Part shown: positions 1 to 64,000 of the stretch, one piece after another
How the letters are laid out: each line of letters starts with the position of its first letter
Position numbering within the stretch: the first letter of the stretch is position 1
Source: Emticicia sp. C21
Lineage (GTDB): Bacteria; Bacteroidota; Bacteroidia; Cytophagales; Spirosomataceae
DNA length: 64,000 nt
Direction: 5' to 3'
Assembly: GCF_003418935.1 (NCBI RefSeq)
Contig: NZ_QVMT01000008.1
Location: 109,920-173,919, forward strand
Position numbers and translations under genes: made by a program
The notes under the pieces: generated by a model
Told to the model about the DNA's origin: nothing
Seen by the model: only the letters and a program-made list of their open reading frames with translations
Databases searched by the model: none

Positions 1-767
1 ACGGTGCTAGTCAGTTAGTTCAAACCAACGGGGAAGCTAAAATACCAAGTGCCGTTTTACCTGCTAATATAACATTGCAGGGAAACGATTTCAATCGAGC
101 TAATCAGTTAACGAAATTAGATTCTTCTGGATTTTTAGGGATAGCTATCAACAATCCCAAAGCTCAGATACACCTTTATAGTTCACTTGCTAATAGAAAA
201 GTAATACTATGGGGCGGAGACAATGAACATCAGTTTTATGGGTTTGGTATAAATGGGGGAATACTTCGCTATCAGGTTGATCATATAAACTCTGCTCATG
301 TATTTTATGCGGGTAACAATCCTTCTTCTTCTATAGAATTATTCAGAATCAGAGGCAACGGAAGCGCTACTTTGGCCGGAAATCTGGTTACAAATAATTC
401 TTCCTCAAGCTCCGATGTCCGCTACAAAAGAAACTTCTCTTCTATAGAGAACCCTCTGGCTAAAGTGCTGCAAATGAATGGCTTTCATTACTACTGGAAG
501 CAGGAAGAATTTAAAGAGAAGAATTTCCCTGAGAGTCGGCAGATAGGCTTTATTGCGCAGGAGGTAGAAGCTTTGTTTCCTGAGTTGGTAAATACCGATG
601 AAAAAGGATATAAATCAGTAGATTATGCCAGACTGACGCCTGTATTGGTGGAAGCGATTAAAGAATTGAAAAAGGAAAATAATAGTATCCGTACAGAAAA
701 TGCCGATATACGCAAGGATATTGAAGCCCTTAAAAATCTTATTCTACAATCGCAAAATGGCAAATAA
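1..767 (+). CDS. Secreted protein with C-terminal S74 intramolecular chaperone domain, 5' end outside window
   Basis: The reading frame is open from base 3 to the TAA at 765-767, so the true start lies before the window; an internal TTG at 75 is not a credible start. The C-terminal ~115 residues form a Peptidase_S74 (endosialidase chaperone) domain: a serine-rich stretch and SDVRYKRN at the expected autocleavage site, then IGFIAQEVEALFPELV, YARLTPVLVEAIKELK and a coiled-coil tail. S74 domains help trimeric fibre proteins fold and then cleave themselves off. The upstream part is close to the matching part of the next gene, so the two are tandem paralogues. The gene ends one base before the next likely start, suggesting coupled translation. 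The ligand of the fibre is unknown. Confidence 0.85.
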   Translation, partial: GASQLVQTNGEAKIPSAVLPANITLQGNDFNRANQLTKLDSSGFLGIAINNPKAQIHLYSSLANRKVILWGGDNEHQFYGFGINGGILRYQVDHINSAHVFYAGNNPSSSIELFRIRGNGSATLAGNLVTNNSSSSSDVRYKRNFSSIENPLAKVLQMNGFHYYWKQEEFKEKNFPESRQIGFIAQEVEALFPELVNTDEKGYKSVDYARLTPVLVEAIKELKKENNSIRTENADIRKDIEALKNLILQSQNGK

Positions 768-768
768 C

Positions 769-2691
769 ATGAAAAAAAATATCCTTTTCTACAGTATTTT
801 AATCTTCACTGGTTCTGTGCTATTGTCAGGGAATATCACTTTCGCTCAGTCAACAACGTTGGCCGCTGATGGTGTATACGTGCCAAGATTGACCACTACT
901 CAACGCAATGCCATCAGCTCTCCAACTGCCGGTCAAATGATCTATAATACTGACGATGATTGTTTTAATGTATATCAGAAAGATAGCTGGCAGAAACTCT
1001 GCGGTTTAAACTATCAGGCAACAGATAGCTGGACAAGAAAAGCCGATTTTGCAGGGAATGAACGTAAAGCCGCGGTTGGTTTTTCAATTGGCAATAAAGG
1101 ATATATCGGAACAGGAGATATTAATGGTAACACTCTAAAAGATTTTTGGGAATACGATCCATTAACTGATACCTGGACACAAAAAGCGGATGTTGGAGAA
1201 ACTAAACGTGAATATGCAGTTGGGTTTTCGATAGGTAACAAAGGCTACATTGGTACTGGTTATAATAATGAGGATAGTAATTTTTTAAAAGATTTCTGGG
1301 AGTATGACCCGACAACAAATCGATGGGTTCAGAAAGCAGATTTTGGAGGCGCTAAACGTGAGCAAGCAGTTGGTTTTTCGATTGGGAATAAAGGCTATAT
1401 CGGTACAGGATATGGTGTCGGTCTTCTAAAAGATTTTTGGGAATATGATCCTACCAGCACAGTAAATGGCACAGATGTTAATGGAAATCCAAAGGGTAAA
1501 TGGTTACAAAAAGCAGACGTTGGAGGCCCCGAACGCTATGGAGCCGTTGGTATCTCAACTAGTAATAAAGGGTATATTGGTACAGGATATGATGAGAATG
1601 ATGTTAGAAAAGATTTCTGGGAATATAATCCTGTAACTAATGAATGGATACAAAAAGCTGATTTTGGTGGTACACCCAGAGGATATGCAGTTGGCTTTTC
1701 TCTGGGCGATAAAAGCTACATTGGTACAGGATTTAATAACAATAATTATACTAAAGGTTTTTGGGAATATAATCCTACCAGCACTATTAATGGTATAGGG
1801 GCAGATGGCAAGCCTAAAGGTAGCTGGTTACAAAAAAAGGATGTTGGTACAGGACAAATAGAATCTGCAGTTGGTTTTTCAATAGGTAATAAAGGATATA
1901 TTGTTATGGGATATCCTTACAGTAAAAATCTATGGGAGTATAATCCTAATGATTCTAACCTGACCTTGCAAGGCAATGCTTTTAATGGAGTTAGTCAATT
2001 AGTTCAAACTGATAATACAGGTAAGATATCAACTAGTATTTTACCCAATTTCGCTTTATTAAATGATTCCGGCTTTTTAGGCATAGGAACGTCTAATCCT
2101 AAAGCCCAGATACACCTCAGCAGTCTGCTTGCTAATAAGAAAATAATTTTATGGGGAGACGCTGATAACGCGCATGAGTTTTATGGATTTGGCGTAAATG
2201 GTGGCAGTCTCCGCTACCAGGTTGATCATTCAGGTGCTGCTCATGTCTTTTACGCGGCTGAGAGTACCACTGCTTCAAAAGAATTATTCAGAATTAATGG
2301 CAATGGAAGTGCTGTATTAGCCGGTAATCTGGTTACCAATGGGTCTTCTTCCTCTTCTGATATCCGCTATAAAAGACACTTCTCTTCTATTGAGAACCCA
2401 CTGGCTAAAGTATTGCAGATGAATGGGTTTCAGTATTACTGGAAGACAGAGCAGTTTAAAGAAAAGAATTTCCCTGAGAGTCGACAGATTGGATTCATTG
2501 CTCAGGAGGTAGAGCAATTGTTTCCTGAGTTGGTGAATACCGATGAGAAAGGATATAAGTCGGTAGATTATGCCAGACTAACGCCTGTGCTGGTTGAGGC
2601 GATTAAAGAATTGAAGCAGGAAAATAATGCTATCAGAAAAGAAATTGAAGCATTGAAAAATGTATTTTTACAAGCGCAAAATGGCAAATAA
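769..2691 (+). CDS. Secreted kelch-repeat fibre protein with S74 chaperone domain
   Basis: I chose ATG 769 because it opens directly into a signal peptide (MKKNILFYSILIF...FAQ); ATG 757 (MANN...) is possible and would overlap the upstream stop. The product is 640 residues. After the signal comes a Bacteroidota fibre-type head (GVYVPRLTTTQRNAISSPTAG...MIYNT). Six kelch-like repeats of ~47-60 residues follow, each with a W.QKAD..., AVGFSIGNKGYIGTG and KDFWEYDP pattern, which should fold as a beta-propeller. A connector and S74 domain (SSDIRYKRH, FIAQEVEQLFPELV, coiled-coil end) close the protein. It is a tandem paralogue of the preceding gene, at least over the C-terminal half. It is probably a surface-exposed trimeric adhesin; the binding partner cannot be read from sequence. 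Confidence 0.85.
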   Translation: MKKNILFYSILIFTGSVLLSGNITFAQSTTLAADGVYVPRLTTTQRNAISSPTAGQMIYNTDDDCFNVYQKDSWQKLCGLNYQATDSWTRKADFAGNERKAAVGFSIGNKGYIGTGDINGNTLKDFWEYDPLTDTWTQKADVGETKREYAVGFSIGNKGYIGTGYNNEDSNFLKDFWEYDPTTNRWVQKADFGGAKREQAVGFSIGNKGYIGTGYGVGLLKDFWEYDPTSTVNGTDVNGNPKGKWLQKADVGGPERYGAVGISTSNKGYIGTGYDENDVRKDFWEYNPVTNEWIQKADFGGTPRGYAVGFSLGDKSYIGTGFNNNNYTKGFWEYNPTSTINGIGADGKPKGSWLQKKDVGTGQIESAVGFSIGNKGYIVMGYPYSKNLWEYNPNDSNLTLQGNAFNGVSQLVQTDNTGKISTSILPNFALLNDSGFLGIGTSNPKAQIHLSSLLANKKIILWGDADNAHEFYGFGVNGGSLRYQVDHSGAAHVFYAAESTTASKELFRINGNGSAVLAGNLVTNGSSSSSDIRYKRHFSSIENPLAKVLQMNGFQYYWKTEQFKEKNFPESRQIGFIAQEVEQLFPELVNTDEKGYKSVDYARLTPVLVEAIKELKQENNAIRKEIEALKNVFLQAQNGK

Positions 2692-2692
2692 C

Positions 2693-3043
2693 ATGAAAGT
2701 AATCTTTATATTTTTATTTTGTATAAGTATAAGCTTTATAGGGTTAGCACAAAAACCGAAGCAGACACCAGGCAAAAGTCAGGACTATGGTATTTTATAT
2801 ACCCATAATGATAGTCTGCAATACGAAACTTATCCACTACCTAACGGTTGGGGTTATAAACTTTATTTACGTTATAAGCTTTTGGTTAACCAGCCTATTA
2901 TTCCTGCTTTAGCAGGGAATCAGGGATTTAAAACTGAAAAAGATGCCAAGAAAATAGCACAATTGGCCATAGGCAAGGTAGCTAAAGGGCAAATGCCTCC
3001 TACACTAGAAGCAAAAGAAGTTAAGAAAGCACTAAAGCTTTAA
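2693..3043 (+). CDS. Small exported protein, DUF4907-like
   Basis: The chosen start is ATG 2693, two bases after the upstream stop; it gives a 116-residue protein with a clean signal peptide (MKVIFIFLFCISISFIGLAQ). The body has GWGYKLYLRYKLLVNQPIIP, GNQGFKTEKDAKKIAQL and KGQMPP, a pattern I associate with the DUF4907 family, which often sits beside kelch-repeat proteins in Bacteroidota. Family assignment is from memory of the motif and is moderate. It probably shares a transcript with the two S74 proteins. Function unknown. Confidence 0.7.
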   Translation: MKVIFIFLFCISISFIGLAQKPKQTPGKSQDYGILYTHNDSLQYETYPLPNGWGYKLYLRYKLLVNQPIIPALAGNQGFKTEKDAKKIAQLAIGKVAKGQMPPTLEAKEVKKALKL

Positions 3044-3082
3044 TAGACTTTCTTCATGCGCGATTAAAGTCCTATTTTTTTT
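3043..3082 (+). terminator. Rho-independent terminator after the S74 cluster
   Basis: The stem pairs GACTTT (3046-3051) with AAAGTC (3066-3071), extended by ATA/TAT with one bulged C, and runs into eight T residues from 3075. It directly follows the stop of the DUF4907-like gene. Confidence 0.65.
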
Positions 3083-3159
3083 ATGTATGGTCTTTTTAGT
3101 CTGCTAATCGCAAGTATTTCTGCCTATTCGCGAGGTTTTATAGCTATTTAGTATGTCAT

Positions 3160-3246
3160 TTACTACCCCTTTCAACTCCGGCAGTACCTCTCTGCTGAAC
3201 CATTCGTTTTTGGCTTGCCAGATGTTGTTTCTTGGGGAGGGGTGCG
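3160..3246 (-). pseudogene. UDG C-terminal fragment (cassette copy 1)
   Basis: On the minus strand this reads PHPSPRNNIWQAKNEWF... ending VLPELK, matching residues 157 onward of the intact uracil-DNA glycosylase at 59097-59666. Over the first 26 codons it differs from the intact gene at about eleven bases, all synonymous. The match stops abruptly at the HPSP motif, where the HTH gene of the cassette begins on the other strand. Confidence 0.85.
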
Positions 3247-3691
3247 GTGCCTTTTAACGATTTGCGAAATACGCTTAGAATATCAATTAAAGGCTACATT
3301 GAAACCCCAACAACACTTGGTGATAAAATCAGGAATAGAAGAATTTAACTGCAATTGACTATACAACAAACAGTTGGCAAGAATATTAAAAGTAACCGAG
3401 GAAGCTATAGTCTATTGGGAATATAACCGAGGAAAACCGAAAGTACATAACTACCCAAAAATTATTGAGGTATTAAGCATTTTCCCTTTTGACATTGATA
3501 CAAGCACATTAGGCAGCAAGATTATATCCTATCGATACACTAAAGGATTGAGCAGAAAGAAGTTTAGTAAAATGCTTGGAGTTGATGAATCGACTCTTAA
3601 GACTTGGGAAGACAATAAATATATTCCTGTGGTACATATTATGCAGATTCTAAAAGTCTTATTTAAAGAATCCGATATGACAGATTTATAG
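3247..3691 (+). pseudogene. Double-HTH (XRE-like) protein, cassette copy 1, broken
   Basis: This is the first of five related HTH genes in the window. From the conserved GTG (3247) it reads VPFNDLRNTLR... LGDKIRNRRI and then hits TAA where other copies have GAA (Glu). Shortly after, a four-base insertion (CAACAAACAG against CAACAG) shifts the frame. The second half is intact in another frame from about 3374: KVTEEAIVYWEYNRGKPK and a second HTH, LSRKKFSKMLGVDESTLKTW. Intact relatives have two helix-turn-helix domains of the Cro/C1 type, suggesting DNA binding. With a nonsense codon and a frameshift this copy is most likely dead, although the C-terminal HTH could be translated from an internal start. 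Confidence 0.8.
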
Positions 3692-3699
3692 ATAATTAC

Positions 3700-3729
3700 A
3701 TGAGAGGTAATTTTTAAATTGCCTCTCAT
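3700..3729 (+). terminator. Hairpin terminator after HTH copy 1
   Basis: ATGAGAGG...CCTCTCAT pairs over about 14 bp including a T-rich/A-rich inner stem, with a two-base loop and one G-T pair. The core resembles the hairpin after HTH copy 5 (49423-49460), so it may belong to the cassette. Confidence 0.6.
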
Positions 3730-3947
3730 TATATATGGCATATCACCAAAGGGAATTGATGCACTATGTAAATTTGTCTTTCAGGAAGCCATTTATATTT
3801 AAATAAGTAGAAAGTAAAGCATTCAGACAAATGATTTCTTACCGGAAATAATACCTTATTATATTCCGTTTATAGATAGAGTTATAAAACAAACCTTTTT
3901 TGATTCAAGTTTAGCTAAAAGAGTATTTATCGTAAGCAATTATGCAC

Positions 3948-3955
3948 TAAATTTG
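3948..3955 (+). promoter_or_regulatory. Bacteroidota -7 box (TAAATTTG) abutting the start codon
   Basis: TAAATTTG matches the TAnnTTTG -7 element. It ends five bases before ATG 3961, so transcription would begin at or next to the start codon and the mRNA would be nearly leaderless. The -33 element is weak. Confidence 0.45.
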
Positions 3956-3960
3956 CCCGG

Positions 3961-4350
3961 ATGTTTCAATTCAAGCAAATAGCACTTCTCTTTCTTTCAC
4001 TGGCATTGGTGTTGAAATCATTTGTTGTGCCTCTTATCTGCCTGGACTATGAGATTCGCAAGGATTTTATCATCAGAAACTACTGTGTGAATAAAAACAA
4101 ACCTGAAATGCATTGCGACGGTAAATGTTTTTTAGCTAAAAGGATTAAAGCCCAGACTGAAAAAGAAGAACAAAGCGCATTACAAGATTTTATTTATAAG
4201 CTTTTAGAAGCGAATACCTTTGAAAGCCAGCAGACTTTCACTTTTAAGAATGTACTGGAAATCAAAGATTTCCCTGGTAACAACTACCTGTTTATTGAAA
4301 AACTCACACTTGACTTTTCATCCCCTATTTTTCACCCTCCTATTTGCTAA
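3961..4350 (+). CDS. Small exported protein with MHCxGKCFL motif (paralogue A)
   Basis: A 129-residue protein with an N-terminal hydrophobic signal/anchor (residues ~5-30) followed by NYCVNKNKPEMHCDGKCFLAKRIK, then a Lys/Glu-rich segment and a C-terminal F.PPIC end. The Cys-x(n)-HCxGxC arrangement could bind a metal or form a disulphide; this is inference. A second copy of the family lies at 5536. Such proteins are common and unnamed in Bacteroidota; proximity to the SCO/MbnP/peroxidase genes suggests a link to metal handling. The start follows a -7 promoter box by only five bases. Confidence 0.75.
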   Translation: MFQFKQIALLFLSLALVLKSFVVPLICLDYEIRKDFIIRNYCVNKNKPEMHCDGKCFLAKRIKAQTEKEEQSALQDFIYKLLEANTFESQQTFTFKNVLEIKDFPGNNYLFIEKLTLDFSSPIFHPPIC

Positions 4351-4565
4351 CAATCTCCTTTTATTGATTTAACAGCTAAGCTTTTAAAGAGGTAATTAGC
4401 TGATTTTTCCTGTATTTTTTAGTACAAAATAGTAGCGCTTTGCCGGGATATACCTATGTGTGTCCTTAATCGTGCTATATATCTTTAAAATCGGGGACAC
4501 TTCATATACTTACTTATTGCTCTTTCAGCAGTAGTATATTTTATCAAAATTATATTTTTAAAAAA

Positions 4566-5420
4566 ATGGAAGAACGAATACCGAAGTGTAATACTGACTT
4601 CAGAAAAGAAGGTCAGGACCAATTCTTCTTATACATACATGATAAGGTGGATACTGACCATTCGGTCATCACATATCCACATAGCCATAATTCCTATTTC
4701 CTTAGTTTCTTATATGAAGGAACAATGCAACATTTTGTGGATTTAGAGAATAGTACGATTAGTGCACCTGCCTTATTGGTTTTAACTATTGATCAGGTTC
4801 ATATTGACGCGAAACTGGATAAAGATTGTAAGGTTATTACGATGGCATTTTCTTCTGAATTTATCTATCGGCAAAACAGAAAACTGACCAATTATATGGA
4901 GACTGTTTTCTCTCAACCATTCCTTCAATTGTCTGCTAATGACTTGTCTGAACTGGATAAATACATACAACTGATTTGTTTAGAGAACAATAAAGGAAAG
5001 GATAAAAATATCGAAATAATTAATTATCTGGTAAATATTATTCTCATCCAATGCGCCAATCTATCCGAGAAAATCAAGAAAAATACTTCTTACAAAAATG
5101 ACTTGTTTCTGGACTTTAAAGACTGCCTGAATAAATTTTACAGAACCAATCATACGGTAAAGTTTTATGCCGATCAGCTGAATATCACAACATCGGTTCT
5201 CACTGAAATCGTAAAAAGAGTCAGCAATAAAACACCTAAACAAATCATAGATGAAAGATTACTTATTGAGGCTAAAAGGCTTCTTTATTGGTCTGATATT
5301 ACAGTGCGGGAAGTAGCTTGGGAGTTAGGATTCGAAACAGACGGTTATTTTATCAGGTTCTTTAAGAAGTTTACCGGAATCACCCCAGGAGATTTTCAGA
5401 AAGTTATGCAAGTTGATTAG
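4566..5420 (+). CDS. AraC-family transcriptional regulator
   Basis: The product is 284 residues. The N-terminal half is a cupin-like sensory region (HSHNSYFLSFLYEGTMQHF..., then ALLVLTIDQVH). The last ~95 residues are an HTH_18 AraC DNA-binding domain: FYADQLNITTSVLTEIVKR, then TPKQIIDERLLIEAKRLL, VREVAWELGFETDGYFIRFF and FTGITPGDFQ. It sits between the two MHCxGKCF paralogues and upstream of the copper/redox run, all on the same strand, so it may regulate them. The inducer is unknown. Confidence 0.9.
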   Translation: MEERIPKCNTDFRKEGQDQFFLYIHDKVDTDHSVITYPHSHNSYFLSFLYEGTMQHFVDLENSTISAPALLVLTIDQVHIDAKLDKDCKVITMAFSSEFIYRQNRKLTNYMETVFSQPFLQLSANDLSELDKYIQLICLENNKGKDKNIEIINYLVNIILIQCANLSEKIKKNTSYKNDLFLDFKDCLNKFYRTNHTVKFYADQLNITTSVLTEIVKRVSNKTPKQIIDERLLIEAKRLLYWSDITVREVAWELGFETDGYFIRFFKKFTGITPGDFQKVMQVD

Positions 5421-5431
5421 GAGTGTTTTGA

Positions 5432-5458
5432 GTAAGGCGACTCATGGGTCGCCTTACT
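5432..5458 (+). terminator. Strong hairpin terminator after the AraC gene
   Basis: GTAAGGCGAC and GTCGCCTTAC form a perfect 10-bp stem with a TCATGG loop, followed by a T-containing tract. It separates the regulator from the next transcription unit. Confidence 0.75.
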
Positions 5459-5523
5459 TCACATTCTTTCATAAGTGTAATGAATCATAGCAAAAGTGTA
5501 GTTAGTCCTGTGTAGGGGCATTG

Positions 5524-5531
5524 TAACTTTG
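5524..5531 (+). promoter_or_regulatory. Bacteroidota -7 box (TAACTTTG) abutting the start codon
   Basis: TAACTTTG matches TAnnTTTG and ends four bases before ATG 5536, the same geometry as for paralogue A. A possible -33 TTAG lies at 5502-5505, 18 bases upstream. It implies a leaderless or near-leaderless mRNA. Confidence 0.5.
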
Positions 5532-5535
5532 TGGC

Positions 5536-5916
5536 ATGTTTAAGAGACTTGTTTCCATATTTTTACTTTTTGCTTTGATCGGTTCAAACCTTTCACGGTA
5601 CCTTGTTGTGGCAAGTTTCAAACTAAACAGACGGTTTATCGTTGAAAATTTTTGCGAGAACAAAGCAAAACCCCAGTTGCATTGCAATGGCAGGTGTTTC
5701 TTGGCAAAAAAGCTGAAACAGGCCGAAGAAAATGAGAAAAAGCAGACCGAAAAATATGAATTGAAAAGCATTGACCCCTGTGTTTTACAGCAGATAATCC
5801 CCCTATTTAATTCATTGATTGCGGATAACACAGCAATCAGGCTTCCTATATTTTATGAATTGATATTTTTGAGTGGTTACAGGTCAAGCATTTTCAAACC
5901 TCCCCGGTTAGGATAA
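5536..5916 (+). CDS. Small exported protein with LHCxGRCFL motif (paralogue B)
   Basis: A 126-residue paralogue of the protein at 3961: hydrophobic N-terminus, NFCENKAKPQLHCNGRCFL, a Lys/Glu-rich linker (KKLKQAEENEKKQTEK) and a C-terminal IFKPPR. The HCxGxC core is kept. It precedes the SCO gene by 150 bases on the same strand. A role in metal binding or thiol chemistry is possible but unproven. Confidence 0.75.
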   Translation: MFKRLVSIFLLFALIGSNLSRYLVVASFKLNRRFIVENFCENKAKPQLHCNGRCFLAKKLKQAEENEKKQTEKYELKSIDPCVLQQIIPLFNSLIADNTAIRLPIFYELIFLSGYRSSIFKPPRLG

Positions 5917-6066
5917 ACATCTTATAAAGTATCAATCTACATCTTCTGATAGTCATCAGAGGGACTTTATTCCTGTGCCCAATCCTGATACTACTTGGTT
6001 AAGCAGACGTTGATGATACCTCATGTAGTACTCTAACCCCGACTTTAAAATTCTAATGTCAAGATC

Positions 6067-6705
6067 ATGAAAAATAAATTAATCTATGCCCTGTTATACC
6101 TGTGCATAGGAATGTCTGCCTGTGAGAAACAGCCTCGCAAATTGCCGATTTACGGGGAGAGACAGGCCACCTCTACAAACGTAAACGGCCAACTTGTGAC
6201 AGATACTACCTATCAGACCATTCCTGACTTTAAATTCCTGAATCAGGATAGCAGTTTCGTTACGAATAAGTTCTTTGATGGAAAGGTATATATCGCCGAT
6301 TTCTTTTTTACCAGTTGTACAAGTATATGCCCGATTATGCACCACAACCTTTTTAAAGTTTACGAAAATTTTAAATCAGAAGGTGATATCTTGTTTCTTT
6401 CGCACACAGTCGATTTTAAACGCGATAAGCCATCAGTGCTAAAATCCTATGCCCAAAAATTGGGTGTGGATGATAAGAGGTGGCAGTTTCTGACCGGAAC
6501 TAAAGAAGAAATTTACCCGCTTGCTGAGAAATCCTATATCTCATCTGCACAGGTTGATCCGGATAACCCGGACGGCTACGCACATTCCGGACGCTTCCTT
6601 CTGGTGGACAGGCATCGGAGAATCCGTGGTGCCTATGACGGCACCGATGAGCAGGAAGTTAAACAACTGATCGTTGATGCGCAATTACTTGTAAAGGAGA
6701 AATAG
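6067..6705 (+). CDS. SCO1/SenC-family copper/thiol lipoprotein
   Basis: A 212-residue thioredoxin-fold protein. The N-terminus is a lipoprotein signal with a lipobox ending at Cys19 (GMSAC). The SCO copper site is visible: CTSIC (Cys84 and Cys88) and the distal His173 in YAHSGRF. SCO proteins deliver copper to the CuA site of cytochrome oxidase or act as thiol reductases in the periplasm. It leads a same-strand run with MbnP-like and dihaem peroxidase genes, fitting an envelope copper/haem function. All ligands are present. Confidence 0.93.
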   Translation: MKNKLIYALLYLCIGMSACEKQPRKLPIYGERQATSTNVNGQLVTDTTYQTIPDFKFLNQDSSFVTNKFFDGKVYIADFFFTSCTSICPIMHHNLFKVYENFKSEGDILFLSHTVDFKRDKPSVLKSYAQKLGVDDKRWQFLTGTKEEIYPLAEKSYISSAQVDPDNPDGYAHSGRFLLVDRHRRIRGAYDGTDEQEVKQLIVDAQLLVKEK

Positions 6706-6712
6706 TTTCACA

Positions 6713-6732
6713 GAACCTGCTTAAACAGGTTC
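6713..6732 (+). other. Hairpin between SCO and MbnP-like genes
   Basis: GAACCTG and CAGGTTC form a perfect 7-bp stem with a CTTAAA loop. There is no T-run, so it is more likely an mRNA-processing or stability element within the operon than a terminator. Confidence 0.4.
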
Positions 6733-6750
6733 AAAATTAAAATTTAACCA

Positions 6751-7545
6751 ATGAAAAAAATAGTCAGAATAATCATGGCCATCATATTTTTAGCCGGATT
6801 TAATAATACCCTTCAGGCCCAGACAAATAAGAAGCTTGTATTGAATATACAGAATAAGATTGGTGATAAGCCTTTAAGGCTAAACGATGAATATTATACC
6901 AACCGGGCTGGTGAGAAATTCAATATAACTACCTGCAATTACTTTATCAGCAATATAAAATTTACGGGTAGCAATGGTGTAGTCTATGTGGTACCTCAGG
7001 ACAGCAGTTATTTTTTGATAAAGGAAAATGACCCGGCTACAAAAACGATTAACCTTGCAGTGCCGAAAGGTAGATATACTGCTGTTACTTTTACGATAGG
7101 GGTAGATAGCCTAAGAAGTACAACAGATTTAAGTCAGCGTAAAGGTGCACTGGATATTTCAGGCGGTATGACTGATGGCATGTACTGGACATGGAACAGT
7201 GGATACCTGTTTTTGAAACTTGAAGGAACCTGTGACCAGGCAAAAGTTGATTTAACAGGCCAACGGAAATTCAGATACCATATCGGAGGCTTTGGAGGTT
7301 ATAATAAACCTTCAATCAATAATATCAGAATAGTTACGATTGATCTCTCCGGAAAAGCAGCAATAAATTTAAAAAACAAGGCTAAGGCTACATTGGATAT
7401 CCAGGCAGATCTGTTAAAAGTATTCGATGGGCAAAATACGGTGAGTATCGCCAATGATTCCAGTGTCATGTTTGGCAATGCAAGCAAAACTGTCTCGGAT
7501 AACTATGCGGGAATGTTTAGCCATGTATCTACCTTAAAAAAGTGA
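6751..7545 (+). CDS. MbnP-like copper-binding periplasmic protein
   Basis: A 264-residue protein with a signal peptide (ending near LQAQ). The core matches the MbnP-like domain: LRLNDEYYTNRAGEKFNITTCNYFISNIKF, then GGMTDGMYWTWNSGYLF (Trp146 and Trp148). In characterised methanotroph systems, the dihaem enzyme MbnH oxidises a tryptophan of MbnP to kynurenine, which helps bind copper. A dihaem peroxidase gene follows one base after the stop here, the same pairing. Substrate and copper affinity are inferred from family and context. Confidence 0.85.
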   Translation: MKKIVRIIMAIIFLAGFNNTLQAQTNKKLVLNIQNKIGDKPLRLNDEYYTNRAGEKFNITTCNYFISNIKFTGSNGVVYVVPQDSSYFLIKENDPATKTINLAVPKGRYTAVTFTIGVDSLRSTTDLSQRKGALDISGGMTDGMYWTWNSGYLFLKLEGTCDQAKVDLTGQRKFRYHIGGFGGYNKPSINNIRIVTIDLSGKAAINLKNKAKATLDIQADLLKVFDGQNTVSIANDSSVMFGNASKTVSDNYAGMFSHVSTLKK

Positions 7546-7546
7546 T

Positions 7547-8575
7547 ATGGGACGAAAGTATGCAACCGTACTGTTAGTGCTCTGTGTCTTCGCCATGGCA
7601 TTAACAAGAATCGAGTTTACGGGTTTTTCAACACCCGTAAACTTTCCGGCCCCCGTATATGATGTAGTAAAAAATCCGGTTACGGCAGATGGTTTTAAAC
7701 TTGGGCGGAAATTATTTTATGAAAGCGCATTGTCACGCGATAACTCCATTTCATGCGGCAATTGCCATATACAGGCCGCAGGATTTACCCAGCACGGGCA
7801 TGATGTAAGTCATGGGGTTGATGATAGATTAGGCAATCGGAATTCTCCGCCTATTATGAACCTCGCCTGGAGCAAATCATTCATGTGGGATGGAGGCGTA
7901 TTTCATCTCGAATTGTTTCCGATTTCTCCGATAACCAATCCGGTAGAAATGGACGAAAAGATGGAAAACGTATTAGCTAAACTAAAAGCAGATAAGGCCT
8001 ATGAAGAGCTGTTTTATAAAGCTTATGGCAGCAAAGAAATAACCGGAAACAAGGTATTCAATGCACTTACCCAATTTATGCTCCTATGCATCAGCAGCGA
8101 TTCAAAGTATGATAGTGTTATGCGTGAAACGGGTGTTAAATTCAATGAGATTGAACAAAAAGGGTATACACTTTTTAAAAATAAATGTAGTACTTGTCAC
8201 CAGGAACCTCTCTTCACAGACGGAACTTTCAGAAACAATGGGCTTAATAATACCTATAATCCCGACATCGGTCGACAGGCGATTACACTAGATGCAAACG
8301 ACCAGTTTAAGTTCAAAGTACCCTCATTAAGAAATAATGCGTTTACCGTTCCGTATATGCACGATGGGAGGTTTACAAGCCTCGACCAGGTATTGGAGCA
8401 TTATTCAACGGGTATTACAAACAGCCCTACCTTAGACCCCTTATTAAAACAGAATGGAACCCCGGGGCTTTCATTAAATGCTGAGCAAAAGATGGCTCTC
8501 AAGGCATTTTTAAATACTTTAAATGACAAGCATTTTATAACAAGAAAAGATTTATCAGAAAATCATGAAAAATAA
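7547..8575 (+). CDS. Dihaem cytochrome c peroxidase / MauG-MbnH-like protein
   Basis: A 342-residue exported protein with an N-terminal hydrophobic signal and two c-type haem sites, CGNCH (Cys70-His74) and CSTCH (Cys214-His218). The CCP/MauG pattern SALSRDNSISCGNCH, NRNSPPIMNLAW, PFTMP-type loop NPVEM and VPSLRN...PYMHDGRF is intact. The start codon is one base after the MbnP-like stop, so translation is probably coupled. By analogy with MbnH it could modify the neighbouring MbnP-like protein; a classical peroxide-reducing role is the alternative. Confidence 0.92.
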   Translation: MGRKYATVLLVLCVFAMALTRIEFTGFSTPVNFPAPVYDVVKNPVTADGFKLGRKLFYESALSRDNSISCGNCHIQAAGFTQHGHDVSHGVDDRLGNRNSPPIMNLAWSKSFMWDGGVFHLELFPISPITNPVEMDEKMENVLAKLKADKAYEELFYKAYGSKEITGNKVFNALTQFMLLCISSDSKYDSVMRETGVKFNEIEQKGYTLFKNKCSTCHQEPLFTDGTFRNNGLNNTYNPDIGRQAITLDANDQFKFKVPSLRNNAFTVPYMHDGRFTSLDQVLEHYSTGITNSPTLDPLLKQNGTPGLSLNAEQKMALKAFLNTLNDKHFITRKDLSENHEK

Positions 8576-9197
8576 TAAACAGACAATCACTCTACTCTTC
8601 ACAGCGCTTGTCATCCTATCGTCGCTTATTACCTCTTGCAATTCGAAAGAAAATACAAAGCAGGAATCAAAGGTAAAGTATAAGCATGACGAGCCATATG
8701 CACAAAAAGTCAATGACGGCTCTATTGCTAATGACGACTATATAGGCAGCATACAAAGAACAAGCGTGGGAAAGGTTGATTCTTTAAGGGTTAGAATAAA
8801 TTATGGTTCTCCGGGCGTGCGCAAAAGAACGATATGGGGAAAACTGGTTCCCTACGATTCCCTTTGGGTCACCGGTGCCAATACGGCCACATCCATCGAA
8901 TTTTCTGAAGCTGTACATATAGAAGGCAGGAAAATCCCTGCCGGTAAATATGCGCTTTTTACCATTCCGGGAAGAAAAGAATGGACTATTATTTTCAATA
9001 AAGATTTTCAACAGCACCTTACCGATGATTATGACCAGAAGAAAGACGTGACCCGATTTTTAGTTAAACCTGACTCATTGGTAAAACCTGTGCTTAGATT
9101 AACCTATACCATTGAGAAAGTGAATGCTTCGACTGTTGAAATCTCAATGGCCTGGGAAAAACTAAAAATCTCTTTCAGCGCTGAAGTAGAAAAATAA
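8565..9197 (+). CDS. DUF2911 lipoprotein
   Basis: The ATG at 8565 overlaps the peroxidase gene by 11 bases, indicating one operon. The 210-residue product has a lipoprotein signal (LITSC, Cys ~25). The DUF2911 core is recognisable: VRINYGSPGVRKRTIWGKLVPYDSLW, TGANTATSIEFS, IPAGKYALFTIPG and WTIIFNKD. The family is secreted and uncharacterised. Its place in the operon suggests an accessory envelope function. Confidence 0.88.
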   Translation: MKNNKQTITLLFTALVILSSLITSCNSKENTKQESKVKYKHDEPYAQKVNDGSIANDDYIGSIQRTSVGKVDSLRVRINYGSPGVRKRTIWGKLVPYDSLWVTGANTATSIEFSEAVHIEGRKIPAGKYALFTIPGRKEWTIIFNKDFQQHLTDDYDQKKDVTRFLVKPDSLVKPVLRLTYTIEKVNASTVEISMAWEKLKISFSAEVEK

Positions 9198-9227
9198 CCC
9201 ATCTGAACAACAAAACAATTTCTGGAG

Positions 9228-10256
9228 ATGAGACCCCTATCCTACTTCCTTTTATTTTTAACCCTAACCTCTTGCGGGAAAAAACTTACCAATTCTCATG
9301 GGAGAATGAAACATCCGGCAGCGTATGTAGTAAACGGAGGGAGTAATACCATTTCAGTAATTGATTTAAGAAGATTGAAAGTAAAAAAAACGATACAATT
9401 ATCAATTAAAGACCGTTTCCCTCATCATATCAGTTTATCGCCGGACAGAAAAAAGCTACTGGTGGCTATGCCTGAGTTTGATTTCAGTCTGGGCCATAAT
9501 GCATTACATAAAGCGACACACAAAAAGGGAGGTATTATGGCGATGGATGTGCAAACAGAGGAGGTTCTGTTGAATTTACCGCTTCCTAAGCCCAATTTTA
9601 ATGCCGTATTCTCACATGATTATGCTGAAATATGGTCAGCAACAGCCACCCATTCAGGGAAAATGTATGTTTTTGATGCCAATACGGGTGCACAGAAAGC
9701 TGTTTTTTCGTTGGGTGCAGACCCAACTGAAATTGTATTTTCTACAAACGGGAACTACGCATTTGTGGCATTAGAAGAAAGCAGTTTTGTTTTAGCTATT
9801 GATGCCCGGTTAAAACAAATAAAGAAGTATATCAAAGTTGACCCATTTCCAACCAATGTCTGGGCCGGAGATGATGGAAATATCTATGTAGAAAACAAAA
9901 ATCTGAAAACCATTAGCATTATCAATGAACTCACGCTGGAAACCTACGAGTTTATCAACCTTGATTTTAAACCCGGACAAATTGCCTATCATACATCTTT
10001 GAACGAACTCTGGGTTTGTCAGGCCGAAGAAAACAAAATAGCTTATTTTGAAAGGAAGAATAACGCCTGGCATTTAAAATCTACTATTATCACCGGAGAA
10101 GATGCCTATGCCATTACATTCTCTGCTGACGAAAAAACGGCTTACGTGCTTAATCGAAAAGGAAATACGCTATCGATGATAGATGCAATGAAACATCAGA
10201 AACTCAGGGATATTCCGGTTGGTAAATCACCCAATGGAATGGTTTTGATTGAATAG
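9228..10256 (+). CDS. YncE/lactonase-like seven-bladed beta-propeller lipoprotein
   Basis: A 342-residue protein with a lipoprotein signal (LTLTSC). Repeated propeller-blade motifs are visible: AAYVVNGGSNTISVIDLRR, HHISLSPDRKKLLVAMPEF, FSTNGNYAFVALEES, FSADEKTAYVLNRKGNTLSMID and GKSPNGMV. This is the YncE-type 40-residue repeat. It starts 30 bases after the DUF2911 gene and precedes a strong terminator, so it is the last gene of the copper/redox run. No catalytic residues can be assigned. Confidence 0.85.
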   Translation: MRPLSYFLLFLTLTSCGKKLTNSHGRMKHPAAYVVNGGSNTISVIDLRRLKVKKTIQLSIKDRFPHHISLSPDRKKLLVAMPEFDFSLGHNALHKATHKKGGIMAMDVQTEEVLLNLPLPKPNFNAVFSHDYAEIWSATATHSGKMYVFDANTGAQKAVFSLGADPTEIVFSTNGNYAFVALEESSFVLAIDARLKQIKKYIKVDPFPTNVWAGDDGNIYVENKNLKTISIINELTLETYEFINLDFKPGQIAYHTSLNELWVCQAEENKIAYFERKNNAWHLKSTIITGEDAYAITFSADEKTAYVLNRKGNTLSMIDAMKHQKLRDIPVGKSPNGMVLIE

Positions 10257-10429
10257 AAAGAGAATTAAAACCAGAACATACATTCAAATCAATACAAATA
10301 CTGGTTGATGCTAAAGTAAAATAGAGATTGCAACAAAAGGCAGTCCAGATTGTGAAAACTTGCCAGAGTGGAAAACCTGTCACAAAGAAACTGGGTACAT
10401 AATGTAATACAGTGAGTTAATTTATTCAG

Positions 10430-10460
10430 AAAAGTTTATCTGGCTCAGGTAAACTTTTTT
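10430..10460 (+). terminator. Terminator of the SCO-MbnP-peroxidase operon
   Basis: AAAAGTTTATCTG (10430-10442) pairs with CAGGTAAACTTTT (10446-10458) over 13 bp with one G-T pair and a three-base loop, running into T residues. It is textbook rho-independent. The 170 bases between it and the last stop hold nothing I recognise. Confidence 0.85.
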
Positions 10461-10465
10461 CATTT

Positions 10466-10560
10466 TATACCTTGGACTATAATCTTCAACTCCGGCAATA
10501 CCTCTCTGCTGAACCATTCATTTTTGGCTTGCCAGATGTTGTTTCTTGGAGAGGGGTGCG
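10466..10560 (-). pseudogene. UDG C-terminal fragment (cassette copy 2)
   Basis: On the minus strand it reads HPSPRNNIWQAKNEWF... and ends LKIIVQGIK-stop, matching the final 32 residues of the intact UDG (which ends LKIVVQGIL-stop). Similarity covers the UDG stop region and breaks at HPSP, where HTH copy 2 begins. Confidence 0.85.
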
Positions 10561-10983
10561 TTGCCTTTTAACGATTTGCGAAATACGCTTAGAATACAGA
10601 TTAAAGGCTATATCGATATCCCAACAACACTTGGTGATAAAATCAGGAACAGGAGAATTGAACTACAACTTACTATCCAACAGTTGGCAAGACTACTAAA
10701 AGTAACCGAGGAAGCTATAGTGTATTGGGAATATAACAGAGGACAATCAAAGATATACAATTATCCAAAACTCATTGAGGTATTAGGTTTTCTACCATTT
10801 GAAATTGATACAAGTACACTAGGTGGCAAAATTATAGTCTATCGGTATATTAAAGGATTGAGTAGAAAGAAGTTTAGTAATTTGCTTGGGGTTGATGAAT
10901 CGACTCTTAAGACTTGGGAGGACAATAAATATGTTCCTGTGGCATATATTATGCAGATTCTAGGAAATTTATTTAAAGAATGA
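10561..10983 (+). CDS. Double-HTH (XRE-like) protein, cassette copy 2
   Basis: I place the start at TTG 10561 because GTG or TTG stands at this position in all five copies and a GGAGAGGGG ribosome-binding site lies ~5 bases upstream; no ATG is available nearby. The 140-residue product has two Cro/C1-type helix-turn-helix domains: LGDKIRNRRIELQLTIQQLA...VTEEAIVYWEYNR (~25-75) and LGGKIIVYRYIKGLSRKKF...GVDESTLKTWEDNK (~85-130). This matches a widespread multicopy HTH family whose members start with an (L/M)PF segment. It probably binds DNA; targets are unknown. It carries the same antisense UDG scrap as the other copies. The frame is intact. Confidence 0.8.
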   Translation: MPFNDLRNTLRIQIKGYIDIPTTLGDKIRNRRIELQLTIQQLARLLKVTEEAIVYWEYNRGQSKIYNYPKLIEVLGFLPFEIDTSTLGGKIIVYRYIKGLSRKKFSNLLGVDESTLKTWEDNKYVPVAYIMQILGNLFKE

Positions 10984-11080
10984 GACCGGAAATAAAGAAT
11001 TTCCTAAATTAATACGTATTGTTAAATGCCTTTTGGAGGAGAGTGTTCTACAATTACTAGTTGGAAAACAACGAATAGCT

Positions 11081-11117
11081 GACTAAGAAATAAGGTTTAT
11101 GGACCTTATTCTTAGTC
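11081..11117 (+). terminator. Long hairpin, terminator-like, between HTH copy 2 and lipoprotein gene
   Basis: GACTAAGAA-A-TAAGGT pairs with ACCTTATTCTTAGTC over 15 bp with one bulged A and a TTATGG loop. It lies 100 bases past HTH copy 2. There is no long T-run, so it may be a bidirectional terminator or a structured RNA. Confidence 0.5.
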
Positions 11118-11273
11118 AATATAATCCAAATCTTTATAAAAAGTTTCAATGATAAAACAGGTAGCAACTAAAATACCAATATATTATCTATTTAACTAAG
11201 CTATCTACCAGAATTTGATTATTATTGTGGGATTATTTATGATTTTGTTGTTGCTAAAACATTATTGATTTTC

Positions 11274-12107
11274 ATGAACAAAATAATTACTATTCTCTCA
11301 ATTATTCTACTCTTATTCTGGGGGTGTGCTAAGAATAAAGAAGTAAGTCCTGAAAAAGAATTATTATTAAAAAGACTTTTTGTTATGGAGGGGTCTTATC
11401 GGCCCCCACATACAATTCTTGAATATAAATATTCGGATTCTCAATTAATAGAACATACTTATAACAACTATTCTGAAGTAATAGCTAATGGTATTAAAAC
11501 AGTATATTCTTCTATTACTACCAGCAAATACAACTATGTAAATAAGCTTCTCGAAACTATTGTCACTACTTCTGAAACAGGAACAGTAGCTGAAACAATC
11601 TACTATGAATATAATGCCAAGAATCAAATCATCAGAAAATCCAATAAACTATCGACCGACCAAAATAAGAAAATACTATATGAATATAGTTATAATTCAG
11701 ATGGTAAATTAATTGAGCAAAAAGAATATCTGGCTTACCCATACACTATTCCGTTTTATATAACTAAATATGAATATGAAGCCAAAAATGCAGTAAAGCG
11801 GTCATATTACGACCCCAATGGCGTTTTATTTGGGGAATCCAGATACTATTATGATAATAAAAAATATAATCATACTGCAGACCCTTCTTCTGATACAGGA
11901 AATATTGTAGAAATAAGCGGAACTGACAAATATAAAGCGAAAGACGGAATTCTTGAATTAACGCCCCCTAATCAACGTTATTCGGCAGTGTACCTAATCG
12001 AACAGCAGATAAATCTTACCTATAATGAGTGGGGTTATCCCATCAAACGGGAAGTAACCTCTAAAAATAGCAATTCTAAGATAATCTTCGGACTTGAATA
12101 TTATTAG
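11274..12107 (+). CDS. Putative lipoprotein with YD-like repeats
   Basis: ATG 11274 gives 277 residues and a lipoprotein signal (MNKIITILSIILLLFWGC); an in-frame TTG at 11265 is less likely. The body is tyrosine-rich with RHS/YD-like strands: IYYEYNAKNQIIRKSNK, LYEYSYNSDGKLIEQKEY, TKYEYEAKNAVKRSYYDPNG. This suggests a small extracytoplasmic beta-rich protein. It is flanked by HTH cassettes 2 and 3, with no obvious operon partner. Function unknown. Confidence 0.7.
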   Translation: MNKIITILSIILLLFWGCAKNKEVSPEKELLLKRLFVMEGSYRPPHTILEYKYSDSQLIEHTYNNYSEVIANGIKTVYSSITTSKYNYVNKLLETIVTTSETGTVAETIYYEYNAKNQIIRKSNKLSTDQNKKILYEYSYNSDGKLIEQKEYLAYPYTIPFYITKYEYEAKNAVKRSYYDPNGVLFGESRYYYDNKKYNHTADPSSDTGNIVEISGTDKYKAKDGILELTPPNQRYSAVYLIEQQINLTYNEWGYPIKREVTSKNSNSKIIFGLEYY

Positions 12108-12140
12108 AAACGCATCTGATTCACTATAATAGATGTATAA

Positions 12141-12224
12141 TTATTATTTTCAACTCCGGCAGGACTTCTCGGGTGAACCATTGGTTTTTGGCTTGCCAGA
12201 TGTTGTTGCGGGGGGAGGGGTGCG
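12141..12224 (-). pseudogene. UDG C-terminal fragment (cassette copy 3)
   Basis: The minus strand reads PHPSPRNNIWQAKNQWFTREV and LPELK before diverging. It is the most diverged of the protein-like fragments (two amino-acid changes, and an Arg codon CGC in place of AGA), which argues for separate descent from the other copies. Confidence 0.8.
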
Positions 12225-12665
12225 GTGCCTTTTAACGATTTGCGAAATACGCTTAGAATACCAATTAAAGGCTACATTGAAGCACCAACTTCACTTGGTG
12301 ATAAAATCAGGAATAGAAGAATTGAACTGCAACTTACTTTAGACCAGCTTGCAGCGTTATTGAATGTAACCAAAGAAGCTATAGTGTATTGGGAATATAA
12401 CCGGGGAAAACCCAAAGTGCATAATTACCCAAAAATTATTGAGGTATTAGGCTTATATCCTTTTAACATTGATACAAGCATGTTAGGTGGTAAGATTATA
12501 GCCTATCGGTATTCCAAAGGACTGAGTAGAAAAAAGTTTAGCAAATTGCTTGGGGTTGATGAATCGACTCTTAGGACTTGGGAGGAGAATAAATATATTC
12601 CTGTGGTTGACTTTATGCAGACTTTAAAAAACTTATTTAAAGACTCTGATATAACATATTCTTAA
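12225..12665 (+). CDS. Double-HTH (XRE-like) protein, cassette copy 3
   Basis: The start is GTG 12225, preceded by GGGGGGAGGGG; the product is 146 residues. Domains are as in copy 2: first HTH LGDKIRNRRIELQLTLDQLA...VTKEAIVYWEYNRGKPK, second HTH LGGKIIAYRYSKGLSRKKF...GVDESTLRTWEENK. The frame is intact. It ends before a good terminator hairpin. It is solitary, with no adjacent toxin, recombinase or phage gene. Confidence 0.82.
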   Translation: MPFNDLRNTLRIPIKGYIEAPTSLGDKIRNRRIELQLTLDQLAALLNVTKEAIVYWEYNRGKPKVHNYPKIIEVLGLYPFNIDTSMLGGKIIAYRYSKGLSRKKFSKLLGVDESTLRTWEENKYIPVVDFMQTLKNLFKDSDITYS

Positions 12666-12691
12666 TAATTAAGTAAAAACAGATTTACATT

Positions 12692-12720
12692 AAGAGCAGA
12701 AATTGATTTCTGCTCTTTTG
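12692..12720 (+). terminator. Terminator after HTH copy 3
   Basis: AAGAGCAGAAAT and ATTTCTGCTCTT pair perfectly over 12 bp around a TG centre and end in TTTTG. It separates the HTH gene from the convergent T9SS gene at 12854. Confidence 0.75.
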
Positions 12721-12853
12721 ACTATAATTAGTGCCTAAAGGTAAGTAGAACAAATTATCTATATAATTATAGGTTTTAATAAGCTACCCAAAACTAGTGA
12801 AGTCATTGTCTCCTATTAGTAAAATTTGTCAATATAATTTAGGACGAGATACT

Positions 12854-14779
12854 TTAGTGAACTAATATAAACGACCCTTTTATATCAGGTTTATTATAAG
12901 CATCCATCTTAATAATAAAAACATAGGTATCAACAGGGGCTCTTCTTCCATTTATCATTCCATTCCATTGCTCTAAATATCCCTTCGAGTAAAACATATT
13001 TTCTCCCCAGCGGTTAAAAATAAAAACTTCACAATCAGGATATTTTTCTATATTCTTAATTTCCCAGGTATCATTTTTTCCATCATTATTTGGGGTAAAG
13101 ATATTTGGAATATATAGCATATCAGCAGAATTAGTGCAATTTGATTGAGTTCCAACTTTAAAAATCTGAGATTCTATTTCACAAGACTGATTTTTTACTT
13201 TTACTGTAAAATTACCTGTTTCATTAGTACTATAAACATTGCTATTTGCACTTGCAATTATGATATTATCCTTATACCATTGATAGGTATAAGAGGCGGT
13301 ATTGTTCGTTGTTAAGTTAATAACATCTCCGGGGCATAACAAATAGCTATTTTGAGGCGTGCTTATGGTAGGCTTACTAAAAAGAGTTAAATCAATTTTA
13401 TCAGAAGTACTAATTCCCGGGCATAAAATAGTTCCTATTATTCTGGCTTCATATTGGCCACTTTTATTTACCGTAATACTTTTATCTTCTTTTAAAAATA
13501 CATTATTTTCATACCAGGCTACTACTTGGTCAGAATTTACAAGTGCTAAAGTATTATTTTCTCCATCACAGGCAGAAGCATTATCAGGTTTAATCTTTAC
13601 TCCTATATTATTTGTTGTCACTGTTACCATAAGAGGGTCGGAGATAGCTTCTTTCACGCACGATGTTTTTGAACTTTTTACAACAGTATATTTACCCCCA
13701 TCCGTAAGTGTGAATTGATTTGTATTAGCATTTGGTATATTAATGTTGTCTTTCTTCCATTGAAAAACCCAATCCACGTTATCTACTGTTTCTATGTTTG
13801 CCATACTACCTGTACAAATAGTTAAGTTCTTAATTTCAGCATTATTATAATTCAGTACCGGTTTTGGGAGGCTACTGGAAGAGCAATCAACAACTTTTAG
13901 AATATAATCTCTACGGGTTGCGCCGATTCTTTTCCCATTTCTATACTCTTCACACAAGATAGCAAAAACAAATAGACCTGTTTTAGTTGCGGTAACATTT
14001 ATCTCGCCCGTTTGGGAATTAATCGTTAATGGTGGAGTTCCAGGAATCGAATTATTTTTATCATAGCCACTTAACCAGTTAACACCAGGTCGGTTAGCTC
14101 TGGGGGTTTCATCATAGTAAGGACTTGTATTAAAAGAAGCAAATCCTTTATAAGGATCTACCAAAGAATAGGTTAGCCTATCACCGTCGGCATCAGTAGC
14201 GATAAAATTCGCACTGAAAGGCTCGCCCTTACAGATAAACTCTCCATTTAATTCACTAAAGATAGGAGAAGAATTTTTAACATCCTTAACAGATGGGAAT
14301 TCCAACATAACTGCAAGTGAGGTATTGAGAGGATCATCAATATTTGTTAATTCTTGTGAGCGGCAACAACGGTCAAACATAATGTAGTAACCATCCGGGT
14401 CATTATAAGTATTAGGATCCAGAAATACATCTAAATAAAAGATAGAATGATATATTTTTAGCTTGTTCAAATCAGCACATGCTGGATTTTGAAAAATGAG
14501 AAAAGCAGGAGGCTGATTCCGTCTTAGAAAGAAACGTTCCATTTTTGCGTTATCCCTTTTTCTGAAAATAACTACAATCTCCTCTAAATTAGCTCCGGCA
14601 ATAGGGCTGTTTTTGTCTTCAATATAAATATTTAAAGTAATTCTAAAGTTTTTATTGGTTGTAGTAACAGCTTGCATACTCAAATCTGCTCCGGCAATAT
14701 GATGCGAAAAAACAAGTATTGGAATGAAAGAAAATAGGATAGCTAGGTATATAGTTAGCTGGCTAGTAGTCCTCAGCAT
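12854..14779 (-). CDS. T9SS type B sorting domain (CHU_C) surface protein with Ig/PKD-like repeats
   Basis: A 641-residue secreted protein. The signal peptide ends near residue 24 (FSHHIAGADL). The N-terminal ~300 residues contain YYIMFDRCCRSQELTNI and FIATDADGDRLTYSLVDP, typical of Bacteroidota gliding-associated proteins. Next come three Ig/PKD-like modules with paired Cys and W.K/WYK cores (WVFQWKKDN, WYENN, YQWYKDN). The last ~85 residues are a CHU_C domain: YIPNIFTPNNDGKNDTWEI, YPDCEVFIFNRWGE and WNGMINGR. This domain directs type IX secretion and surface attachment, so the cell should have a T9SS. It is divergently arranged with the giant at 15002. Confidence 0.9.
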   Translation of the reverse strand: MLRTTSQLTIYLAILFSFIPILVFSHHIAGADLSMQAVTTTNKNFRITLNIYIEDKNSPIAGANLEEIVVIFRKRDNAKMERFFLRRNQPPAFLIFQNPACADLNKLKIYHSIFYLDVFLDPNTYNDPDGYYIMFDRCCRSQELTNIDDPLNTSLAVMLEFPSVKDVKNSSPIFSELNGEFICKGEPFSANFIATDADGDRLTYSLVDPYKGFASFNTSPYYDETPRANRPGVNWLSGYDKNNSIPGTPPLTINSQTGEINVTATKTGLFVFAILCEEYRNGKRIGATRRDYILKVVDCSSSSLPKPVLNYNNAEIKNLTICTGSMANIETVDNVDWVFQWKKDNINIPNANTNQFTLTDGGKYTVVKSSKTSCVKEAISDPLMVTVTTNNIGVKIKPDNASACDGENNTLALVNSDQVVAWYENNVFLKEDKSITVNKSGQYEARIIGTILCPGISTSDKIDLTLFSKPTISTPQNSYLLCPGDVINLTTNNTASYTYQWYKDNIIIASANSNVYSTNETGNFTVKVKNQSCEIESQIFKVGTQSNCTNSADMLYIPNIFTPNNDGKNDTWEIKNIEKYPDCEVFIFNRWGENMFYSKGYLEQWNGMINGRRAPVDTYVFIIKMDAYNKPDIKGSFILVH

Positions 14780-15001
14780 AAATTTGATTTATAATTACAA
14801 TAATGGTATGATTTTGGATGTTATATTTTCATAAATATATGTCAAAATTAGAATTCTTTTATATTATAAAAAGTGAAAAATAAATAACATACTGATTACT
14901 AACTTTTTATCATTTAAGTAAAAATATTATCTATTTTTTACTTGGATGGTATTTGTCTTTTTTTTAGGTTTGGGTGTCTGTGAACGCTACCTAAATCATT
15001 T
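14780..15001. promoter_or_regulatory. Divergent AT-rich intergenic region
   Basis: These 222 bases separate the start codons of two oppositely oriented surface-protein genes and must hold both promoters. The stretch is strongly AT-rich. I could not assign a convincing pair of -33/-7 boxes on either strand. Confidence 0.35.
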
Positions 15002-18000
15002 ATGAAAATAACTTTACGCTTAGGAGTATTAAGCTACGCTGTGATTTATTTATTATTTCTTCCTTTCGTAGGGTATTCTTTTGATGAAAAGGATCCCAAG
15101 AAACCCCGAAAAAATAAAGAATCATATTTCTCTCCAAAAGATGATTTAAAACCACTGCCCAAGCTGGTTTTAAAGTCAGGTAATCCTGTATTTCTTAAAA
15201 GTTTTTCTTTAGAAGATGAAAACCCTAAAGAGAATCGTCCTATTAAGTGGGTTGAGTCAGCTAATATGGTTGATTGTATCCGTTATGAAATAGTAACGGA
15301 CAAAAAAAATGTAAAAACCGGAGATGAGGTTACCATAACAGTACGATTAGCCTTTGCTGATGGATTACCTATAGCCTGGCGGGATGAAGATTGTGAGAGA
15401 TTATCCATTAAAGTAGTTTTTCCAAAATCTTTTCAGCAAACCGGAGGAAATTATTTTGATTTCATGCCCATCAGGTTTGATGATAATAATAAAAGTTTTG
15501 AAATTTCTATTAAAGGTATCTTTTTAAAACCTGAGGTAAACGCAGAATTTATGCTTTTAAAAGGCCCTCCAACTTCTAACTGGGAGACCACCTTTATCAA
15601 GAAAAAAGAATTATACATTACTGCTACCGGAAAAGATATAAGCAATACCATTGCAAAGACTGTAAATAAAAATATTACAGGCGATATTTCAATTAAAAAC
15701 GGTACTCCCCAACGATCAGTAACAGACGAGTGCCCGACACCAACAGCCAGTGGATCAACGGTTTGCGTGGGTGGTACAATTAATCTGAGTGCTTCTGGAG
15801 GAACTACTTATAGTTGGGTTGGCCCGAATAGTTTCACCTCTGCTGAAGCCACTGTAGAGATTGAGGATGCTACTGAATTAAGTGCAGGCGTGTACACTGT
15901 TACAGTAAGTGATGGGTCGTGCACCGCCACAGCTACAGCCAATGTTGTTGTTAACACTTTGCCAAGCCCTACAGCCTCTGCCACTCAAAGTTCTGTTTGT
16001 GCAGGTAATAGCATTAATCTTACTTCTTCAGGTGGTACAAGCTATAACTGGAGCGGGCCTGACTCATTTAGTTCAAGTGTACAGAATCCGACCATCAATA
16101 GTGCTACCAGTGCTAGGGCAGGAACTTATACAGTTACGGTGACCAATGCTAATAATTGTTCGGCAACAGCAACTACCGCTATTACAGTTAATACCTTACC
16201 AACTGCCAGCATTACAGTAAGCAATTCGACAGTTTGTGAAGGCGGCACCATTGAAATGAGCGGTAGTGGTGGTATAAGCTACAGTTGGGTTGGCCCGAAC
16301 AGTTTTACTTCAACAGATGAGGAGGTTTCAAGGAGCAATGCAAGTGCTTTAATGGATGGTGTATATACACTAACGGTAGAAAATAGTGCAGGATGCACCG
16401 CCACTGCTACAGCAAGTATAAATGTAAAAGTAATTATCCCACCGGTGATAGAAGCGAGTCTGGTAGAAATATGTTTATCAGAAAGCCCAACCTCTGTTAC
16501 ATTAACAGCTACAGGCTGTAGTGGAGGAACAGTATTGTGGAGCACGAGTGAGACCGGGACATCAATACAGGTATCACCTTTGATGACAGGTACATATAGT
16601 GCACAATGCCAATTGTCGGGTTGTACCTCTCTTGCTTCTAATGAAATAAATATTACAGTCAAGAATCGCCCACCGGCACCGACCATTAGTGCGAATAAAA
16701 CGGTATTGATAAATAATGAAACAGCCACTTTAACTGCCACGGGATGCAGTGGAACAATCAGTTGGTCGAACGGAATGAGTGGCAGTAGTATTGGAGTGAC
16801 AACTAATAGTATAGTAACTATCACAGCTACCTGCGCTTTGAATGGTTGTGTGTCTGCTAATTCTAATAGTGTTACTATTCAGAACTGCAGCAATGTAGTG
16901 CCAGTTTTAAATGTTGATGACGCAAATCCTGATGCGTGTGATATGATAGCTTTTACAGTGACGGGATGTCCCGCATCGCTTAATAGTTTTGTTTTGACAC
17001 AGTTTATAGGTATTAGTGATTTTGCACCCGCTATGACTTATAATTCCTCAACCGGAAATTTCACAGTCAAAGCCACAGAAAATTCATTTTTTAGAGCTTA
17101 TTGTAACGGTAGTCCATGTTTCTCACAAGTAAGCAATACAGTAAGTATTAGTGTTAATGCACAAGTTATGCAACCTATTGTTATTAATGATGGTCAAGGG
17201 GTTTGTAGTGGCTCTACTGCAACATTTATAGCTTCTGGGTGTACTGGTGGTACTTATAAGTGGTATAATAGTTCTAACTCACTTTTAAATCAAGGTGAAA
17301 GTTATACTACTCCTGTGCTTATACATAATTCATCATTTGCGGGGCCGTTAAGATCTGAATACTTCGTAACATGCACCGTTAATGGGTGTGAAGGACTTAA
17401 AAAACTTTCATATGTAAATATTTATAAACTCCCTCCTACTGCTCCAAGCGTTCTCATTCCAAATTCAGGTAATGAAAAGACTATTTGCCTGGGACAATCT
17501 GTAAATTTAAGAGCTACATGTGAGACTGGTTATAAAGTTGAATGGTCTTCTAAGGGTACTGTTTCCAATGATGGTTTTGGTAGTACAAATACTGTTAGTC
17601 CGACTCAATCAACACAGTATTTTGCTTATTGTGTTGGGAAGGGAACATCTAATGAAGGTCCGGAAATATCCGGATGTTATTCATTACCCTCTAACACACT
17701 AACCGTCAATGTCTCCAATACTGCTCCTACAACTCAAACCATAACCGCAAGTGCTACTTCAATCTGTTCAGGCTCAGGTGTTACTTTAACCTCATCCACT
17801 TGTGATGGAACTGTGAACTGGTCATGGACTAATTCAGCAGGTAGTTCGGGTACTGTTAATTCTGTGGGAGATTTAGTCGTAAGTAGCCTTACTTCTACCA
17901 CAACATACAAATCAAAATGTACTAACGGTTGCGGTACCAGTGCTAGCTGGAGCCCTACTGTTACTATTACTGTACTTCCTACACCAACCATCACAGGAGT

Positions 18001-21000
18001 TAGTGCAAGCTTAAGTACTTGCTTGGGGGGAAATATTAATCTTACTGCCGCCGGTGGTACGGGTTATAGTTGGTCCGGTCCTGACTCATTTAGTTCAAAT
18101 TCTCAGAATCCGACTATTAATAATGCCACAAGTGCCATGGCAGGTGTGTATACAGTTACCGTAACTAATGTTGATAATTGCACAGCAACAGCCACAACCA
18201 ATGTGACTGTAAACTCTACACCAACAGCACCGACAATTAGTTCAAATAAAACTGTATTAGCGACTAATGAAACGGCCACTTTAACTGCTACCGGTTGTAG
18301 TGGAACAATTAGTTGGTCTAATGGAATGAGTGGAAGCAGTATAGGTGTCACAACTAATAGTATAGTCACTATTACAGCTACTTGTACTTTAAACGGGTGT
18401 ATTTCTAATAACTCTAATACGATTACTTTAACTCCTTGTAATCTTACTAAACCCACTATTACATTAGCATATTCCAATTATTATAGTTGTAGGGCTACAA
18501 TATTTATAGCCCCGCAAGGTTGTACATCTTATTATGAATGGTTTATATTAGATAGCAATCATGAAAAAATGTATGATTTTTTTACTTATGGGTCAAATGC
18601 TACCTTACAGGATTATGAGATGACTCAGGATTCTTATTATAAAGTTCGTTGTGCTTCACAATTAGACCGCACATCTGGTTGTAAAGGTGAATGGAGCGAA
18701 GAACTTTTTGTGTCAGGACCTACTACTCAAACTCCTGTTCCTAGAGTTACTGCTGATAAGCCTATCATTAATTTTAACTCTGCATGGTATAAAGTTTATC
18801 AAGGTAGAATAGAACTTTGTGCATTAGAGCCAGTTACCATAACAGCTTCGGGATGTTCTGGAACTTATCAATGGAAATGGAAAGGTATTACTACAAATGG
18901 AGGAACATCTATGACTTTGACACCACCAATTAGCACCTATATAAATGAAAGCCTCCTAGTTTCATGTGTTATAAATGGATGTGTTTCTTCTCCTGCAATT
19001 CTTGAAATATATGCTTCAGAAAAACCTAGTCCTCCTGTTTTAACTACTACCAATGATAATATCTGTGCAGGGCAATCAATAACAATTAACGCTACTAATG
19101 TTAACAATATCCAATGGAAATATTCTCCATGGACTACTTATTCTAATCCTTATAGGGTCGTATATTATCCATCACAATCTACTACTTACTACGCCTTTAA
19201 CCGTATTAATTCTGGATGCCGCTCAGATACATCTAACAAGATAATTGCGAATGTAGTTACTTCTATTCCTGCAACCCAAACTATTAGTGCAAATGCAACT
19301 TCCATATGTACAGGTTCAGGTGTAACTTTAACCTCATCCACTTGTAATGGAACTGTGAACTGGTCATGGACTAATTCGGCAGGTAGTTCGGGTACTGTCA
19401 ATTCTGTAGGAGATTTAGTCGTCAGTGGTCTTACTTCTACTACAACATACAAATCAAAATGTACTAACGGTTGCGGGACCAGTGCTAACTGGAGCTCTAC
19501 GGTTACTATTACAGTACTTCCTAAGCCCACCATCACAGGTGTGAGTGCGAATGTAAATACTTGTTTAGGAGGTAATATCAATCTGACTGCTTCAGGTGGT
19601 ACAAGTTATAGTTGGAGTGGACCTGATTCATTTAGTTCAAGCACACAAAACCCTACTATTAATAATGCTACCAGTGCAATGGCAGGCGTTTATACGGTTA
19701 CAGTAACTAATGCTGATAACTGTACAGCCACAGCTACAACTAATGTGATTGTCAATACCTTACCAACAGCAAATGCATCTGCCATAGCAAGTGCTGTTTG
19801 TGTAGGCAGTAGTATAAACCTGACTTCCTCCAGCGGTAACACTTATAGCTGGGCTGGCCCTGAATCATTTAGTTCAAGCACCCAGAATCCTACTATTAAT
19901 AATGCCACAAGTGCAATGGCAGGTGTTTACACTGTAACGGTAACCAATGCCAGCAATTGTTCTGCCACTGCTACAACGAGTATAGCAATAAATACTTTAC
20001 CTACAGCTAGTGTCACAGTAACTAATTCAACGGTTTGCCGGGGAGGGGAAATTGAGATGAGTGCTAGCGGAGGTAACAGTTATAGTTGGGTAGGCCCGAA
20101 TAGTTTTAGTTCATCAGACGAAGAAGTATCAATAAGTAATGCAAGTGCCTTAATGACAGGTATATATACAGTAACTGTAGAAAATAGTAATGGATGTACA
20201 GCCACTGCCACTGCAAGTATCCTTGTGACTGTGATTACCCCACCTGTAATAGATGCAAGCGCTGCAGAAGTATGTTTAACGGAGAGTCCGACATTTGTTA
20301 CATTGACTGCTACAGGCTGCAGTGGAGGAACGGTTTTATGGAGTACCAGTGAAACAGGAACATCAATACAAGTATCACCATTAATTACCGGCACGTATAG
20401 TGCAACTTGTGCGATAGAGGGTTGTGAATCCTTAGCATCGAATGTTATAGAACTAACAGTGAAGAACCGCCCGCCTGCTCCAACCATTAGTGCAAATAAA
20501 ACAGCCCTGGCGGCTAATGAGACTGCCACTTTAACAGCTACAGGCTGTAGTAGCACAGTTAGTTGGTCAAATGGCATGAGTGGAAGCAGTATCGGAGTGA
20601 CAACTAATAGTGCAGTGACTATCACAGCTACTTGTGCTTTGAATGGGTGTGTCTCAGATAACTCTAATAGTATTACTTTAACTTCATGTACACCACCAAC
20701 AATTACAGGTGTTACAGCAAGCATAAGTATTTGCCTTGGAGCCCCTATTAATCTAACAGCTTCTGGTGGGAATACTTACAGTTGGACAGGGCCAAACGGA
20801 TATACTTCTATAATACAAAATCCAACTATCAACAATAGTACTTTAGTAATGACAGGCACCTATACTGTCACGGTCACTAACACTGAAGGCTGTTCGGCCT
20901 CAGCTACCACAAATGTTATCGTAAATGCATTACCTACTGCTATGGCAAGCTCTACCAATACTAATGTTTGCCAAGGCGGAACCATAGAATTGACAGCTAC

Positions 21001-24000
21001 TGGCGGAGGTACTTATTTGTGGACTGGACCAGGTAGTTTTTCTGGTACAACAAGTAGTGTGAGCATTACTCATGCTACCATACCAATGACAGGTATCTAT
21101 ACAGTGACTGTTACAAATACTTCCAACTGTTCAGCCACTGCAACTACCAGCATCAGTGTAACAAATGTATTGACTGTTACAGCCACGGGTTCAACAGTTT
21201 GTGCAAATGCTACGGCAACGGTTTCGGCAACAGGTGGTACAAGTTATGCATGGGTAGGGCCTAACAGTTTTTCAGCTTCTGGGCAAACAGTTAATATTAA
21301 TAATGCCAGCGTGTCAGCAGCAGGGATTTACACTGTTACGATAAGCAATGCAAATGGTTGTACTGCCACAGCTACAACTATTGTAAATATCAACTCTTCA
21401 GCTCCTATTCAAACCATTGGTGCCAGTAAAACAAGTGTCTGTCCGAAATCAAATGAAAGTATAACATTGACGTCTACTGTCTGCGCAGGGACAGTCAATT
21501 GGCAATGGACTTCTTCTGCTGGCACTGGTGCAGTTGTTGGGAATCCGATCACTATCAGCAACCTTAGTTCAGATGTTAGTTATAAGGCTAAATGTACCAA
21601 CAACTGTGGTATTTCAACCGATTGGAGTGACCCGGTAACTATTACTGTAGTGGCTGTTCCGGTAATTAATAGCATTACCTCTAATACACCAATCATTAAT
21701 GAAGGTGATCCTATTAATTTTACCTTGACTGTAACAAATGCAGAAAGTTATAGTTGGACAGGACCTCGTAGTTTTTCAAGTACTTTACAAAACCCGACCG
21801 TTACTGGAACAACAGAAGAAAATACCGGAGTTTACACAGTAACCGTAACTAATAGTACCGGATGTACTGCTACAGCAACAACATTTGTAGAAGTAAACAA
21901 GGATTGTAAATGTACTACTTGCGGTACGGATGGAGAAGGGCTTTCGACAATTAATCCTACCACTAATCCTGATTTTACACTTCCTTCAGGAACTACTTCA
22001 AGAAATTTCGTTGTCGAAAACACTTATTTAGATGCCGTAGACCATACAAAAGTCGTACAGAACATTGCTTATATGGATGGTTTGGGAAGAGGAAACCAGA
22101 ATATCAAGAAAGGTGCCGGTGGTCAAGGAGAAGATATAATCACTGTTTCAGAATATGATAATTTTGGTAGAGAAACCAAGAAATACCTTCCCTATGCTAA
22201 AGCAGGTACTAATGGGTATTATATAGAAGGAGCAACTAGTGGAATAGCTAATTATTATCAAACTCTTAAAGGCGATAACCATGTATATGCAGAGACAGAA
22301 TTCGAAGAGTCTGCTTTACAGCGTGTTAAAAAACAAGGGAATGTGGGCGGAACCTGGCAGTTAGATGCTATAACACCACATGTGAAGAGTTTTGATTATA
22401 GAGCAAATACCACAACAGATGCAGTCATGAGTTTGAGCTATGATTTTGCTACTAAGAAATTGAAAGTTGTAGCAGCTGCTTATCCTGCCGGAGAACTGAC
22501 GGTAACTATTAGTACCAATGAGAATGGGCAGATTGCAAGAGAGTTTAAAAATAGAGAAGGACAGGTAATCTGTAAAGACGAGGCCGCAAATGATGCTACA
22601 AATACAACGCGTACTTATCATGTGTATGATGATCTGGGTTTATTAAGATTTGTGATAACTCCTAAGGCAGAGACAGAGTTGAAAACCAGAGCGGTTAATT
22701 CTTTAATAGATTTAAACCCTAATGGTGGAGATTTCTTCCTGAAAAACTTAATTTACTATTATGATTATGACGCGAAAGGCTTAATGATAGAAAGCGCCGT
22801 GCCTGGTATGCTAGTAGTTAAACAAATGGTTTACAATAAAAGAGACCAATTAGTATTAACGGTAGGTGGTAATACCTTTAATCCTGATAATAGAATATAT
22901 AACAAATACGATGATTTAAATCGTTTGGTAAGTAGTGGTCTATACACAGGAAATGAAAGCGTGGAGACAATTAGAACAAATGCAGAAAGCAATACCACAT
23001 GGCCAACATCAAACCTAAATGAGTATTTGAAAAACTATTATGATAACCTTACAACATCTAATTATCCTAATGACGATCAGGTAGCTTTTAGTACAAATGG
23101 TTATAGTAGTACTTATAGCACCAGTTTACAAGGTAAGTTGGTAGGAACCAAAACAAAGATTTTTAGTTATGCCGGACATATTTTGACAAGTACATCAAAT
23201 TCGGTCAAAAGAATAGAGTTAATAAGTACTAATTATTATGACAACGAAGGGCGTTTAATTCAAGTTGCTTCAAAAAACCACAAGGACGGCTTCGACTATA
23301 CGCATAAGAAATTTGATTTTATTGGCAGAGAAATAGCCAGTAAAACTATTACCGAATTTAAACACTGGACAAACTCAACGACTTCGACAACTCAAACAAA
23401 AACTATTGAAACCAAATCCACCTATGAGTCAGGTGGTAGGATTAAATCAATATGCCAGAAAAATGATTCTGATGCATGGGAACCTGTTCAAAGGAATACG
23501 TATAATGGGGTAGGAGAACTTTCCAGTAAGTTGCAAGGATGTTCTATTCAAAAAGTAGACTATGCGTATAATATTAGAGGTTGGTTAACTGACATCAATG
23601 ATTTGCCTGGATTCAGTGGGCAAGCTACTTCTTCAAACCCTGATTTGTTTGCCATGCATCTGGATTACAATGGAACAGGACAATATTTAGGAAATATTAC
23701 AGGGCAGCAATGGCGTACATTGAAAAAACAAAATGCTACACCGAATGTGCAAGAAGCCTATACTTATACTTATGATAACCTTAATCGTTTGTTGACAGGT
23801 ATTTACACCGGAGGACGCGGTGGGTTAAGTACAGAGATTTATGGAACTACACCATATGATAAAATTGGAAATATTCAAAAGTTAAAGCGAACCAAAATAA
23901 CAGATGTCAGCACCGAGGTTGACGATTTAACTTATACTTATTATACCGGCTCTGTTACATTACAAAAAATAACTGATGCTGCAGATAAGAACTCTTTTTT

Positions 24001-24802
24001 CAAAGAGCCTGATAACGATAACAATGATTATACCTATGATTTTAATGGGAATCTAACAGTTGATAAGAACAAATATTATGAATATTCTAATGGTGCCGGT
24101 GGAATAAACTATAATGCACTTGGTTTAATGGCCAGATTAAGTTCTAATAATTCAAACCCGGATGCTGGTGCACAAGTGAGTGTTAGAAATTACTATACAG
24201 GTAGAGGTGAAAAAATAAGGACAGAAATAGCGTCAATTGCATCAGGAGAGGCCGTTTTAAAAAGTACAGATTATGTTGCTGGTTTAATATGGACAAACAA
24301 TTCTACAACAGAAAGTACTCCGGAAGTTTTAGATTTTATTCCGACAGCAGAGGGTAGAGTAGTTTTAACAAGTAGCATTTATGCAACTGTAACTCCTCCC
24401 GACGGCTTGCCTATACATAGATATGAATATCACCTGAAAGATCATTTAGGTAATTTAAGATCTGCCTACAGATGCGGTGACCCTAAACGTGACAATGAAG
24501 GAACTATACTCACAGGCAATGAAGCTGGAATTGAACAATTAACATTAGTGCAGGAAATTCATTACGATCCGTGGGGAGTAACTTTTGGTAATGAAGCTGA
24601 AATTCAGAATCCTGCAACACTCTCACAAAGGTGGCAATATATCGGCAAAGAAAAAGTTACAGATGCAGGCCTGAACTGGCTAGACTTTGGTGCACGATTC
24701 TACGACCCTATTATTGGTAGATGGCATACGATTGACCCTTTGGCGGAGAAATACAAACTGGTAAGTCCATATGTTTATGTTTTAAATAATCCTATCAAAT
24801 AG
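15002..24802 (+). CDS. Giant Ig-like repeat / DUF6443 / RHS surface protein, 3' end probably frameshifted
   Basis: A 3266-residue protein with a signal peptide (to about residue 25). A unique N-terminal region (~30-240) is followed by roughly twenty Ig-like modules of about 75-85 residues (~245-2295). Their recurring core is C.G..I.L.ASGG..YSW.GP..F and G.YTVTVTN...C.ATATT. After the cysteine cluster CKCTTCGTDG comes a DUF6443 module (NIAYMDGLGR...) and YD/RHS repeats ending in the RHS core: HLKDHLGNLRSAY, YDPWGV, FGARFYDPIIGRW and VYVLNNPIK. Translation stops at that point. In the alternative frame IDPSNKIK-stop follows, so a small deletion seems to have removed any tail. It was probably an exported polymorphic-toxin or adhesin shell. 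Repeats are near-identical in places, so assembly errors must be considered. Confidence 0.88.
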   Translation: MKITLRLGVLSYAVIYLLFLPFVGYSFDEKDPKKPRKNKESYFSPKDDLKPLPKLVLKSGNPVFLKSFSLEDENPKENRPIKWVESANMVDCIRYEIVTDKKNVKTGDEVTITVRLAFADGLPIAWRDEDCERLSIKVVFPKSFQQTGGNYFDFMPIRFDDNNKSFEISIKGIFLKPEVNAEFMLLKGPPTSNWETTFIKKKELYITATGKDISNTIAKTVNKNITGDISIKNGTPQRSVTDECPTPTASGSTVCVGGTINLSASGGTTYSWVGPNSFTSAEATVEIEDATELSAGVYTVTVSDGSCTATATANVVVNTLPSPTASATQSSVCAGNSINLTSSGGTSYNWSGPDSFSSSVQNPTINSATSARAGTYTVTVTNANNCSATATTAITVNTLPTASITVSNSTVCEGGTIEMSGSGGISYSWVGPNSFTSTDEEVSRSNASALMDGVYTLTVENSAGCTATATASINVKVIIPPVIEASLVEICLSESPTSVTLTATGCSGGTVLWSTSETGTSIQVSPLMTGTYSAQCQLSGCTSLASNEINITVKNRPPAPTISANKTVLINNETATLTATGCSGTISWSNGMSGSSIGVTTNSIVTITATCALNGCVSANSNSVTIQNCSNVVPVLNVDDANPDACDMIAFTVTGCPASLNSFVLTQFIGISDFAPAMTYNSSTGNFTVKATENSFFRAYCNGSPCFSQVSNTVSISVNAQVMQPIVINDGQGVCSGSTATFIASGCTGGTYKWYNSSNSLLNQGESYTTPVLIHNSSFAGPLRSEYFVTCTVNGCEGLKKLSYVNIYKLPPTAPSVLIPNSGNEKTICLGQSVNLRATCETGYKVEWSSKGTVSNDGFGSTNTVSPTQSTQYFAYCVGKGTSNEGPEISGCYSLPSNTLTVNVSNTAPTTQTITASATSICSGSGVTLTSSTCDGTVNWSWTNSAGSSGTVNSVGDLVVSSLTSTTTYKSKCTNGCGTSASWSPTVTITVLPTPTITGVSASLSTCLGGNINLTAAGGTGYSWSGPDSFSSNSQNPTINNATSAMAGVYTVTVTNVDNCTATATTNVTVNSTPTAPTISSNKTVLATNETATLTATGCSGTISWSNGMSGSSIGVTTNSIVTITATCTLNGCISNNSNTITLTPCNLTKPTITLAYSNYYSCRATIFIAPQGCTSYYEWFILDSNHEKMYDFFTYGSNATLQDYEMTQDSYYKVRCASQLDRTSGCKGEWSEELFVSGPTTQTPVPRVTADKPIINFNSAWYKVYQGRIELCALEPVTITASGCSGTYQWKWKGITTNGGTSMTLTPPISTYINESLLVSCVINGCVSSPAILEIYASEKPSPPVLTTTNDNICAGQSITINATNVNNIQWKYSPWTTYSNPYRVVYYPSQSTTYYAFNRINSGCRSDTSNKIIANVVTSIPATQTISANATSICTGSGVTLTSSTCNGTVNWSWTNSAGSSGTVNSVGDLVVSGLTSTTTYKSKCTNGCGTSANWSSTVTITVLPKPTITGVSANVNTCLGGNINLTASGGTSYSWSGPDSFSSSTQNPTINNATSAMAGVYTVTVTNADNCTATATTNVIVNTLPTANASAIASAVCVGSSINLTSSSGNTYSWAGPESFSSSTQNPTINNATSAMAGVYTVTVTNASNCSATATTSIAINTLPTASVTVTNSTVCRGGEIEMSASGGNSYSWVGPNSFSSSDEEVSISNASALMTGIYTVTVENSNGCTATATASILVTVITPPVIDASAAEVCLTESPTFVTLTATGCSGGTVLWSTSETGTSIQVSPLITGTYSATCAIEGCESLASNVIELTVKNRPPAPTISANKTALAANETATLTATGCSSTVSWSNGMSGSSIGVTTNSAVTITATCALNGCVSDNSNSITLTSCTPPTITGVTASISICLGAPINLTASGGNTYSWTGPNGYTSIIQNPTINNSTLVMTGTYTVTVTNTEGCSASATTNVIVNALPTAMASSTNTNVCQGGTIELTATGGGTYLWTGPGSFSGTTSSVSITHATIPMTGIYTVTVTNTSNCSATATTSISVTNVLTVTATGSTVCANATATVSATGGTSYAWVGPNSFSASGQTVNINNASVSAAGIYTVTISNANGCTATATTIVNINSSAPIQTIGASKTSVCPKSNESITLTSTVCAGTVNWQWTSSAGTGAVVGNPITISNLSSDVSYKAKCTNNCGISTDWSDPVTITVVAVPVINSITSNTPIINEGDPINFTLTVTNAESYSWTGPRSFSSTLQNPTVTGTTEENTGVYTVTVTNSTGCTATATTFVEVNKDCKCTTCGTDGEGLSTINPTTNPDFTLPSGTTSRNFVVENTYLDAVDHTKVVQNIAYMDGLGRGNQNIKKGAGGQGEDIITVSEYDNFGRETKKYLPYAKAGTNGYYIEGATSGIANYYQTLKGDNHVYAETEFEESALQRVKKQGNVGGTWQLDAITPHVKSFDYRANTTTDAVMSLSYDFATKKLKVVAAAYPAGELTVTISTNENGQIAREFKNREGQVICKDEAANDATNTTRTYHVYDDLGLLRFVITPKAETELKTRAVNSLIDLNPNGGDFFLKNLIYYYDYDAKGLMIESAVPGMLVVKQMVYNKRDQLVLTVGGNTFNPDNRIYNKYDDLNRLVSSGLYTGNESVETIRTNAESNTTWPTSNLNEYLKNYYDNLTTSNYPNDDQVAFSTNGYSSTYSTSLQGKLVGTKTKIFSYAGHILTSTSNSVKRIELISTNYYDNEGRLIQVASKNHKDGFDYTHKKFDFIGREIASKTITEFKHWTNSTTSTTQTKTIETKSTYESGGRIKSICQKNDSDAWEPVQRNTYNGVGELSSKLQGCSIQKVDYAYNIRGWLTDINDLPGFSGQATSSNPDLFAMHLDYNGTGQYLGNITGQQWRTLKKQNATPNVQEAYTYTYDNLNRLLTGIYTGGRGGLSTEIYGTTPYDKIGNIQKLKRTKITDVSTEVDDLTYTYYTGSVTLQKITDAADKNSFFKEPDNDNNDYTYDFNGNLTVDKNKYYEYSNGAGGINYNALGLMARLSSNNSNPDAGAQVSVRNYYTGRGEKIRTEIASIASGEAVLKSTDYVAGLIWTNNSTTESTPEVLDFIPTAEGRVVLTSSIYATVTPPDGLPIHRYEYHLKDHLGNLRSAYRCGDPKRDNEGTILTGNEAGIEQLTLVQEIHYDPWGVTFGNEAEIQNPATLSQRWQYIGKEKVTDAGLNWLDFGARFYDPIIGRWHTIDPLAEKYKLVSPYVYVLNNPIK
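15955..16885 (+). repeat. Four-module Ig block, first copy
   Basis: The module order here (LPSPTASAT..., LPTASITVSNS..., PPVIEASLVE..., PPAPTISANKT...) recurs collinearly at about 19755-20690 with high similarity, 3.8 kb downstream in the same gene. It is an internal duplication of about 930 bases. Confidence 0.75.
19755..20690 (+). repeat. Four-module Ig block, second copy
   Basis: Collinear counterpart of 15955-16885 (LPTANASAI..., LPTASVTVTNS..., PPVIDASAAE..., PPAPTISANKT...). A further partly shared block links 17734-18430 with 19265-19760, so this part of the gene has been reshuffled more than once. Confidence 0.75.
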
Positions 24803-24910
24803 ATCCATCAAATAAAATTAAATAGTGCTGTGCATTTGTAATAAATTCATTTACAAATTATGATTTAATGTTCAGATAGAATAATGAAGATTTATAATAT
24901 CATTTAGTTT

Positions 24911-26272
24911 ATGAAAAAAACACTACTTATAATTTTACTACTTTTTTGTTGTGACGAAATAAAAGCCCAGATGGTATTTGGTTCGTGGGAAAAGATTAAC
25001 AAAAAAAAACTGACTAACAAAGCAGAAGATAATTCGAATACGCCAAAAGTAGAAGGTTTAAAAGATTTAGGTTCTGATACCTACCCCTCACCACGTAGTG
25101 GTGCCATGACCTGGAAAGATAATGATGGTAACTTCTGGATTTTTGGCGGAATCGGAACTGATTCGAAAAAGAAAATAGGTGCTTTCAATGACCTGTGGAA
25201 ATTTGACACCAAAGCTCGTACTTTTCAATTGATAAAAGGTGAAAGATTTACAGAAAAGCAGGCACCACAAGCGCAAAAAAATGTAGAGAAAGCTACCAAC
25301 ACTCCCTCAGGGCGTCGTGATGCAGCAAACTGGGTTGATAAAGATGGTAATCTCTGGTTGTATGGAGGGCGCAGTATGGATGATTTTACCATTTACGATG
25401 ATATGTGGATGTTTAATATCAAGAAAGGTAACTGGATACTAGCGAGTGATAATAGAAAACTCAATGCGGTAAGTAAAACGGATAAAAAGGGTGAAGCTAA
25501 AAATTCCAATGCTCCTGGAAGCAGGTCAGGGAGTACTACCTGGACTGATATCAATGGTAATCTCTGGCTTTTTGGAGGATTAGTACTTGAGAACTCAAAG
25601 AAAACAAGTGGATACTACAATGACCTCTGGAAATACAATACTAAAACTAATATATGGGTATGGGTTGCAGGGGGGAAGAATCCAAACTCTAAACAAATAA
25701 AAGAAGTTAAGAAAAACGGCGCCGAATCAGCAGATGACACTCCTTCAGGAAGAAATACTGCTATAGGCTGGGTAGATAAGTCTGGAGAAAAATTATGGTT
25801 ATATGGTGGCTATGGTATCGATAATAAAGTCCAGACTACAGGAGGGTTATCAGATATGTGGTTCTTTAATATTAAGAAAAATGTTTGGCGATGGCATTCA
25901 GGTCCACTAACATTTTATGAAAAAGCAAATCAAGAGATAAGTGGTTTAGAATCTCCAAAAGCAACTCCTGGCTTCAGGTATGGTGCTGTTGGGTGGACAG
26001 ATAAGAGTGGCGATTTATGGTTATTTGGTGGACAATCAAAGTTCTCAAAAGATACTGTTGTGATTAATAATGACTTATGGAAATTTAACCCTAAAACTGA
26101 AAGATGGACGTCCGTATTAGCAAACGGTGGCCCTCCTATTATTCATTCTGCGCAAGGTTTTGTTGATGATAAGGACGCATTCTGGCTTTTTAGTGGCGTG
26201 TTTATTAACAACCGTCTTAACTACCAGGTATCAAACGACCTTTGGAAATTTACACTAACCAAACAACTTTAG
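24911..26272 (+). CDS. Secreted kelch-repeat (galactose-oxidase-like propeller) protein
   Basis: A 453-residue protein with a signal peptide (MKKTLLIILLLFCCDEIKAQ). Five to six kelch blades repeat the pattern PS.R.GA..W.D.DGN.W.FGG....YNDLWK(F/Y)...T..W (for example PGSRSGSTTWTDINGNLWLF and NDLWKYNTKTNIWVW). It lies between two RHS giants on the same strand and six bases before the next start, so it is probably co-expressed with the RHS2 gene. It may be a ligand-binding partner; no enzymatic residues are recognisable. Confidence 0.85.
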   Translation: MKKTLLIILLLFCCDEIKAQMVFGSWEKINKKKLTNKAEDNSNTPKVEGLKDLGSDTYPSPRSGAMTWKDNDGNFWIFGGIGTDSKKKIGAFNDLWKFDTKARTFQLIKGERFTEKQAPQAQKNVEKATNTPSGRRDAANWVDKDGNLWLYGGRSMDDFTIYDDMWMFNIKKGNWILASDNRKLNAVSKTDKKGEAKNSNAPGSRSGSTTWTDINGNLWLFGGLVLENSKKTSGYYNDLWKYNTKTNIWVWVAGGKNPNSKQIKEVKKNGAESADDTPSGRNTAIGWVDKSGEKLWLYGGYGIDNKVQTTGGLSDMWFFNIKKNVWRWHSGPLTFYEKANQEISGLESPKATPGFRYGAVGWTDKSGDLWLFGGQSKFSKDTVVINNDLWKFNPKTERWTSVLANGGPPIIHSAQGFVDDKDAFWLFSGVFINNRLNYQVSNDLWKFTLTKQL

Positions 26273-26278
26273 TACTCA

Positions 26279-29200
26279 ATGAAAAAAATATATTTACTAT
26301 TTATCCTTTTCATATGGGCTTTCATTGCTGTGGCTCAAAGTGAGGCGTTAAAAATGACCTTAGTGCCACCATCTCCTAATGCAGCGCAACTAGGGAAGTA
26401 TGGTGAAATACCTATTAACCTAAGCACAGGGGCTCCTAGCTATAATATTCCGATTTATACTATAGCTGAAGGAGATTTAAACTGGTCGATAGATTTAAAT
26501 TATAATTATACAGGATTTAAACCATCAGAAGGGGCAAGTTGGGTCGGTAGAGGCTGGACTTTAAGTGGAGGCGGAGTTATTACCAGAACAACACAAGGTA
26601 TAAGAGATGAATCTGTCAATGGTTATTTTTCGAAGGGAACAATGGTGGCTACTTCTCTGAATGAGAGAGAGAACAATTTGCCTGTTACCATTGCTATTCA
26701 TGAAGATGCCTCAAAAGGAACTATTGATGGAGAGCCTGATATGTTTCATTTTAATTTTGGAGCTTATTCAGGTAAGTTTTTTTATGGAGCTGACGGACTA
26801 CCACATATAGTATCCAATAGAAAAATAAAAATAGAACGCCTTGACGCCAATACCACTACAGAAGATGGGAGCCATACGCCAGATCATCTGATAGTAAAGT
26901 GGACTCTAACAACTGAAGATGGCACTATTTATATCTTTGATGTCAGAGAATACACAGTCTCAAGTTATTTATTAACCACTACCAATGATGCTCCTTCTGC
27001 ATGGCATCTTTCAGAGATTATTTCACCATCAGGAAGAAAACTAAAATTCTATTATACTACCTTAGGTACCACAAAAAGCATACAAACAAGTTTCGTTGAA
27101 AAAGGAGTTTCGCCAAATTGCCCTAATCCTTCTGATATAGAAGGCTGTATTCAAGGCTCTGCTACATTTACTAATGAAGAAGGCGTAAGATATAATTATT
27201 CAGAAGAAAGATTTTTAACAAAGATAGAATCATCAAGTGGTTACAATCAGGTTTTATTTAATACTGACATAGTTTCAACGCCTGTTGAAGATAAAACAAG
27301 TACAAGTAGACGATTAACTGGCATTGATGTAAAGAATAAATATTCAACAGAATTAATCAGCTCTTATGAATTTAAGTACGATGACGTCGACAAATATGCC
27401 CTAATGAGTTATGGTGAGATAAGTAAAATAGGTGAAAAGAAGCCTCCATTTAAATTTAGCTACCTGAGAGAAAGAATAGCTAATGTTATTCCGGGCTATA
27501 CCAAAGCACTTGATTATTGGGGGTATTATAATGCTGCTTATAACAATAGTTTAATCCCGCAAAAGGGCGCCAACAGGGTTCCTAGTTTTGACGAAGCATC
27601 TACCGGAGCCTTGAGTAAAATAACCTATCCTACAGGAGGCACTACTAAATTTGAATATGAGCAAAATGAATATAGTTATACTTCTGGTGGGCTTATAACT
27701 GGGCAACAGGTAATTTCTGAATTACACCAATACACCATCAAATCTACACAAGGCATTGGAAATGTAGCATTCACAGTGCCGGATGAAGCACAATATTTTA
27801 TCGAATACCAATGTGCAAAAGATCCTACTAACTCAAATCCTAACCCAAACTGCAATTGTCCTTCTTCATGGACAAACAATAAAAAGTACGTATATCCAAC
27901 TACTAAACTTCAGCCCAATGTTACGTATAATGCCAGCGATTTTATTAGTAACAGTGTTATTCCTGAAGTAACTTGTTATGATGACTTAATTATCGTGGCT
28001 AAAGTAACAGTATATAAACCTGTTGGTAATAATAAAAAATTCGGACCCGGTATAAGAGTCAAAAAAACGATAAGTGCAGAAAGTGCCGCCTCTACTACTC
28101 CAATTGTAAAAGAATACTTTTACAATAGTATAAGTGATCCGACCAAGTCTAGTGGTGGATTAAGTAGAGAGCCCCTTTTTGCCGGATTAGCAACTTTTCC
28201 GGTTGGGAGCTCTCCTTCTCTTCAAGACTATAACTTTTATCGTACCGAAAGCATTGTAACGATAGGTAGTCCTTTTGTGATTTATGAAGATGTTGAAGAA
28301 AGGACAAATGGAACTAATAAAATCATTTATAACTACTCTTCATATAAAGCCTTATATAATGACATAAATACCTACCCATATAATCAATTATTTGATCCTA
28401 TCGGGACTACTGAAAATTATGACTTCACCAGAGGTTTGTTACTTTCAAAAAAGATATACAAAGGGACTACAACCACTATTGTATCTCAAACAGACTATAG
28501 TTATTTGTTCCAGAAAGATGGTGGGCCAGGGGCTACTCTTGGAGGTTATAAAAGCCCCTCTTTTTTCTATGAGTTTTTAGTAAAAGCACCCGATGCTATA
28601 TCTGGAGGGAATGTAAATGTAGGCTTTGGTAAATTTTATCTGACTGCTTCCGGCTGGATAAAAAAGACTGGTGAAACAACTATAGTCAAAGACATGGATG
28701 GCAATAATCCAATGACTACTACCATTAATTATTCGTATGAGCCATCAAACCCTAAGCATTTTCAGGTAGTTCAAACAAGTACAACAAAGAGTGACGGTGC
28801 TTCTACCGAAATCATTAATAAATATCCTTTAGATTACGAATCCGTTTCGCCTAAGCAATCATTTATTACGGATATGATTGCCAATAATATAGTGTCCCCA
28901 ATTATTGAGCAGCAAAAATGGGTGAATCGTGGAGGAGTAAGAACATTGGTCGGCACAAGTCTTAATTATTTCAAATCTCTTGATGTGAATACCCTACAGG
29001 GGTATACTTCAGGCAATACGGAGCTATTCCCAAAAGCAAAAATTATTGTTCCGGATAAACAGTATACATTTTTCAGCAATCAACCCATTGACGAAACTAC
29101 TGCTAATACTAAACTCTTTACCGGATATACTTTTGATAATTCTATTTATAGAGAAAAACTCAGATTTGAGAATTTTGATGCCCGAAGTAATTTAAGACAA

Positions 29201-32200
29201 CAAATCCATCTTGATTCAGATAATACAGCCTATCTATGGGGATATAAAGGTATGTATCTGATTGCGGAAATTAAAAACTGTACGACAAGTACCCTTGAAG
29301 CTGCACTTATCACTATTGGCTCTTCTATATCAGAGATATATGAATTAGAAAATGAAGCTACTATTCAAACAAAAATGCTTGCCTTACGCGGGGCTTTAAC
29401 CAGTTCTCTTGTGACAAGTTATACCCATTTCCCATTAATTGGTGTAGCCTCTGAAACAGATCCCTCAGGTAACAAAACCAGATATGTATACGACACTTTC
29501 AATCGATTAAAAGAGATATATAATACCAATGATAAGCTGGTTAAAAGTTATAAATATGAGTATACAAAGGGTGACGGAGTTGTAGTTGGTAAACCTGCTA
29601 CTCCCATATTCATAGGCAGTACAAATATATGTAGTGGTTATGGTACAACTTTATTGATAAGCAATTGTGATGGACTGGTAGTTTGGGATGATGAGTCATT
29701 TATCGGAAATTCAAGGGAGTTAAATCCTTCTGCTACTACAACCTATACAGCCTATTGCCTGAGTGAAGAAAATGTGCCAAGTGATATAGCGACAGTTACA
29801 GTTAATGTAACTACTCCTACTGTTGTTCCTATTGCTTCAAGTAACTCTCCTAAGAATGTAGGTGAAACAATTAATCTTACCGCAACAGCATCAGTTCCCG
29901 GAACTTACACCTATAGTTGGAGTGGGCCAAACGGTTTTACTAGTCCGCCAGCCGCTGACGGAAATGCACAAATAACAGAAGCGTCGGTTAATAATGCCGG
30001 GATTTATACCGTAACCTTAACAACTAATGGTTGCCCTTCTACTTCTACAATAAAAGTCGTTATTAATGTAAGTTGCGGTTGTACAGACTGTGGCCCGAAT
30101 GGTGATGCTATAAGTGATATAAACCCAGGTAACGGTTCGTCTTTCTTTACAACCGGATTTAATTATGTAGTATCAAATACTTACCTTACCAGTGGCAGTA
30201 ATGCAGCAACTGTTCAAAGTATTACCTATTATGATGGTATAGGAAGAACATTACAAAGCATTGCCCGAGGAGTAGAAGTCAATGGCGAAGATAGAATTCA
30301 GCCTGTTGAATATGATGCGTTTGGTAGGGTTTCAAAGACCTATATGCCTTATCCTAAAGCGAATAATAACGGAGCCTTTGTGAATGATGCCACCAATAAA
30401 TCAATGGTAAAATATGGCGAAGTTTATGGAGACACCCATTCATTTGCAGAGGTTCAATATGATAATTCTCCGCTCAATAGAGTTCTGAGAGCAGGTTCGG
30501 TAGGAGCAGATTATGGCGTTAGTACGAATAAAGCGATAAAATATACTTATCGTCTTAATACGGCAGCAGATAATGTAAAAAAACTGATCTTTGATTTTGG
30601 TACTGACACCAGCCCTCTTACTACCGAAAATTATACCATCAATAACAGTGGCATGTATGAAGCTCAAAGCCTGTCTGTGACACTAACCCATGATGAAAAC
30701 GATAATGAAAGTTATATTTTTAAGAATGTTGAAGGACAAGTAGTTTTAGCACGTTCAGTTCATAAAGCAAGTTCTGAGACTTCAGACCCGGAGCTAGTAC
30801 TAAATACGTATTATGTATACGATGATTTTGGGCAACTACGCTGCACTATCCCTCCTAAAGCTGAATACCTGACCAATAGTGAATTTAAGCCTTTTGAACT
30901 TAATACGGATAATACATTCAAATATAAGTTAATTATAGCCCTTGATTATGACCAGAAAGGGAGAGTAATAAAGAGTAAATCAGCCGATGTAGAAGTGATG
31001 GAAGAAATGGTCTATAATACTTTAGACCAATTAGAGCTACAAAAAACACGTAGTGGTAAATGGTTGAGAGTTACCTATGATGATTTAGGAAGAAACAAAG
31101 CAACTTTCCTTTATACAGGAAGCGGTACACCAACTATTGGAGCAACAATTGATATGGATAAGCAAACAGAATCATTTTATGATACTTATGGCTATCCAAA
31201 CCAAATTGCTTATCGGATAGAGAGTGGTTTCCCAAGTACATATAATACGAACCCTAAAGGCAAACTAACGGGAACCTGGGTAAAATATATTGGCAATGGA
31301 GTAGATGCCGATCATAATTACAGACCTGGGTCCGATTATTATAATGAATACGGACAAGTAATTCAGATGTCATCTACTAATCATAAAGGTGGCACCGATT
31401 ATTTACTTTATAGTCTGGATTTTGTAGGAAGAGTAAAACGGAACTTATTAATTGCTGATGGCGGAACTGAAAAAGCCAGAGTAGAAAAAACCTATAGCTA
31501 TAACCAAAGCAGTAGCGTAAAAAGTATTTGTCAGCGAACGAGTTCGGGTACAACTACTGCTATTGCTTCTGATACCTATTGGGAGCCTGTGGCCCGCTAT
31601 GGCTACAATAGCATGGGCGAAATGATAAAGGATACTTTGGGATGTACTTTACAAATAGTAGACTATCAATATACACTACAAGGTTGGCTTAAAAAAATCA
31701 ATAATGTAGGTAATTTGGAATCTGAAAATGACTTTTTCGGTATGACCCTTGACTATGGTGGATTCCCATATAATGGTACTATCACCCAACAGAAATGGCA
31801 GATTGCGCAACGCAAAGGTTTAAATACTGCTCCATTTGCAGTAGAAGCCAAAAATATTTTTACGGATAATTATACCTACGATAACCGATATCAGCTAAAA
31901 AGCTCAGAATTACTGAATGCCACTGTTTCTACCTTCCGTCTGCAAAATATGAGTTATGATAACCACGGCAATATTTTAAGCATGAATCGGTGGTTAGAGG
32001 GGAGCGGTAATGTAGACCAATTATCATATACTTATGCTGCTAATTCAAATAGATTATTAAAGATTACTGATGGTGTAACTACTGCTAATGCCACTGGACA
32101 TCAGTTCTTTGATGAAAGCAAAACGCCATCAGGTTATACGGGTGACGATTATGCCTATGATAATTCAGGCAATATGATTCAGGATAAAAATAAAGGAATC

Positions 32201-33661
32201 AATAGCGGTGAGATTGAGTATAATTATCTTAATTTGCCAAATACCATCAAAACCAATGCATATATCTATACTGCCGATGGCGACATGGTACAAATGCGGG
32301 TTGGTGATAAAACAATTGATTATATTGGTGGGGTGGTATTTAAAGATAATGCCATTGAGCAGGTACCAACTGCCAACGGAAGAACGCTTAAACCATTAAG
32401 TATACACCAGAATAATAGTGACCCGAATACGGCACCTGATACGCTTAACCATTTCTGGCGATATGAATACCAGATAACAGACCACTTGGGGAATATGCGC
32501 GTGGCATGCAGATGCCAGGAAGTAGCAGAGGCTAACCAGACCGACTATAAACAAGGCTACCCACCACGCATGGTGCAAGAAGCAACTTATGATCCATGGG
32601 GAGTAAAATTACCTGTATTTGGCAATCCTGATCCATATCTAGGCCAACCGGCAGACAGGTTCTTATACAATGGCAAAGAATATGAGAACGAAATGGGACT
32701 CTATAATTTTGGCGCCAGAATGTACGACCCTACCGTTGGTCGTTGGTTTGTACCTGACCCAATAGACCAATTTGATGACTTTTCGCCTTATGGGTTTGTG
32801 TTGAATGATCCAATGAATTTAACTGATCCTGATGGGATGCAGGTATCGAATACATTACCAAGTGCAATAAGTACTAGCCAAAGTGGCCGGCTAGTTACAA
32901 CGGTAGTAAATGATGCTACCAGAGCAACATTTAATAAAATTCCTTTAAATTTGATTCCTAATGCTCAGCAAGCTACATTAATCATTGCTCAGAAAGCTTT
33001 CCAAGATCAGCTTAAAAGACAGCAAGACCAATTTAATAATCAAATGATTTCTTTTATAGGACCTAATAGTAAAGGGTTCTATGGAACAGTGCAAGAACTA
33101 CAAACATATAATAGAAATCAGTATTTTACGAACCTTAAGTATTTACATGAAATTCAATCTGGTGGTATTGCTGGTGCCATGGGACATTATTTTTGGGGCG
33201 ACAAAGGAGCAGAGATTGGTACGGCAGTCGATGGTCTTGCGGGAGCAGCAGCGGTTGTTAAGACGAGTCCAAGTCTTCGACCAACTACACTTAAGCCACC
33301 TCAAAAGGTCATTCCAAATACTACTGCGTTTGCCAAATTATCAAAACCAGCTTTAAGAAAAATGTATGAACATGAAGTAAAAATGCTCTCAGTTTACGCA
33401 AACGAAATGCGCTTGGATGGTAAATCACCAGAGGAAATTGCTAGAACTATGCATTCATTAAGAAGGGAGCTAGGTGTAACATATAAATCTCTTACTCCGG
33501 AAGCATTAAGAGAAGAAATTTACCAAAGAAATCTCGAAAAATATGGAGATAAGCTAGGACCTACCATTGATTATTTGAGACAAAAAGGAAAATCTTGGGA
33601 TGACATAATTAATAGTGCAATTAGATCAGGTGGAGGTGATCTTAATTTCAATAAAAAATGA
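26279..33661 (+). CDS. Giant RHS protein with C-terminal candidate toxin domain (RHS2)
   Basis: A 2460-residue exported protein (signal ending near VAQS). The N-terminal shell module (GKYGEIPINLSTGAPSYNI, SWVGRGWTLSGGGVITRTT) leads into YD-type repeats, one Ig-like module (~1180-1265), CGCTDCGPNGD, a DUF6443 module (ITYYDGIGRTLQSIARG) and an RHS core: ITDHLGNMRVAC, YDPWGVKLP, LYNFGARMYDPTVGRWF, DPDGMQ. The ~270 residues beyond the core differ from the core family and end in a compact charged domain (MHSLRRELGVTYKSLTPEAL, YGDKLGPTIDYL, WDDIINSAIRSGGGDLNF). This is the classic position of a polymorphic toxin. I know similar tails in RHS-type proteins but cannot assign an activity. The stop overlaps the next gene by four bases. 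Confidence 0.9.
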   Translation: MKKIYLLFILFIWAFIAVAQSEALKMTLVPPSPNAAQLGKYGEIPINLSTGAPSYNIPIYTIAEGDLNWSIDLNYNYTGFKPSEGASWVGRGWTLSGGGVITRTTQGIRDESVNGYFSKGTMVATSLNERENNLPVTIAIHEDASKGTIDGEPDMFHFNFGAYSGKFFYGADGLPHIVSNRKIKIERLDANTTTEDGSHTPDHLIVKWTLTTEDGTIYIFDVREYTVSSYLLTTTNDAPSAWHLSEIISPSGRKLKFYYTTLGTTKSIQTSFVEKGVSPNCPNPSDIEGCIQGSATFTNEEGVRYNYSEERFLTKIESSSGYNQVLFNTDIVSTPVEDKTSTSRRLTGIDVKNKYSTELISSYEFKYDDVDKYALMSYGEISKIGEKKPPFKFSYLRERIANVIPGYTKALDYWGYYNAAYNNSLIPQKGANRVPSFDEASTGALSKITYPTGGTTKFEYEQNEYSYTSGGLITGQQVISELHQYTIKSTQGIGNVAFTVPDEAQYFIEYQCAKDPTNSNPNPNCNCPSSWTNNKKYVYPTTKLQPNVTYNASDFISNSVIPEVTCYDDLIIVAKVTVYKPVGNNKKFGPGIRVKKTISAESAASTTPIVKEYFYNSISDPTKSSGGLSREPLFAGLATFPVGSSPSLQDYNFYRTESIVTIGSPFVIYEDVEERTNGTNKIIYNYSSYKALYNDINTYPYNQLFDPIGTTENYDFTRGLLLSKKIYKGTTTTIVSQTDYSYLFQKDGGPGATLGGYKSPSFFYEFLVKAPDAISGGNVNVGFGKFYLTASGWIKKTGETTIVKDMDGNNPMTTTINYSYEPSNPKHFQVVQTSTTKSDGASTEIINKYPLDYESVSPKQSFITDMIANNIVSPIIEQQKWVNRGGVRTLVGTSLNYFKSLDVNTLQGYTSGNTELFPKAKIIVPDKQYTFFSNQPIDETTANTKLFTGYTFDNSIYREKLRFENFDARSNLRQQIHLDSDNTAYLWGYKGMYLIAEIKNCTTSTLEAALITIGSSISEIYELENEATIQTKMLALRGALTSSLVTSYTHFPLIGVASETDPSGNKTRYVYDTFNRLKEIYNTNDKLVKSYKYEYTKGDGVVVGKPATPIFIGSTNICSGYGTTLLISNCDGLVVWDDESFIGNSRELNPSATTTYTAYCLSEENVPSDIATVTVNVTTPTVVPIASSNSPKNVGETINLTATASVPGTYTYSWSGPNGFTSPPAADGNAQITEASVNNAGIYTVTLTTNGCPSTSTIKVVINVSCGCTDCGPNGDAISDINPGNGSSFFTTGFNYVVSNTYLTSGSNAATVQSITYYDGIGRTLQSIARGVEVNGEDRIQPVEYDAFGRVSKTYMPYPKANNNGAFVNDATNKSMVKYGEVYGDTHSFAEVQYDNSPLNRVLRAGSVGADYGVSTNKAIKYTYRLNTAADNVKKLIFDFGTDTSPLTTENYTINNSGMYEAQSLSVTLTHDENDNESYIFKNVEGQVVLARSVHKASSETSDPELVLNTYYVYDDFGQLRCTIPPKAEYLTNSEFKPFELNTDNTFKYKLIIALDYDQKGRVIKSKSADVEVMEEMVYNTLDQLELQKTRSGKWLRVTYDDLGRNKATFLYTGSGTPTIGATIDMDKQTESFYDTYGYPNQIAYRIESGFPSTYNTNPKGKLTGTWVKYIGNGVDADHNYRPGSDYYNEYGQVIQMSSTNHKGGTDYLLYSLDFVGRVKRNLLIADGGTEKARVEKTYSYNQSSSVKSICQRTSSGTTTAIASDTYWEPVARYGYNSMGEMIKDTLGCTLQIVDYQYTLQGWLKKINNVGNLESENDFFGMTLDYGGFPYNGTITQQKWQIAQRKGLNTAPFAVEAKNIFTDNYTYDNRYQLKSSELLNATVSTFRLQNMSYDNHGNILSMNRWLEGSGNVDQLSYTYAANSNRLLKITDGVTTANATGHQFFDESKTPSGYTGDDYAYDNSGNMIQDKNKGINSGEIEYNYLNLPNTIKTNAYIYTADGDMVQMRVGDKTIDYIGGVVFKDNAIEQVPTANGRTLKPLSIHQNNSDPNTAPDTLNHFWRYEYQITDHLGNMRVACRCQEVAEANQTDYKQGYPPRMVQEATYDPWGVKLPVFGNPDPYLGQPADRFLYNGKEYENEMGLYNFGARMYDPTVGRWFVPDPIDQFDDFSPYGFVLNDPMNLTDPDGMQVSNTLPSAISTSQSGRLVTTVVNDATRATFNKIPLNLIPNAQQATLIIAQKAFQDQLKRQQDQFNNQMISFIGPNSKGFYGTVQELQTYNRNQYFTNLKYLHEIQSGGIAGAMGHYFWGDKGAEIGTAVDGLAGAAAVVKTSPSLRPTTLKPPQKVIPNTTAFAKLSKPALRKMYEHEVKMLSVYANEMRLDGKSPEEIARTMHSLRRELGVTYKSLTPEALREEIYQRNLEKYGDKLGPTIDYLRQKGKSWDDIINSAIRSGGGDLNFNKK

Positions 33662-34089
33662 AAATGATACTTTTAAGAAATTTTAATAACGCTTTTCAAT
33701 ATTTCGATTTTGATTCGAAAAAATATATTAAGAAAGAATCTATATCAAATATCAACGGATGGTATATGCTAATTGATAATGTATTTTCTGGTTTACTTGT
33801 ATTAGATAGTACACTTTATTTCTTATGGGAAAATGAACAGTTTATTGTAAATGATAATTTGAAAGTAGAAATTGATAGGAATTATTCTCAAAATAAAAGT
33901 CTATTTAAATTATTAAGTTTCGATAGAATAATTGTTCAATTTGCCTATGAAACTCCAAAAAATCTATTAAATACATCCCCTTTTGAATATATAGACGAAG
34001 ATGATTTTAATTGGGGCGAATATTTAGCAAGTATTATAAATAATTTGGACAAAAAAAAGCAGTTTTTAGAAAATCTTATGTCATCATGA
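33658..34089 (+). CDS. Candidate immunity protein for the RHS2 toxin tail
   Basis: A 143-residue, AT-rich cytoplasmic protein without a signal peptide, starting in an ATGA overlap with the RHS2 stop. The sequence is acidic and aromatic-rich (NINGWYMLIDNVFSGLLVLD, FEYIDEDDFNWGEYLASII). I recognise no named family. Small size, 4-base overlap, position straight after a polymorphic toxin tail and base composition all fit an immunity protein; this is inference from context. ATG 33664 is an alternative start. Confidence 0.65.
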   Translation: MKMILLRNFNNAFQYFDFDSKKYIKKESISNINGWYMLIDNVFSGLLVLDSTLYFLWENEQFIVNDNLKVEIDRNYSQNKSLFKLLSFDRIIVQFAYETPKNLLNTSPFEYIDEDDFNWGEYLASIINNLDKKKQFLENLMSS

Positions 34090-34189
34090 ATTAGACATTT
34101 TTGCATTTATACTAATCATCTTTTTAGAAATTGATCAATTAAATTTATATAAATATTAAAGAACAACTTAAGGACATTGTCCAATTACA

Positions 34190-34632
34190 ATGAAAAGAAC
34201 ATTTATTTACATTGCTTTATTCATTTTTATTTTAAACTCTCAAGGCTTTGCACAAAAATTTGGTATTATTGCAGGTGCTCTTGCAAGTAAAACTTACTAT
34301 AGGCTAAGCTTCATCCAGAGTTTATCAATACCTTTTGAATTGGGTTATGTAGCAGAACTCACTTTTAATGCTTCTGTTATTGGTAAATTACCACTTGAGA
34401 CAATATTAATGTTAGTTCATAAACCTGAGATAGCATATGATACAGAGAAGCAAGGCATTGCTCGCCGGCTTTTTTTGAGCGGTCTGGCAGGTTTGAGTTT
34501 CTTTTTAACTAAAAACCTTTCACTTACTATTGATTATCAGACTAATATTAATAATCCCGGTCGTAGTTCAAATGATAAAGTGCGTGGTCACACCTTTCTT
34601 TGACTGCAAAATATAGCTTCGGCAAAAAGTAA
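34190..34632 (+). pseudogene. Small outer-membrane-type protein with a 3'-terminal frameshift
   Basis: From ATG 34190 the frame encodes a signal peptide (to GFAQ) and beta-rich membrane-like segments, ending at a TGA at 34601-34603 after ...VRGHTFL. In the next frame, the DNA from ~34591 reads HLSLTAKYSFGKK and stops at 34630-34632. That is a typical C-terminal beta-strand of a Bacteroidota outer-membrane barrel. A one-base slip in the T-rich run CACCTTTCTTTG would restore it. Either the gene recently lost its terminal strand or this is a sequencing error. Its role in the RHS locus is unknown; it sits between RHS2/immunity and RHS3. Confidence 0.7.
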
Positions 34633-34678
34633 AAAATTTACCTGTTCTTAAAAAAAATAAATTTCATATACCATTTTC

Positions 34679-37600
34679 ATGAAAAAACTTATCCAAATTT
34701 TGCTGTGCTTGCTAATGTCTTATCAGGTTTTTGCCCAAGAAGTTAACCCAAGTACAGGTACTGGTAGTGTTACTATTTCAATTTATACTTTACAAGAGGG
34801 AAGTATTGGTGTGCCTATCAGCATATCTTATGATGCCAGTGGCGTACCCGTTAATACGCAAGCATCTAATGTAGGACTTAACTGGGGTTTAATGGCAGGT
34901 GGAAAAATAGTCCGTACTGTGCGAAGATATGCCGATGATGGCATTATGGGATTGGCAGATCGCGATCGTGGTGGAATATATTATTATGATGACCCTGCTC
35001 CCAACGAAAAGTTTGAAGTAATAACAGATACAGAAAGAGATATTTTCACATTGATACTTAATGGAAGTACTGTACCTTTTATTATCCGTTATCCAACGGG
35101 CGGAACAGGCCCTCAAATAATTTATCTAAAACAGAATACAGATATTACTATCGAATTGGTAGATGTATCTTATTCAAAATTAAACGGTCCTCAAACCAAT
35201 ACTTATACTTTTGATGAACTGGTAAATGCAGTATTAGGTGCAGAAATCAGCGGTAAAAAGAAGTTTATTACTTTTAAAGTTACCACTACCGATGGATTAG
35301 TTTATTATTTTGGTGAAAACTCAGCTGAAAGAGAGTATGGCTTTACTTATAATCAATTTAAGAAGAGTAATTTTTTGTATCCCAGTAATCTTTATGGGTC
35401 ATCATTACTTGTACATAATGATTTCAGCGCTGTTACCGTTAATACCTGGAATTTATCGAGAATTGTAAAACCACGTGCTAATGATGCTAACAATCCGTTT
35501 CAGGAAGTAAAATTCTATTATAAGCGTGTACAGCAGATGATGGATACCTATGGCTATACTGAAAATTTTATAGAACATATACCATCTGGAACTTGTACAG
35601 AACCAGCCTACTCTAGAATTACAGACAAAAAAGAGCAACCCATTACTTTTTTATCCCAATTAGATAAGATTGTTTCAGCAAATTTTGAAGTAAGATTCAA
35701 TGACAATGTACCTATTCCTAGTACTCCACAAATTAAAACTATCATACCTGATTATGACGCAACAGCCGATGGTAATTTCGCAGATAAATTTAGATTTGAT
35801 ACCTGGCGAATTCAGACTGATATTCCTTCTCAAGTAAGTATATGCTGTACAATAAATGCAAAATCCGGATCATGTTATCAAGAATGTAATAAACCTAATC
35901 CTATTTTAGAAATACCCGCTGCGGAAGCCCTAAAGAACATTGTAATTGTTGATAAATCTTCAACTGACCCTAAGAAATTAGGATACTTTTTTCATCATAG
36001 CTACTTTAATATTTATTATCTGCTTCAGATGAATAATGGAAGCAATCGTAGAAATGGTATACCTGATGGGCATCTAAAACTATTAGGAATATATCCAATA
36101 AAATTTTTAAGTAATAACGGAGGTGACAATATTACTGAAATTGCTCAAGGATATACATTTAAGTATAATAACATTACTTTACCACGAAAAGAAAGTGTTG
36201 CCAGAGATGCCTGGGGTTATTATAATGGAAAAGATGAAAACGAAACTGCTGGTAAAGGATTTTGGGCGGTTGACGAGCGCCACCCATATATTGAAGTAGG
36301 ACAAACTCAACCAAAGTTTAAAGGAGTAGCATGTCCTATTAGTTTTGTTGAACCTATTTTGCTTTATGCGCAGGCAGCTTCATTACATACTGTTGTCAAT
36401 CCAACCGGAGGATGGTCTCAATTTGAATTTGAATTGCACGATTGTGATAATTATTTTGCAGAAAGAACATTAGTTAACGGCTTACCCAAAAAGGTGGGTG
36501 TTAAAAATGTAGGAGGCTTAAGAGTAAATAATATTAAAACCTATGACCCAGTAACTAATCAGATTTATACAAAAAAATATACTTATACTAAGAAAAATAG
36601 TACTGAGTCGTCCGGTTTTCTTTCAATACTTCCCTCTGTTATTTATAACCAATTTGTTGGCGGTCAGCCATCTTCAGAGTACTTTGCTCCTGGTGTTTGG
36701 AGTCAATTGGCATCAACATACATTAATGGAAGTTATATTAGCTACCGTTTTGTAAAGGAAGAAATGCTAGATGCAAATGGAAATAATAATGGTTATATAG
36801 AGTACGAGTTTTACAACAATGAAAAACAGCCTTACTTAATTAAAAGTTCTACAAGCAGCGATTTGATTGAGGATGATGGGGTAACAATAAGTAAGTGTTA
36901 TGATAGATATTATAGATTAGATTCTAATAATCCTTTAACGGATGATAATATACCTGTATTTGATTTTCTAAAAGGTTCAATTAAGTCGCAAAGAATATAT
37001 GATAAAAACGATAAACTTTTGAGCGAAACAGAATATACTTATGAGGTAACGGACTTGACAATTGCTACAGTAGGAACTTTAGGTAGAATCTCAATGGTGC
37101 CAACGACTATTGACATAGAAGGTCATACACCAATCAAGTTTCCTTGGAAAAAAGAGGTAAACTACGTGTCATCTGGTCTTAACTATATAGGGATGGGATT
37201 TCAGATAGTATCAAATAATGCTGCTGCCATTTATAGTGGCTTGGCTTCTCAGGGTATGGGTCTACAAGCTGCAAGTTTTGCTGCAAAGAGTGCAAGTATG
37301 GCTAATATAGCAACAATACTTAACGGAATATCAACATATATTGGTATAGCGCTAACAGTAATAGATATAATAAATGCAGTCGGATACCATGTAGATGATA
37401 ATAGTGAATACTATTGGCGGAACTATAAAACACCCGTAGGTAAAGTAAACCTAACAAAAACGATAAGTAGATCATATAATACGAATGATAATAATTTTAT
37501 TGAAACGGTTTCGGAATATAAGTTTGAAAGCCCTAATCATTCGCAAATGACCTCTTCAAAAACTTATGTAGCTAGTGCGGGTGTAGCAAAAACGGGTTTT

Positions 37601-38587
37601 CCTGTTTACGAAAACAAAATTCTCTATAATAAAGATTTTACACTTCCAACTAGCCCAAGCACAGATGATTTAAAAGGTATTGAAGGATTAAATACCTTAA
37701 AAGTGATTACACCAATAGAAAATGTATCTTTTAAAAATAATAAAGTAATTGGAGGAAGCTACATTGAGTTTTATCCATCAAGCTCTAATTATGTTGGAAT
37801 GCCTTCCAAGTCTTACAGTTTAGAAATTACCAGACCATTAAGTAGTTTTAGTATGTCTGAGGTTACTAGTGGAGCTTTGACTAAAAACGCTAATTATGTA
37901 AGTCAGGTAGATTATTTAGAATATAATTCAAGAGGGCTACTAAGTAAAGTAAAAGGTACAAATCAAATAGCCGAGGCCACTACCCAGTTTGGATATAATA
38001 ACTATATTCCGACCTCTTCAACTTTTGGTACTGCTTCTCTAAACATGACTACAACTAATGAATATATCCCATTGTTTGGTGTAACCAAAACAACTGCACC
38101 TGATAATAATTTTGTTACTACATCTTATGATGAATTAGGAAGGGTATCTGCCATAAAAGATTTTAAAGGAGACACACGAAAAAGTTTTGCGTATAATACG
38201 GTTCTACCAACGCCTCCTAACAATGATATAACTTTCAAACTGTTACGTTCAGTAAATGATGCAGAGATAATGAGTATAGAAAACAATACTGAAATAATAT
38301 CAAGTACAATTCCTACCTTGGGTGATCTTCCAAATAATGTTAATATAAAAGCAATTGTTACGGGTGATGTAAAAAGTGTAGTTTTTGAATTAGTTGGTCC
38401 GGTAACCAGAACAAGTACTGATGTTGATGGCAGTTTATGGCGGGTATTTGAAATAGACACTAATGGTTTTAATGTTAATGATAGTACTGTGAAAGGGGAG
38501 TATACATTACTAGCCAAGTCTTATTCAAAACCTCAAGGAAGAGGAGAATTAATATCAATAAAGAAAGTAAATTTCCGTATTTTATAA
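34679..38587 (+). CDS. RHS-shell N-terminal-type protein without RHS core (RHS3)
   Basis: A 1302-residue secreted protein (signal ends at VFAQ). Its N-terminus (STGTGSVTISIYTLQEGSIG, SNVGLNWGLMAGGKIVRTV) is a paralogue of the N-terminal module of RHS2. YD-like repeats continue (SYDELGRVSAIKDFKGDTRK) and a hydrophobic Ala/Ser-rich stretch lies near residues 845-905 (SGLASQGMGLQAASFAAKSA). It has no DHLGN/NGKE/DPxGR core, no DUF6443 and no toxin tail. It ends in a beta-rich ~100-residue domain (VKSVVFELVGPVTR). It could be a partner or shell half for the neighbouring giants, or a self-standing surface protein. Confidence 0.8.
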   Translation: MKKLIQILLCLLMSYQVFAQEVNPSTGTGSVTISIYTLQEGSIGVPISISYDASGVPVNTQASNVGLNWGLMAGGKIVRTVRRYADDGIMGLADRDRGGIYYYDDPAPNEKFEVITDTERDIFTLILNGSTVPFIIRYPTGGTGPQIIYLKQNTDITIELVDVSYSKLNGPQTNTYTFDELVNAVLGAEISGKKKFITFKVTTTDGLVYYFGENSAEREYGFTYNQFKKSNFLYPSNLYGSSLLVHNDFSAVTVNTWNLSRIVKPRANDANNPFQEVKFYYKRVQQMMDTYGYTENFIEHIPSGTCTEPAYSRITDKKEQPITFLSQLDKIVSANFEVRFNDNVPIPSTPQIKTIIPDYDATADGNFADKFRFDTWRIQTDIPSQVSICCTINAKSGSCYQECNKPNPILEIPAAEALKNIVIVDKSSTDPKKLGYFFHHSYFNIYYLLQMNNGSNRRNGIPDGHLKLLGIYPIKFLSNNGGDNITEIAQGYTFKYNNITLPRKESVARDAWGYYNGKDENETAGKGFWAVDERHPYIEVGQTQPKFKGVACPISFVEPILLYAQAASLHTVVNPTGGWSQFEFELHDCDNYFAERTLVNGLPKKVGVKNVGGLRVNNIKTYDPVTNQIYTKKYTYTKKNSTESSGFLSILPSVIYNQFVGGQPSSEYFAPGVWSQLASTYINGSYISYRFVKEEMLDANGNNNGYIEYEFYNNEKQPYLIKSSTSSDLIEDDGVTISKCYDRYYRLDSNNPLTDDNIPVFDFLKGSIKSQRIYDKNDKLLSETEYTYEVTDLTIATVGTLGRISMVPTTIDIEGHTPIKFPWKKEVNYVSSGLNYIGMGFQIVSNNAAAIYSGLASQGMGLQAASFAAKSASMANIATILNGISTYIGIALTVIDIINAVGYHVDDNSEYYWRNYKTPVGKVNLTKTISRSYNTNDNNFIETVSEYKFESPNHSQMTSSKTYVASAGVAKTGFPVYENKILYNKDFTLPTSPSTDDLKGIEGLNTLKVITPIENVSFKNNKVIGGSYIEFYPSSSNYVGMPSKSYSLEITRPLSSFSMSEVTSGALTKNANYVSQVDYLEYNSRGLLSKVKGTNQIAEATTQFGYNNYIPTSSTFGTASLNMTTTNEYIPLFGVTKTTAPDNNFVTTSYDELGRVSAIKDFKGDTRKSFAYNTVLPTPPNNDITFKLLRSVNDAEIMSIENNTEIISSTIPTLGDLPNNVNIKAIVTGDVKSVVFELVGPVTRTSTDVDGSLWRVFEIDTNGFNVNDSTVKGEYTLLAKSYSKPQGRGELISIKKVNFRIL

Positions 38588-38687
38588 TTTAGTTTTTAAA
38601 AAATCAGTAAAAGGTTTTAACTCCAATGGTATGTTTCTAAAAGGGAAACCTTATGAAAAATAAGTAATTAGATATCAGCGTATTACG

Positions 38688-38753
38688 TAAAAAGAGAACA
38701 CCGAAAACTGCCAATTTCTTGGAATTTCGGGGTTCTCTTTTTATATATCTCCT
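38688..38753. terminator. Strong bidirectional terminator after RHS3
   Basis: AAAAAGAGAACaCCGAAA... pairs with ...TTTCGGgGTTCTCTTTTT, a long, slightly interrupted stem with A-run and T-run flanks. It can terminate transcription from both sides. Confidence 0.75.
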
Positions 38754-38793
38754 GATAGCTAATTAGTTGGGCTTAATCAGATATCCCTCTTTA

Positions 38794-39220
38794 TTATATG
38801 TTAAGGCTAGATACAACAGCGATAGTTTTAGATGATGCTTGAGCAATAAACTTCTTAGCATTTTGTAATCCAAAATTTTCTTGAATATAGGTAATACAAT
38901 TGGCTAAATCATATATTCATACCTCCCTCCTGTTGATGCTAAATAACAACTTTTCATTTTACTATCAGTTACTATATAAGATAAAGCCAAGGTCTGTATT
39001 TTCGTAAGACTTTTATGAGCCAGTTTATTACACTCAACTATGGATTGGATTAACTCATGAAAAAGCATGTTAGAAGACAAGTCACGGACTCAAAGCACTC
39101 CATACTTGACATATTAGTATATTCACGTTTGGGTAACTGATATCCTTCACTCCTATAGTATGGGTAAATGCAAGGGCTGCCAGACTAGTCTTATTTTTCT
39201 TAAATTTTATGATGTCTTCC
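38794..39220 (-). pseudogene. Decayed protein gene of unknown family
   Basis: On the minus strand, three overlapping frames carry protein-like sequence in order: EDIIKFKKNKTSLAALAFTH..., then NMLFHELIQSIVECNKLAHK...KSCYLASTGGRYEYM, then DLANCITYIQENFGLQNAKK and a stop at 38794. Each break is a stop or a shift of frame. Regular residue composition and the in-order arrangement suggest a gene with at least two frameshifts. I do not recognise the family. The start was not found; codons upstream of 39220 contain several stops. Confidence 0.5.
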
Positions 39221-39336
39221 TATGTAGAAACACATAGAAGAATAGAGATTCACAATCAAAAGCAGATAAATTTTCTTTATAAATCCAAGACTAAGGTTGG
39301 TGGTAAATTTGAGAAGAGTTTTCATAAACTACTTAT

Positions 39337-39429
39337 TATACTCTGGACTGCAATTTTAAACTCTGCAATATCTCTCATTTAAACCATTCATTTTTAGCCA
39401 ACCATATATTGCTTGTTGGGAGGGGTGCG
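39337..39429 (-). pseudogene. UDG C-terminal fragment (cassette copy 4), degraded
   Basis: The homologous block is present in full length, but the minus-strand reading has a small deletion just after HPS and a TGA after WFK. It is the only fragment that has clearly drifted at the protein level. The left flank is shared with copy 5 (CTTATTATAC...). Confidence 0.75.
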
Positions 39430-39858
39430 TTGCCTTTTAACGATTTGCGAAATACACTTAGAAAGCCACTTAAACGCTATAAGAACGCCCCAGTAACACT
39501 TGGAGATAAAATTAGAAACAGAAGAATTGAACTGCAACTTACTTTAGATCAGCTTGCCACATTATTGAATGTAACCAAGGAAGCTGTAGTATATTGGGAA
39601 TATAAACGGGGAAAACCCAAAGTACATAATTATCCAAAACTTATTGAAGTATTAGGTTTTTTACCTTTTGAAATTGACACAAGTACGTTGGGTGGCAAGA
39701 TTATAGCCTATCGTTATACCAAAGGATTGAGTAGAAAGAAGTTTAGTCACTTGCTTGGGGTAGATGAATCGACTCTTAGGGCTTGGGAGAATAATAAGTA
39801 TATTCCTGTGGCACATATTATGCAGATTCTAGGAAATTTATTTAAAGAAAGTAAATAA
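39430..39858 (+). CDS. Double-HTH (XRE-like) protein, cassette copy 4
   Basis: The start is TTG 39430 with GGGAGGGG upstream; the product is 142 residues. First HTH: LGDKIRNRRIELQLTLDQLA...VTKEAVVYWEYKRGKPK; second HTH: LGGKIIAYRYTKGLSRKKFS...GVDESTLRAWENNK. It is closest to copy 5, including the N-terminal RNTLRKPLKRYKNAP segment. The frame is intact even though its UDG scrap has decayed, suggesting selection on the HTH part. Confidence 0.82.
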   Translation: MPFNDLRNTLRKPLKRYKNAPVTLGDKIRNRRIELQLTLDQLATLLNVTKEAVVYWEYKRGKPKVHNYPKLIEVLGFLPFEIDTSTLGGKIIAYRYTKGLSRKKFSHLLGVDESTLRAWENNKYIPVAHIMQILGNLFKESK

Positions 39859-40112
39859 AAATTAACTACATCTACTAGAGGTTTCACTAGCTTATTATGT
39901 ATTTCTGAAACAACTGTATTCCTAAGCTAACAAAGTAATATCACAGATTAATAATTATCCTAAATTATAAGAGCTTATTGGGTATCTGCCTGATGTGAAT
40001 AAGTAGAAATATAAGTGATTATATAATTTCGTTTTAGCCATTGCATTAATTGGCATAGTCATTTCTATGCCAATTATTTTAACTTTGTTTGCTAATTAAA
40101 AAGTTCACCTTC

Positions 40113-40556
40113 TCAGCGGGTATAAATAATAAAATTGCCAATTACAGTTCTATGGTCTATGCCGTTATATTCATCTTCCAGTGTTACTCTAAAAGTTCCT
40201 CCTATCTGAATTGAATCCATTTGGGTGATTTCTAAAAAGCCACTATCTACTTTGATTGGATTAAAATCTGCACCATCTGTATAGAAGATATTTTTAATGG
40301 TTAGGTTAGGGTACCTACCCGTCTGTATCAGTCCAGGCAGGTAGATGGATAATCTTTCGTTTTTGAAACCATAGGCATTTAGGCTTGCCTGTTTTTTGTT
40401 AGGCAACCAACTGCCCTCAATGCGTTCCATTAATACAAAGTCTTCATCTTCTATAAATTTCATACTCAGGTAAGCGTAAGGTTTCATTATTTCACCTGTA
40501 TCACAGGCAAAACAGCATACACACAACCATAAAATCAATAATCGTTTGCTCATCAT
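40113..40556 (-). CDS. Small putative lipoprotein
   Basis: A 147-residue protein with a lipoprotein-like signal (LWLCVCCFACD; Cys18 is a likely lipidation site). The remainder is beta-rich (LSIYLPGLIQTGRYPNLTIK, GGTFRVTLEDEYNG). It starts 30 bases after the membrane fusion protein on the same strand, the last gene of the efflux cluster. Family not recognised. Confidence 0.7.
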   Translation of the reverse strand: MMSKRLLILWLCVCCFACDTGEIMKPYAYLSMKFIEDEDFVLMERIEGSWLPNKKQASLNAYGFKNERLSIYLPGLIQTGRYPNLTIKNIFYTDGADFNPIKVDSGFLEITQMDSIQIGGTFRVTLEDEYNGIDHRTVIGNFIIYTR

Positions 40557-40586
40557 TATTCTTTCCTGATGTCTGGCTATACTTGT

Positions 40587-41663
40587 TTATTCGTGAGTAG
40601 TCTCTTTTATGTCATCAGTGGCATTGACAATCACTTTATCGCCCGTTTGCAGGTCTCCATATACTTCTACTCTGTCAAGTGTCTGGTTTCCGGTGCTTAC
40701 ATCTATCTTCCTGATCGCTCCATTGTCAGATACTAACACATATTTCCGTTCGGTAGAGGTAACTACAGCTGATTTAGGCACAATTAATGCACTCTTATTG
40801 CCCTTTGAATAAATCAATACATCTGCATACATGCCTGACGATAAGATACCTGTTCCGTTAGGCACATCCACCTCTAGCCTTTCGCTTCGGTACTGCATAT
40901 TAATACTTCTTGATTTTCGGCTGATTTTACCTTTGAGTCTTTTACCCTGCAAAGCACTCACATAGAAAGATAATGTATCATGCTCATGCAGATTCACTGC
41001 CAGATGCTCGGGTACATCAACCTGCAAGCGCAGATGTGCTATCTGTTTTAATTCGAGCATGGGTTTATCTTTAGCCATCGAACTTACTAATGCTCCGGGA
41101 TGGATATTACGTTCGGTAATTACTCCACTAAAAGGTGCAGTTACTTTCAGATAGCTTAGCATAGCTTTCTGCATTTCCCAATTAGCTTTTTCGGCATTTA
41201 CCAAAGCCGTATCTGCATTCATTTTAGCCTTGATGGTCGATAAGTCCATCGGAGAAATAGCACCCTTGGTTTTTGAGGCTTCCAACAGACGTTGATAGTG
41301 TTCTTTATCAATCGAGAAATCGGCATTAGCCTTGGCATATTTTTCTTTGGCTAGTAAGGCCGCCTGTTCTAGTTCGGGGGCTTCCAATTCCATTAATAAA
41401 CTGCCTTTGGTTACATGCGAGCCAAGGTCGACCAGCACATTTTTTACATAGCCATTTACTTTCGGAAAAAGGCTTACTTCCTGATAGGCATTTAATTGTG
41501 CCGGAAGTTTCAAGGTTGTAGGTACGCCTCCACTTTCAACTGTAGCTAACTGGTAAACGGGAGCCGAAGATTTCGGGCCTTCCACTTTTTTTTCTTCCGC
41601 TCTGTTTTCGGTACAGGCGCTTAGTATTACGTTGGCCAGTAATACCATCAGACAATATTTCAT
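40587..41663 (-). CDS. RND efflux membrane fusion protein (HlyD family)
   Basis: The start at 41663 gives a 358-residue protein with an ideal lipoprotein signal (lipobox ILSAC, Cys17) and no overlap with the pump gene; ATG 41690 would overlap it by 20 bases. The periplasmic adaptor layout is clear: barrel-sandwich half (YVKNVLVDLGSHVTKGSLL), a helical hairpin (~80-140), the second half (LKVTAPFSGVITERNIHPG) and a beta-barrel domain (GMYADVLIYSKGNKSALIVP). It links the inner-membrane pump to the TolC-like channel. It is third from the end of a six-gene minus-strand cluster. Confidence 0.92.
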   Translation of the reverse strand: MKYCLMVLLANVILSACTENRAEEKKVEGPKSSAPVYQLATVESGGVPTTLKLPAQLNAYQEVSLFPKVNGYVKNVLVDLGSHVTKGSLLMELEAPELEQAALLAKEKYAKANADFSIDKEHYQRLLEASKTKGAISPMDLSTIKAKMNADTALVNAEKANWEMQKAMLSYLKVTAPFSGVITERNIHPGALVSSMAKDKPMLELKQIAHLRLQVDVPEHLAVNLHEHDTLSFYVSALQGKRLKGKISRKSRSINMQYRSERLEVDVPNGTGILSSGMYADVLIYSKGNKSALIVPKSAVVTSTERKYVLVSDNGAIRKIDVSTGNQTLDRVEVYGDLQTGDKVIVNATDDIKETTHE

Positions 41664-41670
41664 ATGGGTG

Positions 41671-44600
41671 TTAAATGCTAATGTTTTCATTTTCAGGTAG
41701 TAAGGAAACTGATTTAAAAGATGCTTTTTGTTGGATCCAGCCATACACTAAAGGGACAATTAATAATGAGGCAAACGTAGAGAAGATAAGCCCACCGATA
41801 ACGGCTCTGCCTAGTGGTGCCGATTGTTCTCCTGCTTCGCCAAGTCCGCTGGCCATCGGTATCATTCCGGCAATCATAGCCAGACTGGTCATTAAGATAG
41901 GTCTGAAGCGCACACTTGCGGCTGTTACTGCTGCCTTGAAAGGATTTTTATAACTCAATCGCAAAGATTCGGCATTGGTTACTATCAGAATAGCATTAGC
42001 TACTGATACCCCTATACTCATGATGATACCCATATAAGACTGGAGATTAAGTGTCGCTCCGGTAGCCATCAATAATAGCAACGAACCCAATAATACGGCA
42101 GGAACAGTAGACAAAACCGAGAGTGCTACGCCAAAAGACTGATAATTGGCAGCTAATAGGAGCAACACCACAACAATAGCTACACCTAAACCTGTTTGAA
42201 GGGAATCGAGTGTTTCTGTAAGTAAAGAGGCCATTCCTTTTACCTCTACCACCATGCCTTTGGGTGGGGTACCTAGTTTATCGATGGTTTTCTTTACTGC
42301 ATTGGAAGCCTCACCTAAATCTTTCTTGTGAATATTGGCACTCACGGTCAAGAATCTTCTTGGGCCTGTTCGATCATATTGGCCCGGAAGCGTATCAATC
42401 GACATCTGCGCTACATCTGAAAGTACCGGGCGAGATTTGCCTTTTACTAATGAAATAGATTGCAACTGCTCCATTGAGTTCATCAGGTATTCTGGTACCT
42501 GCACCTGTACCTGATAGGTATAGGATACTTTCTGGTCGAGCCATTGCACTTTTTCGGTAAAGCGGCTGGATGAGGTAGCATCGGTAATACTTCTGGCTAC
42601 CTCTTGCAGATTCAGCCCCATCTGCGCCAGCCTGAATCGGTCTATATTGATTTTAATAACCGGAAATTTGAGAGGCTGGGCTATCTGTACATCTCGCAGA
42701 TAACTAACCTGATGCAGACTATCCACTAATCGACGCGAATATGATTTAATATCTTCGAAATTCTTACCTATTACTCTCACCTCGATAGGTGTAGCAGCGC
42801 CTTGTGCCATGATTTTCTCAGTCAGTTCAATAGGCTCAAAAGATATTCTGATTTTCGGATAAGCCTTTTTGATATTAGCCCGAATCTGGTCTTTTAAATC
42901 ATCCAGATTTCCTTTGAAATCTTCTCCCATATTAGCTTGCATAATGGCCTCATGTGTACCACTATTAAATACATACAAGTTACTTGAACCATAACTACTT
43001 GGAATAATACCTATATATACCGAAGAAATCTCAACTTTCCCTTTAATAGTTGAGTCCATGATGGCTAATATACCCTTTACATCTCTTTCGGTTTTTTCCA
43101 GTCTTGTTCCTTCGGGTTCTTTGATACGTAGTTGTACTTGTCCGTTATTGGTTTTAGGCAGTAAGTCTTTCCCGATCAAATAGAAGCAAAGGCCGGATGC
43201 TGCTAAAGTCAACAACAGATAAAAACTTACAATTGCTTTTCTGCTTCGCATCCATCTTTCAAGCATATTTGCCAGGCTTACTTTTACTCTTTGGAAAAAT
43301 GAATTATCATTTCCGTGTTGTCTATCTTGTCTGTCATGCTCTTCTACTTCTTCAATCTCTCCTGAATCTAAAGCCAGACCTCCATGAGCATGAAATTTAG
43401 AATGATGATATTGAAACATTTCTTCTTTCAATAACCAGTTAGAAATAACAGGCACAAGGGTTTGGGCGGCAATGAAAGAGACAATCATAGAAAAGCCTAT
43501 TGATAGGGATAAAGGCAAAAACATGGCTTTGGGTACACCTGTCATCACAAACGATGGCGCAAAAACGGCCAGAATACAAAGTAGAATCAGGAGCAAAGGG
43601 AAGGAAATCTCTTCACAGGCATCCAGGATTGCCTGCTTTTTGGTTTTACCCATTTCGAGGTGCTGATGAATGTTCTCAATAGTCACAGTAGCCTGGTCAA
43701 CCAATACCCCAATAGCTAAGGCCAGACCACTAAGGGTCATGATATTAATGGTTTGCCCTGCCATTTTCAGTAATAATACTCCAATAAGGATAGAGATTGG
43801 AATCGTAATAACTACTACCAGACTACTCCGCCAATCTTTCAGGAACAGTAACACCATCAGCCCGGTAAGCACGGCCCCCAAAATCCCCTCTGTCATTAAG
43901 CTTTTTACGGCATTAATTACAAACACCGACTGGTCAAACTCGTAGCTGATGCTTACATCATCCGGCAATAAGGCTCTCATTTCGGGTAGTTTGGCTCTCA
44001 AGCCTTGTACCACTGCCCATGTAGATGCATTAGCAGTTTTTACAATTGGAATATAGATGGAGCGTTTTCCATTGACTAAGGCATAATCGACAGTGACGTC
44101 AGCAGCGTCAGATACTGTGGCTACATCATGTATAAAAACGGTAGCTGAACCATTGGTGCTTAGTGGAATATCTTCAAAATGTTGTACTTTTTCTTCGAGT
44201 GAGTTCACACTAGTTACATACATTAAATCGTTGACACGCAGGTTGCCTGAGGGTGTCATAGCATTATTTTTAGCAATGGCTTCAACCACCTGGTCGGGTG
44301 AAAGATTATATCTGCGGAGTTTTTCAGGGTCAACATTCACTACTACCGATCTTGAATTGGCTCCCATAGCATGGGGTGCTGTAAGCCCCGGAACCGTTCC
44401 AAACATCGGACGAATGTAGGTAGAGGCTAAATCGTACATCTCTTTGAGCGATTTGGTCTTACTATCAAATACTAGCTGACCAACAGGCATAGACGAAACG
44501 TCGAAACGGATTACCTGCGGTGGTAAAGCACCTGGAGGAAAGAATTTTGAAGCACGATTTACCTGCAAAGCCACCTGCGCCGAAGCCTCGGCCATATCGG

Positions 44601-44889
44601 TGTCTTCATAAAATGCCAGCTTAATAAAAGTAAGCCCCTGTATATTTTTACTTTCGATAGATTTAAGTCCATTTACATACAGGAATTGTTCCTGCAGACG
44701 TGTCGCAAAGAAACCCTCCATTTGTTGAGGAGACATACCCCCGTAAGACTCCATGACGTAGATGGTTGGTAGATTTAACTGAGGGAAAATATCAATCGGT
44801 ATCTTCGGAATGGCCATGATACCAAACAAAAGCAGTCCGGTGAAGAGCACTACTATGGTGATAGGTCTTTTTAATGCGAGTCTTACCAT
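41671..44889 (-). CDS. RND-family efflux pump, inner-membrane subunit
   Basis: A 1072-residue AcrB/CzcA-superfamily transporter. It has TM1 (IVVLFTGLLLFG), the IDIFPQLNLPTIYV porter start, two large periplasmic loops, and the TM4 motif GVLVDQATVTIENIH. A His/Asp-rich cytoplasmic linker lies in the middle (YHHSKFHAHGG, EEHDRQDRQHG). Proton relay normally uses two adjacent aspartates in TM4; here the pair reads Asp-Gln. The His-rich loop hints at metal sensitivity, but substrate cannot be assigned. The stop lies seven bases before the fusion-protein start; the TolC-like gene is upstream. Confidence 0.93.
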   Translation of the reverse strand: MVRLALKRPITIVVLFTGLLLFGIMAIPKIPIDIFPQLNLPTIYVMESYGGMSPQQMEGFFATRLQEQFLYVNGLKSIESKNIQGLTFIKLAFYEDTDMAEASAQVALQVNRASKFFPPGALPPQVIRFDVSSMPVGQLVFDSKTKSLKEMYDLASTYIRPMFGTVPGLTAPHAMGANSRSVVVNVDPEKLRRYNLSPDQVVEAIAKNNAMTPSGNLRVNDLMYVTSVNSLEEKVQHFEDIPLSTNGSATVFIHDVATVSDAADVTVDYALVNGKRSIYIPIVKTANASTWAVVQGLRAKLPEMRALLPDDVSISYEFDQSVFVINAVKSLMTEGILGAVLTGLMVLLFLKDWRSSLVVVITIPISILIGVLLLKMAGQTINIMTLSGLALAIGVLVDQATVTIENIHQHLEMGKTKKQAILDACEEISFPLLLILLCILAVFAPSFVMTGVPKAMFLPLSLSIGFSMIVSFIAAQTLVPVISNWLLKEEMFQYHHSKFHAHGGLALDSGEIEEVEEHDRQDRQHGNDNSFFQRVKVSLANMLERWMRSRKAIVSFYLLLTLAASGLCFYLIGKDLLPKTNNGQVQLRIKEPEGTRLEKTERDVKGILAIMDSTIKGKVEISSVYIGIIPSSYGSSNLYVFNSGTHEAIMQANMGEDFKGNLDDLKDQIRANIKKAYPKIRISFEPIELTEKIMAQGAATPIEVRVIGKNFEDIKSYSRRLVDSLHQVSYLRDVQIAQPLKFPVIKINIDRFRLAQMGLNLQEVARSITDATSSSRFTEKVQWLDQKVSYTYQVQVQVPEYLMNSMEQLQSISLVKGKSRPVLSDVAQMSIDTLPGQYDRTGPRRFLTVSANIHKKDLGEASNAVKKTIDKLGTPPKGMVVEVKGMASLLTETLDSLQTGLGVAIVVVLLLLAANYQSFGVALSVLSTVPAVLLGSLLLLMATGATLNLQSYMGIIMSIGVSVANAILIVTNAESLRLSYKNPFKAAVTAASVRFRPILMTSLAMIAGMIPMASGLGEAGEQSAPLGRAVIGGLIFSTFASLLIVPLVYGWIQQKASFKSVSLLPENENISI

Positions 44890-44941
44890 ATTAAGAGGTT
44901 TTTATTTTCTGCAGAGCAGATGGGTATTAAATTCTTTTATC

Positions 44942-46333
44942 TTACTTGTTATCAACCTGATTAAGGAATATTGACAAATTGCCCACTGACGCTGCTTTTA
45001 AGAGCAGAGCCCTCCATACGTTATTGATAGCTATCGACTGGTCAACTTCCGCTCTATTGAGTAGCAGAAAAGCCTGTGATACTTCGGGCAGTGTAGCCAG
45101 ACCAGATTCATATCTGGCAGTAGCTTGCTGGTAAGCGCCACGGGCTGCTATTGTCTGCACAGGTGCTTCGAGTGCCTGTTCCAGCGCTAATCCAATCTGA
45201 ATATTAGCATTCTCGCTCTGACTATTTAATCGTAGTTCTTCTTCCTGCAATAGAAATTGAAACTGTTCGGCTCGTTGTTGCTCAGCCGAAACCTGATGGC
45301 GAATGCGGTAAATAGGTGTTAGATTCCAACTAATACCCACGCCTAAGAGATAATTGCCGACCTGATAGCCGATGCCATCGAAGATTTTAGAACTATATCT
45401 GTCATTTGCATTACCCACGCCCGAACCTCTACCCCAGGCAGAAGCATTGAGAATAATGCTGGGATAATATGATTTTCTGATGGCGGCAGCACGAGACCTG
45501 ATTAAATCAATCTGTGAGCTATAAACTTTAAGAAGCGGATTCTGTGAAATATCAGGGTACTCTTTGAGGAGCGTTGGTAGTTTCTGGTAAAACTGCATCG
45601 AATCGGCTGCCATATTGCCAGTAGCAGTACCCATCAATTGTCCCAAACGAATGCGTTGGGTTCGCTCGTTCTGCTGACTTTGGTAGAGTAAAAGTTTAGC
45701 TTTTGATACCTCTGCACTGGCAAATGAGCTATCGATACCTGCGCGCAAACCTGATAATACTTTGGCATTGGTTGCATCACGAAAAGTCTGAGCTCTTTGT
45801 AGGTTTACCTCCTGTATCCTGACAGTTTTCTGAAAAACCAGGAGTGCCAGATAGGCATCTATGACCTTTACCTGTTGCTGAAAAATCTCGTTCTGGTAGT
45901 CAAACTCCTGACGAACGGCCGCTTTCTGAGCAACGTCTATATTGGCTTTTATTTTACCAAAAGTAAAAGCCTGCCAGTTTACCTGCAGATTAGTAAAGCT
46001 ACCCCACACTGGTTGATAGATGTTCTCAGGACGGATACCACCTGAAACTGAAGGAAAGGGACTTTGCAGGGGAAAAGTAGCTCCGGCCAAACTGTTATTG
46101 GTTGCCAACTGATATTGGTGCTGTGCAATAACATCAGGCAGACTTTCGGTCTGAGCCGCTTTCAGGGCAAATTCGGCTATGTTTTTTTCAGCTATTTTAG
46201 CTTTAATAGACGGATAGTTTTTGACGGCTAAATCAATAGCTTCTGTCAAACTTACTTTATCAGGCACTACCTGCTGGCTAAAAGCCAAGTGCTGAAACAG
46301 CAGACAACTCACAAACAAATACTTTTTCTTCAT
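44942..46333 (-). CDS. TolC-like outer membrane efflux protein
   Basis: Starting at ATG 46333 (MKKKYLFVSCLLFQHLAFSQ) gives a 463-residue protein with a good signal peptide; an upstream ATG at 46366 would prefix a non-signal segment. It has two OEP repeats with long helices (LTEAIDLAVKNYPSIKAKIAEKNIAE, and a second half beginning near LLKVYSSQIDLIRSRAAAIR) and YESGLATLPEVSQA. It supplies the outer-membrane channel for the RND pump encoded next. Confidence 0.9.
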   Translation of the reverse strand: MKKKYLFVSCLLFQHLAFSQQVVPDKVSLTEAIDLAVKNYPSIKAKIAEKNIAEFALKAAQTESLPDVIAQHQYQLATNNSLAGATFPLQSPFPSVSGGIRPENIYQPVWGSFTNLQVNWQAFTFGKIKANIDVAQKAAVRQEFDYQNEIFQQQVKVIDAYLALLVFQKTVRIQEVNLQRAQTFRDATNAKVLSGLRAGIDSSFASAEVSKAKLLLYQSQQNERTQRIRLGQLMGTATGNMAADSMQFYQKLPTLLKEYPDISQNPLLKVYSSQIDLIRSRAAAIRKSYYPSIILNASAWGRGSGVGNANDRYSSKIFDGIGYQVGNYLLGVGISWNLTPIYRIRHQVSAEQQRAEQFQFLLQEEELRLNSQSENANIQIGLALEQALEAPVQTIAARGAYQQATARYESGLATLPEVSQAFLLLNRAEVDQSIAINNVWRALLLKAASVGNLSIFLNQVDNK

Positions 46334-46446
46334 TCTACAAAGGAAATTAAGGCAAGTGTGAACCACTGCTTATCTACTTAAGCAGGTACGAAAACAAAAG
46401 TCTAATCACATTCTTAGAAAGTCCTTAGTAGGAAATTAAAAAATTC

Positions 46447-47820
46447 TTAAAGTGAGAGATGAGGTAAAAAAACTGTAAAAGTAGAACCCTGCATAGGTTG
46501 GCTGTCGATGGTAATATGCCCCCCGTGCAGATCTATAATTTTCTGACATATGGATAAGCCTATTCCGAAGCCTTGCATTTCAAAGGCATTTTCGCCCCGA
46601 TAAAAGGGTTCGAAGATATTTGGCAAATCCTCTTTCGGGATACCGATACCTTTATCTACTATCTGAACAATGCAATCTTTCTCGTTAAAATCTATCAGCA
46701 CATCCACAGGTTGTTGGTTACTGTATTTAATGGCATTATCTAGTAAATTCAAAAAGGCATTTTTGAGCAGAGATTCGTTACCTTTAATAAGGGTAAAGTG
46801 CTCGTCAGAAGGAATAGTCACAAAGTTAGTTCTGACAATGGTATCCGGTTTACTATGTTTCAATTCTTTTTGTAGAGAAAGTATCAGTTCTTCAATACGA
46901 ATATTTTCAATTTTAGAAAGGTTAAAATTATCAATTGGCCGAGCCATTTGCAGCAGACTGTTTGACAATGAAATTAGTTTATCGGTGTCTTCAAGAATAT
47001 TTCTTAGGATTTTTTCATATTCAACTGAACTAAGTTTTTCTTCCAGTCCCAATTGCACTTCTGATTTAATGCCTGCCAAAGGTGTACGCAGTTCATGCGA
47101 AGCGTGGGAAACGAAACTACGTTGTTGCTCAAAACCTAATTCTAACCTATTAAGCATCTGGTTGAAATTATGAGCCAGTTCGGCTATTTCGTCTTTATTA
47201 TTGCCTTCATTTACACGCTTTCTTAAATTCTGGGCAGTTATCTGGTCTATTTGTTGATTGATTGCCATGAAAGGCTGTAAAGCTTGTCCGGCAAAGAACA
47301 TTCCGCTAATGATTACCACAAGAATAATTAGCAAAAAGCTTATTAGTAAAGTCTGGCGAAGACTTTTCAGGTTATTTTCTCCGTCTACATCAATGCCTGA
47401 TTCAATAACAATAAAATTGTCAAATTTGCCATCAAATAAAATTCCAAGGTTTTCACGGTTATTAATTTTAAACTCGACCATATTCTGCATCTTTATTTTG
47501 TCGAGTAAGGCTTCATTAAAGTCTTTTGGTACTGTTTCAGCATTCGAGAAAACCAGTTGGTTTTTGGTATTAAAAATATATACTTCTTCACCATCCAAAC
47601 GATTCACAGAGGTCTTATCCATGATTCGGATTAATTCAGGAGAAAACCCTTTTACATCAAATAATAGTCTGGCAGTAGTAATGGCTCTTTTGCTTAACCT
47701 GCCTCTAAAAGTTTCCTGACGCTTTTGATCCTCTCGATAATAGATAAAACCGGAAAAAATCAGGAGATTAAAAGCCACTATCAAAGAAAATTGCAAAACA
47801 ATCTTATATCTGATTTTCAT
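46447..47820 (-). CDS. Sensor histidine kinase, efflux-linked
   Basis: A 457-residue two-TM kinase: TM1 ~11-28, a periplasmic sensor (~30-155), TM2 ~158-178, HAMP, HisKA with SHASHELRTPLAG (His242), N box LLDNAIKYS, G1 DKGIGIPKEDLPNIF, F box FEPFYRG and G2 GFGIGLSICQ. All catalytic boxes are intact. It follows the OmpR-type regulator and precedes the TolC-RND-MFP genes on the same strand, so it most likely senses an envelope toxicant and controls the pump. Confidence 0.93.
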   Translation of the reverse strand: MKIRYKIVLQFSLIVAFNLLIFSGFIYYREDQKRQETFRGRLSKRAITTARLLFDVKGFSPELIRIMDKTSVNRLDGEEVYIFNTKNQLVFSNAETVPKDFNEALLDKIKMQNMVEFKINNRENLGILFDGKFDNFIVIESGIDVDGENNLKSLRQTLLISFLLIILVVIISGMFFAGQALQPFMAINQQIDQITAQNLRKRVNEGNNKDEIAELAHNFNQMLNRLELGFEQQRSFVSHASHELRTPLAGIKSEVQLGLEEKLSSVEYEKILRNILEDTDKLISLSNSLLQMARPIDNFNLSKIENIRIEELILSLQKELKHSKPDTIVRTNFVTIPSDEHFTLIKGNESLLKNAFLNLLDNAIKYSNQQPVDVLIDFNEKDCIVQIVDKGIGIPKEDLPNIFEPFYRGENAFEMQGFGIGLSICQKIIDLHGGHITIDSQPMQGSTFTVFLPHLSL

Positions 47821-47959
47821 GGGGAAGTCTATTGAGTGATTGAGAGATTGGTTTAATGGCGAATTATGAATTGCGGATTAGCAAATAAATTGATTGCCAT
47901 AAAGTACACTACAAACACGATGTTTTACAATTAGTTTTTCAATGCTTTTAGCCCTTTGC

Positions 47960-48652
47960 TTACTCTTCCCGAAGGACATATCCCAGACCTGACTTGGTGT
48001 GAATTAGTTTAGGGTCAAAATCTTTGTCAATTTTTTTGCGTAGGTAATTAATATATACTTCAATGATATTAGTGCTTGAATCAAAGTTCAAATCCCAGAC
48101 ATTTTCAGCTATATCCATTTTAGAAAGCACTCGTCCACGATTTCTGATAAGGTATTCTAATAAGGCAAATTCACGGGCAGTCAGGTCAATCATTTTACCT
48201 GAGCGCACAGCTACTTTTTTATCCAGATGGATTTCAAGGTCAGCTACCCTTAGAACTTCTTTGATAGCTTTTACAGGTGCTTGTGAGTTACGTCTTAATA
48301 AGGCATTAACACGGGCAAATAATTCTCTGAAATCGAACGGTTTTACTATATAATCGTCGGCGCCGTTGTCCAATCCCTCTACTTTATCTTCAATCTCACC
48401 CAAAGCTGTCAGCATTAATATGGGTAAAGATGGCTTTTGACCTCTGATAGCAAAACATACATCAAACCCATTCATCAGAGGTAAATTAATATCAAGAATA
48501 ACTAAATCAAAAGGCTCTGAAAGTGCTTTTCTTAAACCCACATGTCCATCAAAAGCTACATCCGTTAAAAAGCCATTTTTTTGTAAGCCCTTTACCAGAT
48601 TGTCCGAAATCCGACGGTCATCTTCAATGACAAGTATATTCTTTTTTTCCAA
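47960..48652 (-). CDS. OmpR/PhoB-family response regulator
   Basis: A 230-residue protein with a receiver domain (IEDDRR at the acidic pocket, phospho-acceptor Asp54 in VILDINLP, Lys in VKPFDF) and a C-terminal winged helix (LTAREFALLEYLIRNRGRVL, NIIEVYINYLRKKID, VLREE). It is the first gene of the minus-strand efflux cluster, 139 bases ahead of its kinase. Confidence 0.93.
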   Translation of the reverse strand: MEKKNILVIEDDRRISDNLVKGLQKNGFLTDVAFDGHVGLRKALSEPFDLVILDINLPLMNGFDVCFAIRGQKPSLPILMLTALGEIEDKVEGLDNGADDYIVKPFDFRELFARVNALLRRNSQAPVKAIKEVLRVADLEIHLDKKVAVRSGKMIDLTAREFALLEYLIRNRGRVLSKMDIAENVWDLNFDSSTNIIEVYINYLRKKIDKDFDPKLIHTKSGLGYVLREE

Positions 48653-48882
48653 TGTATTTTGAGCGTAATTGGTTATTTATCTCTGCAAGGTGAAATTAAT
48701 AACTTAGAAAGTAATTAGCTTCGTATTAAAATTCGCTTAAAAGGTTTTCAAACAATTTATTTAAAAAAGCTCAAAATAAACAATTCTGATTACATAGACA
48801 ACTAGAGTTGAAAGGAGGTGTTTTTTTTATAGTCAGTAGCATAAGTGTTCGTATACTTACGAGAGTTTTAGGAGTTGCTTAT

Positions 48883-48977
48883 TATACTTTGGACTACAAT
48901 TTTTAACTCCGGCAGCACCTCTCTGCCAAACCATTCATTTTTGGCCTGCCAGATGTTGTTTCTCGGTGAGGGGTGCG
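48883..48977 (-). pseudogene. UDG C-terminal fragment (cassette copy 5)
   Basis: The minus strand reads HPSPRNNIWQAKNEWFGREV, LPELKIVVQSI and then continues past the position of the UDG stop. Apart from one Ser-to-Gly change and one Gly-to-Ser change, differences from the intact gene are synonymous. Confidence 0.85.
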
Positions 48978-49418
48978 TTGCCTTTTAACGATTTGCGAAA
49001 TACGCTTAGAAAACCCATTAAACGCTATAAGAACGCTCCCGAAACTCTTGGAGACAAGATTAGAAACAGAAGAATTGAACTTCAGCTTACTTTAGACCAG
49101 CTTGCCACATTATTAAATGTAACAAAGGAAGCTGTAGTCTATTGGGAATATAACCGGGGAAAACCCAAAGTACATAACTATCCAAAAATTATTGAGGTAT
49201 TAGGCATTTTTGCTTTTGACGTTGATACAAGCACATTAGGAGGCAAAATTATAGCCTATCGCTATACTAAAGGATTGAGTAGAAAGAAGTTTAGTAATTT
49301 GCTTGGGGTTGATGAATCTACTCTTAAGAATTGGGAGGATAATAAATATATTCCTTTGGAACATATTATGCAGACTCTGCGAATCTTATTTAAAGAGTCC
49401 GCTCTGATAAATTTATAG
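48978..49418 (+). CDS. Double-HTH (XRE-like) protein, cassette copy 5
   Basis: The start is TTG 48978 with GGTGAGGGG upstream; the product is 146 residues. First HTH LGDKIRNRRIELQLTLDQLA...VTKEAVVYWEYNRGKPK; second HTH LGGKIIAYRYTKGLSRKKFS...GVDESTLKNWEDNK. The frame is intact and it shares the RNTLRKPIKRYKNAP segment with copy 4. A perfect terminator hairpin follows five bases after the stop. Confidence 0.83.
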   Translation: MPFNDLRNTLRKPIKRYKNAPETLGDKIRNRRIELQLTLDQLATLLNVTKEAVVYWEYNRGKPKVHNYPKIIEVLGIFAFDVDTSTLGGKIIAYRYTKGLSRKKFSNLLGVDESTLKNWEDNKYIPLEHIMQTLRILFKESALINL

Positions 49419-49422
49419 ATAA

Positions 49423-49460
49423 TTAATTGAGAGGCGATTTTTTAATCGCCTCTCAATTAA
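49423..49460 (+). terminator. Perfect 17-bp terminator hairpin after HTH copy 5
   Basis: TTAATTGAGAGGCGATT pairs perfectly with AATCGCCTCTCAATTAA around four T residues. Its GAGAGG core resembles the hairpin after copy 1. The following ~245 bases to 49707 hold nothing I recognise. Confidence 0.8.
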
Positions 49461-49707
49461 TACGGTTAATCGTCAATAGGAATTGACCATACATAACGCT
49501 CTCAAAAACTAATGAATACATACTTTTGGATTAATAACTTTATTATAATATCTATCAACCTATTTTAGAACGGGACAATCTGGATGATGCTACCTCAAGC
49601 TTAGAAAAATAAGGCAGATCTGGGCTATAAAATCGTTTGCAAATAGAAAGAGTCTTTAACACATTCTCAGAATTTGAATCTATCCTGCTTTTGCAGAGTA
49701 TAAGTTC

Positions 49708-50439
49708 TTAGGGCGTTTTAATCAAAGCAACTCTTTTTAAAAAGTCTTGCCTTTGCCCTTGTGGTATAGAAACTTTTTCCTGTGAGTTTTCAAAATAAAT
49801 AAATTCAGCATCGAATCTCACTATTTGTTCAAGATTAACAATATAAGACCGCGTAAGTTTATAAAAATCAGAAGTAGTAAAGAACTGCGCTATATACCCG
49901 ATATTCATCGTAAAAAGTAGAGGTTTTTTTTCGTTTTCGATATAAATATTTACATAATGGCCTTCGGCTTTGATAAACTGGATTTGCTTTTTTTTGATTT
50001 TCTGATGTCCTTTCTGATAGGGGAAGAACACACTTTCTGCCTTAGAAGGATTGGTAACAACGGGTTTGTTAATAAGAAAATGGTTGTAAGCGAGTTCTAT
50101 CTGATAAACCAGTTCATTGTGCCTGAATGGCTTCAGAAGATAGGCGGCAGGTTGCGTAAGCTTAGCTCTGTCAAAGGTGGCATTATCAGCCTGAGACGTC
50201 AGATAAATGATTGGAATATCAAAATCCCGGTTTAATTCCTCTGCAATAGCGATACCATCCGTTGTCGAATTTCGCAGTTTAATATCCACAATTGCCAAGT
50301 CAGGCACTTTTATTCTGATAGCATTAATAGCCTCATTGTAGGATTTACAAATATCCTGTACATAATGTCCATTTTCTTCAAGCGTTTCTTTAAGATCAGT
50401 AGCTGTGATTATCTCGTCTTCTATAATAAGTATATTCAT
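49708..50439 (-). CDS. LytTR-family response regulator
   Basis: A 243-residue protein: receiver domain with IEDEI, phospho-acceptor Asp52 (AIVDIKL) and LKPFRH; C-terminal LytTR DNA-binding domain (FIKAEGHYVNIYIENEKK, FYKLTRSYIVNLEQIVRFD). It starts three bases after its kinase gene, forming a two-gene operon. Confidence 0.92.
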   Translation of the reverse strand: MNILIIEDEIITATDLKETLEENGHYVQDICKSYNEAINAIRIKVPDLAIVDIKLRNSTTDGIAIAEELNRDFDIPIIYLTSQADNATFDRAKLTQPAAYLLKPFRHNELVYQIELAYNHFLINKPVVTNPSKAESVFFPYQKGHQKIKKKQIQFIKAEGHYVNIYIENEKKPLLFTMNIGYIAQFFTTSDFYKLTRSYIVNLEQIVRFDAEFIYFENSQEKVSIPQGQRQDFLKRVALIKTP

Positions 50440-50442
50440 GAA

Positions 50443-52479
50443 TTATGTATTTGAAAATGAAATGGTAAATGCCGAACCATTTAAATAATTGTAGGTAGAA
50501 GTGCCATTAATCTGAAATAACAGCATATTTATCAACTTTAGCCCAAAAGATTTGTTGGTCTGGCCTTTAATCGTTTGTTCAAGGTTTTTAGACCCAAAGT
50601 CTTTATACGTAATTTCTATCTGTTGATTATTTTGTTTAGACAAAATTTCAATTCTGGGCTCTTTATCAGCAAAAGCATATTTGAATGAGTTGATGATCAA
50701 TTCATTCATAATCAGTCCTATGGCAATGGCAACGTCTGTTTTTATCCATTTTATTTCCATCAACAGATTTGTTTCAATATGGTCAAATCCAAAAGTCAGG
50801 GCAACCGAGTTGGCGATATCCTGTAACAACTCCTCAATATTTATCGACTCCACGTTATCGTTTTCATATAATTGCCGGTGCAATAATACAATCGATTCTA
50901 ACCTTGTCTGGCTTTCATTAAATACTGTTTTTGATTGCGTATCTTCCAGATATTTTGCCTGAAGATTCAACAAACTCGAAATTACCTGTAGATTATTTTT
51001 TACCCGGTGATTTTGTTCCTGAATCAATACAGCGTTTCGCTGGCTTAATAGTTTTTGTTTTTTATAGTTTTTGTAGAGGAAATAACTCAATAGGGTCAGG
51101 ATGGTGAAAAATAAAGTTACCAGACCAATAATATACCTTTGCTGACTGATTAATTTTTGTTTGTTTTCATTTTCTGATTTCTGAAGTTTTATCTCCAGAT
51201 CTTTTTTGTCTGTTTCCATCTGAACCTCCCATCTGCTTACATTCCCTTGTCTATCAATGGCTGCAAAACGCTGTTGATACCTGATTCCACTTTCCCTTTT
51301 GTCATAAGCATTTTTCCAGTCACCCACGGCTACATAATATTGTGCATAAATATTATCATGATTGGCTATAGCCCCTGTGTCAATAGGATATTTTTTACTT
51401 TCAATGATCTTCTGCGACTCTGCCAATACTTCTTTAGCTTTGGGCTTATTCCCGGAAATAAGGTAGGCACTTGCCAGATTAGTCTGATAATGAATCAACG
51501 GACCATCTGGTCTCTCTTTTTTCTTTATTTTTAATGCAGATTCAATATATGAAATGGCTCTTTTATCTTTTTTAAAATTATATAAATTCCCCATTATAAG
51601 ATATACATTTGCCAGGGCCTTTTCATCTTTATCTGCTATTGCCTTCTTTTCTAATATTCTGGAGTAATATAAAGCACTGTCAAAACTTGCCTTAGTAGAA
51701 GGATTTTCAGTAAAAACCCGGATCCTGTACATTTCACTTGCCGTACCGTAGGCAGATGCCATTCCGGTTGGTAAATTGTATTTCTTAAAAATACTGATAG
51801 CCTCATTCAGAAAAGCTTTACTTTTTTCAAAATTATTTTGTTCCGCTTCCAGGTAAGAAAGGCTCAGATATATCCTGCCAGTTTTCAAATGTTCATGATA
51901 CCTTTGGTAGATTTTCAACGACAAATAAAATAAACGGTAAGCTTCGGCAAAATTCAGCTTACTTGCTTCACGATTAGCATGTAAACTACTAGCATCAGCT
52001 ATACTTAAAGAGTCTTCTCTCTTTGTACCCAGCATTCTCGGAGATTCTATATCTCCTACAGCATTATAATAATACGAATAAGTGACACGGGCAGATTTTA
52101 TCCCTTCGGCAAGCTTATACTTCTTAAAAATAGCCATAGCAGTATCCAGAAAAGCTTTTCCTTTTTCAAAATAGCCTTGTTGCAACTCAAACTCCGATAA
52201 TCTCAGATATATTCTACCTACTTTGTAATAGTCTTTCAGTTTTTTATTGATGTTTAAAGAAAGATTAAACAGCCGCGTTGCTTCAGGATAATTGTTGTCG
52301 TTTCGCTTGGCAAGCAGGTAGTAGCCTTCGGCTATTTTTACCGAGTCATTATTTGCTAACCCTTCTTTCAATACAGATTTTGCATACGCATCCCTGTCGT
52401 CCGGTAATGGATTTTGCGAAAAACTGGTCTGAATAATAACTACAATAAAAAGAGAGAACTGGAATACTGTCTTTTTCAA
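50443..52479 (-). CDS. TPR-containing sensor histidine kinase (HisKA_2 type)
   Basis: A 678-residue protein with a signal sequence, a periplasmic TPR array (repeated KAFLDTAMAIFKKY / KAFLNEAISIFKKYNLP-type helices, ~40-400), one TM near 446-468, a short coiled coil, and a HisKA_2 kinase: EQNHRVKNNLQVISSLLNLQ (His ~489), MNELIINSFKYAFAD and a C-terminal FGLKLINML. The two TPR blocks around residues 90-130 and 195-235 are strikingly alike, suggesting internal duplication. It pairs with the LytTR regulator. The signal is unknown. Confidence 0.92.
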   Translation of the reverse strand: MKKTVFQFSLFIVVIIQTSFSQNPLPDDRDAYAKSVLKEGLANNDSVKIAEGYYLLAKRNDNNYPEATRLFNLSLNINKKLKDYYKVGRIYLRLSEFELQQGYFEKGKAFLDTAMAIFKKYKLAEGIKSARVTYSYYYNAVGDIESPRMLGTKREDSLSIADASSLHANREASKLNFAEAYRLFYLSLKIYQRYHEHLKTGRIYLSLSYLEAEQNNFEKSKAFLNEAISIFKKYNLPTGMASAYGTASEMYRIRVFTENPSTKASFDSALYYSRILEKKAIADKDEKALANVYLIMGNLYNFKKDKRAISYIESALKIKKKERPDGPLIHYQTNLASAYLISGNKPKAKEVLAESQKIIESKKYPIDTGAIANHDNIYAQYYVAVGDWKNAYDKRESGIRYQQRFAAIDRQGNVSRWEVQMETDKKDLEIKLQKSENENKQKLISQQRYIIGLVTLFFTILTLLSYFLYKNYKKQKLLSQRNAVLIQEQNHRVKNNLQVISSLLNLQAKYLEDTQSKTVFNESQTRLESIVLLHRQLYENDNVESINIEELLQDIANSVALTFGFDHIETNLLMEIKWIKTDVAIAIGLIMNELIINSFKYAFADKEPRIEILSKQNNQQIEITYKDFGSKNLEQTIKGQTNKSFGLKLINMLLFQINGTSTYNYLNGSAFTISFSNT

Positions 52480-52731
52480 TGTTGACCTATGATAGCAGAA
52501 AAAATGATCAAAACGAGCAAAACTATTATCAAAAATAGGCTTAATCAGAAGAAAGAAAATAAAAGTCTGAATATTTATTTTTTCAAAAAAATCCCGTGAA
52601 GAATAAAACCATTTTCATGAAGAAATTCTGATGTTTCGTGTGTACCGAAAAATCTGTGACTGTATTTTAAAATAGATTTGATTAATGAAATTCGATATTA
52701 AACAAAAGTAAATATTAACTCCTATCGGTTT

Positions 52732-53718
52732 ATGAACAAAACACTTTTTTTGGCTGCCATTATTCTGCTGTTGACGGTTCAGGGTTGCCGGCGTAATTCT
52801 TCTCAAAATAAACCAGCAAAACCACAGGCGTCAGTTTTTCCATCGGCTCCCGGTACTACAGGAAACGCAGAAGGACTAACCAGAGAGACCAACGAACCGG
52901 CTAATGAATTTTATGCACGTATAAGCAATGACGGTAAGTATATCTATTATAATGCGGTGGAAAGTACAACTACTGTTAGTTTTTTGAATAGCGGAGGCCT
53001 ATTCGACCCTAGAGTTAAAACCAATAAAAAGACTAAAATTGTCAGAAAAGAAATAGGTGTGCCTATTACCAATCCACTCAAGGATAATGCCGCCTATGCC
53101 ACCGAAATGCCTAATGGCAATATATTGTTTACGTATGTATTACCTGCCAAACCAGTAATAGCTTTTGCTTCGCCTCAGGGGGTGGGTATTAATTATATTT
53201 CTCAGGGCGAAATGGGAGACGATGATTCGCAACCTATCATATCTAAAGGAGGAAGCAAAATTGTATTCAGTACATTGGTTGGAGGTATAAGAATGATATG
53301 CACCATGGACTCAAAAGGCGGAAACTTCACCGTTATTACCGAGGGACATAAACCGCAGTTTCTACCAAACGATGAGAACGTCATTTTTTATAACCTCATC
53401 GTAAACAAAACCGTACAGATTTTCACACTGAACTTAAAAACCGGTCAGAAATCCCAATTAACCACTGGCGAATACAATAACAAAGATGCTGCATTTACAC
53501 GAGATGGCCGCTACATCGCTTTTGTGAGTAATAGAGAAAACCCCAAATATGCCCGACACCACGTATATGTCATGAAAGCAGATGGCACTAATATCAAGCA
53601 AATTACACAAGGCGAAACCGACGAAGCAGACCCGGCTTGGGGTCCTGATGGGATGCTTTACTTCTCTTCCAACGCAGCAAAAAACTATAGTATCTGGAAA
53701 GCCAAACCAACGTTATAA
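52732..53718 (+). CDS. TolB/PD40-like beta-propeller lipoprotein
   Basis: A 328-residue lipoprotein (signal ending LTVQGC). PD40 propeller motifs recur: ARISNDGKYIYYNAVES, QPIISKGGSKIVFSTLVGG, FTRDGRYIAFVSNRENP and PAWGPDGMLYFSSNAAKN. It shares the strand and close spacing with the beta-barrel, SHOCT and transglutaminase-like genes. It is probably an envelope scaffold; no partner is evident. Confidence 0.87.
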   Translation: MNKTLFLAAIILLLTVQGCRRNSSQNKPAKPQASVFPSAPGTTGNAEGLTRETNEPANEFYARISNDGKYIYYNAVESTTTVSFLNSGGLFDPRVKTNKKTKIVRKEIGVPITNPLKDNAAYATEMPNGNILFTYVLPAKPVIAFASPQGVGINYISQGEMGDDDSQPIISKGGSKIVFSTLVGGIRMICTMDSKGGNFTVITEGHKPQFLPNDENVIFYNLIVNKTVQIFTLNLKTGQKSQLTTGEYNNKDAAFTRDGRYIAFVSNRENPKYARHHVYVMKADGTNIKQITQGETDEADPAWGPDGMLYFSSNAAKNYSIWKAKPTL

Positions 53719-53766
53719 ATAAGACATAAAGCCGGATTTTAGCCTCTTTAATAATAAACACTATTT

Positions 53767-54465
53767 ATGAGAAAAATAATTTTTACTACCATTTGCCTGA
53801 TAACCACTTGTTTAGCCTATGCCCAGGAATCTGGTGAGTATAAATCCCAGGCCGGATTTTACACCTTAGAACTGGGGTTGACAGGAGGACTTATGGATAT
53901 GGGTATAAATCTTTCAGAAAGTACCCTTTTAAGAGGAAGATATTTTCTGAGCAATCAAACGGCTGTGCGTTTGGGAATAAATATTTCTTCAAAAACCGAT
54001 AAAACTAATTTTTGGGAAAGTCTGGGATCTAAAAATAAAGGGGTATACACTGAAAATGCAAAATCAGTAACCATTAATCTGGGCTATGAAGAACATTTCA
54101 GAGGTACTGACCGCCTGTCTCCCTACCTCGGTGGCGATGTATTATTAGGTTTAGGTACAACGACAGAGAAAGGAGACGATACAAATGGTAAAAGATACAT
54201 AGCCAACTTTACCTACAAGTATACCAAAACCAACCGCATAGATTTAGGACTCAGAGCAGTAGTAGGAGCAGACTATTATTTCGTTAAAAATGTCTATTTA
54301 GGGGTTGAGGCCGGTTTAAGTATATTAAAAAGTTTTTCGGGGAAAAGTAAATTAACTCAGACTCAAAACGGACAGACTGAATCTATCGAAAGTAAATCCG
54401 AAGGCTCAAGCTTCGAGATCAAGCCTGTCTTAGTTTCCGGAATAAGAATAGGATTTGTTTTTTAG
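53767..54465 (+). CDS. Outer-membrane beta-barrel protein
   Basis: A 232-residue protein with a signal peptide (to AYAQE) and alternating amphipathic strands: LLRGRYFLSNQTAVRLGINI, VTINLGYEEHFRG, LSPYLGGDVLLGLG, IDLGLRAVVGADYYFVKNVY. It ends VSGIRIGFVF with a terminal Phe, the outer-membrane insertion signal. Likely a small porin-like or structural barrel. Confidence 0.83.
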   Translation: MRKIIFTTICLITTCLAYAQESGEYKSQAGFYTLELGLTGGLMDMGINLSESTLLRGRYFLSNQTAVRLGINISSKTDKTNFWESLGSKNKGVYTENAKSVTINLGYEEHFRGTDRLSPYLGGDVLLGLGTTTEKGDDTNGKRYIANFTYKYTKTNRIDLGLRAVVGADYYFVKNVYLGVEAGLSILKSFSGKSKLTQTQNGQTESIESKSEGSSFEIKPVLVSGIRIGFVF

Positions 54466-54488
54466 AGATAATATCAGCTTATAAACAT

Positions 54489-54836
54489 ATGAAAACACTT
54501 AAAGTAATGTCTATTATTGGTATAGTCTGGATGGGGCTCTGTTTTATAGTAATATCTACCGTTCAGAACGATTCTTACTATGACGCTTCAAAAGCTAACA
54601 TTGATACTTTGGCAGGTTGGGGCTATTTTGGTTTATTATATTTGCTGGCCTTCTCTATCGTGGCATTAATTCATGCAAACAAACAATCTAAGCTAGCAAA
54701 TTTAAAAGAAAGCAAGATTAAATTACAGCCCTCAAATACATCTGAAAAACTCATCCAATTAGACGAATTGAGGCAAAAAGGAATTTTAAGCGAGGATGAA
54801 TTTCAGGCAATGAAAATAGATATCTTAAGGAAGTAG
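54489..54836 (+). CDS. Two-TM protein with C-terminal SHOCT motif
   Basis: A 115-residue protein with two membrane helices (~6-24 and ~45-63) and a C-terminal SHOCT segment: IQLDELRQKGILSEDEFQAM, KIDILRK. SHOCT motifs usually mediate oligomerisation. It starts 24 bases after the barrel gene and ends 11 bases before the next one, so it is in the same operon. Confidence 0.82.
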   Translation: MKTLKVMSIIGIVWMGLCFIVISTVQNDSYYDASKANIDTLAGWGYFGLLYLLAFSIVALIHANKQSKLANLKESKIKLQPSNTSEKLIQLDELRQKGILSEDEFQAMKIDILRK

Positions 54837-54846
54837 AAATAAAAAA

Positions 54847-56172
54847 ATGAAAATCTTAAGAATAAACATCGCCAATAGTTATAGCATTCTTATGCTATTC
54901 GTATTTATTTTTAATTCTATAAACTGTACAGCCCAACTCGATAGACGGCTAAATGAACTTTCCCGGGTTGTAAACACAGGAGCCCGGCTTTTCAGAGAAG
55001 TTGATGGATTGATTAAAGAAACTAAAAGAACTACAGCTGAATTTAACAAGTCGGTAAAAGTAGTAAAAGGCAATGATAAAGCATTAGTAGCTAACAACCA
55101 GCTAACCAAACCAAAGTTCAAAAAGGGTAACTTTACCAATTTTGTATGGGAGCCTGTTGCACAATTTGATGGTCAATTATTCCCTGCCATGATCATAAGT
55201 ATGGCAAACTATAAAGGTGATGTTAATGAGCCATTCATGAACTCGGTAAAAAGCAGTGCGTTAGGATTCAGATTCAATAGTAGTAATTCTTATATTCCAT
55301 TAAAATGGGAAATTGAAAGCGTTGACAAGAAATATTTCGATAAAGTAACTGGCGATTTTATGTTTGAAAATGCAAACCAGGAATTATACTTTATGCCCAA
55401 TATACCCTGGAATTTTTCTACTTTATCAAAACAGACATCCAGTACCCCAATAAACATAATTTATCGGCTTTATGATGACAATGGCAATAAAGTTGAAAAA
55501 GCTGTGCCATTATTTATGAGAAGTATCAATGATTGTATTTTTCAATATCAGGATAAGAAATTTGATTTCCTCTTTAGTGCATTTATTCAGGAACAACACC
55601 CCGAGATAGATAAGATATTAAAAGAAGCGTTAGCTACTAAGTTTATTAGCTCAATAGCTGCCTATCAGGGGAAAAAAGATGTTGATACTAAAACACTGGT
55701 ATTAGTAGCTGCCATTTGGAAAGTTTTGCACGATAGGGGCATCCAATATAGTAGCATAACTACTACTTCTACAGTAGATAATAATATTTATAGCCAGAAT
55801 GTACGAACTTTTGATAATTCTCTAAAAACAAATCAAGCAAATTGTGTAGATGGTACAATAGTTTTTGCTTCCATTTTAAGGGCAACGGGCATTGCAACTA
55901 CTTTGGTTCTAACAAGCAATCACTGCTTTTTAGGGTTTAAGACATCTCCCGATTCAAACAATCTTATCTACTTAGAAACAACGCTCCTTTCTGATTCTGA
56001 ATTTATAGCGGTAGCAAAAACAGCAAAAGCAAAAGACGATGCATACCTGAAACAATTTTTTAAAGCCATTGAAGTAGGCAAAGCAAATTATAAATCATCT
56101 TACGCTAAAAATGATATAACAGAAATAGACGTAGATTATTACAGACGATTTCTCAGGCCATTACCTTTTTAA
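54847..56172 (+). CDS. Exported transglutaminase-like (papain-fold) protein
   Basis: A 441-residue exported protein with an N-terminal signal and an Arg/Lys-rich helical region (~25-75). The C-terminal half has a transglutaminase-like core: NCVDGTIVFASILRATGI (Cys ~332), SNHCFLGF (His ~359) and an acidic residue in YLETTLL. The Cys-His-acid order fits peptidase or amidase chemistry in the periplasm. The domain call rests on these motifs only. Confidence 0.7.
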   Translation: MKILRINIANSYSILMLFVFIFNSINCTAQLDRRLNELSRVVNTGARLFREVDGLIKETKRTTAEFNKSVKVVKGNDKALVANNQLTKPKFKKGNFTNFVWEPVAQFDGQLFPAMIISMANYKGDVNEPFMNSVKSSALGFRFNSSNSYIPLKWEIESVDKKYFDKVTGDFMFENANQELYFMPNIPWNFSTLSKQTSSTPINIIYRLYDDNGNKVEKAVPLFMRSINDCIFQYQDKKFDFLFSAFIQEQHPEIDKILKEALATKFISSIAAYQGKKDVDTKTLVLVAAIWKVLHDRGIQYSSITTTSTVDNNIYSQNVRTFDNSLKTNQANCVDGTIVFASILRATGIATTLVLTSNHCFLGFKTSPDSNNLIYLETTLLSDSEFIAVAKTAKAKDDAYLKQFFKAIEVGKANYKSSYAKNDITEIDVDYYRRFLRPLPF

Positions 56173-56361
56173 GATAGTACACAATCATCGATAACTATCA
56201 TGGCATAACAAGAAAGGAAAACGAATGTACATTGATTCAAAATTAATGATGAGTTACATAACTTTTATAAGCCGGGATTTTTTATTATTGAAATCGCTCG
56301 AAACTGCTGGTGTTTTCAAACCATTTAGTTTATTTTACGAAAGATAAACCCATCATCATTT

Positions 56362-58737
56362 GTGAAAATTACTGCCTTTATTTTATTGCTGTTTTTAGCT
56401 GTGCAAGGTTTCTCCCAAACCCAGAACATTCACGGAATAATTTTTGATAATATAAGCAAAGCTCCTCTCCCATCTGTCAGTATTGAAACTGATGGTATCA
56501 TGACACAATCCGATTCTTTAGGGAGATTTGTATTAAATAACATAGCAATCGGACGAAAAATAGTAAAAGTTACACATATCGGCTACGAAACCTTTTATAC
56601 CGAAGCCTTTATTCTGAGTTCTACAAAAGAAGTAAATCTCGAAATACCCTTAAAAAAAAATACAATTCTTCTCAATGAAGTTACCATAACTGCTAAATCA
56701 ACCTCCACCGACCCCTTCAATAACCTGGCCTATGTTAGTGCGAGGTCTTTTACCGCCGAAGAAACCGAGCGTACACCTGCCGCTGTCAATGACCCGGCCC
56801 GTATGGCTTTATCTTTTATGGCCGTACAGGGCGGAAGAAAAGACAGCGATAACCAACTCGTCATAAGAGGAAATTCTCCGATGGGAATACTCTGGCGGAT
56901 TGAAGGGGTAGATATTCCAAGCCCTAATCATTTTACAAAGCACGGAGCATCTTCAGGTGGCGTAACTGTATTCAGCGCGGCACTCATCAGTCGTTCTGAT
57001 TTTTTTGTGGGCGGCATGCCCGCCGAATATGGCAATGCGCTTGCCGGAGCTTTTGATATCCGTTTAAGGCAGGGGAATCAATATAAACAGCATTATAAAG
57101 CAAAAATAAGTTTTTTAGGAATAGATTTTAGTACTGAAGGTCCTATTAAAAAAGGGTTTTCGAGTTATGTGTTCAATTACCGCTACTCTACGCTTGGTTT
57201 ACTTAACCAGATGAAATTGTTTTTGGGTGATGAACGAAGCATCTCAATTTTTCAGGATTTATCTTTCAATATTGTTTTTAACTCAAAAGACTATCGCAAA
57301 CGAACAAATATCTATGCTGTCGGGGGAATGAGTTCAGAAAATAATTTCCCGGTAGAAGACCCGGCTAAAAGGCAATTGGGCGTTTGGGATGATTTTGAAG
57401 ACCGCTGGAGAATATCAGATGTCGGCATCATCGGTGTAAATCATACCCGGACTATCAATTCACACGCATCTATCAAGTTGGGTATGGCTTTGGTTGAAAG
57501 TAATATACATCTCACAAGTGATTCATTAGGCTTAATTAACGAAAAATTCAGATTCGACAACGAAAAATATATCGACAAACGACTGGTGGTTTCAGTGCAC
57601 TATCAAAACCAGTTAACGCCAAAAACATTTGTAAAAATTGGTTCAATGAATAATTTTCTGAACTTCAGGTTCTTAAAAGAGGTTCAACCAAGGTACTTAT
57701 ACACCAACCCGCAGCAATTTGCCGACAGGCGACAAATCATGACTGACGGCATGGGCAATACCCAATACTCGCAGCTATATGCACAAATGGTGCACAAATT
57801 TACTCCGAAACTTACTGTCAATACGGGTTTTCATCTCATGTATTTTGCGCTGAATAAAAACATTTCTTTTGAACCAAGATTTTCGGCAAAATATACACTC
57901 AATCAATCAGGCACATTGAGTTTTGCTTATGGTCTACATAGCCAGCTTTTACCCATGAGCAGCTATTTCATTACGCAAAAACAGGAGATTGATGGCAAAA
58001 CTGTGGATGTATACCCCAATAGAAATGTCGATTTCCCAAAGTCTCATCATTTCGTTTTAGGATATAGATTTATCACAAAAAATGACTGGAAACTGGCAAC
58101 TGAACTATATATGCAATTGTTAAGACGCGTATTGGTTTTACCGTATCCGAATAGTAACTTCTGGTTTTTAAATATGGCAGATGGCTATCCTGATAATACC
58201 CTTGTGGCAAAGGGCAGCGGAAAGAATTATGGTATTGATGTATCTGTTGAAAAGAAGTTTTCAAAAAAGTACTATTTCAGAGCAAATGCTTCGCTTTTCG
58301 ATGCCTCCTACAAAACTTTAGATGCGATAAATTATATTTCTGATTTTAGTAATGGATATAGTACCAATATGACCTTTGGCAGAGAATTCAACTTTAAGAA
58401 TAAAAATGTACTACAAATCGGAGTGAGAGCCATGGTAAGTGGCGGATTCCGGTATTCACCAGCAGATGTAGAAGCCTCTGCGAAATACTATACTTATATA
58501 CCAATTATCCCCCTGACAAATACTTTAAAGGCGCCAACTTATTATAGAATGGATGGCAGAATCTCTTACCGTATCAATAAAAGAAAACTCGCATCCATCA
58601 TATCGGTTGATGTTCAAAACCTGACAAACCATCAGAACTACTCCAAAGTTGATTTCAATCTGGCAACCAAATCTCTCCTGCTTCAAAGAAAATCAGGCGG
58701 ATTAGTACCGGTATTATCCTGCCAGATAGATTTTTAA
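56362..58737 (+). CDS. TonB-dependent receptor with CarboxypepD_reg-like N-terminus
   Basis: A 791-residue outer-membrane protein. I use the GTG at 56362 because it opens a signal peptide (KITAFILLLFLAVQGFSQ) and no ATG lies in frame upstream. Residues ~20-98 are a carboxypeptidase-regulatory-like beta-sandwich (GIIFDNISKAPLPSVSIETD, VTHIGYETFYTEAF). A plug follows (LVIRGNSPMGILWRIEGVDI, FVGGMPAEYGNALAGAFDI) and a 22-strand-type barrel ending in ...PVLSCQIDF with a terminal Phe. No SusD partner is next to it. Ligand unknown. Confidence 0.92.
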   Translation: MKITAFILLLFLAVQGFSQTQNIHGIIFDNISKAPLPSVSIETDGIMTQSDSLGRFVLNNIAIGRKIVKVTHIGYETFYTEAFILSSTKEVNLEIPLKKNTILLNEVTITAKSTSTDPFNNLAYVSARSFTAEETERTPAAVNDPARMALSFMAVQGGRKDSDNQLVIRGNSPMGILWRIEGVDIPSPNHFTKHGASSGGVTVFSAALISRSDFFVGGMPAEYGNALAGAFDIRLRQGNQYKQHYKAKISFLGIDFSTEGPIKKGFSSYVFNYRYSTLGLLNQMKLFLGDERSISIFQDLSFNIVFNSKDYRKRTNIYAVGGMSSENNFPVEDPAKRQLGVWDDFEDRWRISDVGIIGVNHTRTINSHASIKLGMALVESNIHLTSDSLGLINEKFRFDNEKYIDKRLVVSVHYQNQLTPKTFVKIGSMNNFLNFRFLKEVQPRYLYTNPQQFADRRQIMTDGMGNTQYSQLYAQMVHKFTPKLTVNTGFHLMYFALNKNISFEPRFSAKYTLNQSGTLSFAYGLHSQLLPMSSYFITQKQEIDGKTVDVYPNRNVDFPKSHHFVLGYRFITKNDWKLATELYMQLLRRVLVLPYPNSNFWFLNMADGYPDNTLVAKGSGKNYGIDVSVEKKFSKKYYFRANASLFDASYKTLDAINYISDFSNGYSTNMTFGREFNFKNKNVLQIGVRAMVSGGFRYSPADVEASAKYYTYIPIIPLTNTLKAPTYYRMDGRISYRINKRKLASIISVDVQNLTNHQNYSKVDFNLATKSLLLQRKSGGLVPVLSCQIDF

Positions 58738-59096
58738 TACAAATTTGGGTTTAATAGTTTTGCAGATGTTCACCGTAAGTAATTTAGTAAGTGTTTGAGT
58801 TATTTATTAGTCATAAGAATTAAAGTTAATGCCAAAATAGAATGTATGCGCTTGAAAATATTAATAAGCCTGTTGGCGCATTTTCTTATCAGATAAAACA
58901 AGTTTATAATTCTGAAGAAACTATTATGGCGGCAGCTATAACACATTATTATATTACTTACGTATAAAATAATAAGTCAAAATAAATCTTAAATATAATG
59001 AGTAGAGCTATTCTATAAAGCGTGAATTTAGGTTTAAAAGTAATAATTCTGAGATGATTTTTGGAGTTGAATATTATTAGTGTTATAACTATTCTA
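58738..59096. other. Intergenic stretch, nothing recognised
   Basis: These 359 bases between two convergent genes are AT-rich with no ORF, RNA gene or convincing terminator. A weak 6-bp pair ATGCGC/GCGCAT surrounds 58847-58883. Confidence 0.4.
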
Positions 59097-59666
59097 TTAT
59101 AATATACCTTGGACCACTATTTTCAACTCCGGCAACACTTCTCTACTAAACCATTCATTTTTAGCCTGCCAGATATTGTTTCTCGGTGAGGGGTGCGGCA
59201 AAGGAAAAAACTCAGGCAGATACTCCTGATAATGGCGGACGGTTTCGGTGAGGGTGTTTTTGACTCTTGTGCCTAAGTAGTAGTTCTGAGCATATTGGCC
59301 TACCAATAGCATGAGTTCTACGTTTGGCATTTTATCCAATAACTGGCGGTGCCATAGTGGGGCGCATTCGGGACGAGGGGGTAGGTCTCCGCTTTTGCCT
59401 GTGCCGGGGTAGCAGAAGCCCATCGGTATTACGGCAAAGAGGTTTGTATTATAGAAGGTTTCTTTATCTACGTTTAGCCATGCGCGGAGGTTGTCTCCGC
59501 TTTTGTCATTCCACGGGATGCCGGAGTTGTGCACGATTCTACCTGGTGCCTGGCCTACTATTATGATTTTACTGTTTGTACTTGCTGCTACTACCGGATT
59601 GACCCCTCCTACCAGATGTTGTTCGCATGTTTTGCAGTTTTTTATTTGGGAGAGGAGAGTTTGCAT
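59097..59666 (-). CDS. Uracil-DNA glycosylase family protein, intact
   Basis: A 189-residue UDG-superfamily protein. Motif A is GQAPGR (residues 38-43) with a following GIPWND, and the motif C loop is HPSPRNN (158-164). Four cysteines, Cys11 and Cys14 (CKTC), Cys85 (GFCYPG) and Cys101 (PECAP), could hold an iron-sulphur cluster as in family 4/5 enzymes; that is inference. It removes uracil from DNA to start base-excision repair. Its last ~33 codons recur as antisense scraps beside all five HTH genes, and an N-terminal scrap lies at 60422-60568. This is the only full-length copy in the window. Confidence 0.9.
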   Translation of the reverse strand: MQTLLSQIKNCKTCEQHLVGGVNPVVAASTNSKIIIVGQAPGRIVHNSGIPWNDKSGDNLRAWLNVDKETFYNTNLFAVIPMGFCYPGTGKSGDLPPRPECAPLWHRQLLDKMPNVELMLLVGQYAQNYYLGTRVKNTLTETVRHYQEYLPEFFPLPHPSPRNNIWQAKNEWFSREVLPELKIVVQGIL

Positions 59667-59722
59667 AAACTATAAAGATAGGCACTATAAAGGATAATTG
59701 ATTATATCTATTAATGCTAAAA

Positions 59723-60319
59723 TCAGAAGTATGTAATCTCTCTTTTAGTCATGCCTACTTTATGAAAGTCGTTTTCTGTAAAGTCTTTTTTTGATGCTTC
59801 TTTTACAATCCAGTTACCTTGTTTATCGTAAATATAATCATACTTTATTATTTCTTTCAATGATGTATTTTTGTTGGTGTTAACCTCTTCCTTTACATTT
59901 TTATACTTATCATATTTTAATTTAGTTTCTACAAGACCAAAACCGCCGGGAGTTATTTCATCACTCATTTCTTCTCCTACCAGGTAATTCCGTACTACTT
60001 CACCGTTCGGTTTGTAAGAATAAGCAATTTTTTCAATTACTCTATTTTTAATGGTAATTGTGCTCTCTATCAGCTTATTGTCGTTAGAATAAACATAGTC
60101 CACGGTACATCCTTTTTCTTGTGGGCATCCGCATATACATTCATTTTCTTTATGAATAATGAGGCCCGATTTATTATAAATCTCTGTTACCGGTAAAGAG
60201 TTATCCTTAATAGTAATAACCTTTTCAGGTTTTCCTCTTAAGTTAGATTTCTGCCAATCGTTTTGTGGTTCTGAAGGAACAGCAATAAAAAAAAGCAGTG
60301 ATAAAATAAAGTTTAACAT
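59723..60319 (-). CDS. Small exported protein, family not recognised
   Basis: A 198-residue protein with a short hydrophobic signal (MLNFILSLLFFIAVPS). The body has a Cys cluster (ENECICGCPQEKGC) and YD-like strands (IAYSYKPNGEVVRNYLVG, KYDYIYDKQGNWIVKEAS). It lies between the intact UDG and the UDG N-terminal scrap. Function unknown; secreted beta-rich protein. Confidence 0.72.
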   Translation of the reverse strand: MLNFILSLLFFIAVPSEPQNDWQKSNLRGKPEKVITIKDNSLPVTEIYNKSGLIIHKENECICGCPQEKGCTVDYVYSNDNKLIESTITIKNRVIEKIAYSYKPNGEVVRNYLVGEEMSDEITPGGFGLVETKLKYDKYKNVKEEVNTNKNTSLKEIIKYDYIYDKQGNWIVKEASKKDFTENDFHKVGMTKREITYF

Positions 60320-60421
60320 GTGTTTTGGTTAAATGGGTATTGTTAAAAATCTTCTTGAATTTAATAAGAACAAAGGAAATTAAATTTTATACCGAAAACA
60401 AAAACAATGGAAGAATAAAGT

Positions 60422-60568
60422 TTAAGGGTGATGCACGATTCTACCCGGGGCCTGGCCTACTATTATGATTTTGCTCTCTTTACTTGCTGCTACTACCGGG
60501 TTTACTCCGCTCACCAGGTGCTGTTCGCATGTTTTGCAGTTTTTTATTTGGGTGAGGAGGTTGAGCAT
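60422..60568 (-). pseudogene. UDG N-terminal fragment
   Basis: From ATG 60568 the minus strand encodes 48 residues matching the N-terminus of the intact UDG: QIKNCKTCEQHLV.GVNPVV, SKIIIVGQAPGRIVH. It ends HHP-stop at 60422. The match is lost after motif A, so the active-site loop is gone. The intact gene is 0.75 kb away in the same orientation. This is a partial duplication and not expected to be functional. Confidence 0.88.
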
Positions 60569-60682
60569 TACAAACGCTTACTAATATTTTATATTACTTT
60601 CTAATAATAACGGGCTTAATTCTTTAAACTGTATATTAAAATCCAAAGAAATAAACCCGCATTTAATTTATTCTAAATAACT

Positions 60683-61750
60683 TTATAAATAATACCCTAC
60701 TGTTTTCTCTAACTCACTTGATTGACTATATATATCGTCAAGTGTTTTAAGTTCAGCCTTTAATTCCTTTTTATCTGCATCAAAGGTAGCTATATACTTT
60801 TTATTAGGATTATTTAAGTATAATCTACAGATAGGCTTTCTGTTATTATCGTCTAAAAAGACAGCAAAATATGATTGTGCATCGCGATATGTTATCCTGT
60901 TAACTGGGACAGTAGTTCTTAATATCGACCTTACAATATAAAAGGCTTCCAGTTCTTCAGCCGTAGTAACAACTTTATCTTCAGGTTCGGTTGGAATAGA
61001 GATTTGCTGCACAGGTTCTTCTACTACAATAGAGGCATTATCAGGAGTAATAGCTGATTTTAGTCTATCGTTTAATGTATCATTAATAACATTGGCAAAA
61101 GTACGCTTTACTAATGGTCTAAATCCCTCTAATACCTTTGCAGTTACCATATTAGGGTAAACTTGTTTGGCAAAATATCTTACAAACTCATCGTTAGGTT
61201 CTTGTAACTCTTGCAATACTAATTGTCTGATTTCATTAATATATTTAAGCTCGCTTGCAGACTGATAGATATTATTACTATCAAAATAAGCTTTATGAAA
61301 ATCTCTTAATTTTTCGATTTGTCCATCTTTAATTTCTTCGATATTAAACTCCAAAAATGGCTTTTCATCCATTTTATTAGGTTCTACTAAATCCGTGTAA
61401 AACCTGAAAATTAATCCATTAGTTAATATCGCAAATTTGGCTTTAGATACATGGAAGTATCGCAGTAATTGTCCATCATGGATACTTAGGTTTTGCTTCC
61501 AATGCTTGCATTCAACTAATATAATTGGGTCGCTATCTCTAAAGATTGCATAATCAATTTTCTCGCCCTTTTTTGTCCCAATATCGCATATAAATTCCGG
61601 TACTACTTCTAGAGGGTTAAATACATCATAGCCTAACACTTGAAGAAAAGGCATAATAAATGCATTTTTTGTAGCTTCTTCTGTATGAATGTTGTCTTTC
61701 AATTTAGTAACTCTTTCACTGAATTGTTTAATCTGGTCTTTAAAGTCCAT
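60683..61750 (-). CDS. Solo HsdR N-terminal (PD-(D/E)XK) domain protein
   Basis: A 355-residue cytoplasmic protein. The N-terminal ~150 residues match the HSDR_N/HSDR_N_2 endonuclease domain of type I restriction enzymes: NAFIMPFLQVLGYDVFNP, KIDYAIF (Asp66), IILVECKHW (Glu80, Lys82) and FAILTNGLIFRFYTDL. The nuclease triad is present. The C-terminal half (VKRTFANVINDTLNDRLKSA, YYL end) is not a helicase, and no hsdM or hsdS gene is nearby, so it is not a type I system. Such solo proteins are common; a role in phage defence or DNA repair is a guess. Confidence 0.85.
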   Translation of the reverse strand: MDFKDQIKQFSERVTKLKDNIHTEEATKNAFIMPFLQVLGYDVFNPLEVVPEFICDIGTKKGEKIDYAIFRDSDPIILVECKHWKQNLSIHDGQLLRYFHVSKAKFAILTNGLIFRFYTDLVEPNKMDEKPFLEFNIEEIKDGQIEKLRDFHKAYFDSNNIYQSASELKYINEIRQLVLQELQEPNDEFVRYFAKQVYPNMVTAKVLEGFRPLVKRTFANVINDTLNDRLKSAITPDNASIVVEEPVQQISIPTEPEDKVVTTAEELEAFYIVRSILRTTVPVNRITYRDAQSYFAVFLDDNNRKPICRLYLNNPNKKYIATFDADKKELKAELKTLDDIYSQSSELEKTVGYYL

Positions 61751-61803
61751 AGCATTTGGTTGTTTTAGGTTAAAAAATAAAATAGGTTATATACTCTCTT
61801 TTA

Positions 61804-61832
61804 CTTTTGTGAGAGAAATACTCTTACAAAAG
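61804..61832. other. Hairpin upstream of the HsdR-N gene
   Basis: CTTTTGTGAGAG pairs with CTCTTACAAAAG over 12 bp with one G-T pair and an AAATA loop, 54 bases before the start of the minus-strand gene. It could be an operator or an mRNA structure. Confidence 0.4.
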
Positions 61833-61996
61833 CTATTTTATCAGTCGTTTTCATGGAATAGTTACAAGAATACAAAAAATATTAATAAAAAAGGCAGTTA
61901 TTCTAGCATTTATTTAAAGGCATCAAAATAATAATAGCAAAGTTCCGTACTTTTTAATTACATTATTTCTCATTTATCTATTTCTAGTATTGCCTG

Positions 61997-62090
61997 CCCT
62001 GCGAGATATTATCAAATAAACCAAAATACGACACAATATATACGTTACAAAGATTTACTATTGAAAGTATCACGAACATTACTTATTAAG
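61997..62090 (+). pseudogene. Scrap of the TolB/amidohydrolase-type gene 5' end
   Basis: CTGCGAGATATTATCAAA... through TATATACGTTACAAAGATT, then TCACGAACATTA matches 63708-63800 of the gene starting at 63596 (LQDTTKAAKDTTKYIRYKDL then ASRTL) with roughly three-quarters identity, one deleted base and an internal stop. The fragment lies on the same strand 1.7 kb ahead of the intact gene. It is a decayed partial copy. Confidence 0.75.
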
Positions 62091-62152
62091 AAGCATACAT
62101 CCTTTCGAAAGATTATCCCCAATAACAATTCCCCTTATTTATGGTCCCTTGG

Positions 62153-62174
62153 AGACGTATTGCAATACGTCTCT
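62153..62174. repeat. Perfect 22-bp palindrome
   Basis: GAGACGTATTG is followed directly by its exact reverse complement. Palindromes with GAGACG...CGTCTC arms are a recurrent REP-like type in several phyla. Only one copy is in this window. Confidence 0.6.
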
Positions 62175-62311
62175 ACCAGAATTGGCGAAAATACTATTTC
62201 ATACTCTCCTCCTCAACAGTCTGATTCTACCAAAAACCTCCCCAAACCCTTTGAAAACAGAATCCAAAGCCAGAAATTTACTGGATTACAATCTACACAA
62301 CAATTAAGAAA

Positions 62312-63238
62312 ATGGAAAAAGAGAAAATGAATGCAGGTGGCAGGGGTATCACCGACTATAAGCCTGAGTATGACGAGCAAGCCTATAATTATTGCCTGTT
62401 AGGGGCTACGAATGAGACGTTGGCCGAATTTTTTGGGGTGTCTGATACGACTATTAAAAAATGGATGAAGAAGTATCCGGGTTTTCAGGAGTCTGTCAGG
62501 AATGGGAAAGAACTGGCCGATATGCAGGTAGCCAGAAGTCTGTTCAGAAGGGCGGTTGGGTATACTTACGAGCAGGTAGTTTCGGAGTTTGTCAGGGTAG
62601 CAGACAATCAAGAGGAGCCTGAAAAGGTTAACCATACAGTGAGAACCTTTCTGCATGCCGACAGTAATGGTTCGCAAAAAAGCAGTTTAGCGACCATTCA
62701 AGGAGAACTGGAAAAGGTTACCAATACGGTAGGAACCTATTTGAATGAGAACAACAATAGTGTGCAGAAAAGCAGTTTAACAACCATTCAAGAGGAACTG
62801 GAAAAGGTGATAAATATGGTGAAAACCTTTGTGAATGCCGACAGCGACGGTTTGCAGAAAATCAGTACATCGACCACTCAGACGGAACCAGAAAAGGTGA
62901 CCCATACGGTGGAAACCTTTTTGGATGAGGAAAGGAAAGGTTTGCAGAAAAGCAGTGCAACGACCACCCAAACGGAACCGGAAAAGGTGACCAATACGGT
63001 AGGAACCTTTTTGAATGAGGAAAGGGAGGGTTTGCAGAAAATCAGGGTGACAACCAGGGAAGTAATACCAGACGTGAGGGCACAGATATTCTGGTTAAAG
63101 AACCGTCAGCCGAAGCTCTGGCGGGATAAACAGGAGATTGACCATACGACGAAAGGTGAAAAGATGTCTTACGTCAAGATATTTGAGCTGCCTGATGATG
63201 GGCGCAACGATTACAGCAACCTTAAAAATAACTACTAA
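62312..63238 (+). CDS. Phage terminase small-subunit-like protein with five internal 30-residue repeats
   Basis: A 308-residue protein. Residues ~10-98 match phage terminase small subunit: YKPEYDEQAYNYCLLGATNE, a helix-turn-helix (LAEFFGVSDTTIKKWMKKYP), then VARSLFRRAVGYTYE. The conserved C-terminal part RAQIFWLKNRQPKLWRDKQE follows only after five consecutive repeats of exactly 30 residues (104-253), each starting EKV.N/H.V.TF/YL. Ordinary family members have about 20-40 residues there. There is no large terminase, capsid or integrase gene nearby. The HTH suggests DNA binding; it may be a domesticated or remnant phage gene with an expanded linker. Confidence 0.8.
   Translation: MEKEKMNAGGRGITDYKPEYDEQAYNYCLLGATNETLAEFFGVSDTTIKKWMKKYPGFQESVRNGKELADMQVARSLFRRAVGYTYEQVVSEFVRVADNQEEPEKVNHTVRTFLHADSNGSQKSSLATIQGELEKVTNTVGTYLNENNNSVQKSSLTTIQEELEKVINMVKTFVNADSDGLQKISTSTTQTEPEKVTHTVETFLDEERKGLQKSSATTTQTEPEKVTNTVGTFLNEEREGLQKIRVTTREVIPDVRAQIFWLKNRQPKLWRDKQEIDHTTKGEKMSYVKIFELPDDGRNDYSNLKNNY
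62621..63070 (+). repeat. Five tandem 90-bp in-frame repeats
   Basis: Units start at 62621, 62711, 62801, 62891 and 62981, each with GAAAAGGT(T/G)A and exactly 90 bases long, with no slippage. Units 3-5 share the ACCACTCAGACGGAACC-like end; units 1-2 share ACCATTCAAG.GGAACTG. Confidence 0.9.
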
Positions 63239-63286
63239 AAATGGCAACATTATACAGTCATTTCCTGTTGAGGCGGACGGCCAGTC

Positions 63287-63349
63287 TACGATTAAAAATC
63301 TAGGTTAAAATAATGTATGGAGAAAAGGTAGTTCAGATTTTTAATCGTA
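63287..63349. repeat. 15-bp perfect inverted repeat
   Basis: TACGATTAAAAATCT (63287-63301) and AGATTTTTAATCGTA (63335-63349) are exact reverse complements with a 33-base spacer. It lies after the terminase-like gene. Confidence 0.65.
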
Positions 63350-63390
63350 CGAGTTTAAATGACTCCTGCTTTTTTGGACGCCCAGTCCGA

Positions 63391-63419
63391 GTTACTTTTT
63401 TTCAGGTAAAAAAAGTAAC
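63391..63419. repeat. 12-bp perfect hairpin
   Basis: GTTACTTTTTTT pairs with AAAAAAAGTAAC across a CAGGT loop. T- and A-runs in the arms would permit termination, but the GC-poor stem is weak. It belongs to an inverted-repeat-rich stretch (63239-63595) that holds no credible gene. Confidence 0.6.
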
Positions 63420-63595
63420 AACCCGGGATTATGAAAGAAAACAATATAAGACATGGCTGTCAATATTGAAAGAATACGGTAGCTGTCATTTAAAAACCTC
63501 AAACCATTTCTATGTTTATTTACCACCACCGCACTCAAATACTCAGAAATTTTAATATTTTTACCGAAAAACACTTCTATAAAAACTTCTTTTAC

Positions 63596-64000
63596 ATGAA
63601 ACCTGAATTTACCTTGAAAACAGCTTTACTGAGTATTGGCATTGGGTGCTGCGTGGTGGCAGGCGTCTTTGCTTCCAAGGGTCGCAGCTTTTCGCGACTT
63701 TTTCTTTCGCTGCAGGATACTACCAAAGCGGCCAAAGATACGACCAAGTATATACGTTATAAAGATTTACCGCTGAAAGCCTCGCGCACGCTGCGCACCA
63801 ACACAACCGAGGGCACGTGGTTATCGGTCGATGTGAGCCCGGATAGCAAAACGATTGTGTTTGATATGATGGGCGATTTATTCACCATTCCGTTTGCAGG
63901 TGGTAAGGCTACCAATGTAACCAAAGGGATGGCTTTTGATACGCATCCGCGCTATAGTCCGGACGGTAAAAAGCTCCTGTTTATCTCTGACCGCACAGGC
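63596..64000 (+). CDS. TolB/PD40 N-terminus of an amidohydrolase-type exported protein, 3' end outside window
   Basis: Open frame from ATG 63596 to the window end (135 codons). It begins with a hydrophobic signal/anchor (ALLSIGIGCCVVAGVF), a short linker (LQDTTKAAKDTTKYIRYKDL) and then the PD40 blades typical of large Bacteroidota amidohydrolases: EGTWLSVDVSPDSKTIVFDM, GDLFTIPFAGGKATNVT, HPRYSPDGKKLLFISDRTG. The amidohydrolase half is not in the window, so that name is inference; a TolB-like protease is the alternative. G+C is visibly higher than its surroundings, and a decayed copy of its 5' end lies at 61997. Confidence 0.8.
   Translation, partial: MKPEFTLKTALLSIGIGCCVVAGVFASKGRSFSRLFLSLQDTTKAAKDTTKYIRYKDLPLKASRTLRTNTTEGTWLSVDVSPDSKTIVFDMMGDLFTIPFAGGKATNVTKGMAFDTHPRYSPDGKKLLFISDRTG

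What the first reader, a model, noticed from the sequence alone, without database searches (positions are those of the whole stretch)
3160..49460. Dispersed chimeric cassette: antisense UDG 3' end joined to a double-HTH gene, five copies
At 3160, 10466, 12141, 39337 and 48883 the same unit recurs: ~85-95 bases matching the last codons of the UDG gene in antisense, joined without gap to a GTG/TTG-initiated double-HTH gene, usually followed by a strong hairpin. The join is at the same UDG codons (HPSP) every time. The units sit between unrelated operons with no recombinase inside. No described mobile element of this form is known to me. It could be a repeat that spreads in trans, or a unit captured repeatedly by horizontal transfer.
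Basis: partly seen in the sequence, partly recalled or inferred. Interest (0 to 1): 0.9.

Follow-up and report, generated by a model that had tools for sequence, protein, structure and literature searches.

The report
Repeated insertion scars behind one gene
Blocks of genes seem to have been inserted again and again just behind a DNA-repair gene in this bacterium, most of them leaving a displaced copy of the gene's tail joined to a small regulator gene; it looks like a new variant of a known way that bacterial genomes grow.

Summary
In detail: five units (UDG 3' end in antisense, then a double-HTH gene, joined at the HPSP codons) lie where stated, and two decayed ones lie left of the window. 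It is not a dispersed repeat: all seven have one orientation and lie on the 3' side of the intact UDG (59097-59666, -) within about 70 kb; genome searches found none elsewhere, though they would miss very decayed copies. In G001 (same genus) UDG and a transporter gene are about 1 kb apart; here they are about 80 kb apart. In another genus (G477) a 2.5 kb insert follows UDG, then an 81 bp, 96% identical displaced UDG tail that starts 9 bp from the same point; the UDG regions of three relatives lack the insert. I read the UDG 3' end as an attachment site for integrating cassettes that restore the gene tail and stack up (tandem accretion, CIME-like). A near-invariant 44 bp block spans the junction. 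No recombinase was recognised in 53 ORFs scanned, so site-specific recombination is inferred. Against: mosaicism is not confined to the junction, most cassette right ends are dissimilar, and one block occurs in G008 without units. New variant of a known kind.

The parts
59097..59666 (-). intact uracil-DNA glycosylase gene (UDG superfamily PF03167), the proposed target; its 3' end (59097 to about 59198) is the part repeated in the units
   Evidence: dN/dS 0.04-0.10 among G000, G001 and G008
48880..49465 (+). unit 5: UDG 3' end (48880-48977), core block 48968-49011, intact double-HTH gene 48966-49418, hairpin
39334..39858 (+). unit 4: diverged UDG 3' end (39334-39429), core block 39420-39463, intact double-HTH gene 39409-39858; nearest hairpin found at about 40047
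12142..12720 (+). unit 3: UDG 3' end, core block 12215-12258, intact double-HTH gene 12225-12665, hairpin
10465..11120 (+). unit 2: UDG 3' end (10466-10560), core block 10551-10594, intact HTH gene 10546-10983, hairpin
3160..3735 (+). unit 1: UDG 3' end (3170-3247), core block 3237-3280, HTH gene broken near its start (ORF left 3374-3691), hairpin
12215..12258 (+). 44 bp core block at the junction (unit 3; one in each of the five units): 10 bp of UDG HPSP codons plus 34 bp of HTH-gene start
11265..12107 (+). 280 aa ORF of unknown kind, the only ORF of at least 80 aa between units 2 and 3; its last 99 bp recur at 77% at 58982-59080 beside the intact UDG
40113..48652 (-). cargo block between units 4 and 5: RND efflux operon with histidine kinase and response regulator; homologous DNA in G001 lies on another contig without a detected unit
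3961..10256 (+). cargo block between units 1 and 2: AraC-type regulator, SCO1, MbnP, MauG-like and others
49708..58737 (.). cargo block between unit 5 and UDG: LytTR two-component pair, beta-propeller protein, TonB-receptor-like protein
60432..60568 (-). UDG 5' fragment (86-88%) cut at codons IVH|N; a fragment with the same cut is found in G008 (C68)

Best explanation
The 3' end of this UDG gene is an attachment site for integrating DNA cassettes. A cassette carries its own copy of the last ~90 bp of UDG at one end; recombination at the HPSP codons swaps it in, so UDG stays whole, and the old tail is pushed away beyond the cassette. In this lineage the cassette's other end begins with a double-HTH gene, so each pushed-out tail ends up fused in antisense to an HTH gene. 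Repeated integration at the restored end stacked about seven cassettes between UDG and a transporter gene. Shown: the anatomy, the one-sided one-way array, the near-empty site in G001, an independent insert in G477 with its junction 9 bp away and three relatives without it, and purifying selection on the intact HTH genes. Inferred: site-specific recombination by an enzyme acting in trans or since lost, the 44 bp block as its site, the order of events, and the HTH protein as the cassette's own regulator or recombination factor.
For: (1) 7 of 7 copies found have one orientation and lie on the 3' side of the intact UDG within about 70 kb; none found elsewhere. (2) G001: UDG is about 1 kb from the ABC-transporter gene; in G000 the same genes, syntenic beyond, are about 80 kb apart. 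(3) G477, another genus: intact UDG, about 2.5 kb with no match in the fetched UDG regions of G478, G293 and G311 (positive control with the sulfatase gene worked), an 81 bp, 96% UDG 3' repeat, then the sulfatase gene that follows UDG in those three with one gene between (G478, G293) or two (G311). (4) The two outermost copies are the most decayed, the next (3160) is broken, the four nearest UDG are intact. (5) Core block: 41 of 44 columns invariant in 6 units, against 144 of 378 variable overall; 0 of 5000 column shuffles give as long a run with at most one variable column. (6) UDG side and HTH side trees reject each other (AU p about 0.006 both ways, two trees compared). (7) HTH dN/dS 0.14-0.25 with dS 0.43-0.55 in 6 pairs of 4 intact genes. 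(8) The efflux cargo lies elsewhere in G001, no unit in the stretch fetched.
Against: No recombinase family in 53 ORFs scanned with Pfam, including the three of the G477 insert, nor by motif (no positive control). The best single parsimony breakpoint lies inside the HTH gene, not at the core, and the HTH gene is itself mosaic, so homologous exchange among copies can explain the tree conflict. Only 2 of 55 pairs of sequences left of the UDG segments are similar, so a conserved cassette right end is not seen. In G008 the 501 aa gene and the MarR/TonB block lie near the transporter without units, so not all of the 80 kb need be cassettes, and G001 could instead have lost sequence. The outermost copy shows no HTH remnant. 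Cargo looks like ordinary operons. G008's UDG appears to lie at another place in the chromosome. G477 has no HTH gene at the junction. UDG 5' fragments cut at IVH|N are not explained by a 3'-end site alone.
Confidence: 0.58

Rival explanations
1. Homology-facilitated illegitimate recombination: incoming or relocated DNA that carries a UDG copy pairs with UDG, and the other end closes at a short match near HPSP. No dedicated recombinase is involved. It gives the same scars (whole UDG, cargo, displaced tail).
For: No recombinase recognised (and earlier Pfam scans); mosaic HTH genes show homologous exchange; cargo is ordinary operons; right ends mostly dissimilar.
Against: Junctions in two genera lie 9 bp apart in a 570 bp gene; chance of that is about 3% by my own estimate. 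Near-invariant core block.
Confidence: 0.22
2. The unit (UDG tail plus HTH gene) is itself a small non-autonomous mobile element that jumps locally, and the cargo was there before.
For: One cargo block is present in G008 without units; the G008 unit lies about 340 bp from a UDG gene that appears to sit at another chromosomal place.
Against: One orientation in 7 of 7, one side of UDG, none found in the rest of the genome; no inverted-repeat pair of at least 40 nt in the window (shorter ends not examined); the G477 scar has no HTH gene.
Confidence: 0.1
3. One ancestral UDG-tail/HTH fusion was multiplied by old local duplications, and the spaces were filled by unrelated insertions.
For: Same junction and core in the six full copies; all copies of G000 are local.
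Against: Cargo between units is mostly not duplicated (a 99 bp gene end is shared by two places); UDG segments conflict with the HTH tree; the independent G477 case.
Confidence: 0.1

Closest known systems
ssrA-specific genomic islands of Dehalococcoides (PMC3146451; abstract and one results section read)
   Same: Tandem islands bounded by the intact target gene or direct repeats of its 3' end; all repeats within 100 kb downstream of the target; no duplicate islands in a strain; a conserved motif beside the repeat that does not align with the target gene.
   Different: Target is a protein gene (UDG), the repeat is ~90 bp rather than 20 bp, no integration module was recognised (16 of their 31 islands have one), and a double-HTH gene sits at the boundary.
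CIMEs and tandem accretion of ICE/IME (PMC5704250, passages seen; Pavlovic 2004 only as listed in its references)
   Same: Elements with attachment sites kept and integration genes lost; [quoted passage not shown]
   Different: No autonomous partner element was found here; mobility not shown; the HTH gene is kept under selection.
IMEX elements that use host Xer recombinases, one of which encodes the XerD-activating factor XafT (PMC9765430, passages seen)
   Same: Integration without an own recombinase, helped in one case by a small factor.
   Different: No dif-like site was looked for or shown; the HTH proteins match the VC1465 Xer-activation-factor model only weakly (29.7 and 31.8 bits, cut-off 70), alongside many other HTH families.

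Membership tests
Tandem-accreted islands / CIMEs at a gene 3' end | Direct repeats of the target gene's 3' end bound each block, same orientation and downstream of the intact gene | tested here: met
   (7 of 7 copies found); for G477
Tandem-accreted islands / CIMEs at a gene 3' end | Target gene restored and intact | tested here: met
Tandem-accreted islands / CIMEs at a gene 3' end | Empty site in relatives | tested here: met
   G478, G293, G311 for the G477 insert; for G000 only a near-empty site in G001, where loss in G001 is not excluded
Tandem-accreted islands / CIMEs at a gene 3' end | Conserved element-end motif beside the repeat | tested here: met
   34 bp of the 44 bp core lie outside UDG; not seen in G477
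Tandem-accreted islands / CIMEs at a gene 3' end | Conserved sequence at the other cassette end | tested here: inconclusive
   2 of 55 pairs similar at E 0.01 or better
Tandem-accreted islands / CIMEs at a gene 3' end | Excision or mobilisation by an integrase | not testable with these tools
   needs an experiment
Autonomous integrative element (ICE, IME, island with integrase) | Encodes an integrase | tested here: not met
   Pfam on 53 ORFs (41 of the window, 9 left of it, 3 of the G477 insert) gave no recombinase family; motif scan gave none
Insertion sequence or dispersed repeat | Copies at scattered places in both orientations | tested here: not met
   very decayed copies could be missed
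Integron cassette array | attC sites and intI | tested here: inconclusive
   same-orientation array, but no tyrosine recombinase among the ORFs scanned; attC not tested
IMEX | dif-like attachment site | not tested
   chromosomal dif of this genus not determined

The most novel reading that the evidence does not exclude
A recombinase-free family of integrating cassettes in which the double-HTH protein binds the 44 bp junction block and recruits a host recombinase, making the tail of a DNA-repair gene a gene-capture platform for ordinary operons.
Probability: 0.12. Interest if true: 0.75.

Novelty: new variant of a known kind. Interest (0 to 1): 0.52.

Why it matters
If right, an accessory UDG gene (found in 3 of 11 genomes of the genus) is a recurrent integration site in this bacterial family, in at least two genera with unrelated cargo, and whole operons accumulate behind it without a recognisable recombinase. 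Displaced protein-gene tails then offer a simple way to find recombinase-less genomic islands, and the conserved core plus HTH gene give a defined system for testing how such cassettes move.

Tried and rejected
Dispersed repeat: rejected. Segmental duplication: the two-component genes right of units -7277 and 48883 are only about 30% identical proteins, so not a recent block duplication. Site-specific exchange proven by tree conflict: weakened, because the best breakpoint is not at the core and the HTH gene is mosaic. Search for other carriers: HTH protein in plasmids, no match in 72,556 records at E 1e-4; HTH profile in viral contigs, 92 pattern matches, none confirmed; core pattern in viral contigs, no exact match; core with up to 3 mismatches in 11 genus genomes, 5 places in G000 and 1 in G008, all units; HTH profile in a drawn sample of 390 order genomes at E 1e-9, only G000 and G367 (G008, which matches, was evidently not in that sample); the single genome-contig hit (Clostridia) I judged a generic HTH protein on reading it, likewise the weak G017 hit. 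UDG as a mobile gene: 136 of 72,556 plasmid records match, 133 of them over at least 80% of the protein, all below 60% identity; 2 weak phage records; this did not decide anything. Literature: searches listed no paper that I recognised as describing this UDG as an island attachment site; the two papers returned with UDG among the terms were PMC5971314 (passages seen, UDG as a plasmid repair gene) and PMC10945833 (passages seen, UDG as a cargo gene). A sixth search failed and was not repeated. Rfam: no match in the window at gathering thresholds. The core block has no unusually stable fold. No structure prediction was run.
Full report
What was checked. The five units are at the stated places. 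Each is a segment of about 80-100 bp matching the antisense of the UDG 3' end, joined at codons HPSP to a GTG or TTG ORF; the four intact ones encode 145-150 aa with XRE-type HTH domains. The 3160 copy is broken near its start. Hairpins follow 4 of 5 closely.

Distribution. In the whole genome (6.64 Mb, 33 contigs) UDG DNA matches itself, one 5' fragment, five 3' fragments and three weak places (E 0.04-0.5) that look like chance. Unit DNA matches seven places, all on contig C32: the five units, UDG itself and one decayed copy. Self-comparison of C32:70100-193800 adds one more decayed 3' fragment, which the genome-wide searches had not returned; copies as decayed elsewhere could therefore have been missed. 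So there are seven displaced 3' ends, at window coordinates -11351, -7277, 3160, 10466, 12141, 39337 and 48883. All are on the + strand and left of UDG, that is on its 3' side. The copy at -7277 keeps about 67 bp of HTH gene (78%); the one at -11351 keeps none detectable. The outer copies are thus the most decayed.

Relatives. UDG occurs in 3 of 11 genus genomes (G000, G001, G008). HTH matches occur in the same three of the genus, partial or broken in G001, plus one weak hit in G017 among 38 genomes that I take as a generic HTH protein. In G001 the order is restriction-like gene, two small genes, UDG, GNAT gene, ABC transporter; the transporter and genes beyond it are syntenic with G000, where the transporter ends at window -20483, about 80 kb from UDG. 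In G002 the conserved outer genes are about 5 kb apart and enclose what looks by eye like a restriction-modification cluster. In G008 one unit, its HTH gene apparently split by an insertion element across a contig break, lies about 340 bp from a complete UDG, apparently at another place in the chromosome.

Independent case. Among 222 family genomes 19 have a UDG match at E 1e-4 or better, and displaced 3' ends appear in G000, G008 and G477 only (fragments of diverged UDGs could be missed). In G477, of another genus, intact UDG is followed by about 2.5 kb with three ORFs, then an 81 bp repeat of the UDG 3' end at 96% identity, then a sulfatase-like gene. That gene follows UDG in G478, G293 and G311 (proteins 77% identical to that of G477), with one gene between in G478 and G293 and two in G311, and the insert finds no match in their fetched UDG regions, while the sulfatase gene used as control does. 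The repeat starts in the HPSP codons, 9 bp from the G000 junction. I examined the flanks of 17 UDG loci (G001, G477 and 15 others) for such repeats; only G477 had one, besides single 14-18 bp chance-level hits in G478 and G375.

Junction. In six units (five of G000, one of G008) a 44 bp block across the junction is invariant in 41 columns, while 144 of 378 columns vary overall. Its first 10 bp are UDG codons, the rest HTH-gene start. Among the four intact genes the first 11 codons carry 0 to 2 synonymous differences per pair. With up to 3 mismatches it occurs in 11 genus genomes only in the units. Trees of the two sides reject each other (AU p about 0.006), but a breakpoint scan puts the best single break within the HTH gene and finds the HTH gene mosaic. 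So homologous exchange among copies is very likely, and exchange at the core is only plausible. Outer ends of the UDG segments seem to resemble different UDG alleles: 3160 is like G001, 10466 like G000 (by eye in the alignment).

Age and function. The intact HTH genes have dN/dS 0.14-0.25 and dS 0.43-0.55, so they are old and kept functional. The cargo is ordinary: SCO1, MbnP and MauG-like genes (copper-related by my reading), an RND efflux operon with two-component regulators, adhesin-like genes, TonB-receptor-like genes. DNA homologous to the efflux operon sits on another contig in G001, with no unit detected in the 19.9 kb fetched.

Ends. The 99 bp left of the UDG segment at 12141 (the end of the 280 aa gene) recur beside the intact UDG at 77%, and 38 bp left of the 48883 segment match G008's UDG flank. 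These are the only 2 similar pairs of 55 at E 0.01. So some cassettes may share a right end; most do not.

Mechanism. I commit to tandem accretion at the UDG 3' end with restoration of the gene tail (0.58). Shown: array geometry, near-empty and empty sites, an independent insert, selection on HTH genes. Inferred: a site-specific recombinase in trans or lost, the order of events and the role of the HTH protein. Pfam scans of 53 ORFs (41 of the window, 9 left of it, 3 of the G477 insert) gave no recombinase family, and a motif scan without a positive control gave none; the rest of the genome was not searched for one. The main rival is homology-facilitated illegitimate recombination (0.22).

Comparison. 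Dehalococcoides ssrA islands have the same geometry (PMC3146451, abstract and section 5 read). CIME accretion is the same idea (PMC5704250, passages). Differences are the protein-gene target, the long repeat, the HTH gene at the boundary and the missing recombinase.

Results against my reading. G008 has the 501 aa gene and the MarR/TonB block near the transporter without units, so part of the 80 kb may be old backbone, and loss in G001 is not excluded. The 5' fragments of UDG cut at IVH|N in G000 and G008 need a second kind of event. Three partial or broken HTH copies in G001 (C12) lie on one strand over about 98 kb; two share a short leader that only faintly recalls the HPSP region (by eye).

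Noticed in passing
60432-60568 (-); L048 9133-9267 (G008 C68): UDG 5' fragments in two genomes cut at the same codons (IVH|N), beside a restriction-like gene here and, in G008, between an ArdC-like gene and CRISPR-type genes (the G008 neighbours named by eye from the ORF list).
   Followed up: partly
L034 953-10115 (G008 C89): Next to UDG in G008: 1049 aa AAA and PRTase-CE protein (PADLOC PRTase_III-A), a 1208 aa protein with weak ResIII/AAA matches and a 719 aa protein without match; perhaps a defence operon.
   Followed up: partly
L030 about 12381-12456 (window -7538 to -7463): Near-perfect 76 bp palindrome between a cargo block and the decayed unit at -7277.
   Followed up: no
15002-33661: Two giant ORFs (3266 and 2460 aa), about 34% identical over 1000 aa or more, both with a DUF6443 domain; the first has many internal repeats.
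   Followed up: partly
window -3553 to 2691: Three tandem paralogous ORFs of 663-771 aa, 54-65% identical, with Kelch and/or Peptidase_S74 chaperone domains.
   Followed up: partly
G001 C12: 438448, 525520, 536413 (L035, L036): Three partial or broken relatives of the double-HTH gene, all on one strand; one sits directly at the end of a gene that I read as DUF1080-like (recalled, not searched).
   Followed up: partly
L071 10076-12983 (G002): At the corresponding place in G002 lies a DNA methyltransferase-like gene with two further genes: the site looks like a hot spot for restriction-type genes (by eye).
   Followed up: no
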